Assembly: GCA_013375495.1 (NCBI GenBank)
Contig: JABXKC010000011.1
Coordinates: 25,307-89,306 of the forward strand
DNA length: 64,000 nucleotides
From: Promethearchaeota archaeon
Lineage (GTDB): Archaea; Asgardarchaeota; Lokiarchaeia; Sigynarchaeales; SOKP01
Reading direction: 5' to 3'
The notes below the pieces were generated by a model. That model was not told the DNA's origin. It made no database searches and was given only the letters and a program-made list of their open reading frames with translations. Shown here in pieces: positions 1 to 64,000 of this stretch. Position 1 is the stretch's first letter, and every line of letters starts with the position of its first letter. Both the position numbers and the translations under genes were made by a program.

Positions 1-1221
1 GAAAAATATCCAAATCTTTTTGGAGATCAAAAAAAAACAATAGGGAATACGGTTAGCGCGGGGATTTGTCATAGTTATACTCCTGATGGTCGTTGTATGA
101 GTTTATTTAAAACTCTATATACTAACCGATGTATATATAACTGTAAATATTGCTTTTCTCATAATTGTAAGCATAAAATGAGTTTTTCACCTGAAGAATA
201 CGCCCGTACATTTATGAAGCTCTATTCAATGAACGTAGTAGAAGGAGTATTCATATCCTCTGCTGTATGTGGTAGTGCTGACCAAACGACAGAAGAAATG
301 CTAGAGGCGATAAGGCTTCTTCGCTTTAAATATAACTTTGGGGGATATGTACATTTTAAATGTTTGCCCGGCGTGAGCCAATCCTTGCTTAAAGACGCAA
401 TTTCTTTATCGGATCGCATCTCAATTAATACAGAAGCTTCCACTAAGGATCATCTCTCTGAAATCGCGGAACAAAAAGATTATTACAATGATATAATAAT
501 GCGTCAACGCTGGTTAAAAAAGATTCGTATTAAGCATAACGAAGAAGCCCTCAAAACGATGAAGGATTTAAAAGCTGATAATAAATTAAAAGATCAAGAA
601 AGGATGATTAAGGAACGCCGTGAAGATGGATATAAAAAATTTCGATGGGACGGTGCACCAATTTTAAATTGTGGACAAACGACCCAATTTGTAGTAGGGG
701 CAGCAGAACACGAAACTGATTTAGATTTACTTAAACGTATTGATTGGGGATATCGCGAGATTGATTTAAGGCGAGCTTATTTCTCTTCTTTTATCCCAAT
801 AGAAGGTACACCATTAGGAAACAAACAAGGTGCTTCGCTAGATAGAGAACATAGATTATACCAGAGCGATTGGTTACTAAGAATATATCATTTTAAGCTA
901 AATGATTTAAAAGAAGTACTAACAGAAGAAGGGAATTTACCAAAAGGAGACCCAAAAATTCATTTAGCAAGAGATTATTTTAAAGAACACGGTCGTGTAG
1001 ACCCAAATCAATGCTCTTACCAAGAATTACTCCGAGTTCCTGGAATTGGGCCGATTTCAGCAAAAAGAATTATCAACTTGCGTGCTCAGAAGTATAAATT
1101 TAATCGTAGACAAGATTTAAGAGCTGTTGGAGTAGTTTTAAAACGAGCTGATCCTTTTCTTTCTATAGATGGATGTACCCAAACTACTCTTAATAATTTT
1201 ACCAATAATAATAGAAATTAA
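1..1221 (+). CDS. Radical SAM protein of the putative DNA modification/repair family (5' truncated by window)
   Basis: The reading frame is open from base 1, and the residues before the first ATG (97) fit the family (GICHSYTPDGRC...), so the real start lies outside the window. The CxxxCxxC iron-sulfur motif is CIYNCKYC, with its first Cys codon at 130. A helix-hairpin-helix (VPGIGPISAKRI) near the C terminus suggests DNA binding. This matches the radical SAM family whose genes sit beside a UDG/DUF4130-type DNA metabolism protein, and the next gene is that partner. The substrate is unknown. Confident for the family, weak for the exact reaction. Confidence 0.85.
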   Translation, partial: EKYPNLFGDQKKTIGNTVSAGICHSYTPDGRCMSLFKTLYTNRCIYNCKYCFSHNCKHKMSFSPEEYARTFMKLYSMNVVEGVFISSAVCGSADQTTEEMLEAIRLLRFKYNFGGYVHFKCLPGVSQSLLKDAISLSDRISINTEASTKDHLSEIAEQKDYYNDIIMRQRWLKKIRIKHNEEALKTMKDLKADNKLKDQERMIKERREDGYKKFRWDGAPILNCGQTTQFVVGAAEHETDLDLLKRIDWGYREIDLRRAYFSSFIPIEGTPLGNKQGASLDREHRLYQSDWLLRIYHFKLNDLKEVLTEEGNLPKGDPKIHLARDYFKEHGRVDPNQCSYQELLRVPGIGPISAKRIINLRAQKYKFNRRQDLRAVGVVLKRADPFLSIDGCTQTTLNNFTNNNRN

Positions 1222-1239
1222 AACTTATGTGGATATAAA

Positions 1240-1893
1240 ATGGTAAAAAGTCGAGATCCTCTAGAAGTTGTTGGATGTTCTAGAGGTTACTCGCATGAGG
1301 AGCTGATAAATAACCTTCATCGTCATGCTTCATATTCTCCAGTAATAGAACAACAAATTAGAGCGATTCCTGAAGCAGTACTCCGTAATTCAGGTACTCA
1401 AATGGCAAAAAAAATCAATCGGATGATGCGAGAAGTATCCACAGAAGTTTATCGCGCAAAACAATTTACGCGGACAGAAATTAACGATCGAGGCGTGTTA
1501 TTTGGAGTTGTCTCCTTAAAACATCAAGTGATTGATTTAGTGTTGAACTATTTTCATGAAAGATGGCCTGAGTGCGTTATATGCCTGTATAATGAAAGAA
1601 AACATAAAACCGGGATAATAGATGAAAAAGGAAAGATCCTGGAGATTAATTTACCGTTAACCGATGTCGTAGATAAATTAAGTATATCCCGTCCCCTCAT
1701 TCCCTATTTTGATGATATCCAATTTTCGGGTGAAGAAATCTTTGAGACTTTATATAAATCACAGTTCATATCTGAAAGAGAAAACAAGGAATATTTTAAA
1801 AAAATGATTCCTGATCATTGTTATAAGTTACCTGGGATGAAATATGGCGTAGAAAAACATTTCCGAAATAAGAAGCTTAATGAATTCTTATGA
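1240..1893 (+). CDS. DUF4130-type partner of the radical SAM protein, without a UDG domain
   Basis: This 217-residue protein starts 18 bp after the radical SAM gene, on the same strand. Its middle (RAKQFTRTEINDRGVLFG) and end (SERENKEYFKKMIPDHCYK) follow the pattern of the DUF4130 'probable DNA metabolism' family, where R..F.RF..... and ERxNxxxxxxxxPxxYxK are conserved. In many bacteria this domain is fused to uracil-DNA glycosylase; here it stands alone. The pair probably acts together in DNA metabolism, but no activity is established. Assignment is by recalled motif, without a profile search. Confidence 0.7.
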   Translation: MVKSRDPLEVVGCSRGYSHEELINNLHRHASYSPVIEQQIRAIPEAVLRNSGTQMAKKINRMMREVSTEVYRAKQFTRTEINDRGVLFGVVSLKHQVIDLVLNYFHERWPECVICLYNERKHKTGIIDEKGKILEINLPLTDVVDKLSISRPLIPYFDDIQFSGEEIFETLYKSQFISERENKEYFKKMIPDHCYKLPGMKYGVEKHFRNKKLNEFL

Positions 1894-2057
1894 AAGTGTG
1901 AAGAAGGTAACATATTCAAATATATAAATAATAAAAACTGATTTTTATTTAATATATTTCATAAAAAAATCACTTACAGATAGCTTTTAACTATTATATA
2001 ATTAAGTGACAAATTCAATGCCTCAAATGTGTTGTCAATAGAAATGGTGAAGTAGAA

Positions 2058-3167
2058 ATTCTTATAGATTTATTTTCAGGAGCAGGCGGGTTATCTCACG
2101 GGTTTGTATTGGCAGATTTTAAGATAAATTTAGCGATTGAGTTAGAAAAAAACTATTTTGAGGCCTATAACTATAATCACCCTGAAAGTTTAAACCTTAA
2201 TGAAGATATTACAAAATTGGATTGCGGCGAGATGGACGATACCCATATTAAAGGGAAAGAAGTTAAAGGAATAATTGGAGGGCCTCCGTGTATCGGATTT
2301 TCGTCAGTAGGGAACAGGAGACCAGACGATCCCCGTAATATGCTCGTTTTCTTCTTTATAAAATGGGTAGAATATTTTAAACCTACCTTTTTTGTTATGG
2401 AAAATGTTAAAGGCATACTGACCATGAGTAAAGGACAAGTAGTAGAAAAAATAAAAGAAATGTATCACGATATCGGTTATAACTGCAAAATGCAAGTATT
2501 ACTCGCAGCGGAATACGGAGTACCGCAGCTGAGGGAAAGAGTTTTTTTTATAGGAACTAAGGATGATAGCATACAAAATTTAAAAATTACAAAAACTAAT
2601 CAGAAAGAAGAGAAGCAAAAAACCGATTGTGAAGATTCATTACCGCCATTTCTAAAAGTCAAAGACGCTTTATCAGATATTCTCGATATTACTCCTCTCA
2701 ATAAAAAAATTAGTCCTGATTTAAAGGTAGATTATGATAAACCCTCTAAAACAAATTATCAAGAGTATTTGAGAAAAAATTCTATCAAACTCTATGATCA
2801 TATAGCACCAAATCACAGCAGCGAAGTGGTTGATAGAATTTCTCATATTGAACAGGGTATGAATCACGCTTCTTTACCAAAAAAATATCAACTAAAAGGA
2901 GGATATCCAAATATATATGGCAGGCTTCATTTAAATAAACCAGCAGACACTATTACAGGTAATTGTGGTTGTGTAAGTGCCCCAGGAAGGTTCGTCCATC
3001 CTACCCAAAATAGAGCAATATCTGTTAGAGAAGCGGCTCGACTTCAATCTTTCCCTGACAATTATCGGTTTTTTGGTTCCATGAGAGATAAATATAAGCA
3101 GATTGGAAATGCGGTCCCTCCCTTAATGGCTACTGCCATTGCGAAAGCAATAAAAGATATCATGTAA
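2058..3167 (+). CDS. C5 cytosine-specific DNA methyltransferase
   Basis: All main C5-MTase motifs are visible: motif I DLFSGAGG (nt 2067-2090), motif IV GGPPCIGFS with the catalytic Cys (about residue 78), motif VI ENVKG, motif VIII QLRERVFFIG, and motifs IX-X (REAARLQSFP, QIGNAVPP). The protein would be 369 residues. Motif I lies upstream of the first TTG (2109), so that cannot be the start. No ATG, GTG or TTG lies in frame after the stop at 2007-2009. The best candidate is ATT at 2058, 7 nt after GGTGA (2046-2050), giving M-LIDLFSGAGG. A one-base deletion near 2050, which would join ATG 2044 to the frame, is the alternative. No restriction enzyme gene is adjacent, so it may be a solitary methyltransferase. 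Confidence 0.9.
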   Translation: MLIDLFSGAGGLSHGFVLADFKINLAIELEKNYFEAYNYNHPESLNLNEDITKLDCGEMDDTHIKGKEVKGIIGGPPCIGFSSVGNRRPDDPRNMLVFFFIKWVEYFKPTFFVMENVKGILTMSKGQVVEKIKEMYHDIGYNCKMQVLLAAEYGVPQLRERVFFIGTKDDSIQNLKITKTNQKEEKQKTDCEDSLPPFLKVKDALSDILDITPLNKKISPDLKVDYDKPSKTNYQEYLRKNSIKLYDHIAPNHSSEVVDRISHIEQGMNHASLPKKYQLKGGYPNIYGRLHLNKPADTITGNCGCVSAPGRFVHPTQNRAISVREAARLQSFPDNYRFFGSMRDKYKQIGNAVPPLMATAIAKAIKDIM

Positions 3168-3256
3168 TTTTGATTTTATAAAATCAAAACTTAAATGAGG
3201 TGCCACTTTTTCCCACACAAGATCGTGTGGAAACGAATGAAAGAGTGAAAAAAATC

Positions 3257-4036
3257 GTGGCTTTAAAAATAATTTCTTTTAGTGGAAAAGGAGGTGTAGG
3301 GAAATCTACATTATTGGTACTCATGCTAAAGCATTTAATAGATTCAAATAAATACGAGAACATCTTGGTTATTGACGCAGATCCCGATGCGAACATCGGA
3401 GATATCATTGGAGAAAATATCGGATTCAAACAAACGGTAGGTGGAAAAATGACAGTACTCAAGGATAAAATTCAGAGAAGACAGATACCGCTAGAAGTAT
3501 CGAAAGATCAAATCATTGAATCTGAGGTCTTTGACGCACTCATAGAATTGGATGATTTTGATCTGCTAGAAATGGGACGCGGTGAGGGAGAGGGATGCTA
3601 TTGTAGCGTCAATAATACGATTAAGCGTATCATTGATATTCTGTCGAAAAATTACGACATCGTGTTAATTGACGCTCCAGCAGGGCTGGAACACTTCGCA
3701 AGAAGGACAGGACAAGATGTTACTGACCTCATTATAGTAACAGACGCGAGTAAAATGGGATTTCACACAATGGAAAGAATCGTAGAGGTTACCAACGAAG
3801 TCAAATTGGATTTTAAAAATATCCTCGTAGTTGGAAATCGCTTTCCCGAAGACATGAAAAGCTTATTAACCGAGAGAGTCGAAAAAATTAAAGACGACAG
3901 AGTAAAATTTCTGGGTTTGCTTCCTAACGACGACGAAATTAGTAAAATGAATTTACTCGCTAAGAATTTGCTTGAAATAGCACCTGAAAATAAATTCTAC
4001 AAAAAAGCAAGGGATCTTTTTGCAGCTATAGTGTAA
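3257..4036 (+). CDS. cooC: CooC-type P-loop ATPase (nickel insertion into CO dehydrogenase)
   Basis: A MinD/ParA-like P-loop (GKGGVGKST, residues 10-18) is followed by MGRGEGEGCYCSVNN, the CooC signature with the dimer-bridging CxC (Cys114 and Cys116) that binds metal. DAPAGLEHF is the switch II-like segment. CooC proteins load nickel into carbon monoxide dehydrogenase. The frame opens earlier, at GTG 3200, but GTG 3257 puts the P-loop at the usual distance from the start and follows GAGTGA by 8 nt. No CODH/ACS gene is in the window, so the client enzyme is inferred to be elsewhere. Confidence 0.82.
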   Translation: MALKIISFSGKGGVGKSTLLVLMLKHLIDSNKYENILVIDADPDANIGDIIGENIGFKQTVGGKMTVLKDKIQRRQIPLEVSKDQIIESEVFDALIELDDFDLLEMGRGEGEGCYCSVNNTIKRIIDILSKNYDIVLIDAPAGLEHFARRTGQDVTDLIIVTDASKMGFHTMERIVEVTNEVKLDFKNILVVGNRFPEDMKSLLTERVEKIKDDRVKFLGLLPNDDEISKMNLLAKNLLEIAPENKFYKKARDLFAAIV

Positions 4037-4114
4037 TGCTTACTCAATAGAAAAAGAAACCAATTTTAAATGCAATTTTTAAATCTTCTCTAGATTTAGA
4101 ACTTCTCTTTGAAT

Positions 4115-4942
4115 TCACTCTTGACGATAAACCGGGATGATTTTAGAGGTAAATTCCTCTAAAGTGTATGGAAAATCGTCTTCGCTTGATATTTTGCCTA
4201 ATTCTAGCAAAATCTGTCTTGCAAGCAACCAAAATGCTAATCCTAACGCTTTTTTGCCCCTATTGTTAGCTGGAATTGCGAGGTCAATGCCATTGAGAAT
4301 ATCGTCAGTATCAAATAGAGCAACGACGGGAATTCGGGCTAATTTCGCTTCTCTTAAAATTACTTTATCAGCATGCGGATCAACGATGACCACTACCGAT
4401 GCATCTTTAATGTAATCGTCTATTATAGGGTTGGTCAAAGATCCCGGAATAAATCGCTCAGTAATTGCTCTACATCCTAGAACTTTGCAAAATTGTTTTA
4501 CTGGTTCTTTGCCGTATCTTCTAACTGATGATACTATTACTTTATCACTCCCTTCCTCTACATATTTACTTAGAAATTTAGCAGCAGTAAGAAGACGTTC
4601 ATCAGTTTGAGTTAAGTCAATAACATATAATCCGTAATTCGTTTGTCTATAAATAAATCTTCTAGCATCTCCAGATAACAATTTTGTTCCTATATGGATA
4701 CCACAACTTAGATATAATTGCTTCTTTTCTTCGTCCTTATCTATTAATTTATCGATATCTCCAACTTCAGTATCCATATCTTCGGTATCGAGTAAATCAA
4801 GTTCTTCTTCTAAATCTAACTCGTCTTCAAAATCCTCTTCGAATTCCTTCTCGAATTCTTTCCTTAATTCTTCTTCGGAAATAGTATCTTCTTCCTTCTT
4901 AGAATCATCAGTCGTTTCTGTTTTTTTCTTTTTTTTAGCCAA
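4115..4942 (-). CDS. rps2: 30S ribosomal protein uS2
   Basis: The 275-residue product starts at TTG (4942). Residues from about 70 onward are a full archaeal uS2 core (LYLSCGIHIGTK, DLTQTDERL, GSLTNP, ALFDTDDILNGIDLAIPANNRGKKAL). The first ~68 residues are a low-complexity extension: a lysine run followed by Glu/Asp-rich sequence. The archaeal proteins are usually about 200-230 residues long, so this extension is an addition. The gene stands alone rather than in a ribosomal operon and converges with cooC. Confidence 0.95.
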   Translation of the reverse strand: MAKKKKKTETTDDSKKEEDTISEEELRKEFEKEFEEDFEDELDLEEELDLLDTEDMDTEVGDIDKLIDKDEEKKQLYLSCGIHIGTKLLSGDARRFIYRQTNYGLYVIDLTQTDERLLTAAKFLSKYVEEGSDKVIVSSVRRYGKEPVKQFCKVLGCRAITERFIPGSLTNPIIDDYIKDASVVVIVDPHADKVILREAKLARIPVVALFDTDDILNGIDLAIPANNRGKKALGLAFWLLARQILLELGKISSEDDFPYTLEEFTSKIIPVYRQE

Positions 4943-5150
4943 GGTAGATACCCTACAATTAGAGATTTAGTTCATAAAATAATACTCTTGATAAATGATA
5001 TAAAACATCATAATTTTAATATTTTATTAAAAGAATTCTTCTAATTCTCGTAGAACTAAAGATTTAATATATCAAAACAATTAAAATTATTAATTAACTC
5101 ATATAAGATATTTCATACAAATAGCTTAACTAGAAAGAGAATATTTTAAA

Positions 5151-5636
5151 ATGGTATCCTATAGACTAGTAATTGGGATTATAGTTGGAATTATCTTTAG
5201 CTTTTTTACTGTTTACTTTTTTAATATGGAAACGATAATTCCCCAAATAAAGATTTATCTACAAACAGATATTTTAAAAGTTATAGTTTTACAAATAGGA
5301 GCGAATTTTAAATTTGATCTTATAGCCTTTTTTACAGGTAAGCTGAACATAGTCGATTTTGCCCCACAACTTCTAGCAAGTGTATTCATTGGTTTTTTGA
5401 GTGGTACCATATCTAAAGGATTGAAAAGAGGACTTATAGCTAGTTCTCTAGTGATAGTTATTGATTTTTTAATCTGGATGTTATTAAGCGTGATTTCTGG
5501 CGAGGATCTAATGACTTTATTCCAAGGAGCTCAACTTTCCGGAACAATTGGAGGAATTTTAAGTGCAATATTGGGCGCTATTATAGGGGGATCACTCGGG
5601 GGAATTATCAGCGGTCCATATGAAGAAGTCTATTAG
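5151..5636 (+). CDS. Small integral membrane protein of unknown function
   Basis: This 161-residue protein has four likely membrane segments: near residues 5-27, 85-100, 103-122 and a Gly/Ala-rich C-terminal one around 130-155. The last segment (GTIGGILSAILGAIIGGSLGGIISG) resembles glycine-zipper helices of small archaeal membrane proteins of the DUF5518 kind, but this is only a resemblance. It starts at ATG 5151. I do not recognise a function, and the neighbours do not suggest one. Confidence 0.7.
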   Translation: MVSYRLVIGIIVGIIFSFFTVYFFNMETIIPQIKIYLQTDILKVIVLQIGANFKFDLIAFFTGKLNIVDFAPQLLASVFIGFLSGTISKGLKRGLIASSLVIVIDFLIWMLLSVISGEDLMTLFQGAQLSGTIGGILSAILGAIIGGSLGGIISGPYEEVY

Positions 5637-5731
5637 ATTTATCTATCAAAATTATTTTTATTCTTTCGTTAAAAATAGATGTTAAACTGAATAACTAAAC
5701 CTTAAAGTTAATAATTAATTTCTAAAGTGTA

Positions 5732-6265
5732 ATGGCAAGAGAAGAAACTCTACCAACCAGCGATTTTGCATTTGATTTATTGAAAAAGCTAAAAGTCCCT
5801 TATAATGTAAGACGTCACTCTCTAAAAGTTGCTGAGAAGGCGTTAGTATTAGCAGAAAAAATAAGGTTAAAAGAGGTTGACATGGATTTGATTGAAATAG
5901 GGGGCTTGCTACACGATATTGGCAGATGTCAGACTCATGGGTTTAAGCATGCCTTAATTGGGGCTAAAATAATAAGAGAAAGAGGATTATCAGAACGGCT
6001 TGCCATAATCTGCGAAACTCATATCTTAGGGGGATTAGATAAAGAAGATGCAAAGCAGGTTGGGTTACCTGAGAGAGATTTTTTACCGCTTACCCTCGAA
6101 GAAAAAGTGATCTGTCTTGCGGATAAATTTATAGCTGGAACTAAAGAAGTTACCATCGAACAGAGATTTGAAAAGTGGTTTAACAAATATGGTAGAACTC
6201 AGATCCTCACTAAAGCCAAGGAGCGAATTGAAAAAATCCAAAAAGAAATTGAAGCTTTAGGTTAA
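5732..6265 (+). CDS. HD-domain phosphohydrolase, archaeal TIGR00295-like
   Basis: The 177-residue protein has the HD signature in order: His29 (RRHS), His61-Asp62 (LLHDIGR), His97 (CETHILGG) and Asp131 (LADKFIAGTKEV), the expected metal ligands. The sequence around them is that of the archaeal stand-alone HDIG family, presumed to be a metal-dependent phosphohydrolase. The natural substrate is not known. It starts at ATG 5732 after AAAGTGT. Confidence 0.85.
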   Translation: MAREETLPTSDFAFDLLKKLKVPYNVRRHSLKVAEKALVLAEKIRLKEVDMDLIEIGGLLHDIGRCQTHGFKHALIGAKIIRERGLSERLAIICETHILGGLDKEDAKQVGLPERDFLPLTLEEKVICLADKFIAGTKEVTIEQRFEKWFNKYGRTQILTKAKERIEKIQKEIEALG

Positions 6266-6343
6266 AACTCAAATAATAACATTAAGTGCAAAATTTCATT
6301 CTCCATCAAACGGTACAGGAATAATATTTGAAAAAGGGTAGCT

Positions 6344-6847
6344 TTATTGATTTAATTTCAATTTTTCTTTTAGCTGATTTAGTATTCCTCCGGATTCCAA
6401 TATTTCTTTTAGAAATTGAGGTAATTTTTTATACGGTAGTTCAAGATCTTTTGATAGATTGAATATTATCCCATTTTCAATCGAGATTTGTACCTGATCT
6501 CCGTCGGAGAATGTTGCTTCGTCCCACTCACATATGATTCCAGCAATTCCGTTGTTAATAAGATTTCGATAGTATATTCTTGAAAACGATTTAGCAATAA
6601 TGGCTTTTATTCCGAGAATTTTAAAAACATTTACGGCCTCTTCTCGAGAGCTTCCCGTCCCAAAATTGTGTCCTCCTATAATTATAGATATCCTAGCTGC
6701 TTTTTGAGCAAAATTAGGTTCTATAAACTCTAACACATGTTTGGTCATTTCATTTGGATCTCTCATTGTTAAAGTATAACTAGGTACAATATCGTCAGTG
6801 TTAATGTCATCCCCTAAAATATAAATCTCTCCTTCTATATTTTCCAT
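6344..6847 (-). CDS. leuD: Aconitase-family hydro-lyase small subunit (LeuD/HacB type)
   Basis: The protein has 167 residues, normal for stand-alone small subunits. GDDINTDDIVPS at the start and GGHNFGTGSSREEAV are diagnostic. The loop that sets substrate specificity usually reads YLVY (isopropylmalate isomerase) or YLRT (homoaconitase); here the aligned residues are TLTM, so the substrate is uncertain. The gene follows the large subunit after 2 bp on the same strand, and the two should form one heteromeric enzyme. Leucine biosynthesis is the default reading; a related 2-hydroxyacid isomerase is possible. Confidence 0.88.
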   Translation of the reverse strand: MENIEGEIYILGDDINTDDIVPSYTLTMRDPNEMTKHVLEFIEPNFAQKAARISIIIGGHNFGTGSSREEAVNVFKILGIKAIIAKSFSRIYYRNLINNGIAGIICEWDEATFSDGDQVQISIENGIIFNLSKDLELPYKKLPQFLKEILESGGILNQLKEKLKLNQ

Positions 6848-6849
6848 TA

Positions 6850-8109
6850 TTATAACACCTCCCGAGGATCAGATATTTTTCCCTTTAAGGCTGAAGCAGC
6901 CACGGTTGCGGGAGATGCCAAGAAAATCTCAGCTGAAGGATCCCCCATTCTTCCAACAAAATTTCGATTTGTGCTACTAATGCATCTTTCCTCTGGACCT
7001 AATACGCCGAGTTGGCCACCGATGCAAGCTCCACAGGTAGAATGTGTAACAACAGCTCCCGAATTCAAGAAGATTTCAATTAGACCTTCTTTCATAGCAT
7101 TCATATAAATTTCTTGTGAAGCTGGAGTAACGATTAATTTCGTTTTTGAATGTATTTTTTTACCTTTCAATATTTTTGCTGCGATGCGTAAATCTTCCAT
7201 TCTTCCGTTAGTGCAACTTCCTAAAAATGCTTGGTCAATTTCCTCCCCTTGAACTTCTTCTATCGCTGCTAGATTTCCGGGGTTTGATGGTTTAGCAATC
7301 ACGGGGGTTATATTTGATAAATCGTAATCTAACTCCTTCTCGTAATTAGCATCTTCATCAGGTTCTACAAAATTATATGGTTGATTTGTTCGATTTTTTA
7401 ACCACAATTTAAGTTTTTCATCAGGTAGGAAGGTTCCAAACTTAGCTCCTGCCTCTACAACCATATTTGCTATCGTCATCTTGGAATCTATAGATAACCA
7501 AGACGAACCCGTTCCATGGAACTCTATTGCTTTATATATTGCACCTTTAGTTGAGATTTCTCCAATCATAGTTAATATGAAATCCTTAGACATAACTCCT
7601 TTATTTAATCTACCAGTTAATTCAATCTTTATCGATTCAGGGACTCTAAACCATAAATTGCCAGTTGCAAACACAACAGAAACATCAGTTGCGCCGATAC
7701 CCGTTGATAGGCAATTAAAAGCACCATAAGTTGTTGTATGACTGTCAGAACCAACTATTAACATTCCTGGTCTTGAGAATCCTAATTCGGGCAGAACTTG
7801 ATGACAAATCCCTCTGTTAATCCCCATATTATGAACAAACTTGTATTTTTCTGCGAATTTAATACAATCTTGGTGCATTTTTGCGGCGCTAATAGTTGGA
7901 GCAGGAACCCAATGATCGAGAATAAAAAATATTTTGTTTGGATCCCAGACATAGTCTATCCCGAGTTTTTCATATTCTAAGTGAATTCTTCCTCCTAATT
8001 GTTCGTGTACCATTATTAAGTCAATTTCTGCCTCTACAAATTGGCCAGGCGAGATTTCTTCTGCATTCGAATGCGTTTTTAACATCTTTTCTGCTAGTGT
8101 ATAACTCAT
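6850..8109 (-). CDS. leuC: Aconitase-family hydro-lyase large subunit (LeuC/HacA type)
   Basis: This 419-residue protein carries the three [4Fe-4S] cysteines: Cys299 in GSCTNGR, and Cys359 and Cys362 in TCGACIGG. VGSDSHTTTYGAF and STNRNFVGRMG are also typical. It lies directly upstream of the small subunit. The enzyme isomerises a 2- or 3-hydroxy acid by dehydration and rehydration, most simply isopropylmalate. No leuA or leuB is in the window, so the pathway cannot be confirmed by context. Confidence 0.92.
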   Translation of the reverse strand: MSYTLAEKMLKTHSNAEEISPGQFVEAEIDLIMVHEQLGGRIHLEYEKLGIDYVWDPNKIFFILDHWVPAPTISAAKMHQDCIKFAEKYKFVHNMGINRGICHQVLPELGFSRPGMLIVGSDSHTTTYGAFNCLSTGIGATDVSVVFATGNLWFRVPESIKIELTGRLNKGVMSKDFILTMIGEISTKGAIYKAIEFHGTGSSWLSIDSKMTIANMVVEAGAKFGTFLPDEKLKLWLKNRTNQPYNFVEPDEDANYEKELDYDLSNITPVIAKPSNPGNLAAIEEVQGEEIDQAFLGSCTNGRMEDLRIAAKILKGKKIHSKTKLIVTPASQEIYMNAMKEGLIEIFLNSGAVVTHSTCGACIGGQLGVLGPEERCISSTNRNFVGRMGDPSAEIFLASPATVAASALKGKISDPREVL

Positions 8110-8126
8110 TCATCATCACAATTACA

Positions 8127-9398
8127 TTATTGATTTTCACATTTATTTTTATAATTTTTATCTATCAACTTCATTGTAGCTTTAAACAAGATGCAAGCGT
8201 TAAATAAAATTTTAGGATCTACTTTATCAGGAGTATCTTTGACAGTATGAGTATATAACGATGCTGCCTCATTAGTAATATCGACTGTATCGTACTTTCT
8301 TAAGCGAAAAGGAACCGTATCTGAATGTGCTCCTGTGCTTGCATGTAAATTCTTAACTTTTATATCTTTCTCCTTAGCTGCTAATAAGATATATTTATTT
8401 AAAATTGGGGAATAAATTTTACGCATTCCAATTCCATAAGACTGAATATACTCGATTTGATTATTTTTATGTTCCTTACAAGAAACCATATCAAAGTTAA
8501 TTTGAAATACCTTTCCTTTAATAAACTGATTTTCATATTCATCTACAAATATTCGTGCACCCATAGTTCCTAATTCTTCTGCAGAAAATTGACAAAACCA
8601 GATGTTAAAATAATTTAATGGATTTTCAATAAAATATGAACTTAATTCAAAAACTATAGCCATTCCTGAAGCGTTATCTAACGCTCCCGGAGATTTATTA
8701 TGAGTGTTAAGGAAAAGTAAACATATATTCGAAAAAGAGATTAAAATGATTGATATCCAACCCCCATATATCGTAAAATAGAAGGATACATCCAAATTTC
8801 CAAGAAGAATGATAAAATAAACAATATAAACTCCTATCAACATTATTCCGCTATAAAATGTAATTTTATAAAATATAACTCTCCAAAAAGTATTCATAGA
8901 TTGTGATTTAGAATCTAAATGGGCAGAAATTACTATGTTTCCCGCATCCTTCTCAGATATCTTTATAGCAGGAACTTTAGTAAAAACATTGGTTGAATTA
9001 AGAGTTTCTCCAAAAAATTCCCCCCAAAAACCCGGGATCTCTGGATGATTTATGCCTTTAACTATTAGATATACGACTATTGTTACAAAGATCACTAGCA
9101 CCATTGTTATAGCACCATGAATATATGAAAACAATAAGAGATTTAAAACTAAAACTAGATTTAATGTGAGGAGAAATTTCATTAAAGTTGTGGAATAAAA
9201 ATCTGAAAAATCAAAAGGTTGCTTCTCTATTTGATCTTTTTTAAATCCTATCTCTTCAAAAGCTTCGTAAGCTAACTTAACCGCTTTTTTTTCACCCTCA
9301 GTGCCTGCCAATCTTGGAAAACTAAAAGCGTTAACATAATTTGACAGTTTTTCTTGGTTAAAATAAGCGTCATTTAAGGTTTTGTTTCGAGATATTAT
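8127..9398 (-). CDS. Membrane-anchored M28-family metallopeptidase
   Basis: M28 zinc ligands are visible: ISAHLDSKS, PGALDNASG, FSAEELGTMGA and GAHSDTVPF. Two or more hydrophobic stretches follow the N-terminal region (around residues 75-110 and 175-235 of the 423-residue form), so it should sit in the membrane. The only TTG (9311) falls inside the conserved FPRLAGTEGEKKA segment and has no Shine-Dalgarno. The frame is open upstream and reads as protein. ATA at 9398, about 5-6 nt after a GAGGG, gives MISRNKTLNDAYFNQEKLSN... and is the most plausible start. The gene sits between tmk and leuC on one strand. Confidence 0.8.
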   Translation of the reverse strand: MISRNKTLNDAYFNQEKLSNYVNAFSFPRLAGTEGEKKAVKLAYEAFEEIGFKKDQIEKQPFDFSDFYSTTLMKFLLTLNLVLVLNLLLFSYIHGAITMVLVIFVTIVVYLIVKGINHPEIPGFWGEFFGETLNSTNVFTKVPAIKISEKDAGNIVISAHLDSKSQSMNTFWRVIFYKITFYSGIMLIGVYIVYFIILLGNLDVSFYFTIYGGWISIILISFSNICLLFLNTHNKSPGALDNASGMAIVFELSSYFIENPLNYFNIWFCQFSAEELGTMGARIFVDEYENQFIKGKVFQINFDMVSCKEHKNNQIEYIQSYGIGMRKIYSPILNKYILLAAKEKDIKVKNLHASTGAHSDTVPFRLRKYDTVDITNEAASLYTHTVKDTPDKVDPKILFNACILFKATMKLIDKNYKNKCENQ

Positions 9399-9420
9399 AT
9401 CTTCCCTCGTTAAAGGTGTT

Positions 9421-10050
9421 TTATTTTTTAATTTGAATTCCTCTTTGGTCTAATTTTTCAATAACAACTTCTTGGATCTTTGCTTGGACTATTTCGATTA
9501 TATCGTCCGTATAAATTACACAATATCCCTCATTTTTAGCACGATTGAGATACACTTGTCTTACCTTTTCTAACAATGAAGTGTCTTCAAATTTGTCCAA
9601 AACCTTATGATGTTTCCGGGCTATTGATAATTTAGGATCGATATCTAAAATAATTGTTAGATCGGGTTTACCTGCAAATTTGTTTAAATCTTTCACCCAA
9701 TCGATAGTTAATTTTTCAGATTGACTTGATTGGTATGCAATCGAAGATTCTATATACCTATCGGATATCACAATGTATCCCTCTTCTAATTTTTCTTTAA
9801 TTTCATTTTCAAAATGAATAACTCTATCAGCAGCAAATAATAAAGCGTCTGTAGAAGCGGGAATTCTATCATCTTTTAAATAAGTTCTTAATAGTTTTCC
9901 AATATCGCTATTTGAGGGTTCTTGGGTTATATAAACATTTAAACCTTTCAAGCTCAAAAAACCTGCTAATAGTTTACTATGAGTTGATGTACCTGAACCA
10001 TCTATCCCATCAAGAACAATAAAAATTGAATGTTGCATTGATTTATTCAT
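9421..10050 (-). CDS. tmk: Thymidylate kinase
   Basis: The 209-residue protein has the Tmk P-loop (FIVLDGIDGSGTSTHSKLL), the TQEPSNSDIGKLLR segment and the DR(Y) motif ISDRYIESSIAYQ. It phosphorylates dTMP to dTDP. Length is normal. It lies upstream of the M28 peptidase, whose probable N terminus begins just after the tmk stop. Confidence 0.94.
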   Translation of the reverse strand: MNKSMQHSIFIVLDGIDGSGTSTHSKLLAGFLSLKGLNVYITQEPSNSDIGKLLRTYLKDDRIPASTDALLFAADRVIHFENEIKEKLEEGYIVISDRYIESSIAYQSSQSEKLTIDWVKDLNKFAGKPDLTIILDIDPKLSIARKHHKVLDKFEDTSLLEKVRQVYLNRAKNEGYCVIYTDDIIEIVQAKIQEVVIEKLDQRGIQIKK

Positions 10051-10194
10051 TTTAAGTATTATTTATTCTTAATTAATAAGTAATTTTCTCATTTTATAAT
10101 TAAAGTGTTAGTTTCCATTTGAATAATATTTAATAAATATTTTAAAGGAGATAATTTATTTCTAAGTTGTTAAAGATAGATTTTATTGATGATC

Positions 10195-10581
10195 ATGTCA
10201 ACTAAAAATACTGTAGGCTTTTGTCCCTATTGTAAACAAAATGTGTTAATGGTCAAAGAAGCTGTAAACTGGGCTTTAGTGATAATCTTAATAATTTTTA
10301 CGGGGGGAATTGGTCTTATAGTATATGGTATCATTTATTATAACAAAGCTCCTAGCCGTTGTATTCACTGTCGTTCGCAAATTACATTAGCTTCAACCAT
10401 TAGTGCTCAATCTTCAAATCAAATTCAAACTAACACACCATTAGGGTATGAAAGTGATAACAATGCTGATGATTCTATGGTAAATAATAAAACACTACAG
10501 CAAAACTTCTGTTCATTTTGTGGTGAGCCTTTATTAAATAAAGAAGCAAAGTTTTGTGCACATTGTGGTACAAATGTGTAA
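10195..10581 (+). CDS. Zinc-ribbon membrane protein, paralogue of 11022-11399
   Basis: This ~128-residue protein begins with a CPYC...RCIHC zinc-binding pair interrupted by one membrane segment (ALVIILIIFTGGIGLIVYGI), then a linker, and ends with FCSFCGEPL...FCAHCGTNV, a second zinc ribbon. The frame opens at TTG 10186, but ATG 10195 matches the N terminus of the paralogue. The two copies share the CPxC-NVL-TxE-ALVIIL-FTxGIGLxIY-I-Y layout and the C-terminal ribbon. Function unknown; proteins of this kind are abundant in Asgard genomes. Confidence 0.75.
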   Translation: MSTKNTVGFCPYCKQNVLMVKEAVNWALVIILIIFTGGIGLIVYGIIYYNKAPSRCIHCRSQITLASTISAQSSNQIQTNTPLGYESDNNADDSMVNNKTLQQNFCSFCGEPLLNKEAKFCAHCGTNV

Positions 10582-10600
10582 TTCATTAGATCTTTAAAAA

Positions 10601-10879
10601 TTAGAAATATAACCTGCATCTTATGCTAAAAAGATCTTTCTCGTGGATAGAATAAATATTGGGGATTTTTTCTTTTCTTAAATATTTTTTTTCGGCAGAA
10701 ATTATCTCTTGTACACTAAAATAAATCCTATTATCCTTTACCCATATCTTATCAACTAGGATATTAAACATTCCAAAGTTTCCTGTGCTATATACTTGAA
10801 AGGAATTTAATTTTTCCGTTGTTGAACCCTCTAAAATAGATTCATATATTTCTAATCCAAATACATTGTTAATAACCAC
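10601..10879 (-). CDS. Hypothetical protein, 92 residues
   Basis: The only open frame between two zinc-ribbon paralogues, on the opposite strand. The product has normal composition and no recognisable motif. It begins at ATG 10879. I do not recognise it. It could be a real small gene or a fragment, since it separates two genes that look like a tandem duplication. Confidence 0.4.
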   Translation of the reverse strand: MVINNVFGLEIYESILEGSTTEKLNSFQVYSTGNFGMFNILVDKIWVKDNRIYFSVQEIISAEKKYLRKEKIPNIYSIHEKDLFSIRCRLYF

Positions 10880-11021
10880 ACGAATTTTACATTTGAAATT
10901 TCTTTTTTTCTAAATCTTTGTGTAAAAATTGGACTCCAAATTTCTTTTAATCTTTCAATATCAAGATATAATTAAGAAAAAGAAATTTTCAATTCGATTT
11001 TAATCAAGGAGGTAAAAAAAA

Positions 11022-11399
11022 ATGGTAACAAGTTATTGTCCGCAATGTAAGATGAATGTTCTTACAACAAGAGAAGATATTGATATTTGCTTGGTAATAA
11101 TTTTATGCATTTTTACTGCTGGTATAGGTTTACTTATTTATCTCGCAATCTACCACGAAAAAGAACCAAATCGATGTGTATACTGCAAAACTATTGTTCA
11201 ACCAGTCACTTACGAACAAAGGGAGACTTCTCCAGACTTCAAATCAAATCAAATAGAGGGGTACCAAGAAATAAAAACCTATGAAGAAAATAGGTCTCTT
11301 GTTGAAGAAAATTCAAATTTTTGTTCTAATTGTGGAGTACAGCTGGGTGATAGAGAAGGTTTAAAATATTGCGCATTCTGTGGTTCAAAAATTAATTAA
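11022..11399 (+). CDS. Zinc-ribbon membrane protein, paralogue of 10195-10581
   Basis: The 125-residue product has the same plan as its neighbour: an N-terminal CPQC...RCVYC zinc pair around a single membrane helix (LVIILCIFTAGIGLLIYLAI), a polar linker and a C-terminal ribbon NFCSNCGVQL...KYCAFCGSKI. ATG 11022 is preceded by a strong GGAGG. The two are probably the result of a local duplication. Function unknown. Confidence 0.78.
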   Translation: MVTSYCPQCKMNVLTTREDIDICLVIILCIFTAGIGLLIYLAIYHEKEPNRCVYCKTIVQPVTYEQRETSPDFKSNQIEGYQEIKTYEENRSLVEENSNFCSNCGVQLGDREGLKYCAFCGSKIN

Positions 11400-11407
11400 G
11401 TAAAGAT

Positions 11408-12322
11408 TTAATTTTCACTTTCTTTTTTTAAAATCTTCATAAATTCATAAAAATAATTATAAGAATTTTCAAAATGATTATCTTCTTTTGAATAATCTAA
11501 TCCCTGGGAGAATAATTCGTTAAAACCTATGATATTTTTTTCTGCGATTATTTTTTTGTATTTGTGGAGCAGACTTTCAAATAATTCCAAAATTTTAAGA
11601 AATTCTTGATTTTCCATTTGAATCTCACCAAACATTTCCATTTCTCTTTGAATAATGCTCTCAGCAAAAACTTTTTGAAGTAAAAAAGTAGTGCCCGTAA
11701 ATCTGGTTAATTCATTTAACGGTTCTTTAGTGCTCTTAAGAAGATTTAAAAAAAGAATGTTAATCATATGGGGGACACCTAAAGTAAGAGCTACTCTTTT
11801 ATCGTGAATCTCTGGTAAGGTTTCAGTAATAATTAATCCATCAGATCTAAATAATTCCAAGAGTTCACTTATAACTACTTCGTATCGGTCGGTTCCTCCT
11901 ACTTTTAATACCATCATTACATAATTTTTCATATCACTGATTCCTGGACCAAACATGGGATGGAGCGAAATACAATTTACAGGAAATTTATTCTTTATCT
12001 CAGTTAAAGCATTAAAAACGGCACATTTCAAAGATGTGACATCAAAAATTAATGCATTCTTCTTTAAAAAAGGTCCAACTTTTCTAATCATATCAGGAGT
12101 AGAGTTTATTGGAATTGATATCATAACGATATCAGCATTTCTAACACTTTTTTCAAGTGAAAGATCGAATTTTACATTCAATTCTGTGGCAGCTTTTCTT
12201 AATTTATGTTCGTTTCGAGCGTAAAATGTTACAACAAACCCATGTTCTTGAAAATATTTTCCAAAAACTTTACCCATACCACCAGAGCCACCAATAATTG
12301 TAATACTTTTTCCTAATGTCAT
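11408..12322 (-). CDS. tyrA: Prephenate dehydrogenase family protein (TyrA)
   Basis: The 304-residue protein starts with a Rossmann motif (ITIIGGSGGMGKVFGKYF), then DIVMISIPINSTPDMI, LIFDVTSLK and SLHPMFGPG, all typical of TyrA. It would oxidise prephenate or arogenate on the way to tyrosine. Its start overlaps the aroE stop by 4 bp, so the two are translated from one message. The length fits a dehydrogenase without a chorismate mutase domain, although the C-terminal ~60 residues are helical and unassigned. Confidence 0.88.
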   Translation of the reverse strand: MTLGKSITIIGGSGGMGKVFGKYFQEHGFVVTFYARNEHKLRKAATELNVKFDLSLEKSVRNADIVMISIPINSTPDMIRKVGPFLKKNALIFDVTSLKCAVFNALTEIKNKFPVNCISLHPMFGPGISDMKNYVMMVLKVGGTDRYEVVISELLELFRSDGLIITETLPEIHDKRVALTLGVPHMINILFLNLLKSTKEPLNELTRFTGTTFLLQKVFAESIIQREMEMFGEIQMENQEFLKILELFESLLHKYKKIIAEKNIIGFNELFSQGLDYSKEDNHFENSYNYFYEFMKILKKESEN

Positions 12323-13188
12323 TTTTTTCCCAATATTTCAATAATTTTCTCTTTCATTAAATTTATATTTGGTTTTTTATCTGTCCACCATTCAAATGCT
12401 AACGCCCCCTGATTAATAAACATATCAATCCCATTCAAAGTTCTGCACCCAATTTCACTAGCATCTTTTAAAAATTGAGTTTTGAGAGGATTGTATATGA
12501 TATCATATACAAATAAATGTTCCATTAATATTTCCTTAGATAATGGTGTTTTTTTTACATCTGGATACATACCAATAGGAGTTGTATTAATCAATATATC
12601 TACATCATTTGTCAAGCTCTTCAGCGTTTCTTTACTCAAATCTTTTCCTGTGGCTGTAATCTTCATTTTATCTTTTAAATCTTTTGCCAATTCAATAGCT
12701 CGCTTCTTTGTCCTATTACAAATAAATATCTCGTCTATTTCATCGGACAACGCAAAGCTAATCGCTCTAGCAGCCCCTCCTGCCCCTAGAATTACTACTT
12801 TCTTACCTTTAATATTATATCCCGCATCGATTAAGGCTTTTTTAGCCCCAAATGCGTCTGTGTTTTTTCCTATTAAAATTCCGTTTAAATTTTTAACAGT
12901 ATTAACAGCACCAATGTTTTCAGCAAGAGGATCGATTTGATCTAAATATTGCATAATCGTTTCTTTGTGTGGAATGGTGACATTTATCCCTTTCATATCA
13001 TGCTTCTTAAATCCTAACATTGCTTTTTCAAGGTCCTCTGGTGGAACATCAAAGGCTAAGTAAATGTAATCTAGAGATAACTCTTTAAGTGCAGCATTAT
13101 GCATTACTGGGCTCATGCTATGTTCGATTGGATGACCAATTACACACAGAACCTTAATCCCAGCTTTTATTTGCGGATTATTCAGCAT
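12319..13188 (-). CDS. aroE: Shikimate dehydrogenase
   Basis: All AroE landmarks are present in 289 residues: IGHPIEHSMSPVMHNAA (shikimate-binding SxS), GINVTIPHKE with the catalytic Lys, GAVNTV, GKNTDAFG with the catalytic Asp, and the NADP Rossmann motif GAGGAARAI. It reduces 3-dehydroshikimate to shikimate. It heads a two-gene unit with tyrA; shikimate kinase and aroD lie elsewhere in the window. Confidence 0.95.
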   Translation of the reverse strand: MLNNPQIKAGIKVLCVIGHPIEHSMSPVMHNAALKELSLDYIYLAFDVPPEDLEKAMLGFKKHDMKGINVTIPHKETIMQYLDQIDPLAENIGAVNTVKNLNGILIGKNTDAFGAKKALIDAGYNIKGKKVVILGAGGAARAISFALSDEIDEIFICNRTKKRAIELAKDLKDKMKITATGKDLSKETLKSLTNDVDILINTTPIGMYPDVKKTPLSKEILMEHLFVYDIIYNPLKTQFLKDASEIGCRTLNGIDMFINQGALAFEWWTDKKPNINLMKEKIIEILGKK

Positions 13189-13296
13189 GCTTTTACAATA
13201 ATTATTAAATTTGAAACTATTAATATGTTTAAGAATTAGATTAATTTATAATTATTTAGCTATAAGCAGAAAACACATAAAAGATGATATTAAAAT

Positions 13297-13848
13297 ATGA
13301 ATAAGGTTTCTCTCAGTACCGGAATTTCAACATTTCCTATGCCTGCCGCAGTTATATCTGTAGGGATTGGTGACGAAGCGAATTTAATTACTCTCGCTTA
13401 TGTTGGTAAAGTTTGTTTAAATCCTCCAATTATAGCAATTTCAATGCAACCAAAGCGCCATTCTTACAAATTAATTGAAAAACATGGAGAGTTTGTAATT
13501 AATTACCCCACAAAAAACCAATTAAAAGAAATGGATTATTGTGGGACGCGTTCGGGAAGAGATGTAAATAAATGGAAAGAGTTAAACCTGACTAAAGAAC
13601 AAGGAACAATAGTTCAAGTCCCTATGGTCAAAGAATTTCCATGGAATATGGAATGCAAGGTTATTAAACGCATAGAATTAGGCTCTCACATATGTTATCT
13701 TGGAGAAGTTGTTGCAACACACTCTGATGCGCAATTTGTTTCAAATGGAAGATTAGATCCTGAAAAATTCAATTGTTTCGCCTATATTAATGGAAATTAC
13801 ATAGGATTGGAGAAAGGCGTTTTAGAAACGCATGGATTTTCAATTTAA
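13297..13848 (+). CDS. Flavin reductase-like domain protein (FMN-binding split barrel)
   Basis: The 183-residue protein follows the flavin reductase-like/DIM6-NTAB pattern: early PMPAAVISVG, NLITLAYVGKVCLNPPIIAISMQPKRHSYKLIEKHGEFVINYP, and DYCGTRSGRDVNKW. Such proteins bind FMN and in archaea include flavoredoxin-like electron carriers. The substrate cannot be told from the sequence. Starts at ATG 13297. Confidence 0.85.
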   Translation: MNKVSLSTGISTFPMPAAVISVGIGDEANLITLAYVGKVCLNPPIIAISMQPKRHSYKLIEKHGEFVINYPTKNQLKEMDYCGTRSGRDVNKWKELNLTKEQGTIVQVPMVKEFPWNMECKVIKRIELGSHICYLGEVVATHSDAQFVSNGRLDPEKFNCFAYINGNYIGLEKGVLETHGFSI

Positions 13849-13913
13849 CAATATAGTTTTTCTATTTTTCTAAAATTGAGCACATTACATTAAAACGATA
13901 TTGGGTCGAAAGC

Positions 13914-14441
13914 ATGACAAAGGATTCCATCGCTTTAATCGGGTTTATGGCAACGGGTAAGTCTACAGCAGGAAAAGCATTAAAGGATCGCTTAGGAAAA
14001 GATTATAAATTCATAGAGACCGATCAAATTATCATAGAGATAGCTGGAAAGTCAATCCCCAAAATTTTTGCGGAAGATGGTGAAGCAAAGTTCAGAGATT
14101 ATGAGATTGAAGCGTGTAAGAAAGTCGCTCAGTTATCTAAATCGATTATATCTTGTGGAGGAGGAGTTGTTTTAAACAAAACTAATATTGAAATATTAAA
14201 GCAGTCCTGCCACATAGTTTTATTAACAGCAACTCCTGAGGTAATCTATAGTAGAGCGATGAGTGAAGGAAAAGAACATAGACCAATCATAAACAAAAAA
14301 GATCCCTTTAAAGAAATAGAAAAAGTTTTACATTACAGAGAATCTTATTACAATTCTTCAGCAGAGATCATTATCGATACTACAGAAAAATCAATTGAGA
14401 GGATTGTTGAGGAAATTCTCAAGCAAACTAAACTTTGCTAG
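13914..14441 (+). CDS. aroK: Shikimate kinase, bacterial (P-loop AroK/AroL) type
   Basis: The 175-residue protein has a P-loop (GFMATGKSTAGK), FIETDQIIIE (shikimate-binding Asp), FRDYEIEA, the SCGGGVVL segment and RPII. This is the nucleoside-monophosphate-kinase fold found in bacteria and eukaryotes. Most archaea studied use an unrelated GHMP-family shikimate kinase, so this one was probably acquired. It stands alone downstream of the flavin reductase gene. Confidence 0.9.
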   Translation: MTKDSIALIGFMATGKSTAGKALKDRLGKDYKFIETDQIIIEIAGKSIPKIFAEDGEAKFRDYEIEACKKVAQLSKSIISCGGGVVLNKTNIEILKQSCHIVLLTATPEVIYSRAMSEGKEHRPIINKKDPFKEIEKVLHYRESYYNSSAEIIIDTTEKSIERIVEEILKQTKLC

Positions 14442-14477
14442 AAAGAAAAAAGAAAAAAATTGTTTTAATTCATTTAA

Positions 14478-15227
14478 TTATTTTTCAATCCTATCCACGA
14501 GCCATTTTGGCATAACTAATGACAGATAAGTAAAAACAAAGAACAAGATCGCGAAGATCCAAGCAATGTAAACGAATTCAGAATATCCAAGATGATCAGT
14601 AAGAGTAATAAGTAAGGTGTCAAAAACAAACATAAGAAAGAAAGCGATCATAGAAATCATAGACAAAAATAAAAGTGTTAAACCTGCTTTTGCTTTAGCA
14701 TCTTGTGTTTGTTTTCTTGCTTTTAAACAAAATACCGCGATGAAGATATAAACAATATATGAATAAAGGATGACAGAAAGCGTTGTATAGAGCCGGATGT
14801 TTAATTGCCCTACATAGTCTTCAGGGGGGACGCCCCACCAGTTCCAAGGAAGGAATAAGACGATAACTATGACACCTCCAAAAATGGTTAAAGGAACTAG
14901 TGCTTTTTTTCCTTTACTGGTAATTACCTTTGCAAATACAAATAAAAAAATATCTGCTATAATTATCATACAGTAAGCAAATGGTAAAGAAATTCTATAT
15001 ATTTCTTTAAAGAGGCCTGTTATTACCGCTTCACCTAAACCAATAGTAAGCGCAATTAATGCAACCGTAAGTAATATAAATACGATTGAAAGATAGAGCG
15101 GGGGATTAACTTTTCTCTCTCTCCACTTCTTAATCATCAAAATTGTCATAACGATACTGAAAACAATAAGACCAATATAATAGAAGAATATTGGCAAAAT
15201 ATTGTTATTAAATGGTGTATATGTCAT
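14478..15227 (-). CDS. Seven-helix integral membrane protein, unknown
   Basis: Seven evenly spaced hydrophobic segments fill the 249 residues, with short charged loops (KKWRERK, KARKQTQDAKAK). There is no soluble domain and no motif I recognise. The layout resembles the seven-helix sensor modules of archaeal membrane proteins, but no signalling domain is attached. It starts at ATG 15227. Confidence 0.7.
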   Translation of the reverse strand: MTYTPFNNNILPIFFYYIGLIVFSIVMTILMIKKWRERKVNPPLYLSIVFILLTVALIALTIGLGEAVITGLFKEIYRISLPFAYCMIIIADIFLFVFAKVITSKGKKALVPLTIFGGVIVIVLFLPWNWWGVPPEDYVGQLNIRLYTTLSVILYSYIVYIFIAVFCLKARKQTQDAKAKAGLTLLFLSMISMIAFFLMFVFDTLLITLTDHLGYSEFVYIAWIFAILFFVFTYLSLVMPKWLVDRIEK

Positions 15228-15375
15228 AAAAATAATATCAAAATATTCTTTTATAAACCTTTAGAGTTTAATTTATTTGAATTTTTAAATATTTTGAAAA
15301 AACTTAATAATTATTATAAGATAATAATTATAGTCGGCATTCGATTAAATCAATAAAACCTTCAAGTGTTGTTTT

Positions 15376-15795
15376 TTGGCTTCAAATAAAATTCTACGAG
15401 ACATGTGGATTGTGTCAGAAGGAGGATTAGTTGTATTTAGTAGAGTTTACGAAAAGACCTTAGATGAACAACTTTTTGGAGCCTTACTGACAGCATTAAA
15501 TTCTTTTGCTGAAGAAATTGCTCATGATGGGTTATCCAATTTTGAATTGAGCGATATACGCTTCACTATATTAAAAAAAGCTCATTTTATCTTTATTGCA
15601 AATTCTGATAAAAAAATTAAACCTAAAAGAGTTCTTCAAGAATTGAAGGACGTAATGGAAAAGTTTTTTACAGTATACTCTAAAGAAACTATAGATAATT
15701 GGGATAATGATATATCTACATTTTCAAATTTCGACGAAGAAATTGAAGATTCTTTAGATGACCCGATAAAAAAAATGGAAAAGGCATTTTGGTAA
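15376..15795 (+). CDS. Longin-like domain protein
   Basis: The 139-residue product begins at TTG 15376 (ATG 15403 is an alternative). The central part, WIVSEGGLVVFSRVYEK... then FGALLTALNSFAEEI, LSDIRFTILKKAHFIFIANSDKK, has the beta-strand/turn/helix order of longin domains as they appear in Asgard proteins. An acidic tail follows. Longin domains in eukaryotes act in vesicle traffic and GTPase regulation. No GTPase gene is adjacent. The match is by pattern and should be tested by structure prediction. Confidence 0.6.
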   Translation: MASNKILRDMWIVSEGGLVVFSRVYEKTLDEQLFGALLTALNSFAEEIAHDGLSNFELSDIRFTILKKAHFIFIANSDKKIKPKRVLQELKDVMEKFFTVYSKETIDNWDNDISTFSNFDEEIEDSLDDPIKKMEKAFW

Positions 15796-16203
15796 TTTTA
15801 TGAAATTTGAAGCCTGGAAAAAATATTATAAAGTAGTATATATTTAATCCAACTATTAACCCTTGATCTTAAAATCAGCCAGATTTTATGCTTTTTTTAT
15901 TATATCCACGGTTAGTAGTATTTTTATCTAATTATATCTTATAATGTTCGCCAGGGTTTTGAATATTATTATATTTTAAGTCTTTATTTGGTTTTGGCTA
16001 TGAAAGGCGGGCTTTGTAAAGTAAAGTCCATTTTTTAAGGTAAGAAAGGATTTTAACGAAGCTCTGTTGCATAAAGTTTAAATATTAATGATGTCTATCT
16101 TTAGTTGTGAACTCTGTGAGATAAAGTGGAGCAGAGTTAGAGAGGAAAGCTTTGATTCTTAAATTAAAAATTATTTAATTTAGGATAAAACAAAAAAAAA
16201 GAG
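15796..16203 (+). other. Non-coding stretch with two stem-loops upstream of the ABC transporter operon
   Basis: No credible gene is seen in these 400 bases. Two hairpins are visible: a 7-bp stem GGGCTTT/AAAGTCC (16009-16015 with 16023-16029, loop of 7) and a 7-bp stem AACTCTG/CAGAGTT (16110-16116 with 16132-16138, loop of 15). The segment 16000-16160 is less AT-rich than the spacer before it. It could be a structured leader or a small RNA, or the residue of a lost gene. Confidence 0.35.
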
Positions 16204-16452
16204 ATGAAAAATATGGATAAATACCAAAAAATGATCATTGGAATTTTGATCGGAGCAGTTTCTATAGCATTGATATATGTTTTCGTTGCTTTTAATGGAT
16301 CTGGAGCCGGAGGATATGGTTCTGATGATACTGGCTTTCCTTTTTATATCTTTTTCCCAAGCTGGGTGGTGATTTTTGTTCCGATCATAGCCCGTCAAAG
16401 ACAGGAAGAAAAAAGTAAAGAGGAAGAATTAAGAAATCGATACGAGGAATGA
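16204..16452 (+). CDS. Small membrane protein in the ABC transporter operon
   Basis: An 82-residue protein with two membrane helices (about residues 8-30 and 45-63) separated by a Gly-rich loop, and a charged C-terminal tail (RQRQEEKSKEEEL). It precedes another tiny membrane protein and an ABC ATPase with short gaps, so it is probably cotranscribed. Function unknown; possibly an accessory of the transporter. Confidence 0.65.
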   Translation: MKNMDKYQKMIIGILIGAVSIALIYVFVAFNGSGAGGYGSDDTGFPFYIFFPSWVVIFVPIIARQRQEEKSKEEELRNRYEE

Positions 16453-16458
16453 AAAGAA

Positions 16459-16650
16459 ATGTATCTTAAGAAGAAAAAAGAAGGATTGTTTATTATTGGT
16501 ATTGTTTCATTAATGATATCTTTTTTATTAGATTTGCTTGCTGGAGATTTTCCGTTGATTGATTTTCTTAAGGGTCTATTTACTGGGATTTCTTTAGTTA
16601 CGAATCTAGGATATTTGTTCAAATTAAGATTAGATAAAAATCAAATTTAA
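16459..16650 (+). CDS. Small membrane protein in the ABC transporter operon
   Basis: A 63-residue protein with two hydrophobic segments (FIIGIVSLMISFLLDLLAG and FLKGLFTGISLVTNLGYLF) and basic ends. It begins 6 bp after the preceding small membrane gene and ends 33 bp before the ABC ATPase, consistent with one operon. I do not recognise it. Confidence 0.6.
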   Translation: MYLKKKKEGLFIIGIVSLMISFLLDLLAGDFPLIDFLKGLFTGISLVTNLGYLFKLRLDKNQI

Positions 16651-16683
16651 AACAATATAAAAAAAAGAGTTGATGAAAAAAAA

Positions 16684-17523
16684 ATGACTGAAAGTTATGC
16701 GATATTGAGTAATGATCTTACCAAAAAGTTCGGTAATGTTCTTGCGGTTAATAAACTTAGCTTAAAAATTCCATATGGTAAGACTTATGGATTGTTAGGT
16801 CCAAATGGAGCGGGTAAAACCACAACTATAAGGATGCTTAACGCAATTATATCAAAAACTTCTGGTAACGCTTCAGTTGGCGGTTATGATTTACTAACTC
16901 AAAACGAGGATATCCGAAGGATTTGTGGGTTTTTACCTGAGTCACCTGGTTTATATTCTAAACTTACAGCAAAGGAATTTTTAGAGTTTATTGGCGAGTT
17001 ATATTACTTGCCAAAGGATGTAATATCCGCTCGCATTGACGAATTGTTAGAACTTTTTGATTTAGAGGGTAGAGAGAACGATCTTTTAGAAGGTTATTCC
17101 AGGGGTATGAAGCAGAAAGTCTGTTTATGTGCGGCTTTAATCCAAGATCCTGAAATAATCTTTTTGGATGAACCAACATCCAATTTAGATCCTGCTGCTG
17201 CCAGAATGGTAAAAAACCTTATTTCAGAACTCGCCAATAAAGCAGATAAGACTATTTTTATTTGCACCCACCTTCTCGATTCAGCCGAACAGCTATGTGA
17301 CATAATTGGTATTATTGTTGACGGTAAGCTTGAAATTGAAGGGACCCCACAAGAAATAATTGAATCTGTAGGTGCTAAAAATTTAGAAGATGCATATTTA
17401 AAGATTACCGGAGCGTCTCACATAGACGATTTGTTAGCATGGAGAGAGGAAAACTCAATAAAGCATGAAGTTAAAAACAAAAAGCAGAGGAAAAAAAAAA
17501 GAAAATACAAAAATTCGAGGTAG
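16684..17523 (+). CDS. ABC transporter ATP-binding protein
   Basis: The 279-residue protein has Walker A (GPNGAGKTTT), the Q-loop region, a variant signature (YSRGMKQK in place of LSGGQ), Walker B (IIFLDEPTSNLDP) and the H-loop (FICTHLLDSAEQ). YSRGMKQ signatures are common in ABC-2 type exporters of the NatA/CcmA group. The C terminus is a lysine/arginine-rich tail. The permease follows after 7 bp with a GAGGT Shine-Dalgarno. The substrate is unknown. Confidence 0.92.
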   Translation: MTESYAILSNDLTKKFGNVLAVNKLSLKIPYGKTYGLLGPNGAGKTTTIRMLNAIISKTSGNASVGGYDLLTQNEDIRRICGFLPESPGLYSKLTAKEFLEFIGELYYLPKDVISARIDELLELFDLEGRENDLLEGYSRGMKQKVCLCAALIQDPEIIFLDEPTSNLDPAAARMVKNLISELANKADKTIFICTHLLDSAEQLCDIIGIIVDGKLEIEGTPQEIIESVGAKNLEDAYLKITGASHIDDLLAWREENSIKHEVKNKKQRKKKRKYKNSR

Positions 17524-17530
17524 ATTTTAA

Positions 17531-19210
17531 ATGACTTTATTAACAACTGAAAAAGAGTTGGAAGCATCTGGAAACAATTTAGTGCAGAAGCCAATAACAG
17601 AATTGAAATATAAAAAAAAAAGTCTATGGAAAGTTATCGCAAAGAACGAGATAAGAATCAGGACAAGCAGTTTTCGAAACCATCGAAAATCGTTTTTTAT
17701 AATTCTATATGCTTTATTATTTTTATGGGCGTTTGTAATCGCTCCCTTCATATTTGACATGTTTATGCCGACTTTAGCAGCTCAATATTCAACCATTTTT
17801 AAACCTGTTATAGCAATTCTTATAGAGTCTTTCTTGATGACATTTTTTTTAATTTTAGTAATGTATCCCTTAAACAATGTCTATAGAGAGATGGAAGTTG
17901 GCTTTAAGGAATCTTTGTTAGCGACTCCTGTTAAACCTAACGATATTTTCTTAGGTGAATTCTTAGGAAAAGCTCCTATATATACTATGGCGGTCCTAAT
18001 CTTAGCCCCAATTATAGTAGGAATGATAAATCCACTCATAGATTTAACAATTGTACAATACATTGTAATTTATGCTTGTGTTTTTGGTGTTGTCTATTTT
18101 GCTAATCTAGTTGGATCTATACTTGCTAGTTGGTTTGAACATAAGATTTCTAAAAGTGAAAAAGCAAGGGATTTAGGAAAGGCATTAATATTGGTTTTCA
18201 CGATTGCAATGATTGTAATAATGTATGCTGTAATGTTTTTCCTTAACGAACTTTTGGCAAACCCAGAGTTGAAAAATTGGTTAGCATTCTATCCCTCACT
18301 GTGGTTTTCAAATATAATTTTATATAGCATTGATCCCGTTTTACTTGACACGTTTGTTTTAAACATCTGGATAAATCTATTATTGGCAGTAAGCGTCCCA
18401 CTAGTAATTTTATATATATCTTACAAAAAAGCGATGTCTTTTTACACCTTAGAAGGCGGTATCGAAAAAAGCAGCACCACGATTATAGAACACGAAAGTT
18501 CATTCTATAAAATTGTAAGGAAAGCAACAGGTCGAAAATGGGCTGGTTTAGTTGTTATGCAGCTAAAAAGATTTTTACGTAAGAAAGCAAACTACGCTAG
18601 AATTGTCTATGTAGTCGGACTTCTTGGATTTATGACCTGGTTTATAGCAGCAAATACATCAGATATTTTCGGTATATCGTTTGGAACGACCATATTAATC
18701 GCTATTGGAGGAGGGATCGGAAGCATGATGCTTGGACACCTTGGTTTTGTAGATTCGAAGGATTTAATCTGGGTTTATAAAAGATCCCCAAGAGGAATAA
18801 AAGGTTTAGTTTATTCGTACTTGCTTACCATGTTTATTTTAAACATATTTATTGCGGCGTCCATTTCGATTATATTCAATATAGTTGCAAACCTCGATAT
18901 CGTTAACACAATTATATTCTTTATAGAATTTTTGATATTTTCACAGATAACCATGTGTCAAGCTATGGGAATTGAATGTATATCCCCGGCTTATGGAGAA
19001 AAAGATTCAAACATGAAAAGTAACGCTATGATTTCTATGCTTCTCTTACAACCGTTAATTTTCCTACCTATAATGATGCTGATATTCATTGACATAGATT
19101 CTTGGACTATAAAAATGTTAATCTCACATGGCGTACTCTTCCTCTACAACTTTGCAGCAAGCATTCCATTGCTAATATTTGGCATGAAAAAATTAAATAA
19201 AATAGAATAA
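17531..19210 (+). CDS. ABC-2 type transporter permease
   Basis: The 559-residue membrane protein has about twelve hydrophobic segments arranged as two similar halves, each with a cytoplasmic start (KVIAKNEIRIRTSSF and VMQLKRFLRKKANYARI). This is the plan of a fused ABC-2 permease working with the ATPase just upstream. Export of a lipid, drug or sodium is possible; nothing in the sequence decides. Confidence 0.85.
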   Translation: MTLLTTEKELEASGNNLVQKPITELKYKKKSLWKVIAKNEIRIRTSSFRNHRKSFFIILYALLFLWAFVIAPFIFDMFMPTLAAQYSTIFKPVIAILIESFLMTFFLILVMYPLNNVYREMEVGFKESLLATPVKPNDIFLGEFLGKAPIYTMAVLILAPIIVGMINPLIDLTIVQYIVIYACVFGVVYFANLVGSILASWFEHKISKSEKARDLGKALILVFTIAMIVIMYAVMFFLNELLANPELKNWLAFYPSLWFSNIILYSIDPVLLDTFVLNIWINLLLAVSVPLVILYISYKKAMSFYTLEGGIEKSSTTIIEHESSFYKIVRKATGRKWAGLVVMQLKRFLRKKANYARIVYVVGLLGFMTWFIAANTSDIFGISFGTTILIAIGGGIGSMMLGHLGFVDSKDLIWVYKRSPRGIKGLVYSYLLTMFILNIFIAASISIIFNIVANLDIVNTIIFFIEFLIFSQITMCQAMGIECISPAYGEKDSNMKSNAMISMLLLQPLIFLPIMMLIFIDIDSWTIKMLISHGVLFLYNFAASIPLLIFGMKKLNKIE

Positions 19211-19340
19211 AAAGAGGTGGACTCAAAACTTTTTTTTATCTATATTTTTTTGTTATCAATTACAAAATAAAAACAAATAAATGAAATTATGAGGTAAGAT
19301 GTATTGTAATTACTCATTAAAGATGTAAGGTGATATTACT

Positions 19341-19997
19341 ATAAATCAAGAAATTGGACTTGATAAACTTGAAAAAAAAGCGTGGAGAACTACCTTTGAT
19401 GATGGAATCTTCGATATATACTTTGGAATTTTAATCGCAAGTTTTGGTCCTAGTACTGCTTTTACTGAAATTTTACCCTTTCCTTTAAATGTCTTGTTAG
19501 GGCCAATTATGATAGGGCTCGGTCTCGCTTTTTTTATTTTAAGCAAAAAATATCTTATTAAACCTCGTATAGGAGTGGTAAAATTTGGTCGTAAAAGAAA
19601 AGTCAGAAAGTTGAGAACAACAATAGTTTTAGCTTTTAATGTAGTGTTTTTATTAATCCTTTTTCTTTTTAATATATCAATTTTTAGAGGAAGTATAAAT
19701 ATTCCTTATAATATTGTTGTTCTTCTAGAAGGCTTACTATTTTTAACTGTTCCACTATTCCTTGTGGCTTATTTTATACAGCTTAGTCGCCTATATGTCT
19801 ATGCTCTTCTATTGGGATCTGGATTTTTTTTAGCAGATATTTCTTCAATTATCGTACCAATCCCTTTTAACTTTTTATTTACATATCTTTTATTAGGGGG
19901 GATTATTATCGTTGTAGGTATTACCTATCTTATTCGATTTATCAAAAAATATCAACTACCTCAGGAGGAGAAGAATAGCGATGGCGGAACACATTGA
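19341..19997 (+). CDS. Membrane protein, first of three tandem paralogues (ATA start proposed)
   Basis: The 218-residue product has four or five membrane helices and an N-terminal signature, LEKKAWRTTFDDGIFDIYFG, shared by the next two genes. No ATG, GTG or TTG precedes that signature in frame after the stop at 19326-19328. Starting at ATA 19341, 7 nt after AGGTGA (19328-19333), gives MNQEIGLDKLEKKAW, the same length as MNEQIDLKVLEKRAW in the third paralogue. The TTG at 19494 would remove the signature. Function unknown. Confidence 0.75.
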   Translation: MNQEIGLDKLEKKAWRTTFDDGIFDIYFGILIASFGPSTAFTEILPFPLNVLLGPIMIGLGLAFFILSKKYLIKPRIGVVKFGRKRKVRKLRTTIVLAFNVVFLLILFLFNISIFRGSINIPYNIVVLLEGLLFLTVPLFLVAYFIQLSRLYVYALLLGSGFFLADISSIIVPIPFNFLFTYLLLGGIIIVVGITYLIRFIKKYQLPQEEKNSDGGTH

Positions 19998-20643
19998 TAT
20001 AAAGGAAATGGAAAAAAAAGCTTGGATTTCTACTTTTCAAGATGGTCTATGGGACATATATTTTGGCTTGCTAATTATGGGGATGGGTTTTTCTTGGTTG
20101 GGGGGATTTTTTGGATTGCCAGAGACATTAAATGTTTTAGTGACTGTTATAGGTTGGGATATTGGAGTATTAGTCATTTTTTTTCTGGGAAAGAAATATA
20201 TTACTCGACCCAGGATGGGTTTTGTTAAATTTGGGCAAATACGCAAAAAGCGAAACAAATTATTAGGGCTATTTATAGCCTTGATGGTTGCTTTTACTTT
20301 AATAATTTTTATATTTACATTGCTAGGTATGTTTCAGTTGCATTTACCAGGGTTTATGGTCATGCTGTTGATAGGAGTACTATTTATTACACTGCCGTTT
20401 AGTATAATAGCATATTTCCTGCAATTAAAACGCCTATATATATACGCATTATTAGGAGGTTTTTCTTTATTTACTAGTGAACTACTACTGCCAATTATTG
20501 GTACACCATATCATGAGATTATACCATTTGGGGGGGTAGGTTTAGTTATTACAATCACAGGACTAACTATTTTTTTTAAGTTTCTGCAAAAATATTCAAA
20601 AAACGATCCAAGAGGGAAAGAATTAAGTGAACGAACAAATTGA
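19981..20643 (+). CDS. Membrane protein, second of three tandem paralogues
   Basis: A 220-residue membrane protein starting at ATG 19981 with a GGAGGAG Shine-Dalgarno inside the end of the previous gene. It begins MAEHIDIKEMEKKAW and continues STFQDGLWDIYFGLL, then has four or five helices with a basic loop after the second (RMGFVKFGQIRKKRNKLL). Genes overlap by 17 bp on both sides, so the set is translationally coupled. I do not recognise the family. Confidence 0.75.
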   Translation: MAEHIDIKEMEKKAWISTFQDGLWDIYFGLLIMGMGFSWLGGFFGLPETLNVLVTVIGWDIGVLVIFFLGKKYITRPRMGFVKFGQIRKKRNKLLGLFIALMVAFTLIIFIFTLLGMFQLHLPGFMVMLLIGVLFITLPFSIIAYFLQLKRLYIYALLGGFSLFTSELLLPIIGTPYHEIIPFGGVGLVITITGLTIFFKFLQKYSKNDPRGKELSERTN

Positions 20644-21262
20644 TTTAAAAGTATTAGAAAAAAGAGCTTGGAGATCTGCGTTTCAGGATGGTATTTGGGA
20701 CATTTATCTTGGTTTACTATTTTTAGGATTGGCGATTGCCCCTTTTGGAGATACTTTTGGTTTACCCGCAGAATTAGGGAGTATGATAATCGTAATTTGC
20801 TTTAATTCAATAGCAGTACTATTTTTAATTTTAGGTAAGAAATTTATTACTATTCCTCGAATAGGTTTTGTTAAATTTGGGGCTAAAAGAAAGAAAACGA
20901 AGAAAAGACTATTAGCATTTCTAGTTTTTAACATTCTGCTAGCTTTTGTATTTCTATCTGTAAACATTAGTGGAATTTTTGAGTTCTTAAATATAGGAGG
21001 TATTATTGAACCGTTAATTATTGGGTTATTTTTAATAACAGTTCCTCTAAGCATCTTAGCATATTTTTTAGAATTCCATCGATTGTACATATATGCAATT
21101 TTTTTCGGATTAGGTTTTTTCAATTCGGAATTACTATATCCTTTTGTAGGTTCTCCTTTAGACTTGTTTCTGAGTCTAGGGTTGGTAGGGATTGCTGTAA
21201 TTTCTATTGGTTTAGTATATCTCGTTCAGTTCCTCCGTAAATACCGCTCATCACGAAAGTAG
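20627..21262 (+). CDS. Membrane protein, third of three tandem paralogues
   Basis: A 211-residue membrane protein from GTG 20627. The N terminus MNEQIDLKVLEKRAW and the loop RIGFVKFGAKRKKTKKRLL repeat the features of the two genes before it. Its stop (TAG at 21260-21262) overlaps the AGGTGA that serves the downstream regulator. Probably the three proteins form one complex, or have diverged after duplication. Confidence 0.75.
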   Translation: MNEQIDLKVLEKRAWRSAFQDGIWDIYLGLLFLGLAIAPFGDTFGLPAELGSMIIVICFNSIAVLFLILGKKFITIPRIGFVKFGAKRKKTKKRLLAFLVFNILLAFVFLSVNISGIFEFLNIGGIIEPLIIGLFLITVPLSILAYFLEFHRLYIYAIFFGLGFFNSELLYPFVGSPLDLFLSLGLVGIAVISIGLVYLVQFLRKYRSSRK

Positions 21263-21272
21263 GTGAAATTCA

Positions 21273-21614
21273 ATCGCAAAAAAGAATGTGAAATCAGACG
21301 AATCTGAAGGAAAGATACAAGTTCTTGCAGATATTAACAAGCTTATTCACGAACCAGCTCGTTTGATGATCATTTCTCTTTTATATGTTGTTGAGAGCGC
21401 TGATTTCGTTTGGATTAAAGGGCAAACGGGATTAACTGACGGAAATTTATCTTCTCATCTTAGCAAACTTGAAAGTGTTGGCTATGTTACTGTTGAAAAA
21501 CGTATTAAAAATAAGAAAACTAACACTTTACTTAAGCTTAGTAATGGAGGTAGGAAAGCTTTTGAGGAGTATCGGATGAAATTAACACAAGTTTTAGAAA
21601 GTACAAATAAGTGA
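21273..21614 (+). CDS. Winged-helix transcriptional regulator (ArsR/HTH_27-like)
   Basis: A winged-helix domain is clear: LIHEPARLMIISLLYVVESADFVWIKGQTGLTDGNLSSHLSKLESVGYVTVEKR, then a wing and KLSNGGRKAFEEY. GTG at 21288 is an available start but has no Shine-Dalgarno. ATC 21273 lies 6 nt after AGGTGA (21261-21266) and adds AKKNV. The protein has 113 residues. As the last gene of the membrane-paralogue operon it probably regulates that operon. Confidence 0.82.
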   Translation: MAKKNVKSDESEGKIQVLADINKLIHEPARLMIISLLYVVESADFVWIKGQTGLTDGNLSSHLSKLESVGYVTVEKRIKNKKTNTLLKLSNGGRKAFEEYRMKLTQVLESTNK

Positions 21615-21754
21615 TATTGAGACAATATAACCATTAAAAAAGGGATAATTTATTCTATTTGTAAAGAGGATATCACGCAAATTTATGATAAACCTCAAAT
21701 TTAAATTTACTTAAACTATTATTTGTTTAAAATATAACAGAGAGAATTTTAAAA

Positions 21755-21958
21755 ATGACAGAATCTATAAAGCGATTTAAATGCTCGAATTGTGGCGAAG
21801 AAAGCCCAAGAAGATTACATGAGGAACCAGATAAAACACATGTGCTCTATTACTCAATGCAAGGAGCCCCAGTGTATAAAATAATTATATTTTAATTATT
21901 TGCACAAAAAAAGAAAATAAAATGCGGAAATTGTGGATTAGTCTTCGACAAAGCTTAA
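21755..21958 (+). pseudogene. Small zinc-ribbon gene interrupted by an in-frame stop
   Basis: From ATG 21755 the frame reads MTESIKRFKCSNCGEESPRR...YYSMQGAPVYKIIIF and meets TAA at 21893-21895. The same frame then continues LFAQKKKIKCGNCGLVFDKA to a stop at 21956-21958. The two CxxC pairs (CSNC and CGNC) on either side of the stop should make one zinc ribbon, so the gene was probably a single ~67-residue protein. A small insertion or a substitution around 21880-21900 broke it, unless this is a sequencing error. Confidence 0.55.
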
Positions 21959-21974
21959 TAAACCTTAGAATTCA

Positions 21975-22724
21975 TCAATTTTCAAATATTAATTGATGTA
22001 TTTCTCTAATTTTTTCAATCTTGATTTGCCCTGGTGCAGTTTTTTCTTCCAAAGAGCCATAGGTCCATGAGGATCCAAATTTAACGCATAAAATACGCGA
22101 CAATATGCCTAACTCCCCCATAGCAAAACATAAAAACTTCTTATCTTCCCGAGAAAGCTTTTTGCATATGTTTAACACATTTAGGTTGTCATCAAAAACT
22201 CGAGCTGTTAATATTATCTTGAAAATACTTCCATTAATTTTGTTTAAATCAATAAACAGTTCATTTTTTAACTTTTCATCAAACCTTTTTAGCATTTCAG
22301 CAATTTCTTCGTAAGTAATAGATTTTTCAAAATCGTGATAAGAGAAAATTAATTGTACATTGTTATCGTAAGCTAAATCAATAAGACTCTTCAGAACTTT
22401 GGATTCTGAGTTAATTTCAATATCTAAATAATCTGGCTTTACTTCAATTAAACGACTTAAAATATCTAACCTTTCATTTGTACTCAAATTATATTTCCCT
22501 CCCTCCTGTTTTTTTCTAAAAGTAAAGATCTTTGGTATTTTTGGAGGGATAATACTAATTAATTCTCTTAGAAAGGAATGTGTGAGAAATTTAGATTCGT
22601 TTATGTAATCAAGTCTAAGTTCAATTAGATCAGGGCCTTTATCTAGCGCAGTTTCTATAATTTGCTTATTTAAATTAAATTTTTCAGATTTAATTGGAAT
22701 TGCAACGCAGATTTTATATTTCAT
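21975..22724 (-). CDS. aroD: 3-Dehydroquinate dehydratase, type I
   Basis: The 249-residue protein has the type I order: IELRLDYI, FTFRKKQEGGKY, the catalytic His in FSYHDFEKS and the Schiff-base Lys in IFKIILTARVF, ending with SLEEKTAPGQI. It makes 3-dehydroshikimate, the substrate of AroE at 12.3-13.2 kb. It is separated from the other shikimate genes by several kilobases. Confidence 0.93.
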   Translation of the reverse strand: MKYKICVAIPIKSEKFNLNKQIIETALDKGPDLIELRLDYINESKFLTHSFLRELISIIPPKIPKIFTFRKKQEGGKYNLSTNERLDILSRLIEVKPDYLDIEINSESKVLKSLIDLAYDNNVQLIFSYHDFEKSITYEEIAEMLKRFDEKLKNELFIDLNKINGSIFKIILTARVFDDNLNVLNICKKLSREDKKFLCFAMGELGILSRILCVKFGSSWTYGSLEEKTAPGQIKIEKIREIHQLIFEN

Positions 22725-22760
22725 TATAACCCTATAAAAAAAATTAATGTAAAAATGAAT

Positions 22761-23423
22761 TTATACTTCTAAAATATTTTTAATATCATTTTCGGTCAAT
22801 GCTAAAGTATTTTCAGCGTTCACTTTTCTTAGTAGTTTTTTCTTTTTGTAGTATTTTATAATTGGTTTTGCATTTTTCTCGTAAGCATCTAAACGATTTT
22901 TTAAGGTTTCTTCGTTATCATCGCTTCTTTGTTCAAATTTTATTTCAGCACCACACTTATCACATATACCTTCTGTTTTTGGCGGAAGAGTATACTTGTT
23001 AAAGATTTCACCGCAATTTTTACACGAGTATCGTCCTAAAATTCTTTTTGTTATGATATCGCGACTTACATCTAATAGAAGGAATAAATCTACTTCAGTT
23101 ATCTGGGATAAGGCTTCAGTTTGATTTAAGGTTCGAGGAAAACCGTCTAATATGAATCCATGTTCTTGTACATCTTCCTTATTAAGTCTTTCAGCCACCA
23201 TATCAATAGTAACCTCGTCGGGAACTAATTCACCTTTATCCATAAATTCTTTAGCCTTTAAACCAAGCTGTGTTTCGTTTTTTAAATTTTCTCGGAAAAT
23301 ATCTCCAGTGCTAATATGTGATATATTAGGTAAAACCTTCTTAATTTGAGAAGAAAATGTCCCTTTTCCGCTTCCTGGAGGTCCGAACAGAACAACTCGT
23401 ACTTTAGAGTTCAATTCAATCAT
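22761..23423 (-). CDS. adk: Adenylate kinase with zinc-binding lid (bacterial/eukaryotic type)
   Basis: The 220-residue protein has the Adk P-loop (VVLFGPPGSGKGTFSSQI), ISTGDIFRENL, ILDGFPRTLNQ, and a LID with four cysteines (YSCKNCGEIF...GICDKCGAE) that should bind zinc. This is the long form used by bacteria and eukaryotes, not the short archaeal AdkA often found beside secY. The secY neighbourhood here indeed has no adk. Confidence 0.93.
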   Translation of the reverse strand: MIELNSKVRVVLFGPPGSGKGTFSSQIKKVLPNISHISTGDIFRENLKNETQLGLKAKEFMDKGELVPDEVTIDMVAERLNKEDVQEHGFILDGFPRTLNQTEALSQITEVDLFLLLDVSRDIITKRILGRYSCKNCGEIFNKYTLPPKTEGICDKCGAEIKFEQRSDDNEETLKNRLDAYEKNAKPIIKYYKKKKLLRKVNAENTLALTENDIKNILEV

Positions 23424-23535
23424 CTCTTATATTAGGCAAATATTTTTTTTTAGTAATATTAAAGAGTATGAGGGTAATAAATAACTTTTTTAAATAATCG
23501 TTACTAAAATGGGATTAAAGTCCATTAGAAAAAAA

Positions 23536-24375
23536 CTAAGTTTGGCCTCCACCATACAGGAAAAAATCTGGCATAAGTCGAGCGTTAGGTACAACAGAAT
23601 ATTTTCCAAGGTCGGTTACACCATTTTCAATTAAAACTTCATCATCAATGAAAAAGTTTCCTGTATATTCTGTGCTGGATCTGGTTAAGATAATGTAAGC
23701 AGCATCAGCTACAATCTCAGGTTTTCTCGAATGTTTTACTGCTGTTCCACCCCCTAATAGATTTTTAACTGCGGCTGTGGCGATAGCAGTTCTGGGCCAT
23801 AAAGCGTTTATTGCAATTCCGTCTTTTTTGAATTCTTCAGCCATACCAAGAACACACATGCTCATACCGTATTTTGACATTGTATAAGCTACATGATGAG
23901 CAAACCATTTTGAGTCCAAATTTAATGGTGGTGAGAGATTTAATATGTGGGGATTATCAGATTTCTTTAAATACGGAATGCATAACTTTGAACATAAAAA
24001 TGTTCCACGAACATTTACAGAAAACATAAGATCAAATCGCTTCATGGAAGTTTCTAGTGTGGGTGTCAGGTTTATAGCACTTGCATCGTTAATCAAGATA
24101 TCAATTCCACCAAATTCTCTCACAGTTGCATCGACGGCAGCTTGAACTTGATCTTCAAATCGGATATCAGCAATACAGGGAATTCCTTTTCCCCCCACAG
24201 ATTCAATATCTTCAACGGCCGAATAGACGGTTCCCGGTAGTTTCGGATGGGGCTCTTTGGTTTTAGCCACTACAGCTATATTCGCACCATCTTCAGCTAA
24301 TCTCATAGCAATTGCTTTTCCAATTCCTCTACTTGCTCCTGTAATAAAAGCAGTCTTCCCTTTTAAACCAGACAT
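23536..24375 (-). CDS. Short-chain dehydrogenase/reductase (HSDL2-like)
   Basis: An SDR with TGASRGIGKAIA (NAD(P) binding), NDAS in place of NNAS, and YTMSK (catalytic Tyr and Lys). The insertion KTKEPHPKLPGTVYSAVEDIES and the WPRTAIATAAV segment are as in the hydroxysteroid dehydrogenase-like 2 group. The start is ATG 24375, 8 nt after AGGTGA; the upstream GTG lies inside that Shine-Dalgarno. Substrate unknown. Confidence 0.88.
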   Translation of the reverse strand: MSGLKGKTAFITGASRGIGKAIAMRLAEDGANIAVVAKTKEPHPKLPGTVYSAVEDIESVGGKGIPCIADIRFEDQVQAAVDATVREFGGIDILINDASAINLTPTLETSMKRFDLMFSVNVRGTFLCSKLCIPYLKKSDNPHILNLSPPLNLDSKWFAHHVAYTMSKYGMSMCVLGMAEEFKKDGIAINALWPRTAIATAAVKNLLGGGTAVKHSRKPEIVADAAYIILTRSSTEYTGNFFIDDEVLIENGVTDLGKYSVVPNARLMPDFFLYGGGQT

Positions 24376-24529
24376 AGTATTATTCACCTTTATAATTTCT
24401 CAATATTTTTATTTTAATTTATTGAACTAAAATACCAAATTAGTGTTTGATTGAAAATATTTGGAGTCATTATTATCGTTTACAATTATAAATTAAAAGG
24501 AATGTATAAAATAGCAAAAGAAGAACGGA

Positions 24530-25117
24530 TTAAGAGGTTGTAAATGAGTTATCTATGTTTTTTATAAGAAATTCAACTTTTTTTTTTTCTAAGATGGTTA
24601 ATAACTTCGAAAATTTGCTTTTAATTGATTCTCCATAATAAGAATTTCCAAAAAAAGTATCTGATTTATTTATCGTGTTAATTAAGTATTTATTGCTCCC
24701 TAAATGCAAAAATAGTGAAATATCGTTGATAATTAATACTGGAGTTGGATTATTGTTATATTTTTCTAGAGTCTCATGTATTTTTTTAAAATTATTACAG
24801 ATATTTGAATACAATTCACTTTTATTCTTTGCTTTTAAGCGGGGGGGTATAATTTCACCTTCAAAATTAATATTATTACATTTTACACTATTTTCATAGT
24901 AATCGTAAATTCTCCCACCGATCTTTAAATTATTAAAATAAGCTAGTTTAGGAGCAAAGTCTAAAATACTTATCTCATTGGGTTCAATTTTTTTAATTTC
25001 TAAAAGAAATTGGACGAATTTTGCGGTAGAAAGGGTCTTGCCCGTATTCGTATCTCCGTAAATCAGCGTTTTTTTACCAACAAAAACGCTCAAATCAGAA
25101 TTTTTATTAAATTTCAT
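24530..25117 (-). CDS. P-loop protein of unknown function
   Basis: The 195-residue protein has a Walker A motif (IYGDTNTGKTLS, residues 19-30) and a probable Walker B (PVLIINDISLFLH). The rest shows no familiar features. It resembles small archaeal ATPases that bind a nucleotide through a KaiC/RecA-like core, but the assignment to a family is not possible by eye. It precedes nothing obviously related. Confidence 0.6.
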   Translation of the reverse strand: MKFNKNSDLSVFVGKKTLIYGDTNTGKTLSTAKFVQFLLEIKKIEPNEISILDFAPKLAYFNNLKIGGRIYDYYENSVKCNNINFEGEIIPPRLKAKNKSELYSNICNNFKKIHETLEKYNNNPTPVLIINDISLFLHLGSNKYLINTINKSDTFFGNSYYGESIKSKFSKLLTILEKKKVEFLIKNIDNSFTTS

Positions 25118-25149
25118 AAAATTTATTGTTTAAATAAGTTTTTGCGAGT

Positions 25150-25686
25150 TTAAAAGAATGTTTCTCTGGAATATCCAGTTCGCTTAAGAATTTTTAATAT
25201 CAAAAAGCCTATTACGCAACCAACTAAGGAACTCCAGAAGAAAAGCCACCAATAAAGTAACAGTCCACCTAGCGAGATTGTGCCATAAATCGGTACTAAT
25301 AGCTCTCCAATTGTTCCTCCAATGAAAACGGTACCAATTGGTTCAGCAAATGCGGCGTATTCGACATATTTAGGCTTCTTCTTCCATAAGATATGAGCGA
25401 CGATCCCAACAACTACAGCTCCCGAAATACCACCATGAAAGGCGTGGATTGTCCCAAGATTTGCTGCAAAGCGAATGATAGCGATCCCTAAGGCAGTAAG
25501 GCTTGAAAAAGTAATTCCTAATAATACAGCTGTAATAACATTTATTAAATGAGCAAATGGATTAATTTTTGTTCCAAATATTGTAAAAAATGCAAATGGA
25601 TTTAAGGAACTCAAAACGACCCCAACAGCTATAAAAATGGCTGTTAATACAACTTTTATTGTTGAGATTGGTCTTTTTTCACTCAT
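25150..25686 (-). CDS. thiW: ThiW-like ECF transporter S component
   Basis: The ~178-residue membrane protein has ThiW features: STIKVVLTAIFIAVGVVLSSL, the PFAHLINVITAVLLG segment, and GTIHAFHGGISGAVVVG. ThiW proteins are predicted substrate-binding components for a thiazole or thiamine precursor. The start chosen is ATG 25686, after GTGAT; an in-frame codon further upstream has no support. The ATPase and T components are not nearby, and no TPP riboswitch was seen. Confidence 0.75.
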   Translation of the reverse strand: MSEKRPISTIKVVLTAIFIAVGVVLSSLNPFAFFTIFGTKINPFAHLINVITAVLLGITFSSLTALGIAIIRFAANLGTIHAFHGGISGAVVVGIVAHILWKKKPKYVEYAAFAEPIGTVFIGGTIGELLVPIYGTISLGGLLLYWWLFFWSSLVGCVIGFLILKILKRTGYSRETFF

Positions 25687-25867
25687 GAGTATCACTTTTT
25701 GATTGATATATCTTATTTTTTTAACTAGAAGCAATTGTTACTTTCTGAAAATTAATTATCTTTAAAATTTAAACCTTATTTAATTATATAATTATCTCAT
25801 TCTAAAAAACTATGGATTAAACTCTCGTTCATTAGGATTATCGTAAAAACTTTAAGGTGTAAAAAGT

Positions 25868-26551
25868 ATTATTGAGATTGGAGAAAAAACAATAAACCCT
25901 ACAAAGATAATATGCATTGGTACGAATTATATGGATCATATTGAAGAAACTAAGTTAGAGGTTCCAAAAGAACCGGTTCTTTTTCCAAAGACTTTAAACT
26001 GTCTTATACGCAACGGTGAAGCAATTATTTATCCAAGATGGATATTTAACAACCGTAAATATAACAGGATTGATTATGAAGTAGAATTAGCTTTCGTTAT
26101 AAAAGATAAATGCAAGTATGTAAAAGTAAATGAAGCGTACGATCATATTCTAGGCTATACTGTTTTTAATGATATAACTGCTCGTAAGATACAAATTAAA
26201 GATATTACTTCAAAATTTCCTTGGTTTCGTTCGAAATCACTTGATACTTTCGGGCCAATTGGTCCGAGAATCGTTAGTCATCTCGAAATCAATGATCCAC
26301 ACAATCTTAAAATCGAGCTAAAATTAAACGGAGAAGTTAAACAATCTTCAAATACAAAACATCTGTTATTTAAGATTCCTGAGCTTTTAGAAAATATTTC
26401 ACAATTTTTTACTATGGAACCTGGAGATATTATTGCTACGGGAACTCCTTCGGGTATAGGCCCAATTAAACCAGGAGATGTCCTAGAAGCGTCGATCGAA
26501 AAAATTGGAACCCTAACAAATAAAGTTATTTTAGAAGAGGAAGTGAGCTAA
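25868..26551 (+). CDS. Fumarylacetoacetate hydrolase family protein 1 (ATT start proposed)
   Basis: The 227-residue protein and the next gene are tandem copies. FAH-family metal-binding sequence is present (YEVELAFVI, GTPSGIG). ATG 25931 falls inside the conserved NYMDHIEET block, equivalent to NYLDHIKET in the second copy, so it cannot be the start. The upstream frame reads IIEIGEKTINPTKIICIGTN, which aligns with MVKIGKTTINPTKILCLGRN when ATT 25868 is the first codon. AGGTG lies at 25855-25859. It probably hydrolyses or decarboxylates a 2-oxo acid; the substrate is unknown. Confidence 0.82.
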   Translation: MIEIGEKTINPTKIICIGTNYMDHIEETKLEVPKEPVLFPKTLNCLIRNGEAIIYPRWIFNNRKYNRIDYEVELAFVIKDKCKYVKVNEAYDHILGYTVFNDITARKIQIKDITSKFPWFRSKSLDTFGPIGPRIVSHLEINDPHNLKIELKLNGEVKQSSNTKHLLFKIPELLENISQFFTMEPGDIIATGTPSGIGPIKPGDVLEASIEKIGTLTNKVILEEEVS

Positions 26552-27229
26552 ATGGTAAAAATTGGAAAAACTACAATTAATCCAACAAAAATTTTATGTT
26601 TAGGACGGAACTACTTAGATCATATTAAAGAAACTAACGCACCCATTCCTACAGAACCCGTATTCTTTGTGAAGACTTTGAATACGCTTTTAACTGATAA
26701 TGAACCGATAATTTATCCGAAAATTCTATATGAAAGCGAGGAGTATAATAGAGTAGATCACGAAGTCGAACTCGCGTTTATTATTTTTCAAACCTGTAAA
26801 AATGTTTCAGCAGAGGAAGCGTTTGATTACATACAAGGATACACAATTTTTCTAGATTTAACTGCTAGGATTATGCAAAAACGCGATAGAAATATAAATT
26901 TACCTTGGTATAGAAGCAAAAATTTCGACTCTTTTGGGCCGATAGGACCGAAAATCGTTCCATGCAGTAAAATTTCAGACCCACATAACTTATCAATTCA
27001 ATTAAAAGTTAACGGACAAACAAAGCAATTTTCGAATACTAAACATGTGTTATTTAAAATCCCTCAAATACTAGAATATTTGTCCAAGTTTGTAACTTTG
27101 AAAAGAGGGGATATTGTAGCTACAGGTACTCCAAGTGGAATAAGCCCAATACTGCCTGGTGATGTTTTAGAAGCCTCTATTGAAAAAATAGGCACAATTA
27201 AACATGAGGTTATTTTAGAACAAATTTAA
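26552..27229 (+). CDS. Fumarylacetoacetate hydrolase family protein 2
   Basis: This 225-residue protein starts at ATG 26552 immediately after the stop of the first copy. It keeps the same blocks: NYLDHIKETNAP, HEVELAFII, WYRSKNFDSFGPIGP, DIVATGTPSGISP. Members of this family act on acylpyruvates or oxaloacetate. The duplication is old enough that the two copies differ at many positions. Confidence 0.88.
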   Translation: MVKIGKTTINPTKILCLGRNYLDHIKETNAPIPTEPVFFVKTLNTLLTDNEPIIYPKILYESEEYNRVDHEVELAFIIFQTCKNVSAEEAFDYIQGYTIFLDLTARIMQKRDRNINLPWYRSKNFDSFGPIGPKIVPCSKISDPHNLSIQLKVNGQTKQFSNTKHVLFKIPQILEYLSKFVTLKRGDIVATGTPSGISPILPGDVLEASIEKIGTIKHEVILEQI

Positions 27230-27347
27230 TTCGTTTTTTAATAATCTATGGAAGTTTCAACAGATTTATTTTATTTTTCAATTATATAATTTTTTTTATT
27301 GATATTAATGCTAATATTTTTCATTCAAATTACTTAATTATAATTAT

Positions 27348-27551
27348 ATGATAAAACAAATATCTGAAGAAATTAAAGACGAAATCTTTAGATTGGTATC
27401 AACTCCAGGAGTAGAAATTGAGGATATTCCTAATAAAATCAACAATATTTTTAAGATAGAATTGAATTATGAAGAAGTTATGGAATTCTTATCTGATGAA
27501 TATCTAAAACACAATCTCGATTATGGTCGTCGTCTCTGTTGTAGATTCTAA
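27348..27551 (+). CDS. Small hypothetical protein, 67 residues
   Basis: A helical, charged product (EEIKDEIFRLVSTPGVEIEDIPNKINNIF) that might be a short winged-helix or HTH-like unit, though no family is recognised. It ends with a Cys-Cys-Arg-Phe tail. It starts at ATG 27348 and converges with the longin-like gene on the other strand. Confidence 0.5.
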   Translation: MIKQISEEIKDEIFRLVSTPGVEIEDIPNKINNIFKIELNYEEVMEFLSDEYLKHNLDYGRRLCCRF

Positions 27552-27596
27552 ATGCATATAAAAGTTTTAGTAAGGATTTTTAATTGAAATCTTAAA

Positions 27597-28442
27597 TTAT
27601 ATTAACAGAAATAATTCTAAAAAAAACATATCTAATTTCAAATCCTTTAGCAAGTCCATATTATTATAAATATAAGAATACACTTTTTCTTCGCTGAAAT
27701 ACTTTAAGCATAAATTTTTTCCCTTCACTTCGTTTAAAATTTGAACAGTCTCGTAAAGAAGAGACTTTAAATATTTAGTAATTATTTCCTTTTCGCATTT
27801 AAGCAAATTGATATCAATAATGTTGAACCAGGATTCTTTAGCAAATGTAATATTTTCTAATTCAGCTTGTTGCACATATTCCTCTTGCTTTTTTAACTTA
27901 TTGTATGCTTTTTCTATTTTATATAAAACTGAGTATTTTGATTTCGAATACATTTTATTTTCTAATATATTTCTTAGAATGATAAAAATCTGCTGAAATA
28001 CACCTAAGATATCAAAGAAGTCCGCTACTTGGCTTATTGATTCTACTTCCTCCCATTGACCGTAATAATCTTCAATAACTTTTAGAAATGGTAAATAAAC
28101 GTTCATATTTCCATCCCAGCTATGCTTCTTTTTTATCCATACGGGCTCAAACTCTTTTAAAAAAGCTTCTTTTATTACATTAAGACGCCCCATTAAAATC
28201 TCTGTTTTTACGCCTTTTACACCAGCAGCAACAAAAAGCAGTTTAAATTTTGGTTCCAAAGTATAAATCCATTTTAAGCCTCCCATTTCTATAGATTCCA
28301 GCGATTGGTGAAATTCTTCCATAGAGAAGTGATGGAAAGCCGTTAAAAAACCAGAAACGATATCTTCGTCGGCATCTGTTTTCAAAAACGATTTATAGAG
28401 CAATTTAATTCCCGAATCACTATTTAATATCCAAATTATCAT
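27597..28442 (-). CDS. Longin-like N-terminal domain protein with helical C terminus
   Basis: The first ~100 of 281 residues read IIWILNSDSGIKLLYKSFLKTD...VSGFLTAFHHFS...SIEMGGLKWIYTLEPKFKLLFVAAG, the same order of strands, turns and helix as the longin-like protein at 15.4 kb. The remainder is predicted helical. It starts at ATG 28442. A role in membrane traffic or GTPase regulation is a family-based guess only. Confidence 0.55.
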   Translation of the reverse strand: MIIWILNSDSGIKLLYKSFLKTDADEDIVSGFLTAFHHFSMEEFHQSLESIEMGGLKWIYTLEPKFKLLFVAAGVKGVKTEILMGRLNVIKEAFLKEFEPVWIKKKHSWDGNMNVYLPFLKVIEDYYGQWEEVESISQVADFFDILGVFQQIFIILRNILENKMYSKSKYSVLYKIEKAYNKLKKQEEYVQQAELENITFAKESWFNIIDINLLKCEKEIITKYLKSLLYETVQILNEVKGKNLCLKYFSEEKVYSYIYNNMDLLKDLKLDMFFLELFLLI

Positions 28443-28763
28443 CTTGCAACCTTACCCTTAAAGAATTCTAAAATTTGAATAGATTTAGCTCTGAAATTAT
28501 ACTTATTATTTACTCAATTAATATTATCATTAATAAAATAAATAAATTCAGATCAACAAGAATGATTTTTTTTTGATAAAATTCGTGAAAACTCAATTAT
28601 CTGTTAAAATTAGATTTCTCCTTTAAATTCAACATCAATATCAAATTCTGCTTTAACAAATTCAATAACCTTGCTATTAAAGCGATTTTTCTAATTTAAT
28701 AACCGGTAGACTCAATATTTATATTTGAATATATATTCTTAATTTTGTATACCTTATATAGGA
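28443..28763. other. 320-base gap holding a decayed gene end on the minus strand
   Basis: No full gene is seen. On the minus strand 28610-28690 reads KNRFNSKVIEFVKAEFDIDVEF-KGEI then stop, bounded upstream by TAG (28691-28693). It looks like the C terminus of a lost protein. The rest is AT-rich spacer, including the promoter region for the downstream zinc-ribbon gene. Confidence 0.35.
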
Positions 28764-29417
28764 ATGACAAAAATGCCTAATTTCTGCTATAATTGTGGAT
28801 TTCCGCTGAAGAAAAAGAAAGGATATTGTCCCAACTGTGGAAAACCTTTTGTTCAGGATCGATACATGCAAATTCCAAGAGAATATCAAGCACCAGTAAG
28901 AGAAATAGGTATAGCTAAGATATTTCAGGATTTTAAAAATCGGATAGAAACTAGCGACAGTGGGGGTTCAACTCCCTCGAAAGGTGAAAGCAAATTTTTA
29001 ACGCTAATTGAAACTACTGATTTATTAGACAAAGCTTTTATCCTCGTAGCGAAAAAGGTTGAATATCTGGCAAGAAAAGAAATTGATGTTAAATATGGAT
29101 TAGAAACAGATGCACAGCCTAATTATTGTTCTAATTGTGGATACAAAATCGAAGGAAGTTGGAAATTATGTCCTATTTGTGGAAAAAAAATGGTTTATAG
29201 AAAGCTTGAATACGAAAAAGCAATTGGATACATTGAAAAAGCGATTGATATAGATCCTGATGATCATAAGCTAAAACTTACATTAGAGCGAGTGCAAAAA
29301 ATCGTTGTGACAGAAACAAGTAAGGACAATGCGCTCTTCCATTTACGATTTGTTGGTGATCATCATCTTTCGCAAATAAACTTAATTAGTGCAATATTAA
29401 ATTACAAACCTCGTTAA
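28764..29417 (+). CDS. Double zinc-ribbon protein
   Basis: The 217-residue protein carries one zinc ribbon at the start (NFCYNCGFPL...GYCPNCGKPF) and a second in the middle (NYCSNCGYKI...KLCPICGKKM). The C-terminal part has a TPR-like segment (YEKAIGYIEKAIDIDPDDHKLKLTLERV). It is followed by another zinc-ribbon gene on the same strand. Function unknown. Confidence 0.7.
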   Translation: MTKMPNFCYNCGFPLKKKKGYCPNCGKPFVQDRYMQIPREYQAPVREIGIAKIFQDFKNRIETSDSGGSTPSKGESKFLTLIETTDLLDKAFILVAKKVEYLARKEIDVKYGLETDAQPNYCSNCGYKIEGSWKLCPICGKKMVYRKLEYEKAIGYIEKAIDIDPDDHKLKLTLERVQKIVVTETSKDNALFHLRFVGDHHLSQINLISAILNYKPR

Positions 29418-29455
29418 ACAATTAATATTAGTTAAAATTTAAAAAAGTGATATTT

Positions 29456-30091
29456 ATGTCAAATATATGTTCTAAGTGCGGATTTGAATTAAGAGAAGAT
29501 TGGAACCTTTGTCCTGAATGTGGAGAAATTTTTGAGGAAAAACGAGACGAACTCAAAAGTATCCGAGCGAAAACCAAGCCTGGTAATCAAAAACTAGCTG
29601 AGAAAATCTGGATTTTGACTTTTATTGCTGGAATTATAGGGATTCTTTCACTTCTCACACCTGCAAGTACCGTATCAGTTTCCTTGCTAGGCGAAGTTCT
29701 ACTTTCGATGGATAGCTGGATGTTTGGTTTAAATATCTTTTATGAATATGGAGTCGGATATGATATCTTTTTTACACGAAATGAATTCTTCTTAGGTGTA
29801 GGTATTTTTTCCCTGATAGTTTTGGTTATTGTCAACCTAGTAGTAATAGGATCAGGGATAGGATCTAGAAAGGATATATATAAAAGTAAGACAGATTATT
29901 TTGATCTATACCTTGCAGCGGGACAAGTGATCGGAGCCCTTATTTACATTATAGGGATGGCAATAGTATACTGGTTTTTGACAGGAGAAGCTTATTGGGG
30001 GTTTCTTGGCCTGGGTTTAGCTCTAATTGGACAATTTGTCGCGGCATTATTGTTAGTTATTAGCTTCGGAATCCGTTATTATTTCACTTAA
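29456..30091 (+). CDS. Zinc-ribbon membrane protein
   Basis: The ~211-residue protein begins with a zinc ribbon (NICSKCGFEL...NLCPECGEIF) and then has four membrane helices (residues ~50-205). The start is taken at ATG 29456, 5 nt after GTGAT, rather than the GTG three codons earlier that lies in the Shine-Dalgarno. Probably cotranscribed with the preceding zinc-ribbon gene. Function unknown. Confidence 0.72.
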   Translation: MSNICSKCGFELREDWNLCPECGEIFEEKRDELKSIRAKTKPGNQKLAEKIWILTFIAGIIGILSLLTPASTVSVSLLGEVLLSMDSWMFGLNIFYEYGVGYDIFFTRNEFFLGVGIFSLIVLVIVNLVVIGSGIGSRKDIYKSKTDYFDLYLAAGQVIGALIYIIGMAIVYWFLTGEAYWGFLGLGLALIGQFVAALLLVISFGIRYYFT

Positions 30092-30157
30092 GAATTAACT
30101 AAGCGTTTCATATGCAAATAATGTCTGATTCAGTTCAGAAAAAATTGGTAAATTGGA

Positions 30158-30173
30158 ACACTACTGATAGTGT
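30158..30173 (+). terminator. Small hairpin between convergent genes
   Basis: A 6-bp perfect stem ACACTA/TAGTGT with the tetraloop CTGA lies between the stop of the zinc-ribbon membrane gene and the end of the opposing gene. It has no long T-run next to it, so a role in termination is only suggested by position. Confidence 0.3.
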
Positions 30174-30182
30174 GTAGAATTT

Positions 30183-31178
30183 TTAAATATTCAATTCTGC
30201 TTCTTTTCCTTTAGACGCGTCAAAATAATATTTGAATGACATAATTACCAATACAATAATACTCCTTTCATTTCCTGAATAAAACTCCATTCTTCTGAAC
30301 CTGCTCATCATTTCTTCGTCGGATCTCTCTTTTAAATTCTTTCGAAATTTTTTTAAATCGATGAACTCGCTGAGATTATATTTCCATGGAATAAACTTTA
30401 ATCGGGAGCCATTTGGTAAAGTGATACGAACTTCAATTGAAGGAGGATGTTCTGTCTTTATAAGACCATACATGCTACTCGTCGTTTGTGTGACTGTGAT
30501 TACTTCAAGATTCAATTCTTTCCAGGAATATGTCCTAACATCACTCCAATTTGTACGATACACAATCCCTTCAGGGGCTAAAATGAAGAATGTTCTAGGT
30601 GACCTTACGTACTTTATAATCCCTGGAATTAAAGCAGAAATCCCAATAATAGTAAATATAGCAAGTGGTATTATAAATGCCGTCAATCTAAATATTTCAA
30701 GTTCAGTATCCATTACAAAAAATATAATTGCACTAATAATCAATCCAGCTATTATAAATCCAAGACCGAGTCAGATTAATACTCGAGATCTATCTTCAGT
30801 AAATACAATTTTTTTCCCCATTTTATGAGCCACGAATAAATGTTCCTTAGATCTAATAGTCTCGTACTCGTAATCTCCACTTTTAAATCGTTCCACTAGC
30901 GCAAGATAATCGTCGACTTTTCCTATATCATAAGAAGATTTAGGTTGCATCTTTACAACTTTAAAAATGTATGCTACTATAATTTGGATTATAGCGGTTG
31001 GTATTCCCACAATTAATGCAGTAAAAAGTAAATTACTCATAAAACCTTCGTAGAAAGGACTTTCCCCCCCTATCGCATTAGAAACTGTTAAAATAAAAAA
31101 AAATGCAATCCAAAGAATAAATCCAATTAAGATGGGGAGTTTATACTTGTTTTCTTCCCAGTTTGATACTTTGCTCAT
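30183..31178 (-). pseudogene. Membrane protein gene interrupted by an in-frame TGA
   Basis: Two open frames on the minus strand (31178 to 30771, and one starting around 30743) are in the same reading frame, separated only by TGA at 30771-30773. Joined, they give one ~331-residue protein with an N-terminal pair of helices, a soluble segment ending EDRSRVLI, then LGLGFIIAGLIISAIIFFVMD as a further helix, and a PH-like soluble domain (PRTFFILAPEGIVYRTNWSDVRTYSW). The joined form makes sense; the halves alone do not. TGA is not at a redox position, so selenocysteine is unlikely. Confidence 0.6.
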
Positions 31179-31271
31179 GTCTCTCGCCTTTTAATAGTTA
31201 ATTTATATATAATTGTCAAGTCATATTTATATTTATTTTTCTTTTAAATACAATCGTCTAGAATAATTAAT

Positions 31272-34200
31272 ATGGTTGAAGATAGTCCTCGACCTCATCG
31301 ATGCCGTTTCTGCAACTCAACTTTTTCAGAGGACATTCTCAATAGAATTAATAATGATAAGGACGATGTTTACTGTGAAAATTGTGGAGATATAATAAAG
31401 AGAGTTCGAGAGGAATATAGCTCTAATCCTAGCGAAATAACACAAATTGAACCTAATATAGTTGATGTATTTGTCAAACCGCAAATAAATTCGAAGGCCC
31501 ATCCCGACGCTTTAAATTACCCAATTGGTCGTATTTTCTACGACGCTGATTTTCCACTCGCTTTTAAAAGCAACTTTATTATTGTATTTTCTCGCCTTAT
31601 TTGCTTTCACGCGCTATTTTTGGAACGCAAAGGGCAAATCGAACTCGGAGAATCGGAAATACCTGAAAATGCTCTTAACGACCTTTATATGTCTACAAGG
31701 AATATACAGGATATGCAAATTCAGCCCGAATTCTTAAATAACCTCCACGACATTTCTATGGATGAATTTGAACGCAACCTAAAGCAAATGCAAGCAAAAA
31801 TTCAATCGAATAAGCAATATCTAGAAGACTTCCATGTTTACACTCGTTGGTTAATAAGAGAAGTTTACATTCTTGTATCTGAGGAAGTAGATATAGAAAA
31901 TCTCCCGAGCTTCGAACGAACTATCTATATGGATTTGGAAAATCAAAAACCTCTTTTTGAACATAAACTAGAACAATTAGCAACTAAACCTGCAAATTCG
32001 CCATTCGTGAAAAGAAGAGGTGAATCTAAAAGGATGAAAGAAGCGAGAATTAATTTTGGACAAAACACCGTAAATGAATTAAAAATTATGGTTGAAAACT
32101 ATGAAGATCGTGAAACATTATATAAAACAACAGTGAAGATCGTCCAAGATGCAATTTCGAAACCAAATCAACTTTCAATTGACGATTTACCAAAAGGCCG
32201 GAAACTAAATCCCAAATACTTAGCTGCAGCTTTTATATTCTATGGTTTAAGACATACTGATTTTAACGATAATCATGAAAAATATAAGTTATATGGCGTT
32301 ATGGAATATATTAGGGAGTCTTTTCCAAATAATAGTACAATGAAAACTGCATTACAAACAATAATTCCATTAATATATAGTTTCCTCTCAGTAGAAATTG
32401 ATTATATACTTTACTTTCCAAAATCAAAAAATTATCACGTTAAAGAAACAGTGAAGGAAAGGAGAGAGAATCTCTGGATAGACAATCGTTCAAAAGTCTT
32501 TGAATGTGATTTAAAGGAAATGATAAATGAATTTAGCCAAGTTTTTACTGAAAAAACGCTTATCAAAAAAATCACAGAGGATCTTTTGAAAGATGCCATA
32601 TCTGAACCAAAGTCTTTCTCAAAACAAGAAATACTTGAATCAAATCTCAGGTTAACAACACCAAAATACTATTGTGTTGCACTGCTATTTCTAGCGTATA
32701 ATCATGAAGAATACTACAAAGAAAAACTAATAATTTCAGAATTTTCAAAGAAGTATTTTCCAACTTATAAAGAGGAAAATAACTCGACTATTCCTTTTTT
32801 ATATGAATTCCTATCACCTGAAGTTAGAGCTAAAATCAATTATCTCCCAGAAAAAAGATATAAAGATATGGACAAAAAATATGATGAGTCTAGACTATGG
32901 GTTTTAGTTAATGAATTTCTTTATGAATTTGTAGATTCAGATTTAGAGGAGTATTTAAAGCAAGCTAAAGCTCTTTTTTCCTCGTCAGAAGAAAATGGAT
33001 TTGATTTAGAAAATTTGGAAAGCAAAAATCCGAAGTATTTAGCTGCAACATTAGTGTACTACAGTTTAATACTATGTGAGAATTTTATTTTTTTATCAAA
33101 AAAAAACTTCTTAAACTATATGAGAGGCGTCAAATTCCACATGGGAAACAAGGTTTATAGATTAATATCTGATTTTAATTCCTATGTTGTCAAGCATATT
33201 GAACAGGATAAAATTAAGAATTCCAGAGACCTCAATAAGTATGAAATAGAGTCTGTCATAAATCCAAACGAGTTGCATAAACAGTCTTTAAAAACAATTA
33301 AAAGCATAGAAAGTCGATCTGTTATCAATAGAGATTTCTTTCTTCACAAACTACTTGAAATAAGAGAAAAACACAAACAGAACGATAGAACGGATAATGT
33401 TATTCTCTGTGATTTAATTTTAAAATCTCTCGAGTTCTACGAAGATTTTAATGCCTTTACGAACGATATTCAATTTATAAGACCTTCTGGTTCCCCCAAA
33501 CAAGTTTTACTCCGGTTGAGTACAGAAAATTTTTTGGATAGTAAACATTATTTAGATCTATTTATTGTCAAGTATCTAGCGTTTATAGAAGGTCTAAAAA
33601 CTGATTCAAAAAGTAAAGCAGCACACATTTCTCTTCTTACTCAATTTCGCAAACAAAAAGAAAAGATAAATGATTTCGGGGAAAAAAGTAAACAAAAAAA
33701 ATATAGAGAGCTTGACCGAAGGACTAAATATGGTGATTTTTTCTTCTCTCATGCTGTTAGGGTAGAAAGATTTCTTTTGATGTTAGGACTAAGCCCTTAT
33801 GACGGCTATGATATATGGGGGAATAGAGGGAAAATTGACGGGAAAACACGAATATTTGCTAATTTTCATCATATTCAATATGACCCAGAAGAAAAATCAA
33901 AAAGAGAATTAGTATTTATTCCACAAAAACCTCCTAAAAAATATCAGAAAAATATGGAAAAGTTTCTGTCGCATTCGATGATTGCCGGTAGGGAAGGAAA
34001 CTTAAAAAGAACAGACATTTCTAATATCAGCAGGCATAAAATTGAGAGGGAACTTAAGGAAATTCAAAAAATCCTAAAATACAATTCGATGCTCTTAGAA
34101 AAAGCTGTCATTACTCCAAAACCGGAACTAATATTAGGATTAAAAGGATGGTCAACCTTTAAAATGAGGAAAGCAATCGAAAGGTTAAAAGATCAAGAAT

Positions 34201-34322
34201 TTTCTTGGGCAAAAGATGTTGAGAAACTAGTTCCTACAGCTGGAGGTTATGAACATGAAAGGATTGAGAATACTGAAGTAAAGAGCATTATTCAAAAGAT
34301 TATCTCTAAAAGAAAGAACTGA
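31272..34322 (+). CDS. Very large zinc-ribbon protein with internal repeats, unknown
   Basis: At 1016 residues this is the largest gene here. It opens with a TFIIB-like zinc ribbon (HRCRFCNSTF...VYCENCGDII). The middle contains three related segments, each with an (N/T)PKY block: GRKLNPKYLAAAFIFYGL, LRLTTPKYYCVALLFLAY and ESKNPKYLAATLVYYSL, each followed by helix-rich sequence. The repeats resemble cyclin-fold or HTH-like helical units but no family is recognised. The C terminus has a basic region. A nucleic-acid-binding role fits the ribbon plus helices, but it is a guess. Confidence 0.75.
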   Translation: MVEDSPRPHRCRFCNSTFSEDILNRINNDKDDVYCENCGDIIKRVREEYSSNPSEITQIEPNIVDVFVKPQINSKAHPDALNYPIGRIFYDADFPLAFKSNFIIVFSRLICFHALFLERKGQIELGESEIPENALNDLYMSTRNIQDMQIQPEFLNNLHDISMDEFERNLKQMQAKIQSNKQYLEDFHVYTRWLIREVYILVSEEVDIENLPSFERTIYMDLENQKPLFEHKLEQLATKPANSPFVKRRGESKRMKEARINFGQNTVNELKIMVENYEDRETLYKTTVKIVQDAISKPNQLSIDDLPKGRKLNPKYLAAAFIFYGLRHTDFNDNHEKYKLYGVMEYIRESFPNNSTMKTALQTIIPLIYSFLSVEIDYILYFPKSKNYHVKETVKERRENLWIDNRSKVFECDLKEMINEFSQVFTEKTLIKKITEDLLKDAISEPKSFSKQEILESNLRLTTPKYYCVALLFLAYNHEEYYKEKLIISEFSKKYFPTYKEENNSTIPFLYEFLSPEVRAKINYLPEKRYKDMDKKYDESRLWVLVNEFLYEFVDSDLEEYLKQAKALFSSSEENGFDLENLESKNPKYLAATLVYYSLILCENFIFLSKKNFLNYMRGVKFHMGNKVYRLISDFNSYVVKHIEQDKIKNSRDLNKYEIESVINPNELHKQSLKTIKSIESRSVINRDFFLHKLLEIREKHKQNDRTDNVILCDLILKSLEFYEDFNAFTNDIQFIRPSGSPKQVLLRLSTENFLDSKHYLDLFIVKYLAFIEGLKTDSKSKAAHISLLTQFRKQKEKINDFGEKSKQKKYRELDRRTKYGDFFFSHAVRVERFLLMLGLSPYDGYDIWGNRGKIDGKTRIFANFHHIQYDPEEKSKRELVFIPQKPPKKYQKNMEKFLSHSMIAGREGNLKRTDISNISRHKIERELKEIQKILKYNSMLLEKAVITPKPELILGLKGWSTFKMRKAIERLKDQEFSWAKDVEKLVPTAGGYEHERIENTEVKSIIQKIISKRKN

Positions 34323-34519
34323 TTTTTTAATCTTAGTAAAATTTTTTAACCATTCTTCTTTTACTTTCATACTAAGTTAAGTCTATATTTTTCAAAACTT
34401 AGAACGTAAAAGATTACGGTTCCGATATACCTAAATATATTGGAAATTTTGATCTGAGTTAATTAGTTTGTTCTGTGTTTTACAATGTAGGCTTTAAAAT
34501 GAGAATTTAAATAGAAAAA

Positions 34520-35035
34520 GTGAATAATTTGAGTCAAGAAAAAGATAAAGGACGCGTGGTTGTACGTGCTCAAGTCACTGGCGGCGCTGCTAGTGGCGGT
34601 CCCCCTATTGGGCCCGCTATTGGCCCGACTGGCATAAACATTAAAGATGTAGTGGATGCCGTTAACGAAAAGACCATGCTTTTCAAAGGTCTGACTGTTC
34701 CGGTTAGAATTGAATGTGATCCTGAGACAAAGCAATTTGAAATTTTCGTGGAAACACCGAGTACAGCTTCACTACTATTAAAAGAATTAGGAATTGAAAA
34801 AGGGAGCATAAATAGTTCTGAAAAGAAGGCTGGAGATTTGACACTTGAGCAAGTAGTTAATGTTGTAAATGCTAAAAAAGATATTTTTCTATCGAAAACA
34901 TTTAAAAATGCTGTGAAAACAGTGTTAGGGACTGCTTTATCAGTTGGAGCAACCGTAGAAGGCGAGGATCCTCGCGTGGTTCAAAAGAAGATTGATGCCG
35001 GGGATTATGACGATAAAATAAAGGGGGAGATATGA
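34520..35035 (+). CDS. rpl11: 50S ribosomal protein uL11
   Basis: The 171-residue protein has the uL11 hallmark GGAASGGPPIGPAIGPTGINI and the C-terminal rRNA-binding domain (SSEKKAGDLTLEQVVNVV, KTVLGTALSVG). It begins at GTG 34520 and heads the L11-L1-L10-P1 operon, the stalk-base proteins of the large subunit. The preceding ~200 bases hold no gene and must contain the promoter. Confidence 0.96.
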   Translation: MNNLSQEKDKGRVVVRAQVTGGAASGGPPIGPAIGPTGINIKDVVDAVNEKTMLFKGLTVPVRIECDPETKQFEIFVETPSTASLLLKELGIEKGSINSSEKKAGDLTLEQVVNVVNAKKDIFLSKTFKNAVKTVLGTALSVGATVEGEDPRVVQKKIDAGDYDDKIKGEI

Positions 35036-35038
35036 TAA

Positions 35039-35767
35039 ATGAAAGTAGATGATAAACTGTTAAAAAAATCATTAAACGCAGCAATTGATTTTTCGGTAAA
35101 AAAAAAGGATGGGTTTAAAGACAAAGTAAGGAAATTCGACGAGTCAATTGATTTCATTATAAATCTTAAGGATATCAATCTAAACGATCCTAAACAAAGA
35201 ATCGACAAAGAAATATTACTACCTAATAATATTATAACTGGCGATAAACCTAATGTTTGCGTGATCGCTTCAGACGAAATTCTTATGAAAGCTAAAAATC
35301 TAGGATTAGATACAATTGATAGTGATGGATTAATCCAATTAAATAATGAAGAAAAAAAAGTGAAGAAAAAATTTGTAAAAAAGTACGATTTCTTCATAGT
35401 TGAAGATAAAATGATGCCTAATGTTGCTCGGTACTTAGCAAGATTTCTTGGACCACTAGGTAAAATGCCGAAACCTTTTCCAAGTGGATACGGTATTATT
35501 TCTAATCCGAACGATTTACAAGTAGCAATTGAACGATACTTAAAGGTAATAAGAATTCAGTTAAAAAAACAGCTGCTCATTCAAGTTAAAATTGGGAAGA
35601 AGTCTATGGCAAAAGAAAGCGTATTTGAAAACATGAAGGCCATTGTCGAGTATATTGCAGATCAGATGCCTCACAAATATAATAATATTAAATCTATGTT
35701 TTTAAAAACAACTATGGGGCATCCTATAAAGATTGATGAACAATATTTAAAAAGTATAGAGGTGTAA
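35039..35767 (+). CDS. rpl1: 50S ribosomal protein uL1
   Basis: The 242-residue protein has LARFLGPLGKMPKPFPSGYG, the uL1 signature, and the C-terminal TTMGHPIKID strand. It starts at ATG 35039, 3 bp after uL11. In archaea uL1 also represses its own operon by binding a mimic of its rRNA site; I did not find an obvious mimic. Confidence 0.95.
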   Translation: MKVDDKLLKKSLNAAIDFSVKKKDGFKDKVRKFDESIDFIINLKDINLNDPKQRIDKEILLPNNIITGDKPNVCVIASDEILMKAKNLGLDTIDSDGLIQLNNEEKKVKKKFVKKYDFFIVEDKMMPNVARYLARFLGPLGKMPKPFPSGYGIISNPNDLQVAIERYLKVIRIQLKKQLLIQVKIGKKSMAKESVFENMKAIVEYIADQMPHKYNNIKSMFLKTTMGHPIKIDEQYLKSIEV

Positions 35768-35771
35768 AAAA

Positions 35772-36662
35772 GTGATCGGAAAACATGACATACCACAATG
35801 GAAATTGGATGAAGTAGATCATTTAATTGATTTATTTAAAACTTATAGTAATATTGCCGTAGTAGAAGTAGCAAAATTAAACGATAGACAAATCCAGGAG
35901 ATACGAAAAATCTTAAGAGGAAAAGCAGTAATACGGATGTCAAAGAAGAGCCTTCAACTAAGAGCGGTAGAAAAATATAAAGAGGAATCTAACAAACAAA
36001 ATTTAGATGAGCTAGTAGAAAGAATTCCCGGGCAAGCTGCGTTATGTTTCACGGATTTAGACATATTTGAGCTTAAGAAAATTTTTCTACAAAGTGAATG
36101 GATGGTTCCCGCTAAACCAAATGAGATAACCCCCGTGGATATATGGGTTCCCGCAGGAGATACGGGCTTACCTACTGGACAAGTTATTAGTGAATTAAAC
36201 ATGACTCTTCGACTTCCAACGAGAATTCAAAACGATACAATTTGGGTCCGAGAAGACACACAAACACATAAAGCAGGAGATTTTGTTGATGTAAAACAAG
36301 CTGCAGTCCTAAAAAAGTTAGGAATTACCCCAATTGAATCGTTGATAAAAATACATTACGCATGGAGCGATGGTGAAATTATTTCGGAAGATATTCTTTA
36401 TATGGATATGACTACATTCAAGCAAGATTTTATCAAAGCTTATCGAGAAGCACTTGGAATATTGTTTGAAATGCCATTCTTTTCAGAGGATATGACAGGC
36501 GATTATATTCGAAAAGGTACATCTGAGGCCAATATATTAAATTCGATTATTTTTGGAGAAGGTATTCAAGCTCCTGTCCAGGTAGAAACAAAAGTCGAAG
36601 AAAAAGAACCCGAGGAGGAAGAAGAGGACGAAGAAGTTGGCATTGGAGGATTATTTGGATAA
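35772..36662 (+). CDS. rpl10: 50S ribosomal protein uL10 (P0)
   Basis: The 296-residue protein has the P0 N-terminal domain (PQWKLDEVDHLIDLF, GKAVIRMSKKSL), the archaeal extension, and the acidic C terminus EEEEEDEEVGIGGLFG that binds elongation factors. GTG start at 35772, 7 nt after GGTGTA. Confidence 0.95.
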   Translation: MIGKHDIPQWKLDEVDHLIDLFKTYSNIAVVEVAKLNDRQIQEIRKILRGKAVIRMSKKSLQLRAVEKYKEESNKQNLDELVERIPGQAALCFTDLDIFELKKIFLQSEWMVPAKPNEITPVDIWVPAGDTGLPTGQVISELNMTLRLPTRIQNDTIWVREDTQTHKAGDFVDVKQAAVLKKLGITPIESLIKIHYAWSDGEIISEDILYMDMTTFKQDFIKAYREALGILFEMPFFSEDMTGDYIRKGTSEANILNSIIFGEGIQAPVQVETKVEEKEPEEEEEDEEVGIGGLFG

Positions 36663-36739
36663 TAAATTAAGGTTTTTTTTAAAATATCAATTAAAAATAC
36701 AATTATAATGATAAAAAAATAAAAAAGAGGTTAGAGATT

Positions 36740-37033
36740 ATGGAAAGTATTTACGCTGCCTTATTGTTACATAAAGCTGGAGGAAAAATTAACGAAACGA
36801 ACGTAGAAAAGGTATTAACTGCCGCAGGTGCGAAAGTTGATAAGGATCAAATCGTTAAATTAATTGCTGGATTAAAATCTACAGATATTGAGGATATCAT
36901 CAAATCTGCTAGCTCAGCACCCGTTATGGCTGCTCCAGCTGGGGGCGTTGTTGAGAAAAAAGAAAAAAAAAAGAAGAAAGAAGAGGAACCCGAAGAAGAA
37001 GAGGAACCAACTGGTATTGGAAGTCTTTTTTAA
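36740..37033 (+). CDS. rpl12: 50S ribosomal protein P1 (aP1/L12)
   Basis: The 97-residue stalk protein has MESIYAALLLHKAGGKINE, the Ala-rich hinge and the acidic lysine-rich C terminus ending PTGIGSLF. It is the fourth gene of the operon, with a GAGG Shine-Dalgarno. Confidence 0.96.
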   Translation: MESIYAALLLHKAGGKINETNVEKVLTAAGAKVDKDQIVKLIAGLKSTDIEDIIKSASSAPVMAAPAGGVVEKKEKKKKKEEEPEEEEEPTGIGSLF

Positions 37034-37096
37034 ATAACGGGAACCAAAATGAATTAACGCACAATTGAACAAAAGTATAGCAAAAATTATTTAAAA

Positions 37097-37117
37097 TTTT
37101 TTTAATTTATTTTTTTT
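37097..37117 (+). terminator. Oligo-T tracts after the stalk-protein operon
   Basis: Two T-runs (T7 at 37097-37103 and T8 at 37110-37117) follow the P1 gene in the 266-bp gap before secY. Archaeal RNA polymerase terminates at such tracts without a hairpin. Assignment is by position and base composition only. Confidence 0.4.
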
Positions 37118-37299
37118 CTATTATTTTTATATTCGTATAATTTCGATTTGCTAAGAAATCAGAAATCTGCTAAAATAAAGTGAATAAATCAAAAAGTTTT
37201 TTTAAAATTCTATTTTTTTTAATTTAACTTTCTCAATTGAGAAATTTTTAATTATACTAAAATAGATAACACTCGTTAAAGATTTTGTACTGATATACT

Positions 37300-38754
37300 A
37301 TGACAGGAAGATTCCTCAAATTCTTCTCTCCGTTCGTGCGGATAATGCCTGAAATTAAGCAACCGCAAAGAGAAGTACAATTTAAAGAAAAATTACTGTG
37401 GACAATTGTTGTATTGATAATCTATTTAATAATGTCAAACATTCCACTTTACGGAGTAGCATCTACAGAAACAACAGATTATTACTATTGGTTAAGAGTT
37501 ATATTAGCAAGTCAGAAAGGAACGCTAACAGAACTAGGGATTGGTCCAATAGTAACTGCAGGTCTTATAATGCAATTACTCCTTGGGTCCAAAATTATTA
37601 AAGTTGATATGAGCGATCCTTACGACAGATCAATGTTTAGTGGTTCCCAAAAAGTTTTCGCAATGTTTTTAACGGTTCTTAACATTGTAGCATATTTAAT
37701 GGGAGGAGCTTTTGGAGATTTATCTATCGCAAATGCAACATTTGTATTTATGCAATTACTCTTTTCGGGAATCATTATTATTTTACTTGATGAAATTTTA
37801 CAAAAAGGTTGGGGAATTGGAAGCGGAGTTTCTTTATTTATTGCTACTGGCGTAGCAGGGCAAGTCTTTTGGAGTTTATTTAGTTTTATTGATGCAGGAC
37901 CTAATCAAGGTGCAAGAGGAATTGTTGTTGCTTTCTTTCAATCTTTAACGAATCCTAATATAGATACAGCTTCTTTATTTTTTAGAGCTGATAGATTGCC
38001 TTCCATTTTTGGAGGTCTTACCACTTTAGCGATATTTCTAGTCATCATTTGGTTTGAATCTACGAAGGTCGAAATTCCACTCGCGTACAAGGGCTATCGA
38101 GGTTTTAAGGGGAAGTATCCTATGAAACTACTGTACGTTTCTAATATCCCAGTTATTTTAGTTAACGCGTTATATGCAAATTTTCTGTTTTTGGGGCAAA
38201 TTTTTGCGAGTCCTACTTCAGGTTTTAGAAATGCAGATACAAATTGGTTTTTAAATTTAATTGGTGAATTTGAGACTGGAACATCAGGAGTAACAACTGG
38301 AAGTTATTTAATTCCAAAAGGGGGTTTGCTTTATTTTCTTACTCCTCCTCAAGGACTTGATCAATTAATAGCAGATCCAGTGAGAGCCATAATATATCTC
38401 ATTATCTTTATTTTCCTCTGCGTGATGCTCGGCCGTGTATGGGTGGATGTCTCAGGATTGGCGCCGCGCGATATAGCCCAACAAATAATAGATTCTGGGA
38501 TGCAAATTCCAGGATTTCGAAGTTCGGATAAAATAATTGAGAGGATTTTGAAGCGATATATCCCTACTTTGATTATTATAAACGGCTTTATAATTGCTGT
38601 AATGAGTTTCTTCGCCGATTCTTTGGGTGCATTGACTTCAGGTACGGGACTTCTAATAGCTATAGGAATTGTACATCAATATAGCGAGTCGCTCGCGAAA
38701 GAAATGGCAGCTATGCAGTATCCAGGCATGCGTGCTTTCTTAGGCATGGATTAA
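37300..38754 (+). CDS. secY: Preprotein translocase subunit SecY
   Basis: The 484-residue protein has ten membrane segments and archaeal SecY sequence: ELGIGPIVTAGLIMQLLLGS (plug/TM2 region), GWGIGSGVSLFIA, and IVHQYSESLAKEMAAMQYP at the C terminus. It forms the protein-conducting channel. In archaea secY usually follows uL15, which here lies 23 kb away on the other strand. Confidence 0.96.
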   Translation: MTGRFLKFFSPFVRIMPEIKQPQREVQFKEKLLWTIVVLIIYLIMSNIPLYGVASTETTDYYYWLRVILASQKGTLTELGIGPIVTAGLIMQLLLGSKIIKVDMSDPYDRSMFSGSQKVFAMFLTVLNIVAYLMGGAFGDLSIANATFVFMQLLFSGIIIILLDEILQKGWGIGSGVSLFIATGVAGQVFWSLFSFIDAGPNQGARGIVVAFFQSLTNPNIDTASLFFRADRLPSIFGGLTTLAIFLVIIWFESTKVEIPLAYKGYRGFKGKYPMKLLYVSNIPVILVNALYANFLFLGQIFASPTSGFRNADTNWFLNLIGEFETGTSGVTTGSYLIPKGGLLYFLTPPQGLDQLIADPVRAIIYLIIFIFLCVMLGRVWVDVSGLAPRDIAQQIIDSGMQIPGFRSSDKIIERILKRYIPTLIIINGFIIAVMSFFADSLGALTSGTGLLIAIGIVHQYSESLAKEMAAMQYPGMRAFLGMD

Positions 38755-38833
38755 TCTTAAACCATAATCTTATTTTATTAAAAATTTTAATCTGAAAAGT
38801 TTAATAAATTATCAAGATTATTTCAATATAATT

Positions 38834-39511
38834 ATGCTTTTATTTTTATTTCAAGATTCAAACGCTTTTTTAGATTGGGTCAGTTATCCTCCTGGATCCA
38901 TGATATTTATAATACTATTAGCTACTGTAACGGCGCTAATTAGTACTGGTCTAACCAAATGGTTAGTTGATACAGACGAAATAAATAGAAAACAAGTTAT
39001 AAAGAAAGCTCACGACGAGGAAAAGGCCAAGATTATAGAAGTTGCTGAAACTGATCCAGAAAGATATAGAAAGTTAAGAAAGCGATGGGAAAGGTTAGAT
39101 AATATGATAAAACAATCCCAACAAAAGTTAGCATTAAAGCGCATGTTGCCTAGTTGCATAACATTCGTACCAATGATAATTATCTTTACTGCGGTAAGAG
39201 GCCTTTTTGGCGTGGCAAATCCAGTCGCGTTGTCGCCAATGAATGCAAACGATTTGCCGTTAATAGGAGATATGATGGCTGGTATAACGGGCTCTAAAGA
39301 TCTAAATTGGACTTATCTCGTATATGGATATTTTACGGATATTAAATCTCAGAAAGGTTGGATAAACTTTACGGCGTGGTATTTTCTATGTAGTTTTGGA
39401 ATAAACACCCTTGTACAAAGACTATTGAAATTGCAAACACAAGCACAAGGAGGAATGGAACAGATGATGGGTGGTAGTAAGGCCAAAGCTTTAGAATTTC
39501 CGGATGTTTAA
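38834..39511 (+). CDS. DUF106 membrane protein (Oxa1/EMC3 superfamily)
   Basis: The 225-residue protein has three membrane segments and a coiled-coil region (DEINRKQVIKKAHDEEKAKIIEVAETDPERYRKLRKRWERLDNM) in the order of archaeal DUF106 proteins. These are relatives of Oxa1, TMCO1 and EMC3, and act as membrane-protein insertases. Its place next to secY supports this. Confidence 0.88.
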   Translation: MLLFLFQDSNAFLDWVSYPPGSMIFIILLATVTALISTGLTKWLVDTDEINRKQVIKKAHDEEKAKIIEVAETDPERYRKLRKRWERLDNMIKQSQQKLALKRMLPSCITFVPMIIIFTAVRGLFGVANPVALSPMNANDLPLIGDMMAGITGSKDLNWTYLVYGYFTDIKSQKGWINFTAWYFLCSFGINTLVQRLLKLQTQAQGGMEQMMGGSKAKALEFPDV

Positions 39512-39538
39512 TCCATATTCTATTTACTAAGATTAAAA

Positions 39539-39638
39539 CGCAGACAGAGGGATTCGAACCCTCGAGTGCTTTCGCACACTGGCTTTCTGGGTAATATTAC
39601 CGCTCCAAGCCAGCGCCGTACCGCTTGGCTATATCTGC
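39539..39638 (-). tRNA. trnS: tRNA-Ser(GGA) with an 18-nt anticodon-loop intron
   Basis: A type II tRNA. The acceptor GCAGATA pairs with TGTCTGC (one G-T), D-stem GCC/GGC, anticodon stem CTGGC/GCCAG, variable arm GTGC-GAAA-GCAC, T-stem GAGGG/CCCTC with TTCGAAT, and G73, as expected for serine. The anticodon loop reads TT-GGA-G before the intron and A after it. The intron (39585-39602, at 37/38) contains the palindrome GGTAATATTACC. Anticodon at 39604-39606. CCA is not encoded. Confidence 0.9.
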
Positions 39639-39715
39639 AAAAAAAAATATGCTAACGACGCTTTTTGGCGACGCTCAGCTATTACTTCAAAGATTTTCTC
39701 TTTATAATTAAATTA

Positions 39716-39988
39716 TTACTTTGTAGGAATGGAAATCGTTTCTATTAATTTCTTTTCTAAGTTAGCTTTTTTAATTGCAGCTTCAATGTCACTATGTGAG
39801 GCTCCTTTTTTGATTTCGATCGTTTCGGTTATAGGTTCGAGGTGCTTATAATTAGCCCTTCTTCTTCGAACATTCAACCCATCAATTAAAATATAATTTT
39901 TATCGATGATCTCAACAACGACGCAGTATTTTCCTGCTTCCCGTCCTGTAGTCTTAACACATACCCTTCCAATATCGTATACACTCAT
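39716..39988 (-). CDS. rpl14e: 50S ribosomal protein eL14
   Basis: A ~90-residue protein with the eL14 KOW region (YDIGRVCVKTTGREAGKYCVVVEIID) and NVRRRRANYKHLEP. The start ATG 39988 lies 8 nt after GGTGA; the GTG upstream is inside that Shine-Dalgarno. eL14-cmk-eL34 is a conserved archaeal cluster. Confidence 0.93.
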   Translation of the reverse strand: MSVYDIGRVCVKTTGREAGKYCVVVEIIDKNYILIDGLNVRRRRANYKHLEPITETIEIKKGASHSDIEAAIKKANLEKKLIETISIPTK

Positions 39989-40126
39989 ATAATTTGTCAC
40001 CAAATTATTTTTTGTTATTCTATCGTTACTGAAGATTTTTGTTTTCAGAAAAGATAGACATTTTATAGTAAATTAAGGAATAATTTAAATAATAAATTTT
40101 TTATGATTTTTGATCGAAAAGATTAT

Positions 40127-40660
40127 CTAAATTTGATCTAACTCTAATAAGATTTTTTGTACAATTTCTTCAATGGTTAAATGTTCTGTGTCAATAATTA
40201 AATCAAAAAATTCTTTTGTGGATTCCTTATCACTTAAATCAATATCATATAGCTTTTTGAACCTTTCTAACTCAGATTTTTCTCTTATTGTTGTTTCTTT
40301 TAATTTTTCTTTGTATGATGCTTGATCTCTCGCTGCCATTCTTTTTATGCGTACTTCTAACGGACAAGTTAATTGAATTTTAAAATTTGCTATGGATTTG
40401 AGTATGTGTCCGCCTAGTTGACTATCAATGATAATACTACCTTCATTTGCCATTTTAGCGACTTTATTATCTAATTCTTTATCAATATTAGGGTGCTTCT
40501 CAACAAAACTCGTATATTCTTCTAGCGACATATTGTTTTCTTTTGCAAGATCTCTAAACGCTTGACCTGTTGAGTAATAGAGGATATCCAGTTTGTCTGC
40601 TAATAATTTAGCAATTGTGGATTTACCGGTCCCGTGTAGTCCAGATATTGCTATTATCAT
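40127..40660 (-). CDS. cmk: Cytidylate kinase, archaeal type
   Basis: The 177-residue P-loop kinase has IAISGLHGTGKSTIAKLLA, YYSTGQAFR and IDSQLGGHIL, as in the archaeal Cmk. It phosphorylates CMP and dCMP. It lies between eL34 and eL14, its usual location. Confidence 0.9.
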   Translation of the reverse strand: MIIAISGLHGTGKSTIAKLLADKLDILYYSTGQAFRDLAKENNMSLEEYTSFVEKHPNIDKELDNKVAKMANEGSIIIDSQLGGHILKSIANFKIQLTCPLEVRIKRMAARDQASYKEKLKETTIREKSELERFKKLYDIDLSDKESTKEFFDLIIDTEHLTIEEIVQKILLELDQI

Positions 40661-40738
40661 TTTTCATTTATCTAAACTGAATTTAGTTAATATAAGAAAT
40701 TACAAATTATTTAATTCTATCGATATTCTTAAAAAGAA

Positions 40739-41014
40739 TCAATCTGAAGGATGCCAAATAGTTTCTTTAAGTATTGTTTGTAAACAATGAGCACAATACC
40801 TTCCGCTTTCAGGGCGATTTGCTCTCCTAGAAACTCGGTTTGTTTTTTTAAATTGTGAAGGTCTCAATCGCGGTATAGCTTGTAGTGGTTTTTTGCAAAT
40901 AGCACATTGAGCCTTACTGGGTTTTCTTCTCCAATAATGAGTAACATTGATATTTCCTGGAGTTTTTAGCTTTTTGCGTGCTTGAGCTTTTGATCTTAAA
41001 CCGGGTCTTGGCAA
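40739..41014 (-). CDS. rpl34e: 50S ribosomal protein eL34
   Basis: A 91-residue protein with PRPGLRSK, HYWRRKPSKAQCAICKKPL and a second Cys pair CAHC, making a zinc site. TTG 41014 is chosen as start because archaeal eL34 begins MPRPxxRS and an AAGGTA lies 6 nt upstream; the longer frame from 41044 would add ten unrelated residues. Confidence 0.92.
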   Translation of the reverse strand: MPRPGLRSKAQARKKLKTPGNINVTHYWRRKPSKAQCAICKKPLQAIPRLRPSQFKKTNRVSRRANRPESGRYCAHCLQTILKETIWHPSD

Positions 41015-41113
41015 TTCGATTACCTTCAGTACTTTAATTAGCAATATTCGATATTTTAACTGATATAGTGTTAAAGTATGAAAACTTAATTAATTTTATC
41101 ATTTTTGCTAATT

Positions 41114-41734
41114 TTAAAGATTTAATTTCTCCTTAAATTCTTTAAACACATTGTATAAATCGTCCGCCACTGAATCCCTTAACTTTTGATGATTAACGAT
41201 TTGTTCTCCATTTTTTAAGAATTCTTGGTAGATTTTTGATAATTTTACTTTACTTAATTCTAAACCAGGAAACCTATCAAAATTTTTCTTCAAATCTTTA
41301 ATTAGGTCAAATATTATCTCGTTATTATCAAAAGTCTCTAATTTTAATGCATCCATAATGGTTATAAATGAGGAAGTAATTTCAGAAGTAAGTTTTGGAA
41401 TTTCAAGTATGGAAGAACTTGTTGATTTCGAGAATTGATTAGTCGAAATATTAAGTGATGATAATTTATTGATTATTTCAATAGCTTTATAATAATCGTC
41501 AGTAATATTCATATTAGCCAAAAATTTCGATAATTCAATATTATTCTTGTTTAAAGATAAGTTAATCTTCAGCAAATCGTTCATAGCACTTTTTATCGAC
41601 CTTTGAAAAAAGTTATCTTTAAGATTACCACTTTGATATTTTTGATTTAAGCTAATTATCGTATTTACAATAGCAAATAATTCCGATTCAAGTTCTGACC
41701 TGATTTCAGAATAAGCTTTTTTTTGATTTGTCAT
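41114..41734 (-). CDS. Helical protein of unknown function
   Basis: A 206-residue, almost entirely helical protein without cysteines or membrane segments (SELESELFAIVNTIISLNQKY, IDLIKDLKKNF-type stretches). Its make-up recalls the coiled-coil proteins at 48.5-49.4 kb. It is followed by the zinc-ribbon Yip1-like gene upstream in coordinates. I do not recognise it. Confidence 0.55.
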   Translation of the reverse strand: MTNQKKAYSEIRSELESELFAIVNTIISLNQKYQSGNLKDNFFQRSIKSAMNDLLKINLSLNKNNIELSKFLANMNITDDYYKAIEIINKLSSLNISTNQFSKSTSSSILEIPKLTSEITSSFITIMDALKLETFDNNEIIFDLIKDLKKNFDRFPGLELSKVKLSKIYQEFLKNGEQIVNHQKLRDSVADDLYNVFKEFKEKLNL

Positions 41735-41758
41735 TATCTTGGTATTATCAATAAAGTA

Positions 41759-42661
41759 CTATATTATAAATGTAGGGCGTAAAAAGTAGAAAATTACTGC
41801 TACAGTTAACCCGATTGCTAAGGATGAGATGAGTACTCGAAAAGTGGATGAGTTGGATAATTCTCTAATAGAAATAGCAATTAGTATAGGAACCCATATA
41901 CCAATAGTAAGAGCATCAATAATATAAAGCACTGTCCACACGGGTGACGCAAAATATGGAGCACTTAAAATAGAATCAAGAGATAACATATCTGGAATGG
42001 TAATGTTAGGAATTCCGATTAGAATGATTAAGATTTCAACTGCGTTAATTAACAAGTAAGGAGCAAAAGCACATAATAACATTTTATTTTTCTTTGCTTG
42101 TTGTTGATGTAAAGTTCCCCCTTTATAAATGCTAAAAGGACTCATCTCAGCTTCGCTATATTTCTCTTTTTCTTCTCCTTCTTTTCCAAAACGAGATTCC
42201 AACCGTTCTGAAAAATCAACTGTAATATTCGCTCCTTTAGAAAAAATCCATATTAAGATTAACCCAAAAATCAGATAAAACATAAAACCAAATGCGAAAA
42301 AAGCTATGAAGGCCGCTAAATTTACATAGAACCTATCGATGCTCAAGGGTGGTATGCTTAAAATATTAATATGTGAAAAATAAGATAAACCCATAAGTCC
42401 ATATAAAAGAGCATTAAATAACATTATTCTATACCCCGGAGCGTTTTTCCTCTTATGGTTAATATTCCATAAAGCTCTATTTGGTTTAATAAATAACCAT
42501 AGGATTAAAACGTACCATCGAGCGGGAGAAGTGAAATCCTCTTCAACACGCTTAAAAATAGAAAAATTTTCTATCTTTTCAACTCTTAGGCGTTTACCAC
42601 AAAAATTACAAACATAATTGTCCGATTTTGTGTCATTCCCGCATCTAGGACATCGAGTCAT
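41759..42661 (-). CDS. Zinc-ribbon membrane protein with Yip1-like domain
   Basis: A ~300-residue protein starting with a zinc ribbon (RCPRCGNDT...YVCNFCGKRL) followed by SPARWYVLILWLFIKPNRALWNI, five membrane helices and a cytoplasmic Glu/Lys-rich loop (residues ~155-180). The membrane part has the plan of Yip1-domain proteins. ATG 42661 is preferred over the upstream GTG. Function unknown; Yip1 proteins in eukaryotes belong to vesicle traffic. Confidence 0.65.
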   Translation of the reverse strand: MTRCPRCGNDTKSDNYVCNFCGKRLRVEKIENFSIFKRVEEDFTSPARWYVLILWLFIKPNRALWNINHKRKNAPGYRIMLFNALLYGLMGLSYFSHINILSIPPLSIDRFYVNLAAFIAFFAFGFMFYLIFGLILIWIFSKGANITVDFSERLESRFGKEGEEKEKYSEAEMSPFSIYKGGTLHQQQAKKNKMLLCAFAPYLLINAVEILIILIGIPNITIPDMLSLDSILSAPYFASPVWTVLYIIDALTIGIWVPILIAISIRELSNSSTFRVLISSLAIGLTVAVIFYFLRPTFII

Positions 42662-42773
42662 GGTTTTTTGCACTTCTAAATCTTTATGAGTATTTTATGA
42701 AAATTTTTGTGAGCACTTCTAAATCATATAATAGTCATCATTTAAAAATATAATTATCATCGTTTAATAAGGT

Positions 42774-43337
42774 TCACTCCCCTAAAAACACAGAAGCAGC
42801 GTTCAAAACGATCTCACAATCGCAATGACCTCCGTAATGCTGGCATAATTTTAAAAATTGGTCTTGAACTCCTTGTTCAACACCCATACGACTCAAAATC
42901 TCCTTTGAAAGAGGATAAGACTGTCCACCGCACCTTATGTTTGAGTGTCTTATGTTTCTTATACCAACACCTTCTTCACTGCTTAACCTCTGGAAAAATT
43001 CGTCTAGGACGCTCGCATCCATCTGAAGCTCCATTCTCAGCTTCGCAAAATATACTAATTCCGAGTTGCAATCAATACAAAGCCACTGTTTCATATCTGG
43101 CCGATAAATCATGTCTTTATCGCTGTTACCACAATGAAGACAAGTACAAATTGACAGTTTATCCATCAAACTTAATTTGGAAATCTCTTTCTGGAATTTG
43201 GGACCATTCTCGAAACGATCCTTTTGAAGAAGAGAATTCATAACATCAGATACCCACAACTTAAGCAACATTCTAAGCTCGTTCCTAATTCTTATAAGCC
43301 GAGGATTTTTTATTATGATTGCTCTTTCTTTCTTCAT
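42774..43337 (-). CDS. DUF2695-type protein with Cys pairs
   Basis: The 187-residue protein contains TCLHCGNSDKDM...WLCIDCNSELV, a zinc-finger pair in the middle, and ends with HYGGHCDCEIVLNAASVFLGE, the Gly-Gly-x-Cys-Asp-Cys-Glu pattern of DUF2695. It is next to another small gene on the same strand. Function unknown. Confidence 0.6.
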   Translation of the reverse strand: MKKERAIIIKNPRLIRIRNELRMLLKLWVSDVMNSLLQKDRFENGPKFQKEISKLSLMDKLSICTCLHCGNSDKDMIYRPDMKQWLCIDCNSELVYFAKLRMELQMDASVLDEFFQRLSSEEGVGIRNIRHSNIRCGGQSYPLSKEILSRMGVEQGVQDQFLKLCQHYGGHCDCEIVLNAASVFLGE

Positions 43338-43374
43338 ATTAGTAAATAAAAAAAAGATTTTTAAGTATATATAT

Positions 43375-43686
43375 CTATATACTCCCGACTTTTCTTAAAA
43401 AATCAACGTCTTCTAAATGAACGTGATAATGCAAATGTTTTAGATTTTCCATCATCCATTCATACGATTTTAATTGTACTTTTCCAAAATCAATCCAGCC
43501 AGGTCCATTGATAGGATAAAATTTGTTAATCCATGCTTCGTAATCTTCTTTATTGTCGGCTAAAAATTCAATTCGATTATTAAACGCATTTAATCGATTT
43601 CCAAAAGATCTATCCGATTTAAGTCCAGTCGAACTACCGTCTTTCCACCATTCCAACACTGTCCTGCCATCCGACATAGTATACAT
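43375..43686 (-). CDS. Small acidic/aromatic protein of unknown function
   Basis: The product is 103 residues long (MYTMSDGRTVLEWWKDGSSTG...). ATG 43686 is the start because AGGAGGGGG precedes it by a few bases; an open frame extends further upstream to 43731 but that extension runs through the remnants on the other strand. No family recognised. Confidence 0.6.
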   Translation of the reverse strand: MYTMSDGRTVLEWWKDGSSTGLKSDRSFGNRLNAFNNRIEFLADNKEDYEAWINKFYPINGPGWIDFGKVQLKSYEWMMENLKHLHYHVHLEDVDFLRKVGSI

Positions 43687-43701
43687 ACTTCCCCCTCCTA
43701 A

Positions 43702-43779
43702 ACGAGTAAATATGTAAAAGCTCAAGCTCAAGGTTCCAAGATCATCTCAGAAGAAGAATTTCTCGCAATGATCAGTTAA
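43702..43779 (+). pseudogene. Fragment resembling the C terminus of a BRCT domain
   Basis: On the plus strand between a stop (43699-43701) and TAA (43777-43779) the frame reads TSKYVKAQAQGSK then IISEEEFLAMIS. This matches the usual end of a BRCT domain, SKYxKAxxLGIxIISEEEFLxL, as in DNA ligase and replication factor C. Only 25 residues remain, with no upstream coding sequence. It is a relic of a lost gene. Confidence 0.5.
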
Positions 43780-44484
43780 TTCAAATCTAACTTTATTTTT
43801 TTTTTAATGATACAACCAAAAATTAAAAAAAAAAAGGAAAATATGCGTGCCTTAGACACGATCATTCAAGCTCTGGAGTGAGCTCTCTACCTTATTAATA
43901 AATTCTACCTATTTAAATTATCGCTTTTTGTTCGATGGTTTTTGATTTATTTTTTTTAGGATGGAGCATGGATATATGAGTTTTTATATTTTTACAAATA
44001 AAAGTAATGTGAACAATAAAACTAAACTTTATTTTTTTCTTTTTTTGTTTTTTTGTTTTTTTTTTTTTGAGGAAGAAAGGTCTTTAAATTTGGTGAATAC
44101 ACCAAGTTTTGGAACTGAGGGAGAAGTCGAATCTTTTTAAGGGAAAAACTGGAAAGGAATAGCTAAAACACTCGAATTCTTAGAACGAATCAAAAGTAGG
44201 AAACATTAACCGTCAGAACAAGTCCGCGTATGGATGTATCGACTGTTGTTTCCCATTGTTGGAAAGGCAACGCTACTATTTAATTTTTATCATTTTAAAA
44301 GAATTATTATTAGAATTTAATCGAAGTGAATCATTTTAAGTTATTAAAACGAGTAATTTATATCTATCATATAATTATAATCATTTAAAAATTTCTTTAA
44401 TGTAAGCTTTTAATTTTGAATAGAAAAATAGTTCATGTATTTCCATATAAAAAATCCTAAATTTAAAAGTTCAATAAAGAGATT
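43780..44484. other. 700-base stretch without intact genes
   Basis: The region holds (a) two adjacent small hairpins, CGTG-CCTTAGA-CACG (43846-43860) and AGCTC-TGGAGT-GAGCT (43869-43884); (b) a T-rich tract at about 44029-44073; (c) a decayed open frame on the plus strand (listed separately). Together with the BRCT-like fragment next door it looks like a graveyard of older genes. No RNA gene was identified with confidence. Confidence 0.4.
44141..44320 (+). pseudogene. Possible decayed protein-coding segment
   Basis: One frame runs from 44141 to the stop at 44318-44320 with a single internal TAA at 44207-44209. It reads GKNWKGIAKTLEFLERIKSRKH, stop, then PSEQVRVWMYRLLFPIVGK. The composition is protein-like, unlike the flanks, and suggests a broken gene, possibly mobile-element related. 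No family is recognised. Confidence 0.3.
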
Positions 44485-45558
44485 CTATTGAAAATTAATT
44501 AGATGGTAATTTTTGTGTTTTTCAGTCTTGTATTCTCTATTTGTAAATAGTTTAATTAACTCTAAATTTGTACGCGTGTGACTTGTAATTTCGAATACCT
44601 TTATACTTGATGGTTTTTTAACATAACCCATTAGAGGGATCAATTGATCACTAAGATACTTGTCGACGGGAATTTCATTTTGTAGATAATTTAACATCTC
44701 TTGAGCAACGATATATCCTAATTTTTCTGACGAAAGTTTTTTTTCGCCTAAAAATGTTCCTGTTGAGATTATAGCCCCAGTGTCAGATTGAGCCCATAAT
44801 GATACTCCTACACCAGGACTTATTGAATCTACCCATGAATATTTAATATCAGTTTCACATTTTAAATTTCTCCTAAGTTGTTGTTGAATGGACTTTCTAA
44901 TTCTTGAGCCAATATTATCTCTATTTCGTCTTAAATGATTTGTGATGATAATGTCGCCTTGAATTAAATCTACATTTCCTAACTCAGTTAAATTAATTGG
45001 TTTTATATTTTCTTTTGATGGATGAATGACACATTTTAGTTGCGCCCCCCCTTTTGGATAAAAACCATGCTTCAGAATATCTATGTCGATCTTTAATCCT
45101 GATCGTTCAAATAAATTATAAGTTACCTCTTGAAGATAGTTAATGCTGGGTGCCCATTTTCCAAATGTTCCTCCACCTTTAATGAAAATCTCTATTTTTA
45201 CGGGTTTTTTAAAGCCTAAGCTAGCTATTTGAATTGGTTGTAATAATAATCCAATACTTGCCGCTGTGCTTATATTTAGGTGTATCGTACTTTTTACGTC
45301 ATTTGTAGAATTTGGAGTTAAAAATATCTCTTCAGAACCCACACCACACGGGTTTAAAGCGCTTTTCGATACTTCAGACAAAGTTTTTAACCCAAGGAGA
45401 TGTTGTAACCTTAATCCGGGTTTTGGGCGATTAGCACGAATACTTCTTATTCTGATAGGGCGTTTGAATAAAACTGAATATGCCGCACTCAGACGTAGGA
45501 TAGCTCCGCCTCCTTCGCCAAAAGAACCGTCGATCTCTAATAAATTATCTCCATTCAA
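44485..45558 (-). CDS. rtcA: RNA 3'-terminal phosphate cyclase
   Basis: The 357-residue protein has the RtcA features GSFGEGGGAILRLSAAYS, RANRPKPGLRLQH, GGGTFGKWAPSI, HGFYPKGGAQL, and the catalytic His in EITSHTRTNLEL. It converts RNA 3'-phosphate to a 2',3'-cyclic phosphate. It overlaps the end of the Nudix-NMNAT gene by 4 bp. The tRNA introns in this window make RNA-end processing enzymes a natural need, though no direct link is shown. Confidence 0.93.
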   Translation of the reverse strand: MNGDNLLEIDGSFGEGGGAILRLSAAYSVLFKRPIRIRSIRANRPKPGLRLQHLLGLKTLSEVSKSALNPCGVGSEEIFLTPNSTNDVKSTIHLNISTAASIGLLLQPIQIASLGFKKPVKIEIFIKGGGTFGKWAPSINYLQEVTYNLFERSGLKIDIDILKHGFYPKGGAQLKCVIHPSKENIKPINLTELGNVDLIQGDIIITNHLRRNRDNIGSRIRKSIQQQLRRNLKCETDIKYSWVDSISPGVGVSLWAQSDTGAIISTGTFLGEKKLSSEKLGYIVAQEMLNYLQNEIPVDKYLSDQLIPLMGYVKKPSSIKVFEITSHTRTNLELIKLFTNREYKTEKHKNYHLINFQ

Positions 45559-46706
45559 AACAAATCTTCTTTATTAAATAGTGTTTTTATAAGCTCAATA
45601 CCATTATATTCTTCTATTAGATTTGCAATCTCCTTAGGGACTAAATTTTTCCAATTCTTATTTTCCTTGCTAATTAATTTTCTAACATTTGACCCGTTAT
45701 ATTTCTTCTTAAAAATTTCTATTTTTTCGCCAATATTTATTCCTTTATTATGAAATAATTGTCGAACCCAGTCACTGTTAGAAAAAATTGTGTCAAACTC
45801 TCCTACTATAGAAAGAACATGGTCAACCCATTTGTTTGCGTTAAATATGTCAGGAATAGGGAAAATCTTAAATCTATTAGAGCTGATTCCTCTCTTATTT
45901 AAAGCAGAAGATATGAAATTTACTCTTTCTTCATAGGTAAATGGATCGCTTTTAATTTTAGAAAGTTGAGAACTTCCAATTCCAATTTTTAATTTTTTGT
46001 AATGTTTTAATATTTTAGTGAGAATATAAATATGACCGTGATGTAACGGTTGGAATCTTCCTACAAACAATGCTATATTTTTTTTTGAGGGCTGTTTCTT
46101 AATTGTTGTATTATCCACTCCAAATTTTGCTAGTAAATCCGTATCAAGCAACTTTTTCCATATTTGTTTTGAATGATCAACTAGCCTTTCATTCTTTAAG
46201 AGATTCAGCATTTCAAATTGATCGTAGAAGCGACTTTCTTTCGTCTCTAATTCATCTGGATTAGGATTTAAATGTACATTATGTTTAACTAAACCTAAAA
46301 ATACATAGGCAACTTCAGTTGATTTCTTATCTTCTTCTGATATCAAATCGTAAAATACTAGTTTTTCAATAAATTTCGGAGGTATTCCAAACTCTTCTTC
46401 AAGTTCTCTTTTTGCTTCCTCCTCGATATCTCCTAGCTTTAGATTTTTTTTATATAGAACATGTCCCGAGGCAGAATCCGTGTAATATTCCGGAAAATTC
46501 TCCTTACTCTTACTTCTTTTTTGGATCAAGTATAAAACTTGATTATTGGGAGAAAAAGAAACTACGAAAAATCGAATTATAAGATGACTAATTTCATTCT
46601 GATGCGCTTTCTTTCTGGTCATAGGAAATACATGCTTTGATATTTGTCCAGAGTGTAAAAATCTAATATCTTTATCCAAAATGCACGCTACGATTTCTTC
46701 GCTCAT
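45555..46706 (-). CDS. Nudix hydrolase-NMN adenylyltransferase fusion
   Basis: The 383-residue protein has an N-terminal Nudix-like domain (about residues 30-190) with a box ending AKRELEEEFGI, and a C-terminal archaeal-type NMN adenylyltransferase (about 210-375) starting ALFVGRFQPLHHGH, with GIGSSQ and YNGSNVRKLI. The NMNAT part makes NAD from NMN and ATP. The Nudix part also recalls type 1 isopentenyl-diphosphate isomerase (FPEYYTDSASGH). Known bacterial fusions have the reverse order, NMNAT then Nudix. It overlaps both neighbours by 4 bp. Confidence 0.85.
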   Translation of the reverse strand: MSEEIVACILDKDIRFLHSGQISKHVFPMTRKKAHQNEISHLIIRFFVVSFSPNNQVLYLIQKRSKSKENFPEYYTDSASGHVLYKKNLKLGDIEEEAKRELEEEFGIPPKFIEKLVFYDLISEEDKKSTEVAYVFLGLVKHNVHLNPNPDELETKESRFYDQFEMLNLLKNERLVDHSKQIWKKLLDTDLLAKFGVDNTTIKKQPSKKNIALFVGRFQPLHHGHIYILTKILKHYKKLKIGIGSSQLSKIKSDPFTYEERVNFISSALNKRGISSNRFKIFPIPDIFNANKWVDHVLSIVGEFDTIFSNSDWVRQLFHNKGINIGEKIEIFKKKYNGSNVRKLISKENKNWKNLVPKEIANLIEEYNGIELIKTLFNKEDLF

Positions 46707-47530
46707 TTCTTATTAACCTCTGGCAGTAAAACTGTAATACTATCTCCTACACTTACTCCAAAATCAACTGCAGCATTTCCTTGATTTTTAGAAATCTCCA
46801 GGAAACCACTTGAACCAACTAAAAATAGTACTGAATTTTTTATAACTTTTTCAAAAAACTGAACAAACTTCCCACTAATTTCCGTCTGTTTTAATTTAAT
46901 CTTCAGAGTTGCTCCATCTTTCAGTGATAGAGAATTGGCTTTAATATTGGTTATAATATTTCCAAAATCATCAATATATTGAATGGTGCAGCTTATTTCT
47001 TTATCAGAAATCTTTTTTAATTCAATAGGATATGAAATTAATTTATTTGGGTTGAAAACTACACCAAAATTACTAAGAGGGATGTCTTTAGTTATGTTAG
47101 CCGCAATAGGGGCCATGATATCCCTACCTTGAAAGGTTTTAGAAATTGGTTTAATAAAATAATCTTCGTTCTTAATTTCTATACATTCTGAAATTTCATT
47201 TGATTCGAATATACCTAAAAAAATCCCGTTGTTTGGTCCAATGAAATAGTAATTATTTACTGATTTTACTACTAAAATCTCTCGAGCACTACCCACACCA
47301 GGATCTACTACGATAATGAAAACAGTTCCTTTAGGATAATATTTGTATGTAGTATTGATAATATATGATGCTTCAATGATTGAAAAAGGAGTAATATGAT
47401 GAGAAATATCAATAATATTAACTTCGGGATTAATATTGAGAATTACTCCCTTCATACTAGAAATATAATGTTGTCCTTTAGAACCAAAATCAGTTATTAA
47501 TCCAATAATCCTTTTATGTAAGTTAGCCAT
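46703..47530 (-). CDS. S-adenosyl-L-methionine hydrolase (DUF62 family)
   Basis: The 275-residue protein shows GLITDFGSKGQHYISSMKG, FIIVVDPGVGSAREIL, GPNNGIF and FQGRDIMAPIAA, all typical of DUF62, the SAM hydroxide adenosyltransferases that split SAM into adenosine and methionine. It is first of a three-gene unit with the Nudix-NMNAT and rtcA genes. Confidence 0.88.
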   Translation of the reverse strand: MANLHKRIIGLITDFGSKGQHYISSMKGVILNINPEVNIIDISHHITPFSIIEASYIINTTYKYYPKGTVFIIVVDPGVGSAREILVVKSVNNYYFIGPNNGIFLGIFESNEISECIEIKNEDYFIKPISKTFQGRDIMAPIAANITKDIPLSNFGVVFNPNKLISYPIELKKISDKEISCTIQYIDDFGNIITNIKANSLSLKDGATLKIKLKQTEISGKFVQFFEKVIKNSVLFLVGSSGFLEISKNQGNAAVDFGVSVGDSITVLLPEVNKK

Positions 47531-47578
47531 CTTAGAGAGACTTTTTTAAAGCATTTTTAAAAATGATTAAGTACTGTA

Positions 47579-48478
47579 TTACTTTTCTTTATATTTTTCA
47601 TCAACTTTATAGAATTCCTCAAGAGCTTTTGATTTCAACCGATATTCTTCTTCTTTGTTAAAATCAACTAATTTCTTTGAAAGGTCACTAGCTTTTTTAT
47701 AAGAAATATACGCAGAATGAAAGTTTTCGTTTCTAAGAAAATTTCTTGCGTCGTGAACATGCTTGTCTCGTTGTTTCGACATATCCGGAACATCTCCGGA
47801 AAAATTAGATTTCTCTTTTAAGGATTCAGCGATGTCGAGAATGTATAATTCTTGAGCAATTTCGGCAGCTTTTTTAAATAATTTTGACGCCTTTTCGTAT
47901 TCTAACGCCTTCAAAGCGGCATCGGCATTATTATATATTCCTGAGATTTTTATGTGTTCTCCTTCTTCTACTTTTTTTAATAAATCTTGAGCAATTTTTC
48001 TTTCTTGCTTCCCTCCACTCAACATGAATTTAGTTATTGCGATTATGTTAGCTTTCAAAACATCTGGCTTAAGAATATCAACTAATGGTTCCAGATGTTC
48101 TAAATAGATATCTCTTAAGAGGGGTTCAAATTCCGTTGGTTGCATATTTATAATAGTTAATCCTAAAACTTCAACTGCTTCTGCTCCCTCCTTTAGAGAT
48201 GATCTATATTTTTCTGGTTTATCACTTTCATTTAATAATAATCCTATAATTATTCCAGACGCTTTTCGCGCTAACTTTCCTTTAAATTCATAAATATAAG
48301 AAAAAATTTGATATTCTTTTAATTTTAATAGGTTATATTCATTCTTTGAATGATCCAAATTAAGTCTTAGAAATAAATCGTTAGTGATTTCAAAATCAGA
48401 TTTAGATTTATTATAGTAACCTAATACTCTGTAATCGGCATCTAGAGGGATTAATATCGCAAAACTTCCTTGTGGCAA
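47579..48478 (-). CDS. Longin-like/TPR-like protein
   Basis: The 299-residue protein begins with a strand-turn-strand pattern (SFAILIPLDADYRVLGYYNKSK) and LARKASGIIIGLLL, which resembles a longin-type fold. The C-terminal half is helical repeats (ALKALEYEKASKLFKKAAEIAQEL, NFHSAYISYKKASDLSKKL), reminiscent of TPR or 14-3-3-like bundles. It is the last of a three-gene unit with two coiled-coil proteins. Function unknown. Confidence 0.55.
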   Translation of the reverse strand: MPQGSFAILIPLDADYRVLGYYNKSKSDFEITNDLFLRLNLDHSKNEYNLLKLKEYQIFSYIYEFKGKLARKASGIIIGLLLNESDKPEKYRSSLKEGAEAVEVLGLTIINMQPTEFEPLLRDIYLEHLEPLVDILKPDVLKANIIAITKFMLSGGKQERKIAQDLLKKVEEGEHIKISGIYNNADAALKALEYEKASKLFKKAAEIAQELYILDIAESLKEKSNFSGDVPDMSKQRDKHVHDARNFLRNENFHSAYISYKKASDLSKKLVDFNKEEEYRLKSKALEEFYKVDEKYKEK

Positions 48479-48547
48479 TTGTTATTCAATTCCTTATCTT
48501 GTTTATAAGTAATATTAATAAAGTTAAATCATAAAAAAATTAGTTCT

Positions 48548-48970
48548 TTATGGTTCTTTACAGCTTATAATTCTATTCGTTTCTTCTCTGATTGACTGAA
48601 TGATATTTAATAATTGAGCATAATAAAGGTTATTTGAAACTGCTTTAGCCGCTTGTCTTATCATTTCAATAGCTTTCTTTTCTTCTTCTGTAATTTTTTC
48701 AATTGATTTCTTTTCATATAATTCTTTTATACTCGCATTAAAATCATCTGATATTGTTTGTAAATTTTCGCTAGACTTCATTCTAAATTGCTTAAGTACT
48801 TCTACGATAAGTCGGATGTTTTCATTAACAGAAATCGTTTCTTCAGAAAATTTTTGCGACATGTTTTGAATTGCAGTGCTCATTTGATTAATTTGAGCGA
48901 TTGTACCATCTAGTGAGGATGTAATTTGATTTATTTTATTTATCATATTATCTAATAATTTTTCGGCCAT
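48548..48970 (-). CDS. Coiled-coil protein, unknown
   Basis: A 140-residue all-helical protein with heptad patterns (MINKINQITSSLDGTIAQIN, SQKFSEETISVNENIRLIVE). No cysteines apart from one near the C terminus, and no membrane segment. It lies between a second coiled-coil gene and the longin-like/TPR-like gene. The three may form one complex. Confidence 0.6.
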   Translation of the reverse strand: MAEKLLDNMINKINQITSSLDGTIAQINQMSTAIQNMSQKFSEETISVNENIRLIVEVLKQFRMKSSENLQTISDDFNASIKELYEKKSIEKITEEEKKAIEMIRQAAKAVSNNLYYAQLLNIIQSIREETNRIISCKEP

Positions 48971-49009
48971 TTTTCACCACTTTTTTAAAATATTATCACT
49001 AAAATTATA

Positions 49010-49414
49010 TTATACTTTATTTTGGGATACATTTTTCATGCTTTTTACTGAACTAATAGCTTCAGAAAGAAGTAGATTTACGGTATCTTGATTAAGTACT
49101 TCTCCCGATAATTTTTCGAATTCCTCTAAGTGAGAAATAAGTGCTGCTAAGGCGTCTAATCCTAATCCTTCTTGAACTTTCAATAATTCCTGTTTTGTAC
49201 TTTCTCCAATCTCTTTTAACACTTCAATATGTTTACCCTTTGTCGTATCTATCTCAACAGAAAATTCTTTCAATTTTTCGTTTAAATTAGAGATTTTCTG
49301 CTCGATATTTTGATTTAATCCGTCTAAGGAGGTTTTTAATCCTTGAATTGCTTGACCAAGCTGAGCTATTCGCCCATAAATTGAATTCAGAAGATCTGTT
49401 AACATTTCTGCCAT
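49010..49414 (-). CDS. Coiled-coil protein, unknown
   Basis: A ~134-residue helical protein with heptads (IYGRIAQLGQAIQGLKTSLDG, NIEQKISNLNEKLKEF). ATG 49414 is 6 nt after AGGTG; the GTG three codons earlier is inside that Shine-Dalgarno. It is first in the unit with the coiled-coil and longin/TPR-like genes. Function unknown. Confidence 0.6.
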   Translation of the reverse strand: MAEMLTDLLNSIYGRIAQLGQAIQGLKTSLDGLNQNIEQKISNLNEKLKEFSVEIDTTKGKHIEVLKEIGESTKQELLKVQEGLGLDALAALISHLEEFEKLSGEVLNQDTVNLLLSEAISSVKSMKNVSQNKV

Positions 49415-49562
49415 GTCATACACCTATGTGATTTTTACTAAAAATATGAATGTTCCTTTTTATGATTTTGATTATAAATATAACAGATTACACCAATAAA
49501 AAAATTTTTATGTTTTTGTGCTTTTTGACTTAATAATATTAGCAAAATTAAAATAATTAGAT

Positions 49563-49713
49563 GGGCCATTAGCTCAGCCTGGTTAACGGCATTTAGAGCA
49601 AGCTTGGCCAACAAGCGCAGGTCTTATAATTGACTCACAATCAGACAAAGAAAGAAAAAATTGATTGTGACAGTAGACGCCTGAGAGCCGGGGTTCAAAT
49701 CCCCGATGGCCCA
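49563..49713 (+). tRNA. trnI: tRNA-Ile(UAU) with introns in the D loop and anticodon loop
   Basis: Acceptor GGGCCAT/ATGGCCC with A73, T-stem CGGGG/CCCCG with loop TTCAAAT. The anticodon stem CAGGT/GCCTG holds the loop CTTATA... with T33 and A37, giving anticodon TAT (49625-49627), which reads AUA. Intron 2 (about 49629-49677) carries the stem TCACAATCA/TGATTGTGA. About 28 extra bases (49587-49614) sit in the D arm and contain a bulge-helix-bulge-like arrangement (GTT/AAC flanked by AAC and AAG). Removing both leaves 74 nt. CCA not encoded. Confidence 0.75.
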
Positions 49714-49784
49714 TTTAAGTTATATTTCCACTCATTTTCAATTGTGTTATTTGTCATTCAATTAATAGCTAAAGATTTAAAAAA

Positions 49785-50465
49785 TTATTTATCTAAATAT
49801 AGAGAGACTAAATTGAGAACCCATTTTTTGATTTGCATTAGATTTTTGAGCAATCCTGCTATAGAACTGTCAGGGAAAGGTTTTTCTTGAGAGAATGTGT
49901 GTACGGTATTCATCCATTTATTTAATGCTAATTGAACCAAACTTGCTCCCTCTGCTTCCATAAAAATTGGTACAACAGCAGCACTTTCTCTGGCATCTCC
50001 AATCGCAAAATAAACTTTACGGTTGATATCTTTCAAAACCACAAAATTTGTACATTCATCCAATTTTCGTTCTACTAAAATCATTTTAAGGAGATCGTTT
50101 TTAAGTACTGTGTCCTTCTTTATAAAAAGTGATTTTCTTTTCTTCAATTTAGGGTGAATTTCGGTATTTAATTTATCCCCCGTGCTACCTTCGGGGAAGT
50201 ACTTTCTAATCCTCAAAGAATTCTCAAGAGCATCAATATTTATGAACTTCTTGGTATTTGAGTAAAAAATCGCTTGGGATCCGCTCTTATATTCTGTAGG
50301 AGACAATTTAATTAAAATGCTTCGCATAGCTACAGAATTACATGTATGATACGCTAATTCAAAAAGCTCTCGTGGAGTTAATTTATCGTAACTTTCTTCA
50401 ATTTCTACAAAAGGCCATTGTGTAATTATTAACTCATTAAATTGCTTTAAAAGTAGATTCTCCAT
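49785..50465 (-). CDS. Hypothetical protein, 226 residues
   Basis: No recognisable family. Sequence includes a basic segment (HPKLKKRKSLFIKKD) and a conserved-looking strand (VYFAIGDARESAAVVPIFMEAEGASLVQLALNKWMNT). Soluble, with no membrane segments. It lies just before SepSecS on the same strand, but with about 100 bases between, so a link to selenocysteine is only by position. Confidence 0.6.
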   Translation of the reverse strand: MENLLLKQFNELIITQWPFVEIEESYDKLTPRELFELAYHTCNSVAMRSILIKLSPTEYKSGSQAIFYSNTKKFINIDALENSLRIRKYFPEGSTGDKLNTEIHPKLKKRKSLFIKKDTVLKNDLLKMILVERKLDECTNFVVLKDINRKVYFAIGDARESAAVVPIFMEAEGASLVQLALNKWMNTVHTFSQEKPFPDSSIAGLLKNLMQIKKWVLNLVSLYLDK

Positions 50466-50562
50466 TATATTAAAACCCTTGATATTTATTATTATATAGT
50501 GCTATTAATTTTTATTTATTTTTATTTAGCCCAAAATAAATATTTAGGATCAGCAAAGAAAT

Positions 50563-51930
50563 TCATTTTGAGACTACTTGAGAATAAGCCTTTTCGAATC
50601 TTTCAACAGCTGAAATGATATCTTGGGATTTTACCCCTATTGCTGCATTTAAAACGATGTAAGGTGTAGGATAATTAGCACAACATGTTCCAAAAATACT
50701 TTCCTCAGGGTTGTATACCCTTGGACCCGTAACTCTTAAGTTGTACAATGCACCCCCTAGCGCAAATAGTTGTTCTTTTTTTAAATTATTCAATGACATA
50801 GCAACAGCCACAGGGTTAAATACATTAAAAATTTTCTCGCCAATTTTTTCAGCAACTTCCTGTAGTTTATCTTCTAGAAGTTTTCGATTTTTTTGTTGTT
50901 CTTCTAATAGTTTTTGATATCCTTCAATTCCTAAAGAAAGCATTGATATAAGAAAATTTACGACTGGTGTTGCAGATGCACGACCAGCGTAGGCTTGGCT
51001 AATTTTAGTAATAACATCTTCGTTTGGTGACGCGATTAAAGCCCCGCCGACAGGAGTAAGAACATTTTTATCCGTTGATTGAATAATAACGTCTATTCTA
51101 CCAGCGTCAATGCCAATTCGGATTAATTTCATCCATTCGGGACTCTGGATACCATAAGCGTTAATAACTATATGGACCAAATCATGTTTTTCTGCAAATT
51201 TGCTTATTTCTTTAATATCGTCATGTTCCCGAGGAGGGAAAAAACTTGTTAAAGAGATAATTGCAAAACAATCATTGTCTAAATGGTCTTCTATGTCTTC
51301 AATTGGGATTCGAACAGCGTCACCGTATATCTTGCCTTTTACAACTTTCCTTTTAACACCTACCAAATCAAAGGCTTTGATTAGAGCATTGTGATCAATT
51401 TGCGGAACGATAACAGTTCTTTTATTAATTAAATTTGGGTTATTCCAATCTGGTTTAAGAGCACCTAAACATAATGCTAAGGACATTCCCGTACATAGAG
51501 GGACAACAATTGCTTTTTTAGCATTTGGTAAGCCAAAATTTTTAAGAAAGTTTAGAGCTAAATAATTGCTGAGCTCATACATTATCGACCCTCCAGGAGC
51601 TTTGGGTTGCGGTGCTGTTAAAAAACCACTCCGTCCAATTCCATGGCAAAATCCAGCGGAAGTTTCTAAGTGTAGACTTGAAGTTATTCTTGCTTCACGC
51701 TCTCCTACCCGAGACGCTTTATCGTCCTTATCAGTATCCATATTAGAAAGGGTTTTTAACAAAAACTTAATTTGATCGTCACTCCAAGCATTCTGAGGAA
51801 CATTTTTCTGTTCAAATAAATTTTGGATAGGTTTTAAGAAATTATTTAATACTAATTGCCCTCTATTTAGCATATTTTCTGGAATTGGAGTACTTTTAAA
51901 GTAATCAATAATCTTACTAAAATCAACCAC
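50563..51930 (-). CDS. spcS: O-phosphoseryl-tRNA(Sec):selenocysteinyl-tRNA synthase (SepSecS)
   Basis: The 455-residue PLP enzyme has VGEREARITSSLHLETSAGFCHGIGRSG (tRNA and phosphate binding), QPKAPGGS and IIQSTDKNVLTPVGGALIA, with the PLP-lysine at about residue 288. It converts phosphoseryl-tRNA(Sec) to selenocysteinyl-tRNA. GTG 51930 is the start, 5 nt after GGTGA. A longer frame from 52011 would run through the tRNA-Sec gene, so that extension is not coding. The tRNA-Sec gene lies just upstream and is probably cotranscribed. Confidence 0.93.
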   Translation of the reverse strand: MVDFSKIIDYFKSTPIPENMLNRGQLVLNNFLKPIQNLFEQKNVPQNAWSDDQIKFLLKTLSNMDTDKDDKASRVGEREARITSSLHLETSAGFCHGIGRSGFLTAPQPKAPGGSIMYELSNYLALNFLKNFGLPNAKKAIVVPLCTGMSLALCLGALKPDWNNPNLINKRTVIVPQIDHNALIKAFDLVGVKRKVVKGKIYGDAVRIPIEDIEDHLDNDCFAIISLTSFFPPREHDDIKEISKFAEKHDLVHIVINAYGIQSPEWMKLIRIGIDAGRIDVIIQSTDKNVLTPVGGALIASPNEDVITKISQAYAGRASATPVVNFLISMLSLGIEGYQKLLEEQQKNRKLLEDKLQEVAEKIGEKIFNVFNPVAVAMSLNNLKKEQLFALGGALYNLRVTGPRVYNPEESIFGTCCANYPTPYIVLNAAIGVKSQDIISAVERFEKAYSQVVSK

Positions 51931-51963
51931 TATGATCACCGAACATATATTAAAATTTGAAAT

Positions 51964-52114
51964 TGGCGGCCCCCAGGGGGATTTTCTTGGAAAAAGCAAT
52001 TCTTCATCCAAATCGAACCCCTATCCCTCCGCAGGATAACTGGGTTTCTTCACTTTTAGTAGATATAAAATTTTTGAAGCCCAGCGTCTGGGACCACCCC
52101 GACCGCCGGGGGCC
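51964..52114 (-). tRNA. selC: tRNA-Sec(UCA) with introns in the anticodon loop and the T loop
   Basis: Nine-pair acceptor stem GGCCCCCGG/CTGGGGGCC (one G-T), a 7-pair D-stem GTCGGGG/CCCAGAC (one G-A) with the loop TGGT, anticodon stem CTGGG/CCCAG and loop CTTCAAA with anticodon TCA (52075-52077), a long variable arm (TATCC/GGATA) and a 4-pair T-stem GGGG/CCCC. This 9/4 layout is that of archaeal and eukaryotic tRNA-Sec. The 28-nt intron at 52046-52073 has a perfect bulge-helix-bulge (CTTC/GAAG with AAA bulges). A second of about 30 nt (51983-52012) splits the T loop. G73 and CCA are encoded. SepSecS is adjacent. Confidence 0.92.
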
Positions 52115-52203
52115 ATAAAACTTATTTCTTTAATGTATTTTATTCGTTATTTTAATTGAATTTTTCGATTATTATTTAACTATTTGCCTATGGAATATTA
52201 ATC

Positions 52204-52881
52204 TTATTTAATAATTCTATCTTTAATATCTTCGCAATTAATTCGACGACAACCTGGCGTCATTAATCCAAGATTATAGACTGTATCAATGAATTTAACG
52301 ATTATATGAGAGGTTGCTCCAAAAATAACATATTTTTTATTTTCTGGAGAAAAGTAGTTAAATTTACCAACACCAATTAGGTCTTCTTTAAGTTTGTAGG
52401 TCTTTTCTTTAAAATTCTCTTTATTCGCAAAAAATGTTATAGGAATTTTTACGATTTCGTTTACCTCGCTCTCCTGTTTTACCAATTTTACATCTGATGT
52501 AATAAAAGCTACATATGCAGTAATGATGAAACCTTTAGGTGTAAGATGATCGTCAATACAACCTAAAATAGTAACATCATTAAAAGGAATTCCAAGTTCT
52601 TCTTCGAGTTCTCTGAAGGCAGTATCTAAATAAGATTTATCTAACTTTAGATCGAATTTTCCACCAGGAAATGACATCTCGCCAGAATGTTTATCGGTTT
52701 TACTTTTGGTTCTTCGAATCAGAACCAAATCATAAGGTTTATCTTTATAGGGTATAATTAAAAAGACAACAGCAGAATTAACGAAATATTCATGCGACAT
52801 GGAAAGACGATCAGGAGAATTAAAATCCTTCAATTTATTTTGAATTAATCGCTCGTTGAAAATGAAGTCCATTTTTATCAA
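52204..52881 (-). CDS. Nudix hydrolase (CoA pyrophosphatase-like), copy 1
   Basis: The 225-residue protein has a Nudix box in a NUDT7/8 setting: GEMSFPGGKFDLKLDKSYLDTAFRELEEELGI, preceded by VVFLIIPYKDKPYDLVLIRRTK. Such enzymes cleave CoA or nucleotide-linked substrates. It is a tandem paralogue of the next gene, sharing ISHxxIVKFIDTVY-type C-terminal sequence. Starts from about 52872-52881; ATG near 52872 is equally likely. Confidence 0.85.
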   Translation of the reverse strand: MIKMDFIFNERLIQNKLKDFNSPDRLSMSHEYFVNSAVVFLIIPYKDKPYDLVLIRRTKSKTDKHSGEMSFPGGKFDLKLDKSYLDTAFRELEEELGIPFNDVTILGCIDDHLTPKGFIITAYVAFITSDVKLVKQESEVNEIVKIPITFFANKENFKEKTYKLKEDLIGVGKFNYFSPENKKYVIFGATSHIIVKFIDTVYNLGLMTPGCRRINCEDIKDRIIK

Positions 52882-52905
52882 GTATTTATGTGTTTGATTA
52901 AGAAA

Positions 52906-53610
52906 TTAAAACTTTTTAGTAATATTGTTCCTATATTTGATATATTCTTTCAAATCTTTTATTTTTTCGAGCTTAAATCGCTTTAATCCTAAGTCCGAAA
53001 AAGTAAATCCGTATAACATTTCTATAAATGTTACAATCATATATGCGGTCGCGCCCCATACTGTATATTTTTGACCATTTTCTTGATCTAAATAATAAAA
53101 GTAAAACACCGGAAATTTATTTCCATCAACATCAATAGCTTGTTCTCGAAATTGCGTTTTAGATGTGAAAAAATCAATAGGAATCTTTAATATTCTCTGA
53201 ACTTCGCTTTCTTGTTTAATCAATTTTTGATTTTTATCAATAATTGCTACAAAAGGAGTAATAATATACTTGGTCATAGTAGGAAAATCGTCAAGACACC
53301 CAATGATTTTAATGTAATCCTTTGAAACTCCAATTTCCTCTTCGGTTTCTCTTAGAGCAGTATCGTTTAAAGATTTATCTTTATCTTCTTCAAATTTTCC
53401 ACCTGGAAAAGACATTTCCCCTCGATGTCTTGTTCCTTGATTCGAGCGGTGAATTAAAATTAAATCATAGGGTTTATCTTTATAGGGAATAATAGAAAAT
53501 AGTACCGCGGAACTAGTAAAGAAATCGTCTCTAAGAGAGATTCTCGAAGGTGACTCACAATTATAAAGTTTGCTCTTAACAAAGCTTTCATCGAAAATAA
53601 AAGAATCCAT
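52906..53610 (-). CDS. Nudix hydrolase (CoA pyrophosphatase-like), copy 2
   Basis: The 234-residue protein has GEMSFPGGKFEEDKDKSLNDTALRETEEEIGV, the same Nudix box as its neighbour, and the matching N-terminal (ESFVKSKLYNCESPSRISL) and C-terminal (GATAYMIVTFIEMLYG) blocks. The two are 24 bp apart, a local duplication. Substrate unknown. Confidence 0.85.
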   Translation of the reverse strand: MDSFIFDESFVKSKLYNCESPSRISLRDDFFTSSAVLFSIIPYKDKPYDLILIHRSNQGTRHRGEMSFPGGKFEEDKDKSLNDTALRETEEEIGVSKDYIKIIGCLDDFPTMTKYIITPFVAIIDKNQKLIKQESEVQRILKIPIDFFTSKTQFREQAIDVDGNKFPVFYFYYLDQENGQKYTVWGATAYMIVTFIEMLYGFTFSDLGLKRFKLEKIKDLKEYIKYRNNITKKF

Positions 53611-53694
53611 ATATTTTAGGAAAAAATTTAAGATGGTAAATATTTTATGATTATAATATTCAATCCTAATAAAATTTTTAGTAAGTGGTTATAA

Positions 53695-53997
53695 GTGAAG
53701 CTCCCTAAAGAACTTAGAGAGAAAAGTGATCTCAGCTCCACAACAAACAAGGGAAAAAGATGTTCTATAAAAGGTTGTGGAGATATCGCCATTAGATCAC
53801 TCTCAGAAAAGGGTTGGAAGTCTTATGTTGAGAAGGCGGATTTAAAATATTTTGAAAATAAGCAACATAAAATATATCTTTGTAAGATACATTATAAAGA
53901 TGCGAATAAATATAGAAAATCCCAAGAAAAATTATATCAGAAGAAAGGCTTTTTAGAAGATTCTACTACTATAGGTAAAGGAAAACGGTGGGATTGA
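53695..53997 (+). CDS. Small basic protein with Cys/His pairs, unknown
   Basis: A 100-residue, lysine-rich protein starting at GTG 53695 with CSIKGCGDIAIRSL and LCKIHYKD, a plausible zinc site formed by CxxxxC and CxxH. It could bind nucleic acid, but there is no clear family. It stands alone between Nudix and SelB regions on the plus strand. Confidence 0.55.
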   Translation: MKLPKELREKSDLSSTTNKGKRCSIKGCGDIAIRSLSEKGWKSYVEKADLKYFENKQHKIYLCKIHYKDANKYRKSQEKLYQKKGFLEDSTTIGKGKRWD

Positions 53998-54009
53998 GAT
54001 AACTATATA

Positions 54010-54135
54010 TTAAGGGATAACATTCATCTGGTTATAAAGAGTATCAAATATAAGATATTCACCATTTATGAGACCAATTGTAAGTAACGATATAGCAATA
54101 ATTAATAGTATAAAACCAATTAGTTTTTTCCTCAT
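54010..54135 (-). CDS. Very small membrane protein, 41 residues
   Basis: Too short to be listed by most gene finders. From ATG 54135 the frame reads MRKKLIGFILLIIAISLL then TIGLING and a polar tail to TAA at 54010-54012. One membrane helix with basic N terminus. There is no strong Shine-Dalgarno. Could be a real small membrane protein or chance. Confidence 0.4.
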   Translation of the reverse strand: MRKKLIGFILLIIAISLLTIGLINGEYLIFDTLYNQMNVIP

Positions 54136-54184
54136 ATTTATCAAACATTAAAATATTTGATATAAATTAAAAATTTAGGTTACT

Positions 54185-55057
54185 TCATTTAGTAAGATCT
54201 TCTAAAGTCTTTATTTTAAGATCTATTTTTTTAAGTTTTATCTCATAATCTTTATTTTTTGCCTCAAAGTTTTCTTCTGAAAGTTCTTTGGCTGAAAATC
54301 TTCCCTTATTTAGATTTTTTTCCGACTGAAGCTCTGCTTTTTCCATTTTAAGTTCTTTAATCCACAACTTCATGCCTACGGTCAAATTTTTTCTCTCTGT
54401 TTCAAGAACTTCTTTTTCTTGCTTATATTTTTCTCTTAAAGATTCAAAGGAGTCTTTATCAACTTTATGTAGTTTATGTTGTTGAGATAAATTCTTTAAT
54501 TGATAGATCTTCTTATCAATATCTTCTTGGATTCTTTGAACGATAAATGGTTTTTCCATTTTTGCTTCTAAATCGCTTTCTTTTTGCTTTAGTTCTGCTA
54601 TTAATGTTTTAATCGCGGTAACTTTTATGTTAATAGATTTGTTATATTCCTCGTCAACATCATATCTTGGATCTTTTAAAGCCTTTTGAATTTCTTTTAA
54701 TTTATCTACTAAGATTTGTTTATTTAATTTAATATCGTTATATTCTATATTTAATATCATTTGTTCCTTAACTTCAAAAGGGAGAGGTTTTTCTACAACT
54801 TCCGATGCTTTTTTTTCTTTTTTCTTTTTGCCTTTTTTTTTGGGGACTTCAGATAAAACTTCGAAGTCGTTTTCTATAATGCTTTCTTCCATGATTCTTT
54901 CTTTGGGTGTTCTCTTTTCTTTAATAATTTCTCTGGCTTTCTCGACTCCTGTTTTTTCTGACTTTTTAACGCCTGCTAAAACGGGTTTCCCACAGATTAT
55001 ACAGAATTTATCTTCATTTTTCAACGGATTGCCGCAATACACACAATATTTAGCCAT
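54185..55057 (-). CDS. Zinc-ribbon coiled-coil protein
   Basis: The ~290-residue protein starts with a zinc ribbon (KYCVYCGNPL...KFCIICGKPV), then a lysine-rich linker (KKKGKKKKEKKASE) and long coiled coils (residues ~110-290). ATG 55057 is preferred over GTG 55069. It is divergent to SelB. Function unknown; the ribbon plus coiled coil suggests a scaffold. Confidence 0.65.
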   Translation of the reverse strand: MAKYCVYCGNPLKNEDKFCIICGKPVLAGVKKSEKTGVEKAREIIKEKRTPKERIMEESIIENDFEVLSEVPKKKGKKKKEKKASEVVEKPLPFEVKEQMILNIEYNDIKLNKQILVDKLKEIQKALKDPRYDVDEEYNKSINIKVTAIKTLIAELKQKESDLEAKMEKPFIVQRIQEDIDKKIYQLKNLSQQHKLHKVDKDSFESLREKYKQEKEVLETERKNLTVGMKLWIKELKMEKAELQSEKNLNKGRFSAKELSEENFEAKNKDYEIKLKKIDLKIKTLEDLTK

Positions 55058-55270
55058 TCCTCTTCTCACTTCTTAATTAGTTTTAAAATAAGATATAATA
55101 AAATGATATTGTATTTGTAATTAAATTTTATTGGAGTCCAATAATTACACTTATTTCTCTAATTTATTTTATAAATCTTTGATTTTCGTATATTTTATAT
55201 TAAAAAATATTAATTTTAAATAATTATTAAATCACATCATAGATTTAATTCATTTTTTCTTTAAATTTCA

Positions 55271-56713
55271 ATGTTAGATATAGAAAAGAAAACACCCGTC
55301 CATATTGGCCTTTTTGGTCATATAGATTCCGGTAAAACGGCGGTAGTCGCTGTTTTAAGTGAGTTTATTTCAACTGCTGGAATTGATGCCCATCCTCAGA
55401 GCAAGGAAAGAGGAATTACAATAGACCTAGGTTTTACGAGTTTTATTTTAGATGAATATTTGATCACATTAGTAGATGGTCCTGGTCACGCAGATTTAAT
55501 TAAAATTAGTGCTTCTTCGGTTGAGATTATTGATTGTGCTCTAATAGTAATTGATGTAACTAAAGGACCTCAAATTCAAACTGGAGAACATATAATAATG
55601 ATAGAATCGCTCAATATAGACGATGTTATAGTAGTACTTAACAAAATTGATTTATTTAAAGGAGATTTAGATGCAGAAGTTAAAAAAATTAGAGAATTTT
55701 TTGGATCAACATCGTATGGCTCGAGTGTGCCTATTTTTTCGGTTTCTGCAAAAGATCAAGTTGGATTTGAAGAATTAAAACGAGGGATTTTAGAGAAAGT
55801 TAAATCGTTAGATATTAAAAGACAATTTGAAGGGAGTGTTATAATCCCAATTGATCACCATTTTTCAATAAAGGGAAGAGGAGCGGTAATTACCGGTACA
55901 ATACTTAAAGGGAGGTTAAATCTAAATCAGGATCTCGATGTGATCCCTGTTAACACTTCAGGTAGAGTCAAAACAATTCAGATTTTCCATCAAAATGTTA
56001 ACGAAGCTAAAGCAGGCGATAGAGTTGGGATTAATATAAAAGGATTAGATATTAAAAAGGTTTACCGCGGTTGTTACGCTACAAATTATAAGAAAGCATT
56101 TGATATATGCGATCTAGTTGATATTCAGGTAAAACAAAATAAATTGTTCAAGCCTAAGACTCAATTTGGAACTCAAGTGCATGTTACAATAGGAATGTTT
56201 ACTTCTACAGGACATCTATTTCCGTACTTTGAAAAAAATGGAAAAAAAATTCAACTAGAAAGTTCGGGTGATTTAAACACATATAATGCTTATTTATGGT
56301 TAAATAAAAAGGTCTTTATTAATAAAGAAAGAACTACAATGCTTTTAAGTAGATTAGATCTTCCCCCAACAACTCTTAGGATACTTGGTGCAGCAGAGTT
56401 GATCAAAATATCTAAGGAACCTCCAAAGCTATACAAGTTTAAAATGAAGAAGGGATACGTTCAAAATCCTGAGCACGCTCAAGGGATCGTTTGTAGTGGT
56501 TTAGCCCAAAGTTTTGAAGGGGCTAAAAAACTTATTGGTCGTATATTAGAGCCCCCATTTACCAAAATTATTGGAACATTTGGAACAAAAGGATTAATAA
56601 TTGTAGGAATTGAAACAAAAGGCCAAACTGTAAAAAAAGGTGACACCGTCTTGTTAAAAGAATTACGGAGTTTCACATTGAAATCTAAAAAAGATTTAAA
56701 TTTGCTGAATTAA
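55271..56713 (+). CDS. selB: Selenocysteine-specific elongation factor SelB (archaeal/eukaryotic type)
   Basis: The 480-residue GTPase has G1 GHIDSGKT (residues 16-23), the eEFSec signature STAGIDAHPQSKERGIT then IDLGF, G3 VDGPGH, and NKID. It resembles eukaryotic eEFSec and archaeal SelB rather than bacterial SelB, and lacks the bacterial C-terminal winged helices. It delivers Sec-tRNA to the ribosome at recoded UGA. Together with SepSecS and tRNA-Sec it makes this organism selenocysteine-competent. Confidence 0.92.
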   Translation: MLDIEKKTPVHIGLFGHIDSGKTAVVAVLSEFISTAGIDAHPQSKERGITIDLGFTSFILDEYLITLVDGPGHADLIKISASSVEIIDCALIVIDVTKGPQIQTGEHIIMIESLNIDDVIVVLNKIDLFKGDLDAEVKKIREFFGSTSYGSSVPIFSVSAKDQVGFEELKRGILEKVKSLDIKRQFEGSVIIPIDHHFSIKGRGAVITGTILKGRLNLNQDLDVIPVNTSGRVKTIQIFHQNVNEAKAGDRVGINIKGLDIKKVYRGCYATNYKKAFDICDLVDIQVKQNKLFKPKTQFGTQVHVTIGMFTSTGHLFPYFEKNGKKIQLESSGDLNTYNAYLWLNKKVFINKERTTMLLSRLDLPPTTLRILGAAELIKISKEPPKLYKFKMKKGYVQNPEHAQGIVCSGLAQSFEGAKKLIGRILEPPFTKIIGTFGTKGLIIVGIETKGQTVKKGDTVLLKELRSFTLKSKKDLNLLN

Positions 56714-56740
56714 TTTATAATATTAATTGAGGTTGAAAAA

Positions 56741-57178
56741 ATGGAAAAAATTCGCACACCAGGAATTAAAATCGATCGAGAATTATTGGGAAAAATAATG
56801 CGCAATTTAGAACAATTAGAAAGCTCAACAGATTTAGAGGGCAGCGCAATCGTTTCAAAAACGGGTTTAAGAATCGCTAGCTCTGAAACCGCGGATGTTG
56901 TTGCCGACATTTATAGTGCGAGTCCTGCTACATTAATTTCGTTAGGAGAAAAAATCAGTAGCGGTTTAGGACAAGGAGAATTAAGAGAAATCGTAATAAA
57001 AGGCGTGAAGGGTTATACGATTATTTTAGTAGGCGATAAAGATAATAACTTTATGCTATTTACGAATTGCAAGAAAAAGATGAAGCTTGGCTATTATTTC
57101 CATAAAATTCGTAAATCATTTCTGGAAATAGAGCCAGTCCTTAAGAAAATTGAAACGACTGAATTAAGAACTCACTGA
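56741..57178 (+). CDS. Roadblock/LC7 domain protein
   Basis: The 145-residue protein follows SelB after 28 bp. LLGKIMRNLEQLESSTDLEGSAIVSKTGLRIASS, SLGEKISSGLGQGELREIVI and GYTIILVGDK fit the Roadblock/LC7 fold. Such domains regulate small GTPases (MglB, Ragulator) and are notably abundant in Asgard archaea. Its GTPase partner is not in the window. Confidence 0.85.
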   Translation: MEKIRTPGIKIDRELLGKIMRNLEQLESSTDLEGSAIVSKTGLRIASSETADVVADIYSASPATLISLGEKISSGLGQGELREIVIKGVKGYTIILVGDKDNNFMLFTNCKKKMKLGYYFHKIRKSFLEIEPVLKKIETTELRTH

Positions 57179-57251
57179 GTTTTATCATTATTCAATTGTT
57201 AATGAAGAGTTAGGTACATTATAAAAATATAAATTTCCTAAATCTTGTTTA

Positions 57252-57455
57252 TTAAACACGCTTCCATTTAACAGTATCGTTATCTAGTAAATTAAAATAA
57301 TCGGAAGGTATATTTGGGGGAGCCCCGCTATTAACTGTATATATCCAACCAGTTCATACACCATTAATTCCGTTCACATATACATACTCCCCATAATTTA
57401 GAATACTAACTTCGCAACAATTTAATAAAAGGTGATATACTGTAGTTTTATAATT
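57252..57455 (-). pseudogene. Second, broken DUF4430-type domain after the stop of the secreted protein
   Basis: Downstream of the TAA of the secreted protein (57456-57458), in the same frame, the minus strand reads KTTVYHLLLNCCEVSILNYGEYVYVNGINGV, TGA, TGWIYTVNSGAPPNIPSDY...VKWKRV, stop at 57252-57254. It aligns with the domain just before it (NTTAFDALSEWCEVEITDYGGRGIIVESIND / NWLYSVND...VEWTGG). A tandem copy has decayed by one TGA, or a longer protein lost its end. Confidence 0.55.
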
Positions 57456-59225
57456 TTAACCGCCAGTCCATTCGACAATATCACCATCTCTTAAATTATA
57501 TTTCTTGGCTGATACTCCTGGAGATTCATCATTAACTGAATAAAGCCAGTTTTTTTTAAGGTCATTAATACTTTCTACAATAATTCCCCTCCCACCATAA
57601 TCTGTGATTTCAACCTCGCACCATTCGGATAATGCATCAAATGCTGTTGTATTGTAATCTGATAACGTAAAATTTGCCCATGTCACTATTGTTCCATTTC
57701 CGTAATCAACTATTAGAGTTATGTCATTAACTTCTCTTAAAGGGGTATTTACTTCACCGACTTCTATATTAGAGGTAAAAACGAAAAATGATGTAAAGCT
57801 AGCTATAGCTAATACTGAAATCAATATATATTTATTAAACTTCTTGAATCCTGGCTTGAACCTAGATGTTGTAAAAGATGTAGTAATTATAAGCATACTT
57901 ATCGAAGCTATAACAATATAAGGAAGAATTCTTAAGAATAAGTTCGGAGGTGGAATAGTTTCTTCTCCTGTTGATTCCCATGGAGTATAATCATCAATTG
58001 TCATTTCAAGTAAATAATCCCCTATTGAGGTGTAAACCCAAAGTAATAGCCCAGTTCGTTTTTCATAAATAAGATTTGTATCTTGTTCTCCATCTGTTTG
58101 CTCAAATGCGATTTTAATTGTTAAGGGTGTTTCTGCAATTGAAACTAAACCATTAGCGAATCCTGATGCCTCCTGTAATGCTAATTTCTTCACCCTTGTC
58201 AAATTATCAATAATTTGTATAAGTAAACCAGGCTGGAAGTAGTTGTATCCTAGAGTAAAAGTCCAACCTAACTCACTATTGGATCTATTAGCTATTGTAA
58301 AGTTCGACGTTAAAATACCAGTTTTATTTTCTACTATTTCAATATCAAACCAGGGAATAGGATCATCTATTACATTCCCCCAATCATTTGGATCTTTATT
58401 ATAATATCCCGTTAAATTAGCAATAATCTGTCCTCCAGAATTGGTATTCCAATCTCCCTCAAACCCTCCTGATAAATTATACCAACCTGTAGCTCCACTA
58501 AATTCGATGATATTATAAATAAAATTATCCTCAAGAGTAAAATTTAGCGATTTAATCTCAAGTAAGTAACCTAAGACGCTACTCTTCGCCCAAACTAGTA
58601 ATCCTGTCCATTTATCGTAGATAAAATAAGACTTTTGTTCTAATCCGCCAATTTGTTCAAAACCAATATAAAAGAAATTGTAACTTTCTTCAATATTTAC
58701 ATCTCCTATACTATAGAATCCTCCGGGATCAGATTGGTTTAAAGCTAACTCTTTTATATATGTAAAATTTTCATTTGGTATTAAAAATCCCGGTTGAAAA
58801 TTGTTATATCCGAGAGTAAGAGCTCTCGCAACTTCACTATTAGATCTGTTATTTAAAGTAAAATTATTATTAAGAGTACCAAGATTATTCTCGTAGATTT
58901 CAATGTCATACCAAGGTATTGGATCACTAAAGACATTACCCCAATCATTAATATCCTTATTATAAAAATCTGTAAGATTAATTCGTATTTGCCCTCCAGG
59001 ATTAGTCTTCCATTCACCTTCAAGGCCAAATGTAAAATTATACCATCCAGTTGAATCCCCGAATTGTACAACTTCATATACATAAGACTTATTGAAATTG
59101 AGATTTGGGGAATAAGATTCCGAAATCGTTTGTTCAGCTCTTGTAAAAGGGATAGATCCCGAATGGAGTAATTGAATAAATAATAAAAGCGAAATAAAGT
59201 ATAATGCTTTTTTAGTAGTTTTCAT
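57456..59225 (-). CDS. Secreted membrane-anchored protein with internal repeat and DUF4430-type domain
   Basis: The 589-residue protein has a signal peptide (MKTTKKALYFISLLLFIQLL). Two repeats of ~190 residues follow (each with STGWYN or ATGWYN, GGQI, DWGNV, DPIPW, NRSNSE). Two membrane helices lie at about residues 425-480. A C-terminal DUF4430-like domain (AFDALSEWCEVEITDYGGRG...NWLYSVNDE) completes it. Such C-terminal domains occur in extracellular ligand-binding proteins such as cobalamin carriers. The ECF S component nearby makes vitamin uptake plausible. Confidence 0.7.
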   Translation of the reverse strand: MKTTKKALYFISLLLFIQLLHSGSIPFTRAEQTISESYSPNLNFNKSYVYEVVQFGDSTGWYNFTFGLEGEWKTNPGGQIRINLTDFYNKDINDWGNVFSDPIPWYDIEIYENNLGTLNNNFTLNNRSNSEVARALTLGYNNFQPGFLIPNENFTYIKELALNQSDPGGFYSIGDVNIEESYNFFYIGFEQIGGLEQKSYFIYDKWTGLLVWAKSSVLGYLLEIKSLNFTLEDNFIYNIIEFSGATGWYNLSGGFEGDWNTNSGGQIIANLTGYYNKDPNDWGNVIDDPIPWFDIEIVENKTGILTSNFTIANRSNSELGWTFTLGYNYFQPGLLIQIIDNLTRVKKLALQEASGFANGLVSIAETPLTIKIAFEQTDGEQDTNLIYEKRTGLLLWVYTSIGDYLLEMTIDDYTPWESTGEETIPPPNLFLRILPYIVIASISMLIITTSFTTSRFKPGFKKFNKYILISVLAIASFTSFFVFTSNIEVGEVNTPLREVNDITLIVDYGNGTIVTWANFTLSDYNTTAFDALSEWCEVEITDYGGRGIIVESINDLKKNWLYSVNDESPGVSAKKYNLRDGDIVEWTGG

Positions 59226-59279
59226 TTATTTTATTCACATTTTTCTAAATATTTGTATACTATCTACAATAATCAACAG

Positions 59280-59387
59280 TTAAATCTCATTATCGGATGT
59301 TAAAGGAGAAAAAGTTGCTGAAAGTTTAAATGTGCAGAAAATTAATATCACAGCAAGAAATCCAAGATAAATCTTTTTATTATTCAT
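59280..59387 (-). CDS. Possible tiny signal-peptide-like protein, 35 residues
   Basis: In the 300-base gap between the secreted protein and the ECF S component the minus strand has MNNKKIYLGFLAVILIFCTF then KLSATFSPLTSDNEI, stop at 59280-59282. It looks like an isolated signal peptide or lipoprotein N terminus, perhaps a remnant of a gene once similar to its neighbour. No Shine-Dalgarno. Confidence 0.3.
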   Translation of the reverse strand: MNNKKIYLGFLAVILIFCTFKLSATFSPLTSDNEI

Positions 59388-59525
59388 AAAATCAATCTTT
59401 TTTTTTTGTTTAATTTTTTAGGAAACTTGTGCTAGGATAAATTAACCTATATATTTAAAAATTTTGAAAAATTCTGATATTAAACCAATAAAGTTGAAAA
59501 TAATATAAATTTAAATTATAAAAAT

Positions 59526-60188
59526 ATGAATTTCAATTCAGGAACATCCAAAGATTTAAGTAAGTCTCAAATTTTAACCGATAATGACACAGAGAAAATC
59601 GAAACTGAAAAAATTAATAATTCAGCGTGGTTAGATCGGAAATCTTTTCGAATTTCGCTTATTGGTACGTTTACGGCTTTAGCTATTGTTTTAGGATATT
59701 TGATGGCATATATTCCCAATCTCGAAGTTTTTACTTTGATGATCTTCCTATCGGGTTTTATTATGAGTAAAAAAGAAGGAGCTATAATTGGATTACTAAG
59801 CGCGTCTATTTTTACTTTTTTTAATCCGTTAGGACCTTCTCCACCCCCGCTTTTCATATACCAATTAATTCACTATTCCATGACAGGAGTTTTAGGTGGA
59901 CTCACTAAGAGTTTCCTATATAATAAAGAGTATTTTAAACCAAATGAAGATTTATACATATTTCGGATAATGTTGTTATTCGGATTTTTAGGAGCAGTTA
60001 TCACTTTTATATTTGATATTTTGAGCACATTATTTGGCGGTTTTACGGTTTCGATTACAATAGATTACTTTATTGCTACATATTTGTTAGGGATTGTATT
60101 TACTACCGTCCACTTAATAGGAAATATTTTAATTTTTGTATTCCTACTACCTGGATTAATTCAGCTAATAACTAAATTACTAGATTAA
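59526..60188 (+). CDS. ECF transporter S component-like membrane protein
   Basis: The 220-residue protein has a polar N-terminal extension of ~40 residues followed by six helices (SLIGTFTALAIVLGYLMAYIP, MIFLSGFIMSKKEGAIIGLLSASIF, and others), the plan of ECF S components. The substrate is not evident. The secreted DUF4430 protein next to it on the other strand may deliver the same ligand. No ATPase or T component here. Confidence 0.7.
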   Translation: MNFNSGTSKDLSKSQILTDNDTEKIETEKINNSAWLDRKSFRISLIGTFTALAIVLGYLMAYIPNLEVFTLMIFLSGFIMSKKEGAIIGLLSASIFTFFNPLGPSPPPLFIYQLIHYSMTGVLGGLTKSFLYNKEYFKPNEDLYIFRIMLLFGFLGAVITFIFDILSTLFGGFTVSITIDYFIATYLLGIVFTTVHLIGNILIFVFLLPGLIQLITKLLD

Positions 60189-60239
60189 CCCTAATGATTA
60201 TTAAATTAAGAAGTTAGTTAAAAAATTAATAAAATTTGA

Positions 60240-60722
60240 TTAGTTTGCTTCCGAAAGAAGTGTAACTTTACCACCGGCAGACTCAATTTTCTCAATAGCT
60301 CGTTTGGAGGCTTTATCAACTGTTAAATTAATTTTTTTGTGAATTACTCCACGACCTAAAATTTTTTGGATGTTAATGTCTTTTAAATTGATAGTGTAAG
60401 TATTTCCCGTCTTAGTAGCTACATTTTTTAGCGTGAGATCTTCAATCTTTGAATCTAAATCTTTTATGTTTAGAGCGTTTACATGGTAGATTCGATTAAT
60501 GTCTTGGGGTCGTTTAAAACCTCGTTTTCCGAAATCCCAATCTGGATCTGGGAATCCAAGTTCTTTTTGTTTGAGATAATAAGATTTTTTACTTTTCTTC
60601 CATTGAGTTGTTTTTCCTTTTCCAGCTCTTTGACCCGCTTTTCGGTGTTGACCTACTCTTCCGTACCCTTGCGTACGAGTTCCTCTCATTTTTCGAATTC
60701 TTTTAGGAAATTTTCGCGTAAT
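60240..60722 (-). CDS. rpl15: 50S ribosomal protein uL15 (ATT start proposed)
   Basis: The uL15 core is clear (RGTRTQGYGRVGQHRKAGQR, LNIKDLD, GGKVTLL). The ATG at 60689 would drop the conserved basic N terminus KFPKRIRK. The frame is open upstream to ATT 60722, giving MTRKFPKRIRKMRGTRT, the normal archaeal uL15 start. GGTGA (60733-60729) lies 6 nt before ATT, and an in-frame TGA just upstream excludes a longer start. No ATG, GTG or TTG is possible. The protein is 160 residues. Confidence 0.93.
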   Translation of the reverse strand: MTRKFPKRIRKMRGTRTQGYGRVGQHRKAGQRAGKGKTTQWKKSKKSYYLKQKELGFPDPDWDFGKRGFKRPQDINRIYHVNALNIKDLDSKIEDLTLKNVATKTGNTYTINLKDINIQKILGRGVIHKKINLTVDKASKRAIEKIESAGGKVTLLSEAN

Positions 60723-60740
60723 ATCATATCACCATTTTAT

Positions 60741-61274
60741 TTATATCATTTTATGAATTAATTCGTTAATAAATTGATCTACATAGCCCAGAGTTCCGCC
60801 TTCATTGTAATGTTTTTTAATAGTTCCGCGGTGTCCTTTTCTTGGGGGATGTAACCGAAAAACTGGTTTTATCTTGTATACATCTTGAGTTCTATATCGA
60901 ATTTCTCCGGATAACAAAGCTTTGGAAAACTCTTTTAAGTTCTTGTATTTAGTTAGATTCTTGATATGTTCATCTGTGAGTGGTTTGTTACCCTCGATTT
61001 TTCCTCTCGCTCTTAATAATCTTAACAGAACCTTCTCATCTATTTCCCCATAAGCTATGTAATCTTTACATTTTTGAAGCATACCCAAATAGCTTATGTC
61101 CCCCCATATAAGGACTCCATGATTAACTTTATGCATTCTTAACATTTTTAACGTGTCTAAAATTGTTCGTTTCATCCCCGGAGCACCCCTTATACGAACT
61201 GCAAAGTATAGCGCAGGGGGTTTGGATACTTTCATTTTGGGTTTTTTTCTTACAATTACATTATTTTCAGCCAT
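60741..61274 (-). CDS. rpl30: 50S ribosomal protein uL30
   Basis: The ~177-residue protein has ALYFAVRIRGAPGMKRTILDTLKMLRMHKVNHGVLI and FRLHPPRKGH, as in archaeal uL30. ATG 61274 follows GTGGTG by 6 nt and gives MAENN; GTG codons further up lie inside that sequence. Confidence 0.95.
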   Translation of the reverse strand: MAENNVIVRKKPKMKVSKPPALYFAVRIRGAPGMKRTILDTLKMLRMHKVNHGVLIWGDISYLGMLQKCKDYIAYGEIDEKVLLRLLRARGKIEGNKPLTDEHIKNLTKYKNLKEFSKALLSGEIRYRTQDVYKIKPVFRLHPPRKGHRGTIKKHYNEGGTLGYVDQFINELIHKMI

Positions 61275-61293
61275 CATACACACCACTCATCGT

Positions 61294-61917
61294 TTATAAG
61301 TTGAAATTAAATTTGTGAGCATTTTTAAGAGCATTGAAAGTAGCCTTTACAAGGTTCTCGCTTGTTCTGGTGTCACCGAAGGTTTTGCTCCATACATCTT
61401 CAATCCCCGCTAATTTCAATACTTGTTTTACTTTATCAGCACACGCTAATCCAACTCCTTGTGGAGCAGGAATCAAGCGTATTTTGACAGAACCACATTT
61501 TCCATCTACTTTAAATGGTACGCTGTGAGTATGGCCGCAACCACATTCTTTACTACCACACCCTCTGAGAACAGGAACCACAGAAAGCTTCGCTTTGTCA
61601 ATTGCTTTTCTTATTGCAGGTCCTACTTCTCGTGATTTAGCGGACCCAACACCAATAAAGCCATCAGCTCCAACGATAACGACTGCTTTAAATCTAGATC
61701 GTTGACCGCTAGCAGTCATTTGTTGTACCATGTTAATTGTAACGACGCTTTCTTGAAGCTGTGGAAGGAGAACATTAATGATTTCTTTTTCTTTGACTAC
61801 CAGATTATTAGCAAATATTTTGTCCAAAGTGATTAATCCTTGTTGAACTAATTCACCTAATCGCGTGGAAGGAATCCAGCCTTCATCAGGATTTCTTTGA
61901 TTTCTTTGTCGACTCAT
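61294..61917 (-). CDS. rps5: 30S ribosomal protein uS5
   Basis: The 207-residue protein begins MSRQRNQRNPDEGWIPSTRLG and has GQRSRFKAVVIVGADGFIGVG, GCGSKECGCGHTHSVPF (archaeal Cys-rich insertion) and ACADKVKQVL. Standard archaeal uS5. Confidence 0.96.
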   Translation of the reverse strand: MSRQRNQRNPDEGWIPSTRLGELVQQGLITLDKIFANNLVVKEKEIINVLLPQLQESVVTINMVQQMTASGQRSRFKAVVIVGADGFIGVGSAKSREVGPAIRKAIDKAKLSVVPVLRGCGSKECGCGHTHSVPFKVDGKCGSVKIRLIPAPQGVGLACADKVKQVLKLAGIEDVWSKTFGDTRTSENLVKATFNALKNAHKFNFNL

Positions 61918-61929
61918 TTTAATTCACTT

Positions 61930-62523
61930 TTATATGCTACTTTCAATTTTTTTGAATGTATTAGTAACCATTTGACTAATTTTTTGCGGATTAATATTAT
62001 TTTTTTTTAGGTAACCTGAGAAAACTTGTTCATATTTCTCTGGATTCTCACTTTTTAGAAGTCCTGCATATTGCTCTATATGAGAACCTTTTATTGTTTC
62101 CTCTATATTGCTTGGAAAGAAAACTTCGTTGTGAGGGATCTCAATTCCTGACTGCACAATGCCTTTAAAAGCCGCGAGCACTCGGTTTCTATGATAAAAA
62201 ATACCTAAATCAAGGATGGCATCTTGCACATTCTGTTTTTTAGCCCTTACACCTGCCAAAAATCCGGTTAAATATGCGGCAGGAATATTTCCTGTGTTAG
62301 CACTCCACCCGAATTTAGAAACTAGTTCCTTGGAATGAGCAGAGACGATAACTTCATCGCCACCAATTTTAGATTGAATAATTTGTACAATCATATGATT
62401 GTTTGAAGCCCTAATTACAGCTCTTAATTTTTTTGATTTTAATAATTTCATTCTCTTATGATAGTTCGTTTTACCTTCAGCTCTCCTTCTGAAAGGTCTT
62501 CGATATCTTGGTCCTTTTGCCAC
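61930..62523 (-). CDS. rpl18: 50S ribosomal protein uL18
   Basis: The 197-residue protein has MAKGPRYRRPFRRRAEGKTNYHKRMKLL, PAAYLTGFLAGVRAKK and LDLGIFYHRNRVLAAFKG, as in archaeal uL18, which binds 5S rRNA. It precedes uS5 in the operon with 12 bp. Confidence 0.96.
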   Translation of the reverse strand: MAKGPRYRRPFRRRAEGKTNYHKRMKLLKSKKLRAVIRASNNHMIVQIIQSKIGGDEVIVSAHSKELVSKFGWSANTGNIPAAYLTGFLAGVRAKKQNVQDAILDLGIFYHRNRVLAAFKGIVQSGIEIPHNEVFFPSNIEETIKGSHIEQYAGLLKSENPEKYEQVFSGYLKKNNINPQKISQMVTNTFKKIESSI

Positions 62524-62526
62524 TTT

Positions 62527-62982
62527 CTATCTACCTCTCCTTACTAATTCCTTTTCTTTAATGTGTCGATTCATTTGAGCAACGCTATTAAACATCCCGC
62601 CTTTTGCGTTTTTGTATAGCTTCCTATAAGTCGCTGTAGTAATTAATTTCCGATCCCTTAACTTTTTAAGTTCTCGTCTTTGCGGGCGAATTCGATTCAT
62701 CCATATTTTTTTTTTAGGTAACCGAGCATGTTTAGTTCCCTTTCTTTTTCCTAAACCTCTTGCTCTGCCTTTCTTCTTGCGTTCATGTCGCAAATTTTTT
62801 CTATATTTTGAGTTACCTTTTTTATATTTTTTTATTATTATGCCTTCTTTTACTAAATTGCGGATATCTTCTCGAGTAATCGCCATTTTGATCTCATCAA
62901 TAAGATAGGGATCAAAATAGACACGATTTTCCCCACATTTTAATATTTCCGCTGCCATTCTTTTTTGGGCTTTTAAACTCAT
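62527..62982 (-). CDS. rpl19e: 50S ribosomal protein eL19
   Basis: The 151-residue protein has SLKAQKRMAAEILKCGENRVYFDP, EGIIIKKYKKGNSKYR and the Arg/Lys-rich segment GRARGLGKRKGTKHARLPKK, typical of eL19. Confidence 0.96.
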   Translation of the reverse strand: MSLKAQKRMAAEILKCGENRVYFDPYLIDEIKMAITREDIRNLVKEGIIIKKYKKGNSKYRKNLRHERKKKGRARGLGKRKGTKHARLPKKKIWMNRIRPQRRELKKLRDRKLITTATYRKLYKNAKGGMFNSVAQMNRHIKEKELVRRGR

Positions 62983-63019
62983 CTTTTATCACGTTATATC
63001 TTAATTATTAACGATTTTT

Positions 63020-63484
63020 TTAGTCCTCATCTTCAAGTAGATCTTCATCTTCTAAATCTTCTATAGAAGATTCTAATTGTGCTTCCAAACTATCCAGTTC
63101 TTTCTGAGAGATTCCTAAATTTAGAACTTTAAATCCTCTACTTTGAGCGTAATCAATAACACCAATTCTTTTTTTAATACCTAATTTTGTTGAAATTTTG
63201 ATTGCATGTTTTTTATTATTTAGACCTTTAAAATCATTTCTAGTATGAACTCTTACTTCTTCATATCCCGAAGGATGTAACCCTCTCACTTCTTTAGGGC
63301 CTCTATATCCCACTGAAGGAGATTTAACTCCGGTTTTGGTCTTCTTTCTAGTTTGTGAATCAATCCCTCTTGCCTTTCTCCACGAATCCTTTACTCTTTT
63401 ATATCTCCAAGATTCAACACGTCTAAAAGAGGGCCGTTTTTTTTTGATTTTTTTCCGAAGTTTTATTAATCTTTTTTGGTCCAT
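63020..63484 (-). CDS. rpl32e: 50S ribosomal protein eL32
   Basis: The 154-residue protein has KKRPSFRRVESWRYKRVKDSWRK, SPSVGYRGPKEVRGLHPSGYEEV, as in eL32. The acidic C-terminal tail (SSIEDLEDEDLLEDED) is an extension seen here. Confidence 0.95.
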   Translation of the reverse strand: MDQKRLIKLRKKIKKKRPSFRRVESWRYKRVKDSWRKARGIDSQTRKKTKTGVKSPSVGYRGPKEVRGLHPSGYEEVRVHTRNDFKGLNNKKHAIKISTKLGIKKRIGVIDYAQSRGFKVLNLGISQKELDSLEAQLESSIEDLEDEDLLEDED

Positions 63485-63499
63485 TATTATAACCTTAAT

Positions 63500-63865
63500 T
63501 TATTTTATTTCCCAGGTAATTTCTTCTCCATCCTGAATTTTATAGAGGTAAACGCCGTCTTGAAAAACTCTTGGGTCCTTTTTTCTAATTCTACAAGCTT
63601 TTTTTAGATTTGCGGCTGTTTGTCCTAATGTTTCTTTATCAGGGCCGATTAAGATAACATCTTCGCCATCGATTTTAACTTCTACATTATCTAAATATTT
63701 GGTGACTCGGGGAGCTCTTTCTCCTAGAAAATTTACAACATGAATTTCTTTTTTATCGGGTACCACTTCCACAGTGCATGGAAAATGGCTATAACATACT
63801 TTACATATGTATTGATAGTTTGTTTGAACACCACTAATTAAATTATTAATTAAATTTATGATTGT
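63500..63865 (-). CDS. rpl6: 50S ribosomal protein uL6, N-terminal third missing
   Basis: The reading frame gives 121 residues of clear uL6: NLISGVQTNYQYICKVCYSHFP, HVVNFLGERAPRVTKYL, LGQTAANLKKACRIRKKDPRVFQDGVY. Archaeal uL6 is about 180 residues. The first ~60-75 are absent: the frame is closed by TAG at 63866-63868 and the sequence upstream is unrelated (a kinase fragment). AT-rich ATC/ATA codons at 63862/63859 could serve as starts, but the missing domain suggests a disrupted or misassembled gene. No SD typical of this genome is near. Confidence 0.75.
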   Translation of the reverse strand, partial: TIINLINNLISGVQTNYQYICKVCYSHFPCTVEVVPDKKEIHVVNFLGERAPRVTKYLDNVEVKIDGEDVILIGPDKETLGQTAANLKKACRIRKKDPRVFQDGVYLYKIQDGEEITWEIK

Positions 63866-64000
63866 CTAAATCCCTTTCACTGGGATCATTTGTATCCACA
63901 TCGTCAAATCTATTAATTCTAATCGTAATAAAATCACTTCCAAATGCATCACTTAAGTCTACCGTCTCTGACCGGTATCTCATGTCTGTTATTATAAAAT
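63846..64000 (-). CDS. dNMP kinase-like C-terminal fragment (runs off the window)
   Basis: On the minus strand from the window edge the frame reads FIITDMRYRSETVDLSD, AFGSDFITIRINRF, then DPSERDLDNHKFN and TAA at 63846-63848. This is the VI(S/T)DxRxxxE...I.R....SE..LD...F(D/N) pattern of phage T4-type deoxynucleoside monophosphate kinases. The usual C-terminal tail is missing, and the end overlaps the uL6 fragment by 20 bases. Confidence 0.5.
   Translation of the reverse strand, partial: FIITDMRYRSETVDLSDAFGSDFITIRINRFDDVDTNDPSERDLDNHKFN

What the first reader, a model, noticed from the sequence alone, without database searches (positions are those of the whole stretch)
2058..60722. Repeated AUU/AUA/AUC start codons behind strong Shine-Dalgarno sequences
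Six genes in this window have no ATG, GTG or TTG in frame before conserved N-terminal sequence, yet have ATH at the right place: C5 methyltransferase (ATT 2058), M28 peptidase (ATA 9398, minus), membrane paralogue 1 (ATA 19341), winged-helix regulator (ATC 21273; a GTG 15 bases on is possible), FAH-family protein 1 (ATT 25868) and uL15 (ATT 60722, minus). Five have GGTG or AGGTGA 6-8 nt upstream. Archaea lack bacterial IF3, which discriminates against AUU, so relaxed selection of start codons is possible. About 8% of genes here is a high share. If real, standard gene callers truncate such genes across this lineage.
Basis: partly seen in the sequence, partly recalled or inferred. Interest (0 to 1): 0.9.

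Follow-up and report, generated by a model that had tools for sequence, protein, structure and literature searches.

The report
AUU/AUA/AUC start codons in Lokiarchaea
Lokiarchaea, archaea close to the ancestry of complex cells, appear to start some genes, including those for ribosomal proteins and the very factor that polices start codons, at AUU, AUA or AUC instead of AUG, so common gene finders cut these proteins short.

Summary
In detail: all six window genes lack ATG/GTG/TTG before conserved N-terminal sequence, and orthologues place the start at an ATH codon (ATT, ATA or ATC). For M28 and FAH1 it is the second ATH codon (9395, 25871). Relatives have ATG at the same aligned codon (four genes) or another ATH codon. 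Separately assembled genomes, two recorded as chromosomes, exclude read error.

Beyond the window, uL15 starts with ATH in 11 of 49 readable Loki loci, uS8 with ATA in 10 of 41, uS14 with ATH in 18 of 39; eight of those uS14 genes have no ATG/GTG/TTG in frame. ATH starts mostly follow a strong Shine-Dalgarno sequence.

Most striking, aIF1, the factor that rejects wrong start codons, itself starts at AUU in 18 of 20 readable Loki loci, and at AUA in four distant genomes of the phylum. That mirrors bacterial infC (AUU) and eukaryotic eIF1 (poor-context AUG), both autoregulated; autoregulation here is inferred.

The 8% share is not genome-wide: the floor in two relatives is about 2%. My open-access searches found no description of this as a system; one paper infers an ATT start for one Asgard tubulin.

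The parts
2046..2050 (+). SD GGTGA of the C5 methyltransferase
   Evidence: sequence; GGTGA also before ATT in G002 and ATA in G004
2058..3167 (+). C5 cytosine methyltransferase gene, start ATT at 2058
   Evidence: PF00145; ATT in G002 with in-frame stop upstream, ATA in G004
9404..9408 (-). weak SD-like GAGGG of the M28 peptidase
   Evidence: sequence; GAGG in all five genomes compared
8127..9395 (-). M28 peptidase gene, start most likely the second ATA, 9395 (reader gave 9398)
   Evidence: PF04389; ATA at this codon in G001-G004, stop just before the ATA pair in G001
19328..19334 (+). SD AGGTGAT of membrane paralogue 1
   Evidence: sequence
19341..19997 (+). membrane protein gene, start ATA at 19341
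   Evidence: ATG at the same codon in G001, G002, G003
21261..21266 (+). SD AGGTGA of the winged-helix regulator
   Evidence: sequence; AGGTGA kept in G001, G002, G004
21273..21614 (+). winged-helix regulator gene, start ATC at 21273
   Evidence: PF13601; ATG in G002, ATA in G004, ACG in G001 at this codon
25855..25859 (+). SD AGGTG of FAH-family protein 1
   Evidence: sequence
25871..26551 (+). FAH-family gene, start most likely the second ATT, 25871 (reader gave 25868)
   Evidence: PF01557; ATG at this codon in G002-G005, ATT in G001, ATA in G007
60728..60733 (-). SD GGTGAT of uL15
   Evidence: sequence
60240..60722 (-). uL15 ribosomal protein gene, start ATT at 60722
   Evidence: PF00828; proteins MTRKFPK... 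start at this codon; ATH in 11 of 49 readable loci

Best explanation
Shown by sequence comparison: in Lokiarchaeia a minority of genes, some essential, begin at AUU, AUA or AUC (AUH). The codon usually stands a few bases behind a strong SD (AGGTGA/GGTGA), and the same position holds AUG (or GUG/UUG) in relatives. Inferred: the ordinary initiator tRNA (anticodon CAU) pairs with the first two bases of AUH, the SD-anti-SD duplex holds the mRNA so that the third-base mismatch is tolerated, and methionine is inserted. Inferred with less certainty: such starts are sensitive to aIF1, which destabilises imperfect codon-anticodon pairs. Because aIF1 itself starts at AUU, its synthesis would fall when aIF1 is plentiful and rise when it is scarce, a negative feedback like that of infC/IF3 in bacteria and eIF1 in eukaryotes. 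The other AUH genes would then be throttled or tied to aIF1 level. The confidence below is for the start codons and their SD-helped use; for the feedback I give 0.4 (the section on the most novel reading).
For: ATH replaces ATG at the same aligned codon in uL15, uS8, uS14 and four window genes. Eight of 18 ATH uS14 genes have no ATG/GTG/TTG in frame at all; they come from eight differently named MAGs. Changes between the ATH codon and the first canonical codon: uL15 W/G004 4 synonymous, 0 other; FAH1 W/G002 9 synonymous, 4 other, against 0 and 13 in the same frame upstream; MTase W/G004 6 and 3 against 1 and 12. SD coupling: uS14 16 of 18 ATH against 2 of 21 canonical (p = 5e-7, uncorrected for kinship); window 5 of 6 against 11 of 49. 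Anti-SD GGATCACCTCC at the 16S 3' end in G003 and G019. Initiator tRNA with A1-U72, GGG/CCC anticodon stem and CAU read in G023. aIF1 starts ATT in 18 of 20 readable loci; of 20 further loci 8 ATT, 1 ATC, 1 ATA; of 30 others 4 ATA. Literature: aIF1 favours discrimination against non-canonical starts in Sulfolobus, and eIF1 is autoregulated through a poor-context AUG (PMC6237735, passages).
Against: No protein, ribosome-footprint or reporter data were available. Of the 64 ORFs flagged I count 11 as ATH starts (4 in G019, 2 in G018, 5 in the window); the other 53 looked mostly like homology running a few codons too far upstream, and some had an SD before other codons (AGA/AAT in a fragmentary G019 ORF, AAA/CTG in a G018 ORF) or an SD-ATT that the orthologue does not support (G018_84, 1570). 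The SD-anchored count in the G018 sample alone was weak (ATG 7, ATA 4, TTG 4, AAA 4, ATT 3; internal control ATT 4, ATG 2, ATA 1). In memb1 and M28 changed residues equal or outnumber synonymous changes before the first canonical codon, and in MTase W/G002 and uL15 W/G005 they are equal. Canonical uL15 starts also often have a strong SD (23 of 38). M28 has only a weak SD and aIF1's (AGGTTGTGA) is imperfect, so a strong SD is not obligatory. Kinship inflates the p-values. The feedback rests on analogy.
Confidence: 0.9

Rival explanations
1. Assembly or base-calling errors turned ATG into ATH in this contig.
For: The window does hold a probable assembly fault near its end (uL6 reading frame joined to unrelated sequence at about 63866).
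Against: The same ATH codons recur in many separately assembled genomes, two of them recorded as chromosomes (L030, L033), and eight uS14 genes have no canonical start at all.
Confidence: 0.01
2. The genes really start at downstream ATG/GTG/TTG codons and the upstream conservation is not translated.
For: Gene callers use those codons. For the winged-helix gene a GTG (21288), or ATG in G001 and G002, lies only five codons on.
Against: Relatives place ATG at the ATH position; codon changes in uL15 and FAH1 favour a translated frame; uS14 has no canonical codon in 8 of 18 cases, and in 16 of the 18 ATT aIF1 genes the first lies at or beyond codon 43 of the open frame.
Confidence: 0.04
3. AUH starts work mainly by termination-reinitiation: a ribosome finishing the upstream gene restarts with relaxed codon choice, and aIF1 is not important.
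For: By ORF coordinates, uL15, winged-helix and M28 starts lie about 10-25 nt behind an upstream stop on the same strand.
Against: FAH1's upstream neighbour is on the other strand, and memb1 and MTase stand about 130 and 165 nt behind the upstream gene.
Confidence: 0.2
4. A dedicated initiator tRNA, or editing or modification, lets AUH be read as a true cognate start.
For: All three AUH codons are used in one gene family (uS14: 9 ATA, 8 ATT, 1 ATC).
Against: A pattern search allowing any base at the anticodon's first position matched in 7 of 16 genomes, each time CAT; A-to-I editing would explain AUA only. The search missed 9 of 16 genomes, so a variant tRNA is not excluded.
Confidence: 0.07

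Closest known systems
infC (IF3) AUU start codon and autoregulation in Escherichia coli
   Same: The gene of the factor that rejects imperfect start codons begins with AUU.
   Different: aIF1 belongs to the SUI1/eIF1 family, not IF3 (recalled); here the feedback is untested and ordinary genes use AUH too. infC papers seen only as titles in a reference list.
Autoregulation of eIF1 in eukaryotes through a poor-context AUG
   Same: Same factor family (SUI1), same logic of a weak start on its own gene.
   Different: Eukaryotes weaken the context and keep AUG; Lokiarchaea change the codon and use an SD. Seen in passages of PMC6237735.
Inferred ATT start of Kariarchaeaceae atubA (PMC13394414, 2026)
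   Same: An Asgard gene with an ATT start behind a likely ribosome-binding site, missed by annotation. Another group also used a start other than the annotated one for a Heimdallarchaeales tubulin (PMC13371889, passage; codon not named there).
   Different: One gene in one genome, inferred for cloning; no family-wide or lineage-wide claim in the passages seen.
Alternative starts of NCBI table 11 (ATT, ATC, ATA)
   Same: The codons are allowed starts (recalled); NCBI's aIF1 entries use one.
   Different: Normally rare and scattered (recalled); here conserved at fixed positions in essential genes of one lineage.

Membership tests
Near-cognate (AUH) start codons with SD | AUH at the aligned start position, no canonical start usable | tested here: met
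Near-cognate (AUH) start codons with SD | SD complementary to the organism's own 16S 3' end at fitting spacing | tested here: met
   weak for M28, imperfect for aIF1; 16S found in 2 of 5 genomes searched
Near-cognate (AUH) start codons with SD | protein made from that codon with N-terminal methionine | not testable with these tools
   needs peptides
Fidelity-factor autoregulation (infC / eIF1 kind) | gene of the fidelity factor has a conserved suboptimal start | tested here: met
   AUU (rarely AUC, AUA) in Loki-type loci and AUA in four other genomes of the phylum; GUG or AUG in many other Asgard loci
Fidelity-factor autoregulation (infC / eIF1 kind) | the factor discriminates against that start | not tested
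   reported for Sulfolobus aIF1 and non-canonical starts in general (PMC6237735 passage); not shown for Loki
Fidelity-factor autoregulation (infC / eIF1 kind) | own synthesis falls as the factor rises | not testable with these tools
   needs experiment

The most novel reading that the evidence does not exclude
Lokiarchaeia run an aIF1-governed start-codon circuit: aIF1, kin of eIF1, limits its own synthesis through an AUU start. A set of AUH genes, including uS14, uL15 and uS8, forms a regulon whose translation follows aIF1 level. If so, control of the fidelity factor by a weak start codon arose in bacteria, archaea and eukaryotes alike, or the archaeal and eukaryotic versions share a root.
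Probability: 0.4. Interest if true: 0.92.

Novelty: new variant of a known kind. Interest (0 to 1): 0.83.

Why it matters
It makes start-codon selection in the archaea closest to eukaryotes directly testable: cultured Lokiarchaea exist (recalled). Small essential proteins such as uS14 can be missed altogether, and aIF1, uL15 and others truncated, by callers limited to ATG/GTG/TTG, which affects completeness estimates, phylogenies and cloned constructs. An AUU start on aIF1 would be the archaeal counterpart of a textbook bacterial feedback.

Tried and rejected
SD-anchored counts without orthologues: strong SDs are too rare here for power in one genome. tRNA search: ARAGORN found none in the window and a tRNA in only 2 of 7 tRNAi loci (two others, read by eye, carry extra sequence). 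Loss of KsgA/Dim1, which goes with more non-AUG initiation elsewhere (PMC7897474, passages): rejected, strong matches in 28 of 30 genomes, weak only in G001 and G072. Loss of aIF1: rejected. Plasmid search of part of the rp operon: no match. Patterns that were too narrow: searches (20 of 53 loci unread; nothing read; 29 of 31 unread), uS8 (2 loci only); replaced. A CTG start (G018 reductase-like gene, ATG in L158) and the ACG of the G001 winged-helix gene show that codons other than ATH are not ruled out. Tree count for uS8 (3 changes) treated the window as canonical although its uS8 lies outside; by eye it is 2. uL15 labels for the tree were set by hand and count L036 as ATT.
Full report
Window and observation. 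The window ends in a Lokiarchaeal ribosomal operon; several of its nearest uL15 hits are named Candidatus Lokiarchaeota or Promethearchaeota, and the tree puts it beside L001, a Lokiarchaeota MAG. No genome is held for it. One search confirms each of the six ATH sites and the absence of ATG, GTG or TTG upstream in frame.

Orthologues of the six genes. I located two parts of the window (1-18000 and 18000-36700) in six relatives (G001-G005, G007) by DNA search, fetched matching stretches and aligned starts. memb1 ATA is ATG in three genomes. The winged-helix ATC is ATG, ATA or ACG. The methyltransferase ATT is ATT or ATA in two genomes; a third, more distant copy has ATG upstream. FAH1 is fixed to the second ATT (25871) by ATG in four genomes. 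M28 is fixed to the second ATA (9395) by ATA in four genomes and a stop just before the pair in G001. uL15 ATT is ATT or ATA in G001-G004, while G005 and G007 have ATG one codon on. Among the other window ORFs compared, those with odd columns had a canonical codon nearby or were doubtful ORFs, as I read them. Codon changes downstream of the ATH codon favour a translated frame in FAH1 and in uL15 against G002-G004, less clearly in MTase; in memb1 and M28 changed residues equal or outnumber synonymous ones (memb1 W/G001 17 and 5), so there the case rests on the aligned codons.

Ribosomal proteins across Lokiarchaeia. One scan gave 52 loci. uL15: 53 loci with the window, 49 readable, 38 canonical (35 ATG, 2 GTG, 1 TTG) and 11 ATH (10 ATT, 1 ATA); in L036 an ATT stands at the same place but a GTG lies in frame close upstream, so the script counted it canonical. 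All 11 have an SD of 5-7 bases at register spacing 5. uS8: 46 aligned, 10 ATA, 31 canonical (23 ATG, 8 TTG), 5 not alignable at the start. uS14: 39 readable, 18 ATH (9 ATA, 8 ATT, 1 ATC) and 21 canonical; 8 of the 18 have no canonical codon in frame, 9 have the first at codon 22 or 28 of 49, and one (L028) has an ATG two codons upstream and is ambiguous. On a 50-row tree of 11 other ribosomal proteins the ATH/canonical state changed at least twice for uS14 and four times for uL15, so ATH starts were gained or lost repeatedly and also kept for long.

Coupling to SD. Strong SDs are rare in these genomes (two reviews also say so for Lokiarchaea, PMC7531240 and PMC12993045, passages). ATH starts carry them more often than canonical starts: uS14 16 of 18 against 2 of 21, window 5 of 6 against 11 of 49. 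For uL15 the canonical group also often has one (23 of 38), so the contrast is not universal. The 16S 3' end reads GGATCACCTCC in the two genomes where it was found, of five searched.

aIF1. The screen of 380 ORFs with an informative homologue (192 G019, 121 G018, 67 window) flagged 64. I count 11 as ATH starts: uL15, aIF1 and two ATA/ATG pairs with G018 in G019; an ATT/ATT and an ATA/ATA pair with G001 in the G018 sample; and five window genes. The aIF1 case proved general. In the 21 loci, one start is withheld, and of the 20 readable 18 start ATT-AAA-GA.. or a close variant shortly behind an in-frame stop; in 16 of these 18 the first canonical codon lies at or beyond codon 43 of the open frame. 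L067 has no canonical codon before codon 52 but its exact start is open, and L053, a second copy, is ambiguous. Of 20 further loci (genomes unnamed) eight are ATT, L304 is ATC and L302 ATA; L301, L303 and L309 have a GTG four codons upstream and are ambiguous; L314 may use TTG; L315-L317 ATG; L318-L319 GTG; L320 probably ATG. Of 30 other loci of the phylum four (L271, L276, L278, L280) have ATA behind AGGAGG and no canonical codon before the zinc motif, two could not be read, and the rest have a canonical codon in a fitting place, mostly GTG or ATG. The SD of Loki aIF1 is AGGTTGTGA, imperfect and further away, as if kept weak.

Outside the clade. Of 70 uS14 loci of the phylum, 54 could be read; 18 of them have no canonical codon upstream, all with the residue before PQ coded ATH, and the other 36 have one (several are genomes already counted above). 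So ATH in uS14 belongs to some Lokiarchaeia; G013 and its kin form a second case.

Databases. uL15: 58 of the 120 listed hits are 149 aa, the internal-ATG length. uS14: only 18 hits. aIF1: of 120 listed, 11 begin MKD(D/E) or the like, 23 at ..SADEQ, 16 at MVTV or the like, and at least 16 begin MW.., which fits the TTG-TGA before the start read with TGA as tryptophan (my inference). NCBI names the protein YciH.

Machinery. aIF1 in 20 of 23 genomes and 199 of 227 of the phylum; KsgA/Dim1 present; an ordinary CAU initiator tRNA in G023 and, with extra sequence, in G004 and G006. Nothing found points to lost fidelity.

Literature. Searches of the held open-access library listed no paper that I recognised as describing ATH starts as a feature of Asgard archaea or an AUU start on aIF1. 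I looked at passages of 13 papers; most others in the listings I saw as titles and abstract beginnings only. PMC13394414 (passages) infers an ATT start for one Kariarchaeaceae tubulin. PMC5397173 (one passage) only lists AUA/AUU/AUC among annotated starts. PMC8410842 (passages) raises doubt about an annotated Heimdall start, but towards a downstream ATG. infC autoregulation is recalled and seen here as titles in a reference list. Subscription literature and preprints were not searched.

Verdict. The codons are start codons (confidence 0.9, higher for uS14 and aIF1 alone). How they are decoded and whether aIF1 governs them is inference.

Noticed in passing
window 63866-64000: The uL6 reading frame (minus strand) is joined at about 63866 to unrelated sequence with another open frame; L001 continues uL6 there. 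Probable assembly fault or rearrangement.
   Followed up: partly
L076, minus strand: A reductase-like gene (YDVIISGAGPAGS) of the G018 sample has CTG where L158 has ATG, a possible CTG start.
   Followed up: no
L114, L115: Initiator tRNA genes of G004 and G006 carry extra sequence after the anticodon stem, perhaps an intron outside the anticodon loop; ARAGORN misses them.
   Followed up: no
L053: G006 has a second, diverged aIF1-like copy whose start is unclear.
   Followed up: no
L054, L056-L066, L068 and others: An (A)AGGTTGTGA stands before the aIF1 start in most Loki loci, at longer spacing than the SDs of uL15 and uS14.
   Followed up: partly
protein database, aIF1 hits: At least sixteen listed aIF1 entries begin MW.., as if called with TGA read as tryptophan just upstream of the ATT start.
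   Followed up: no
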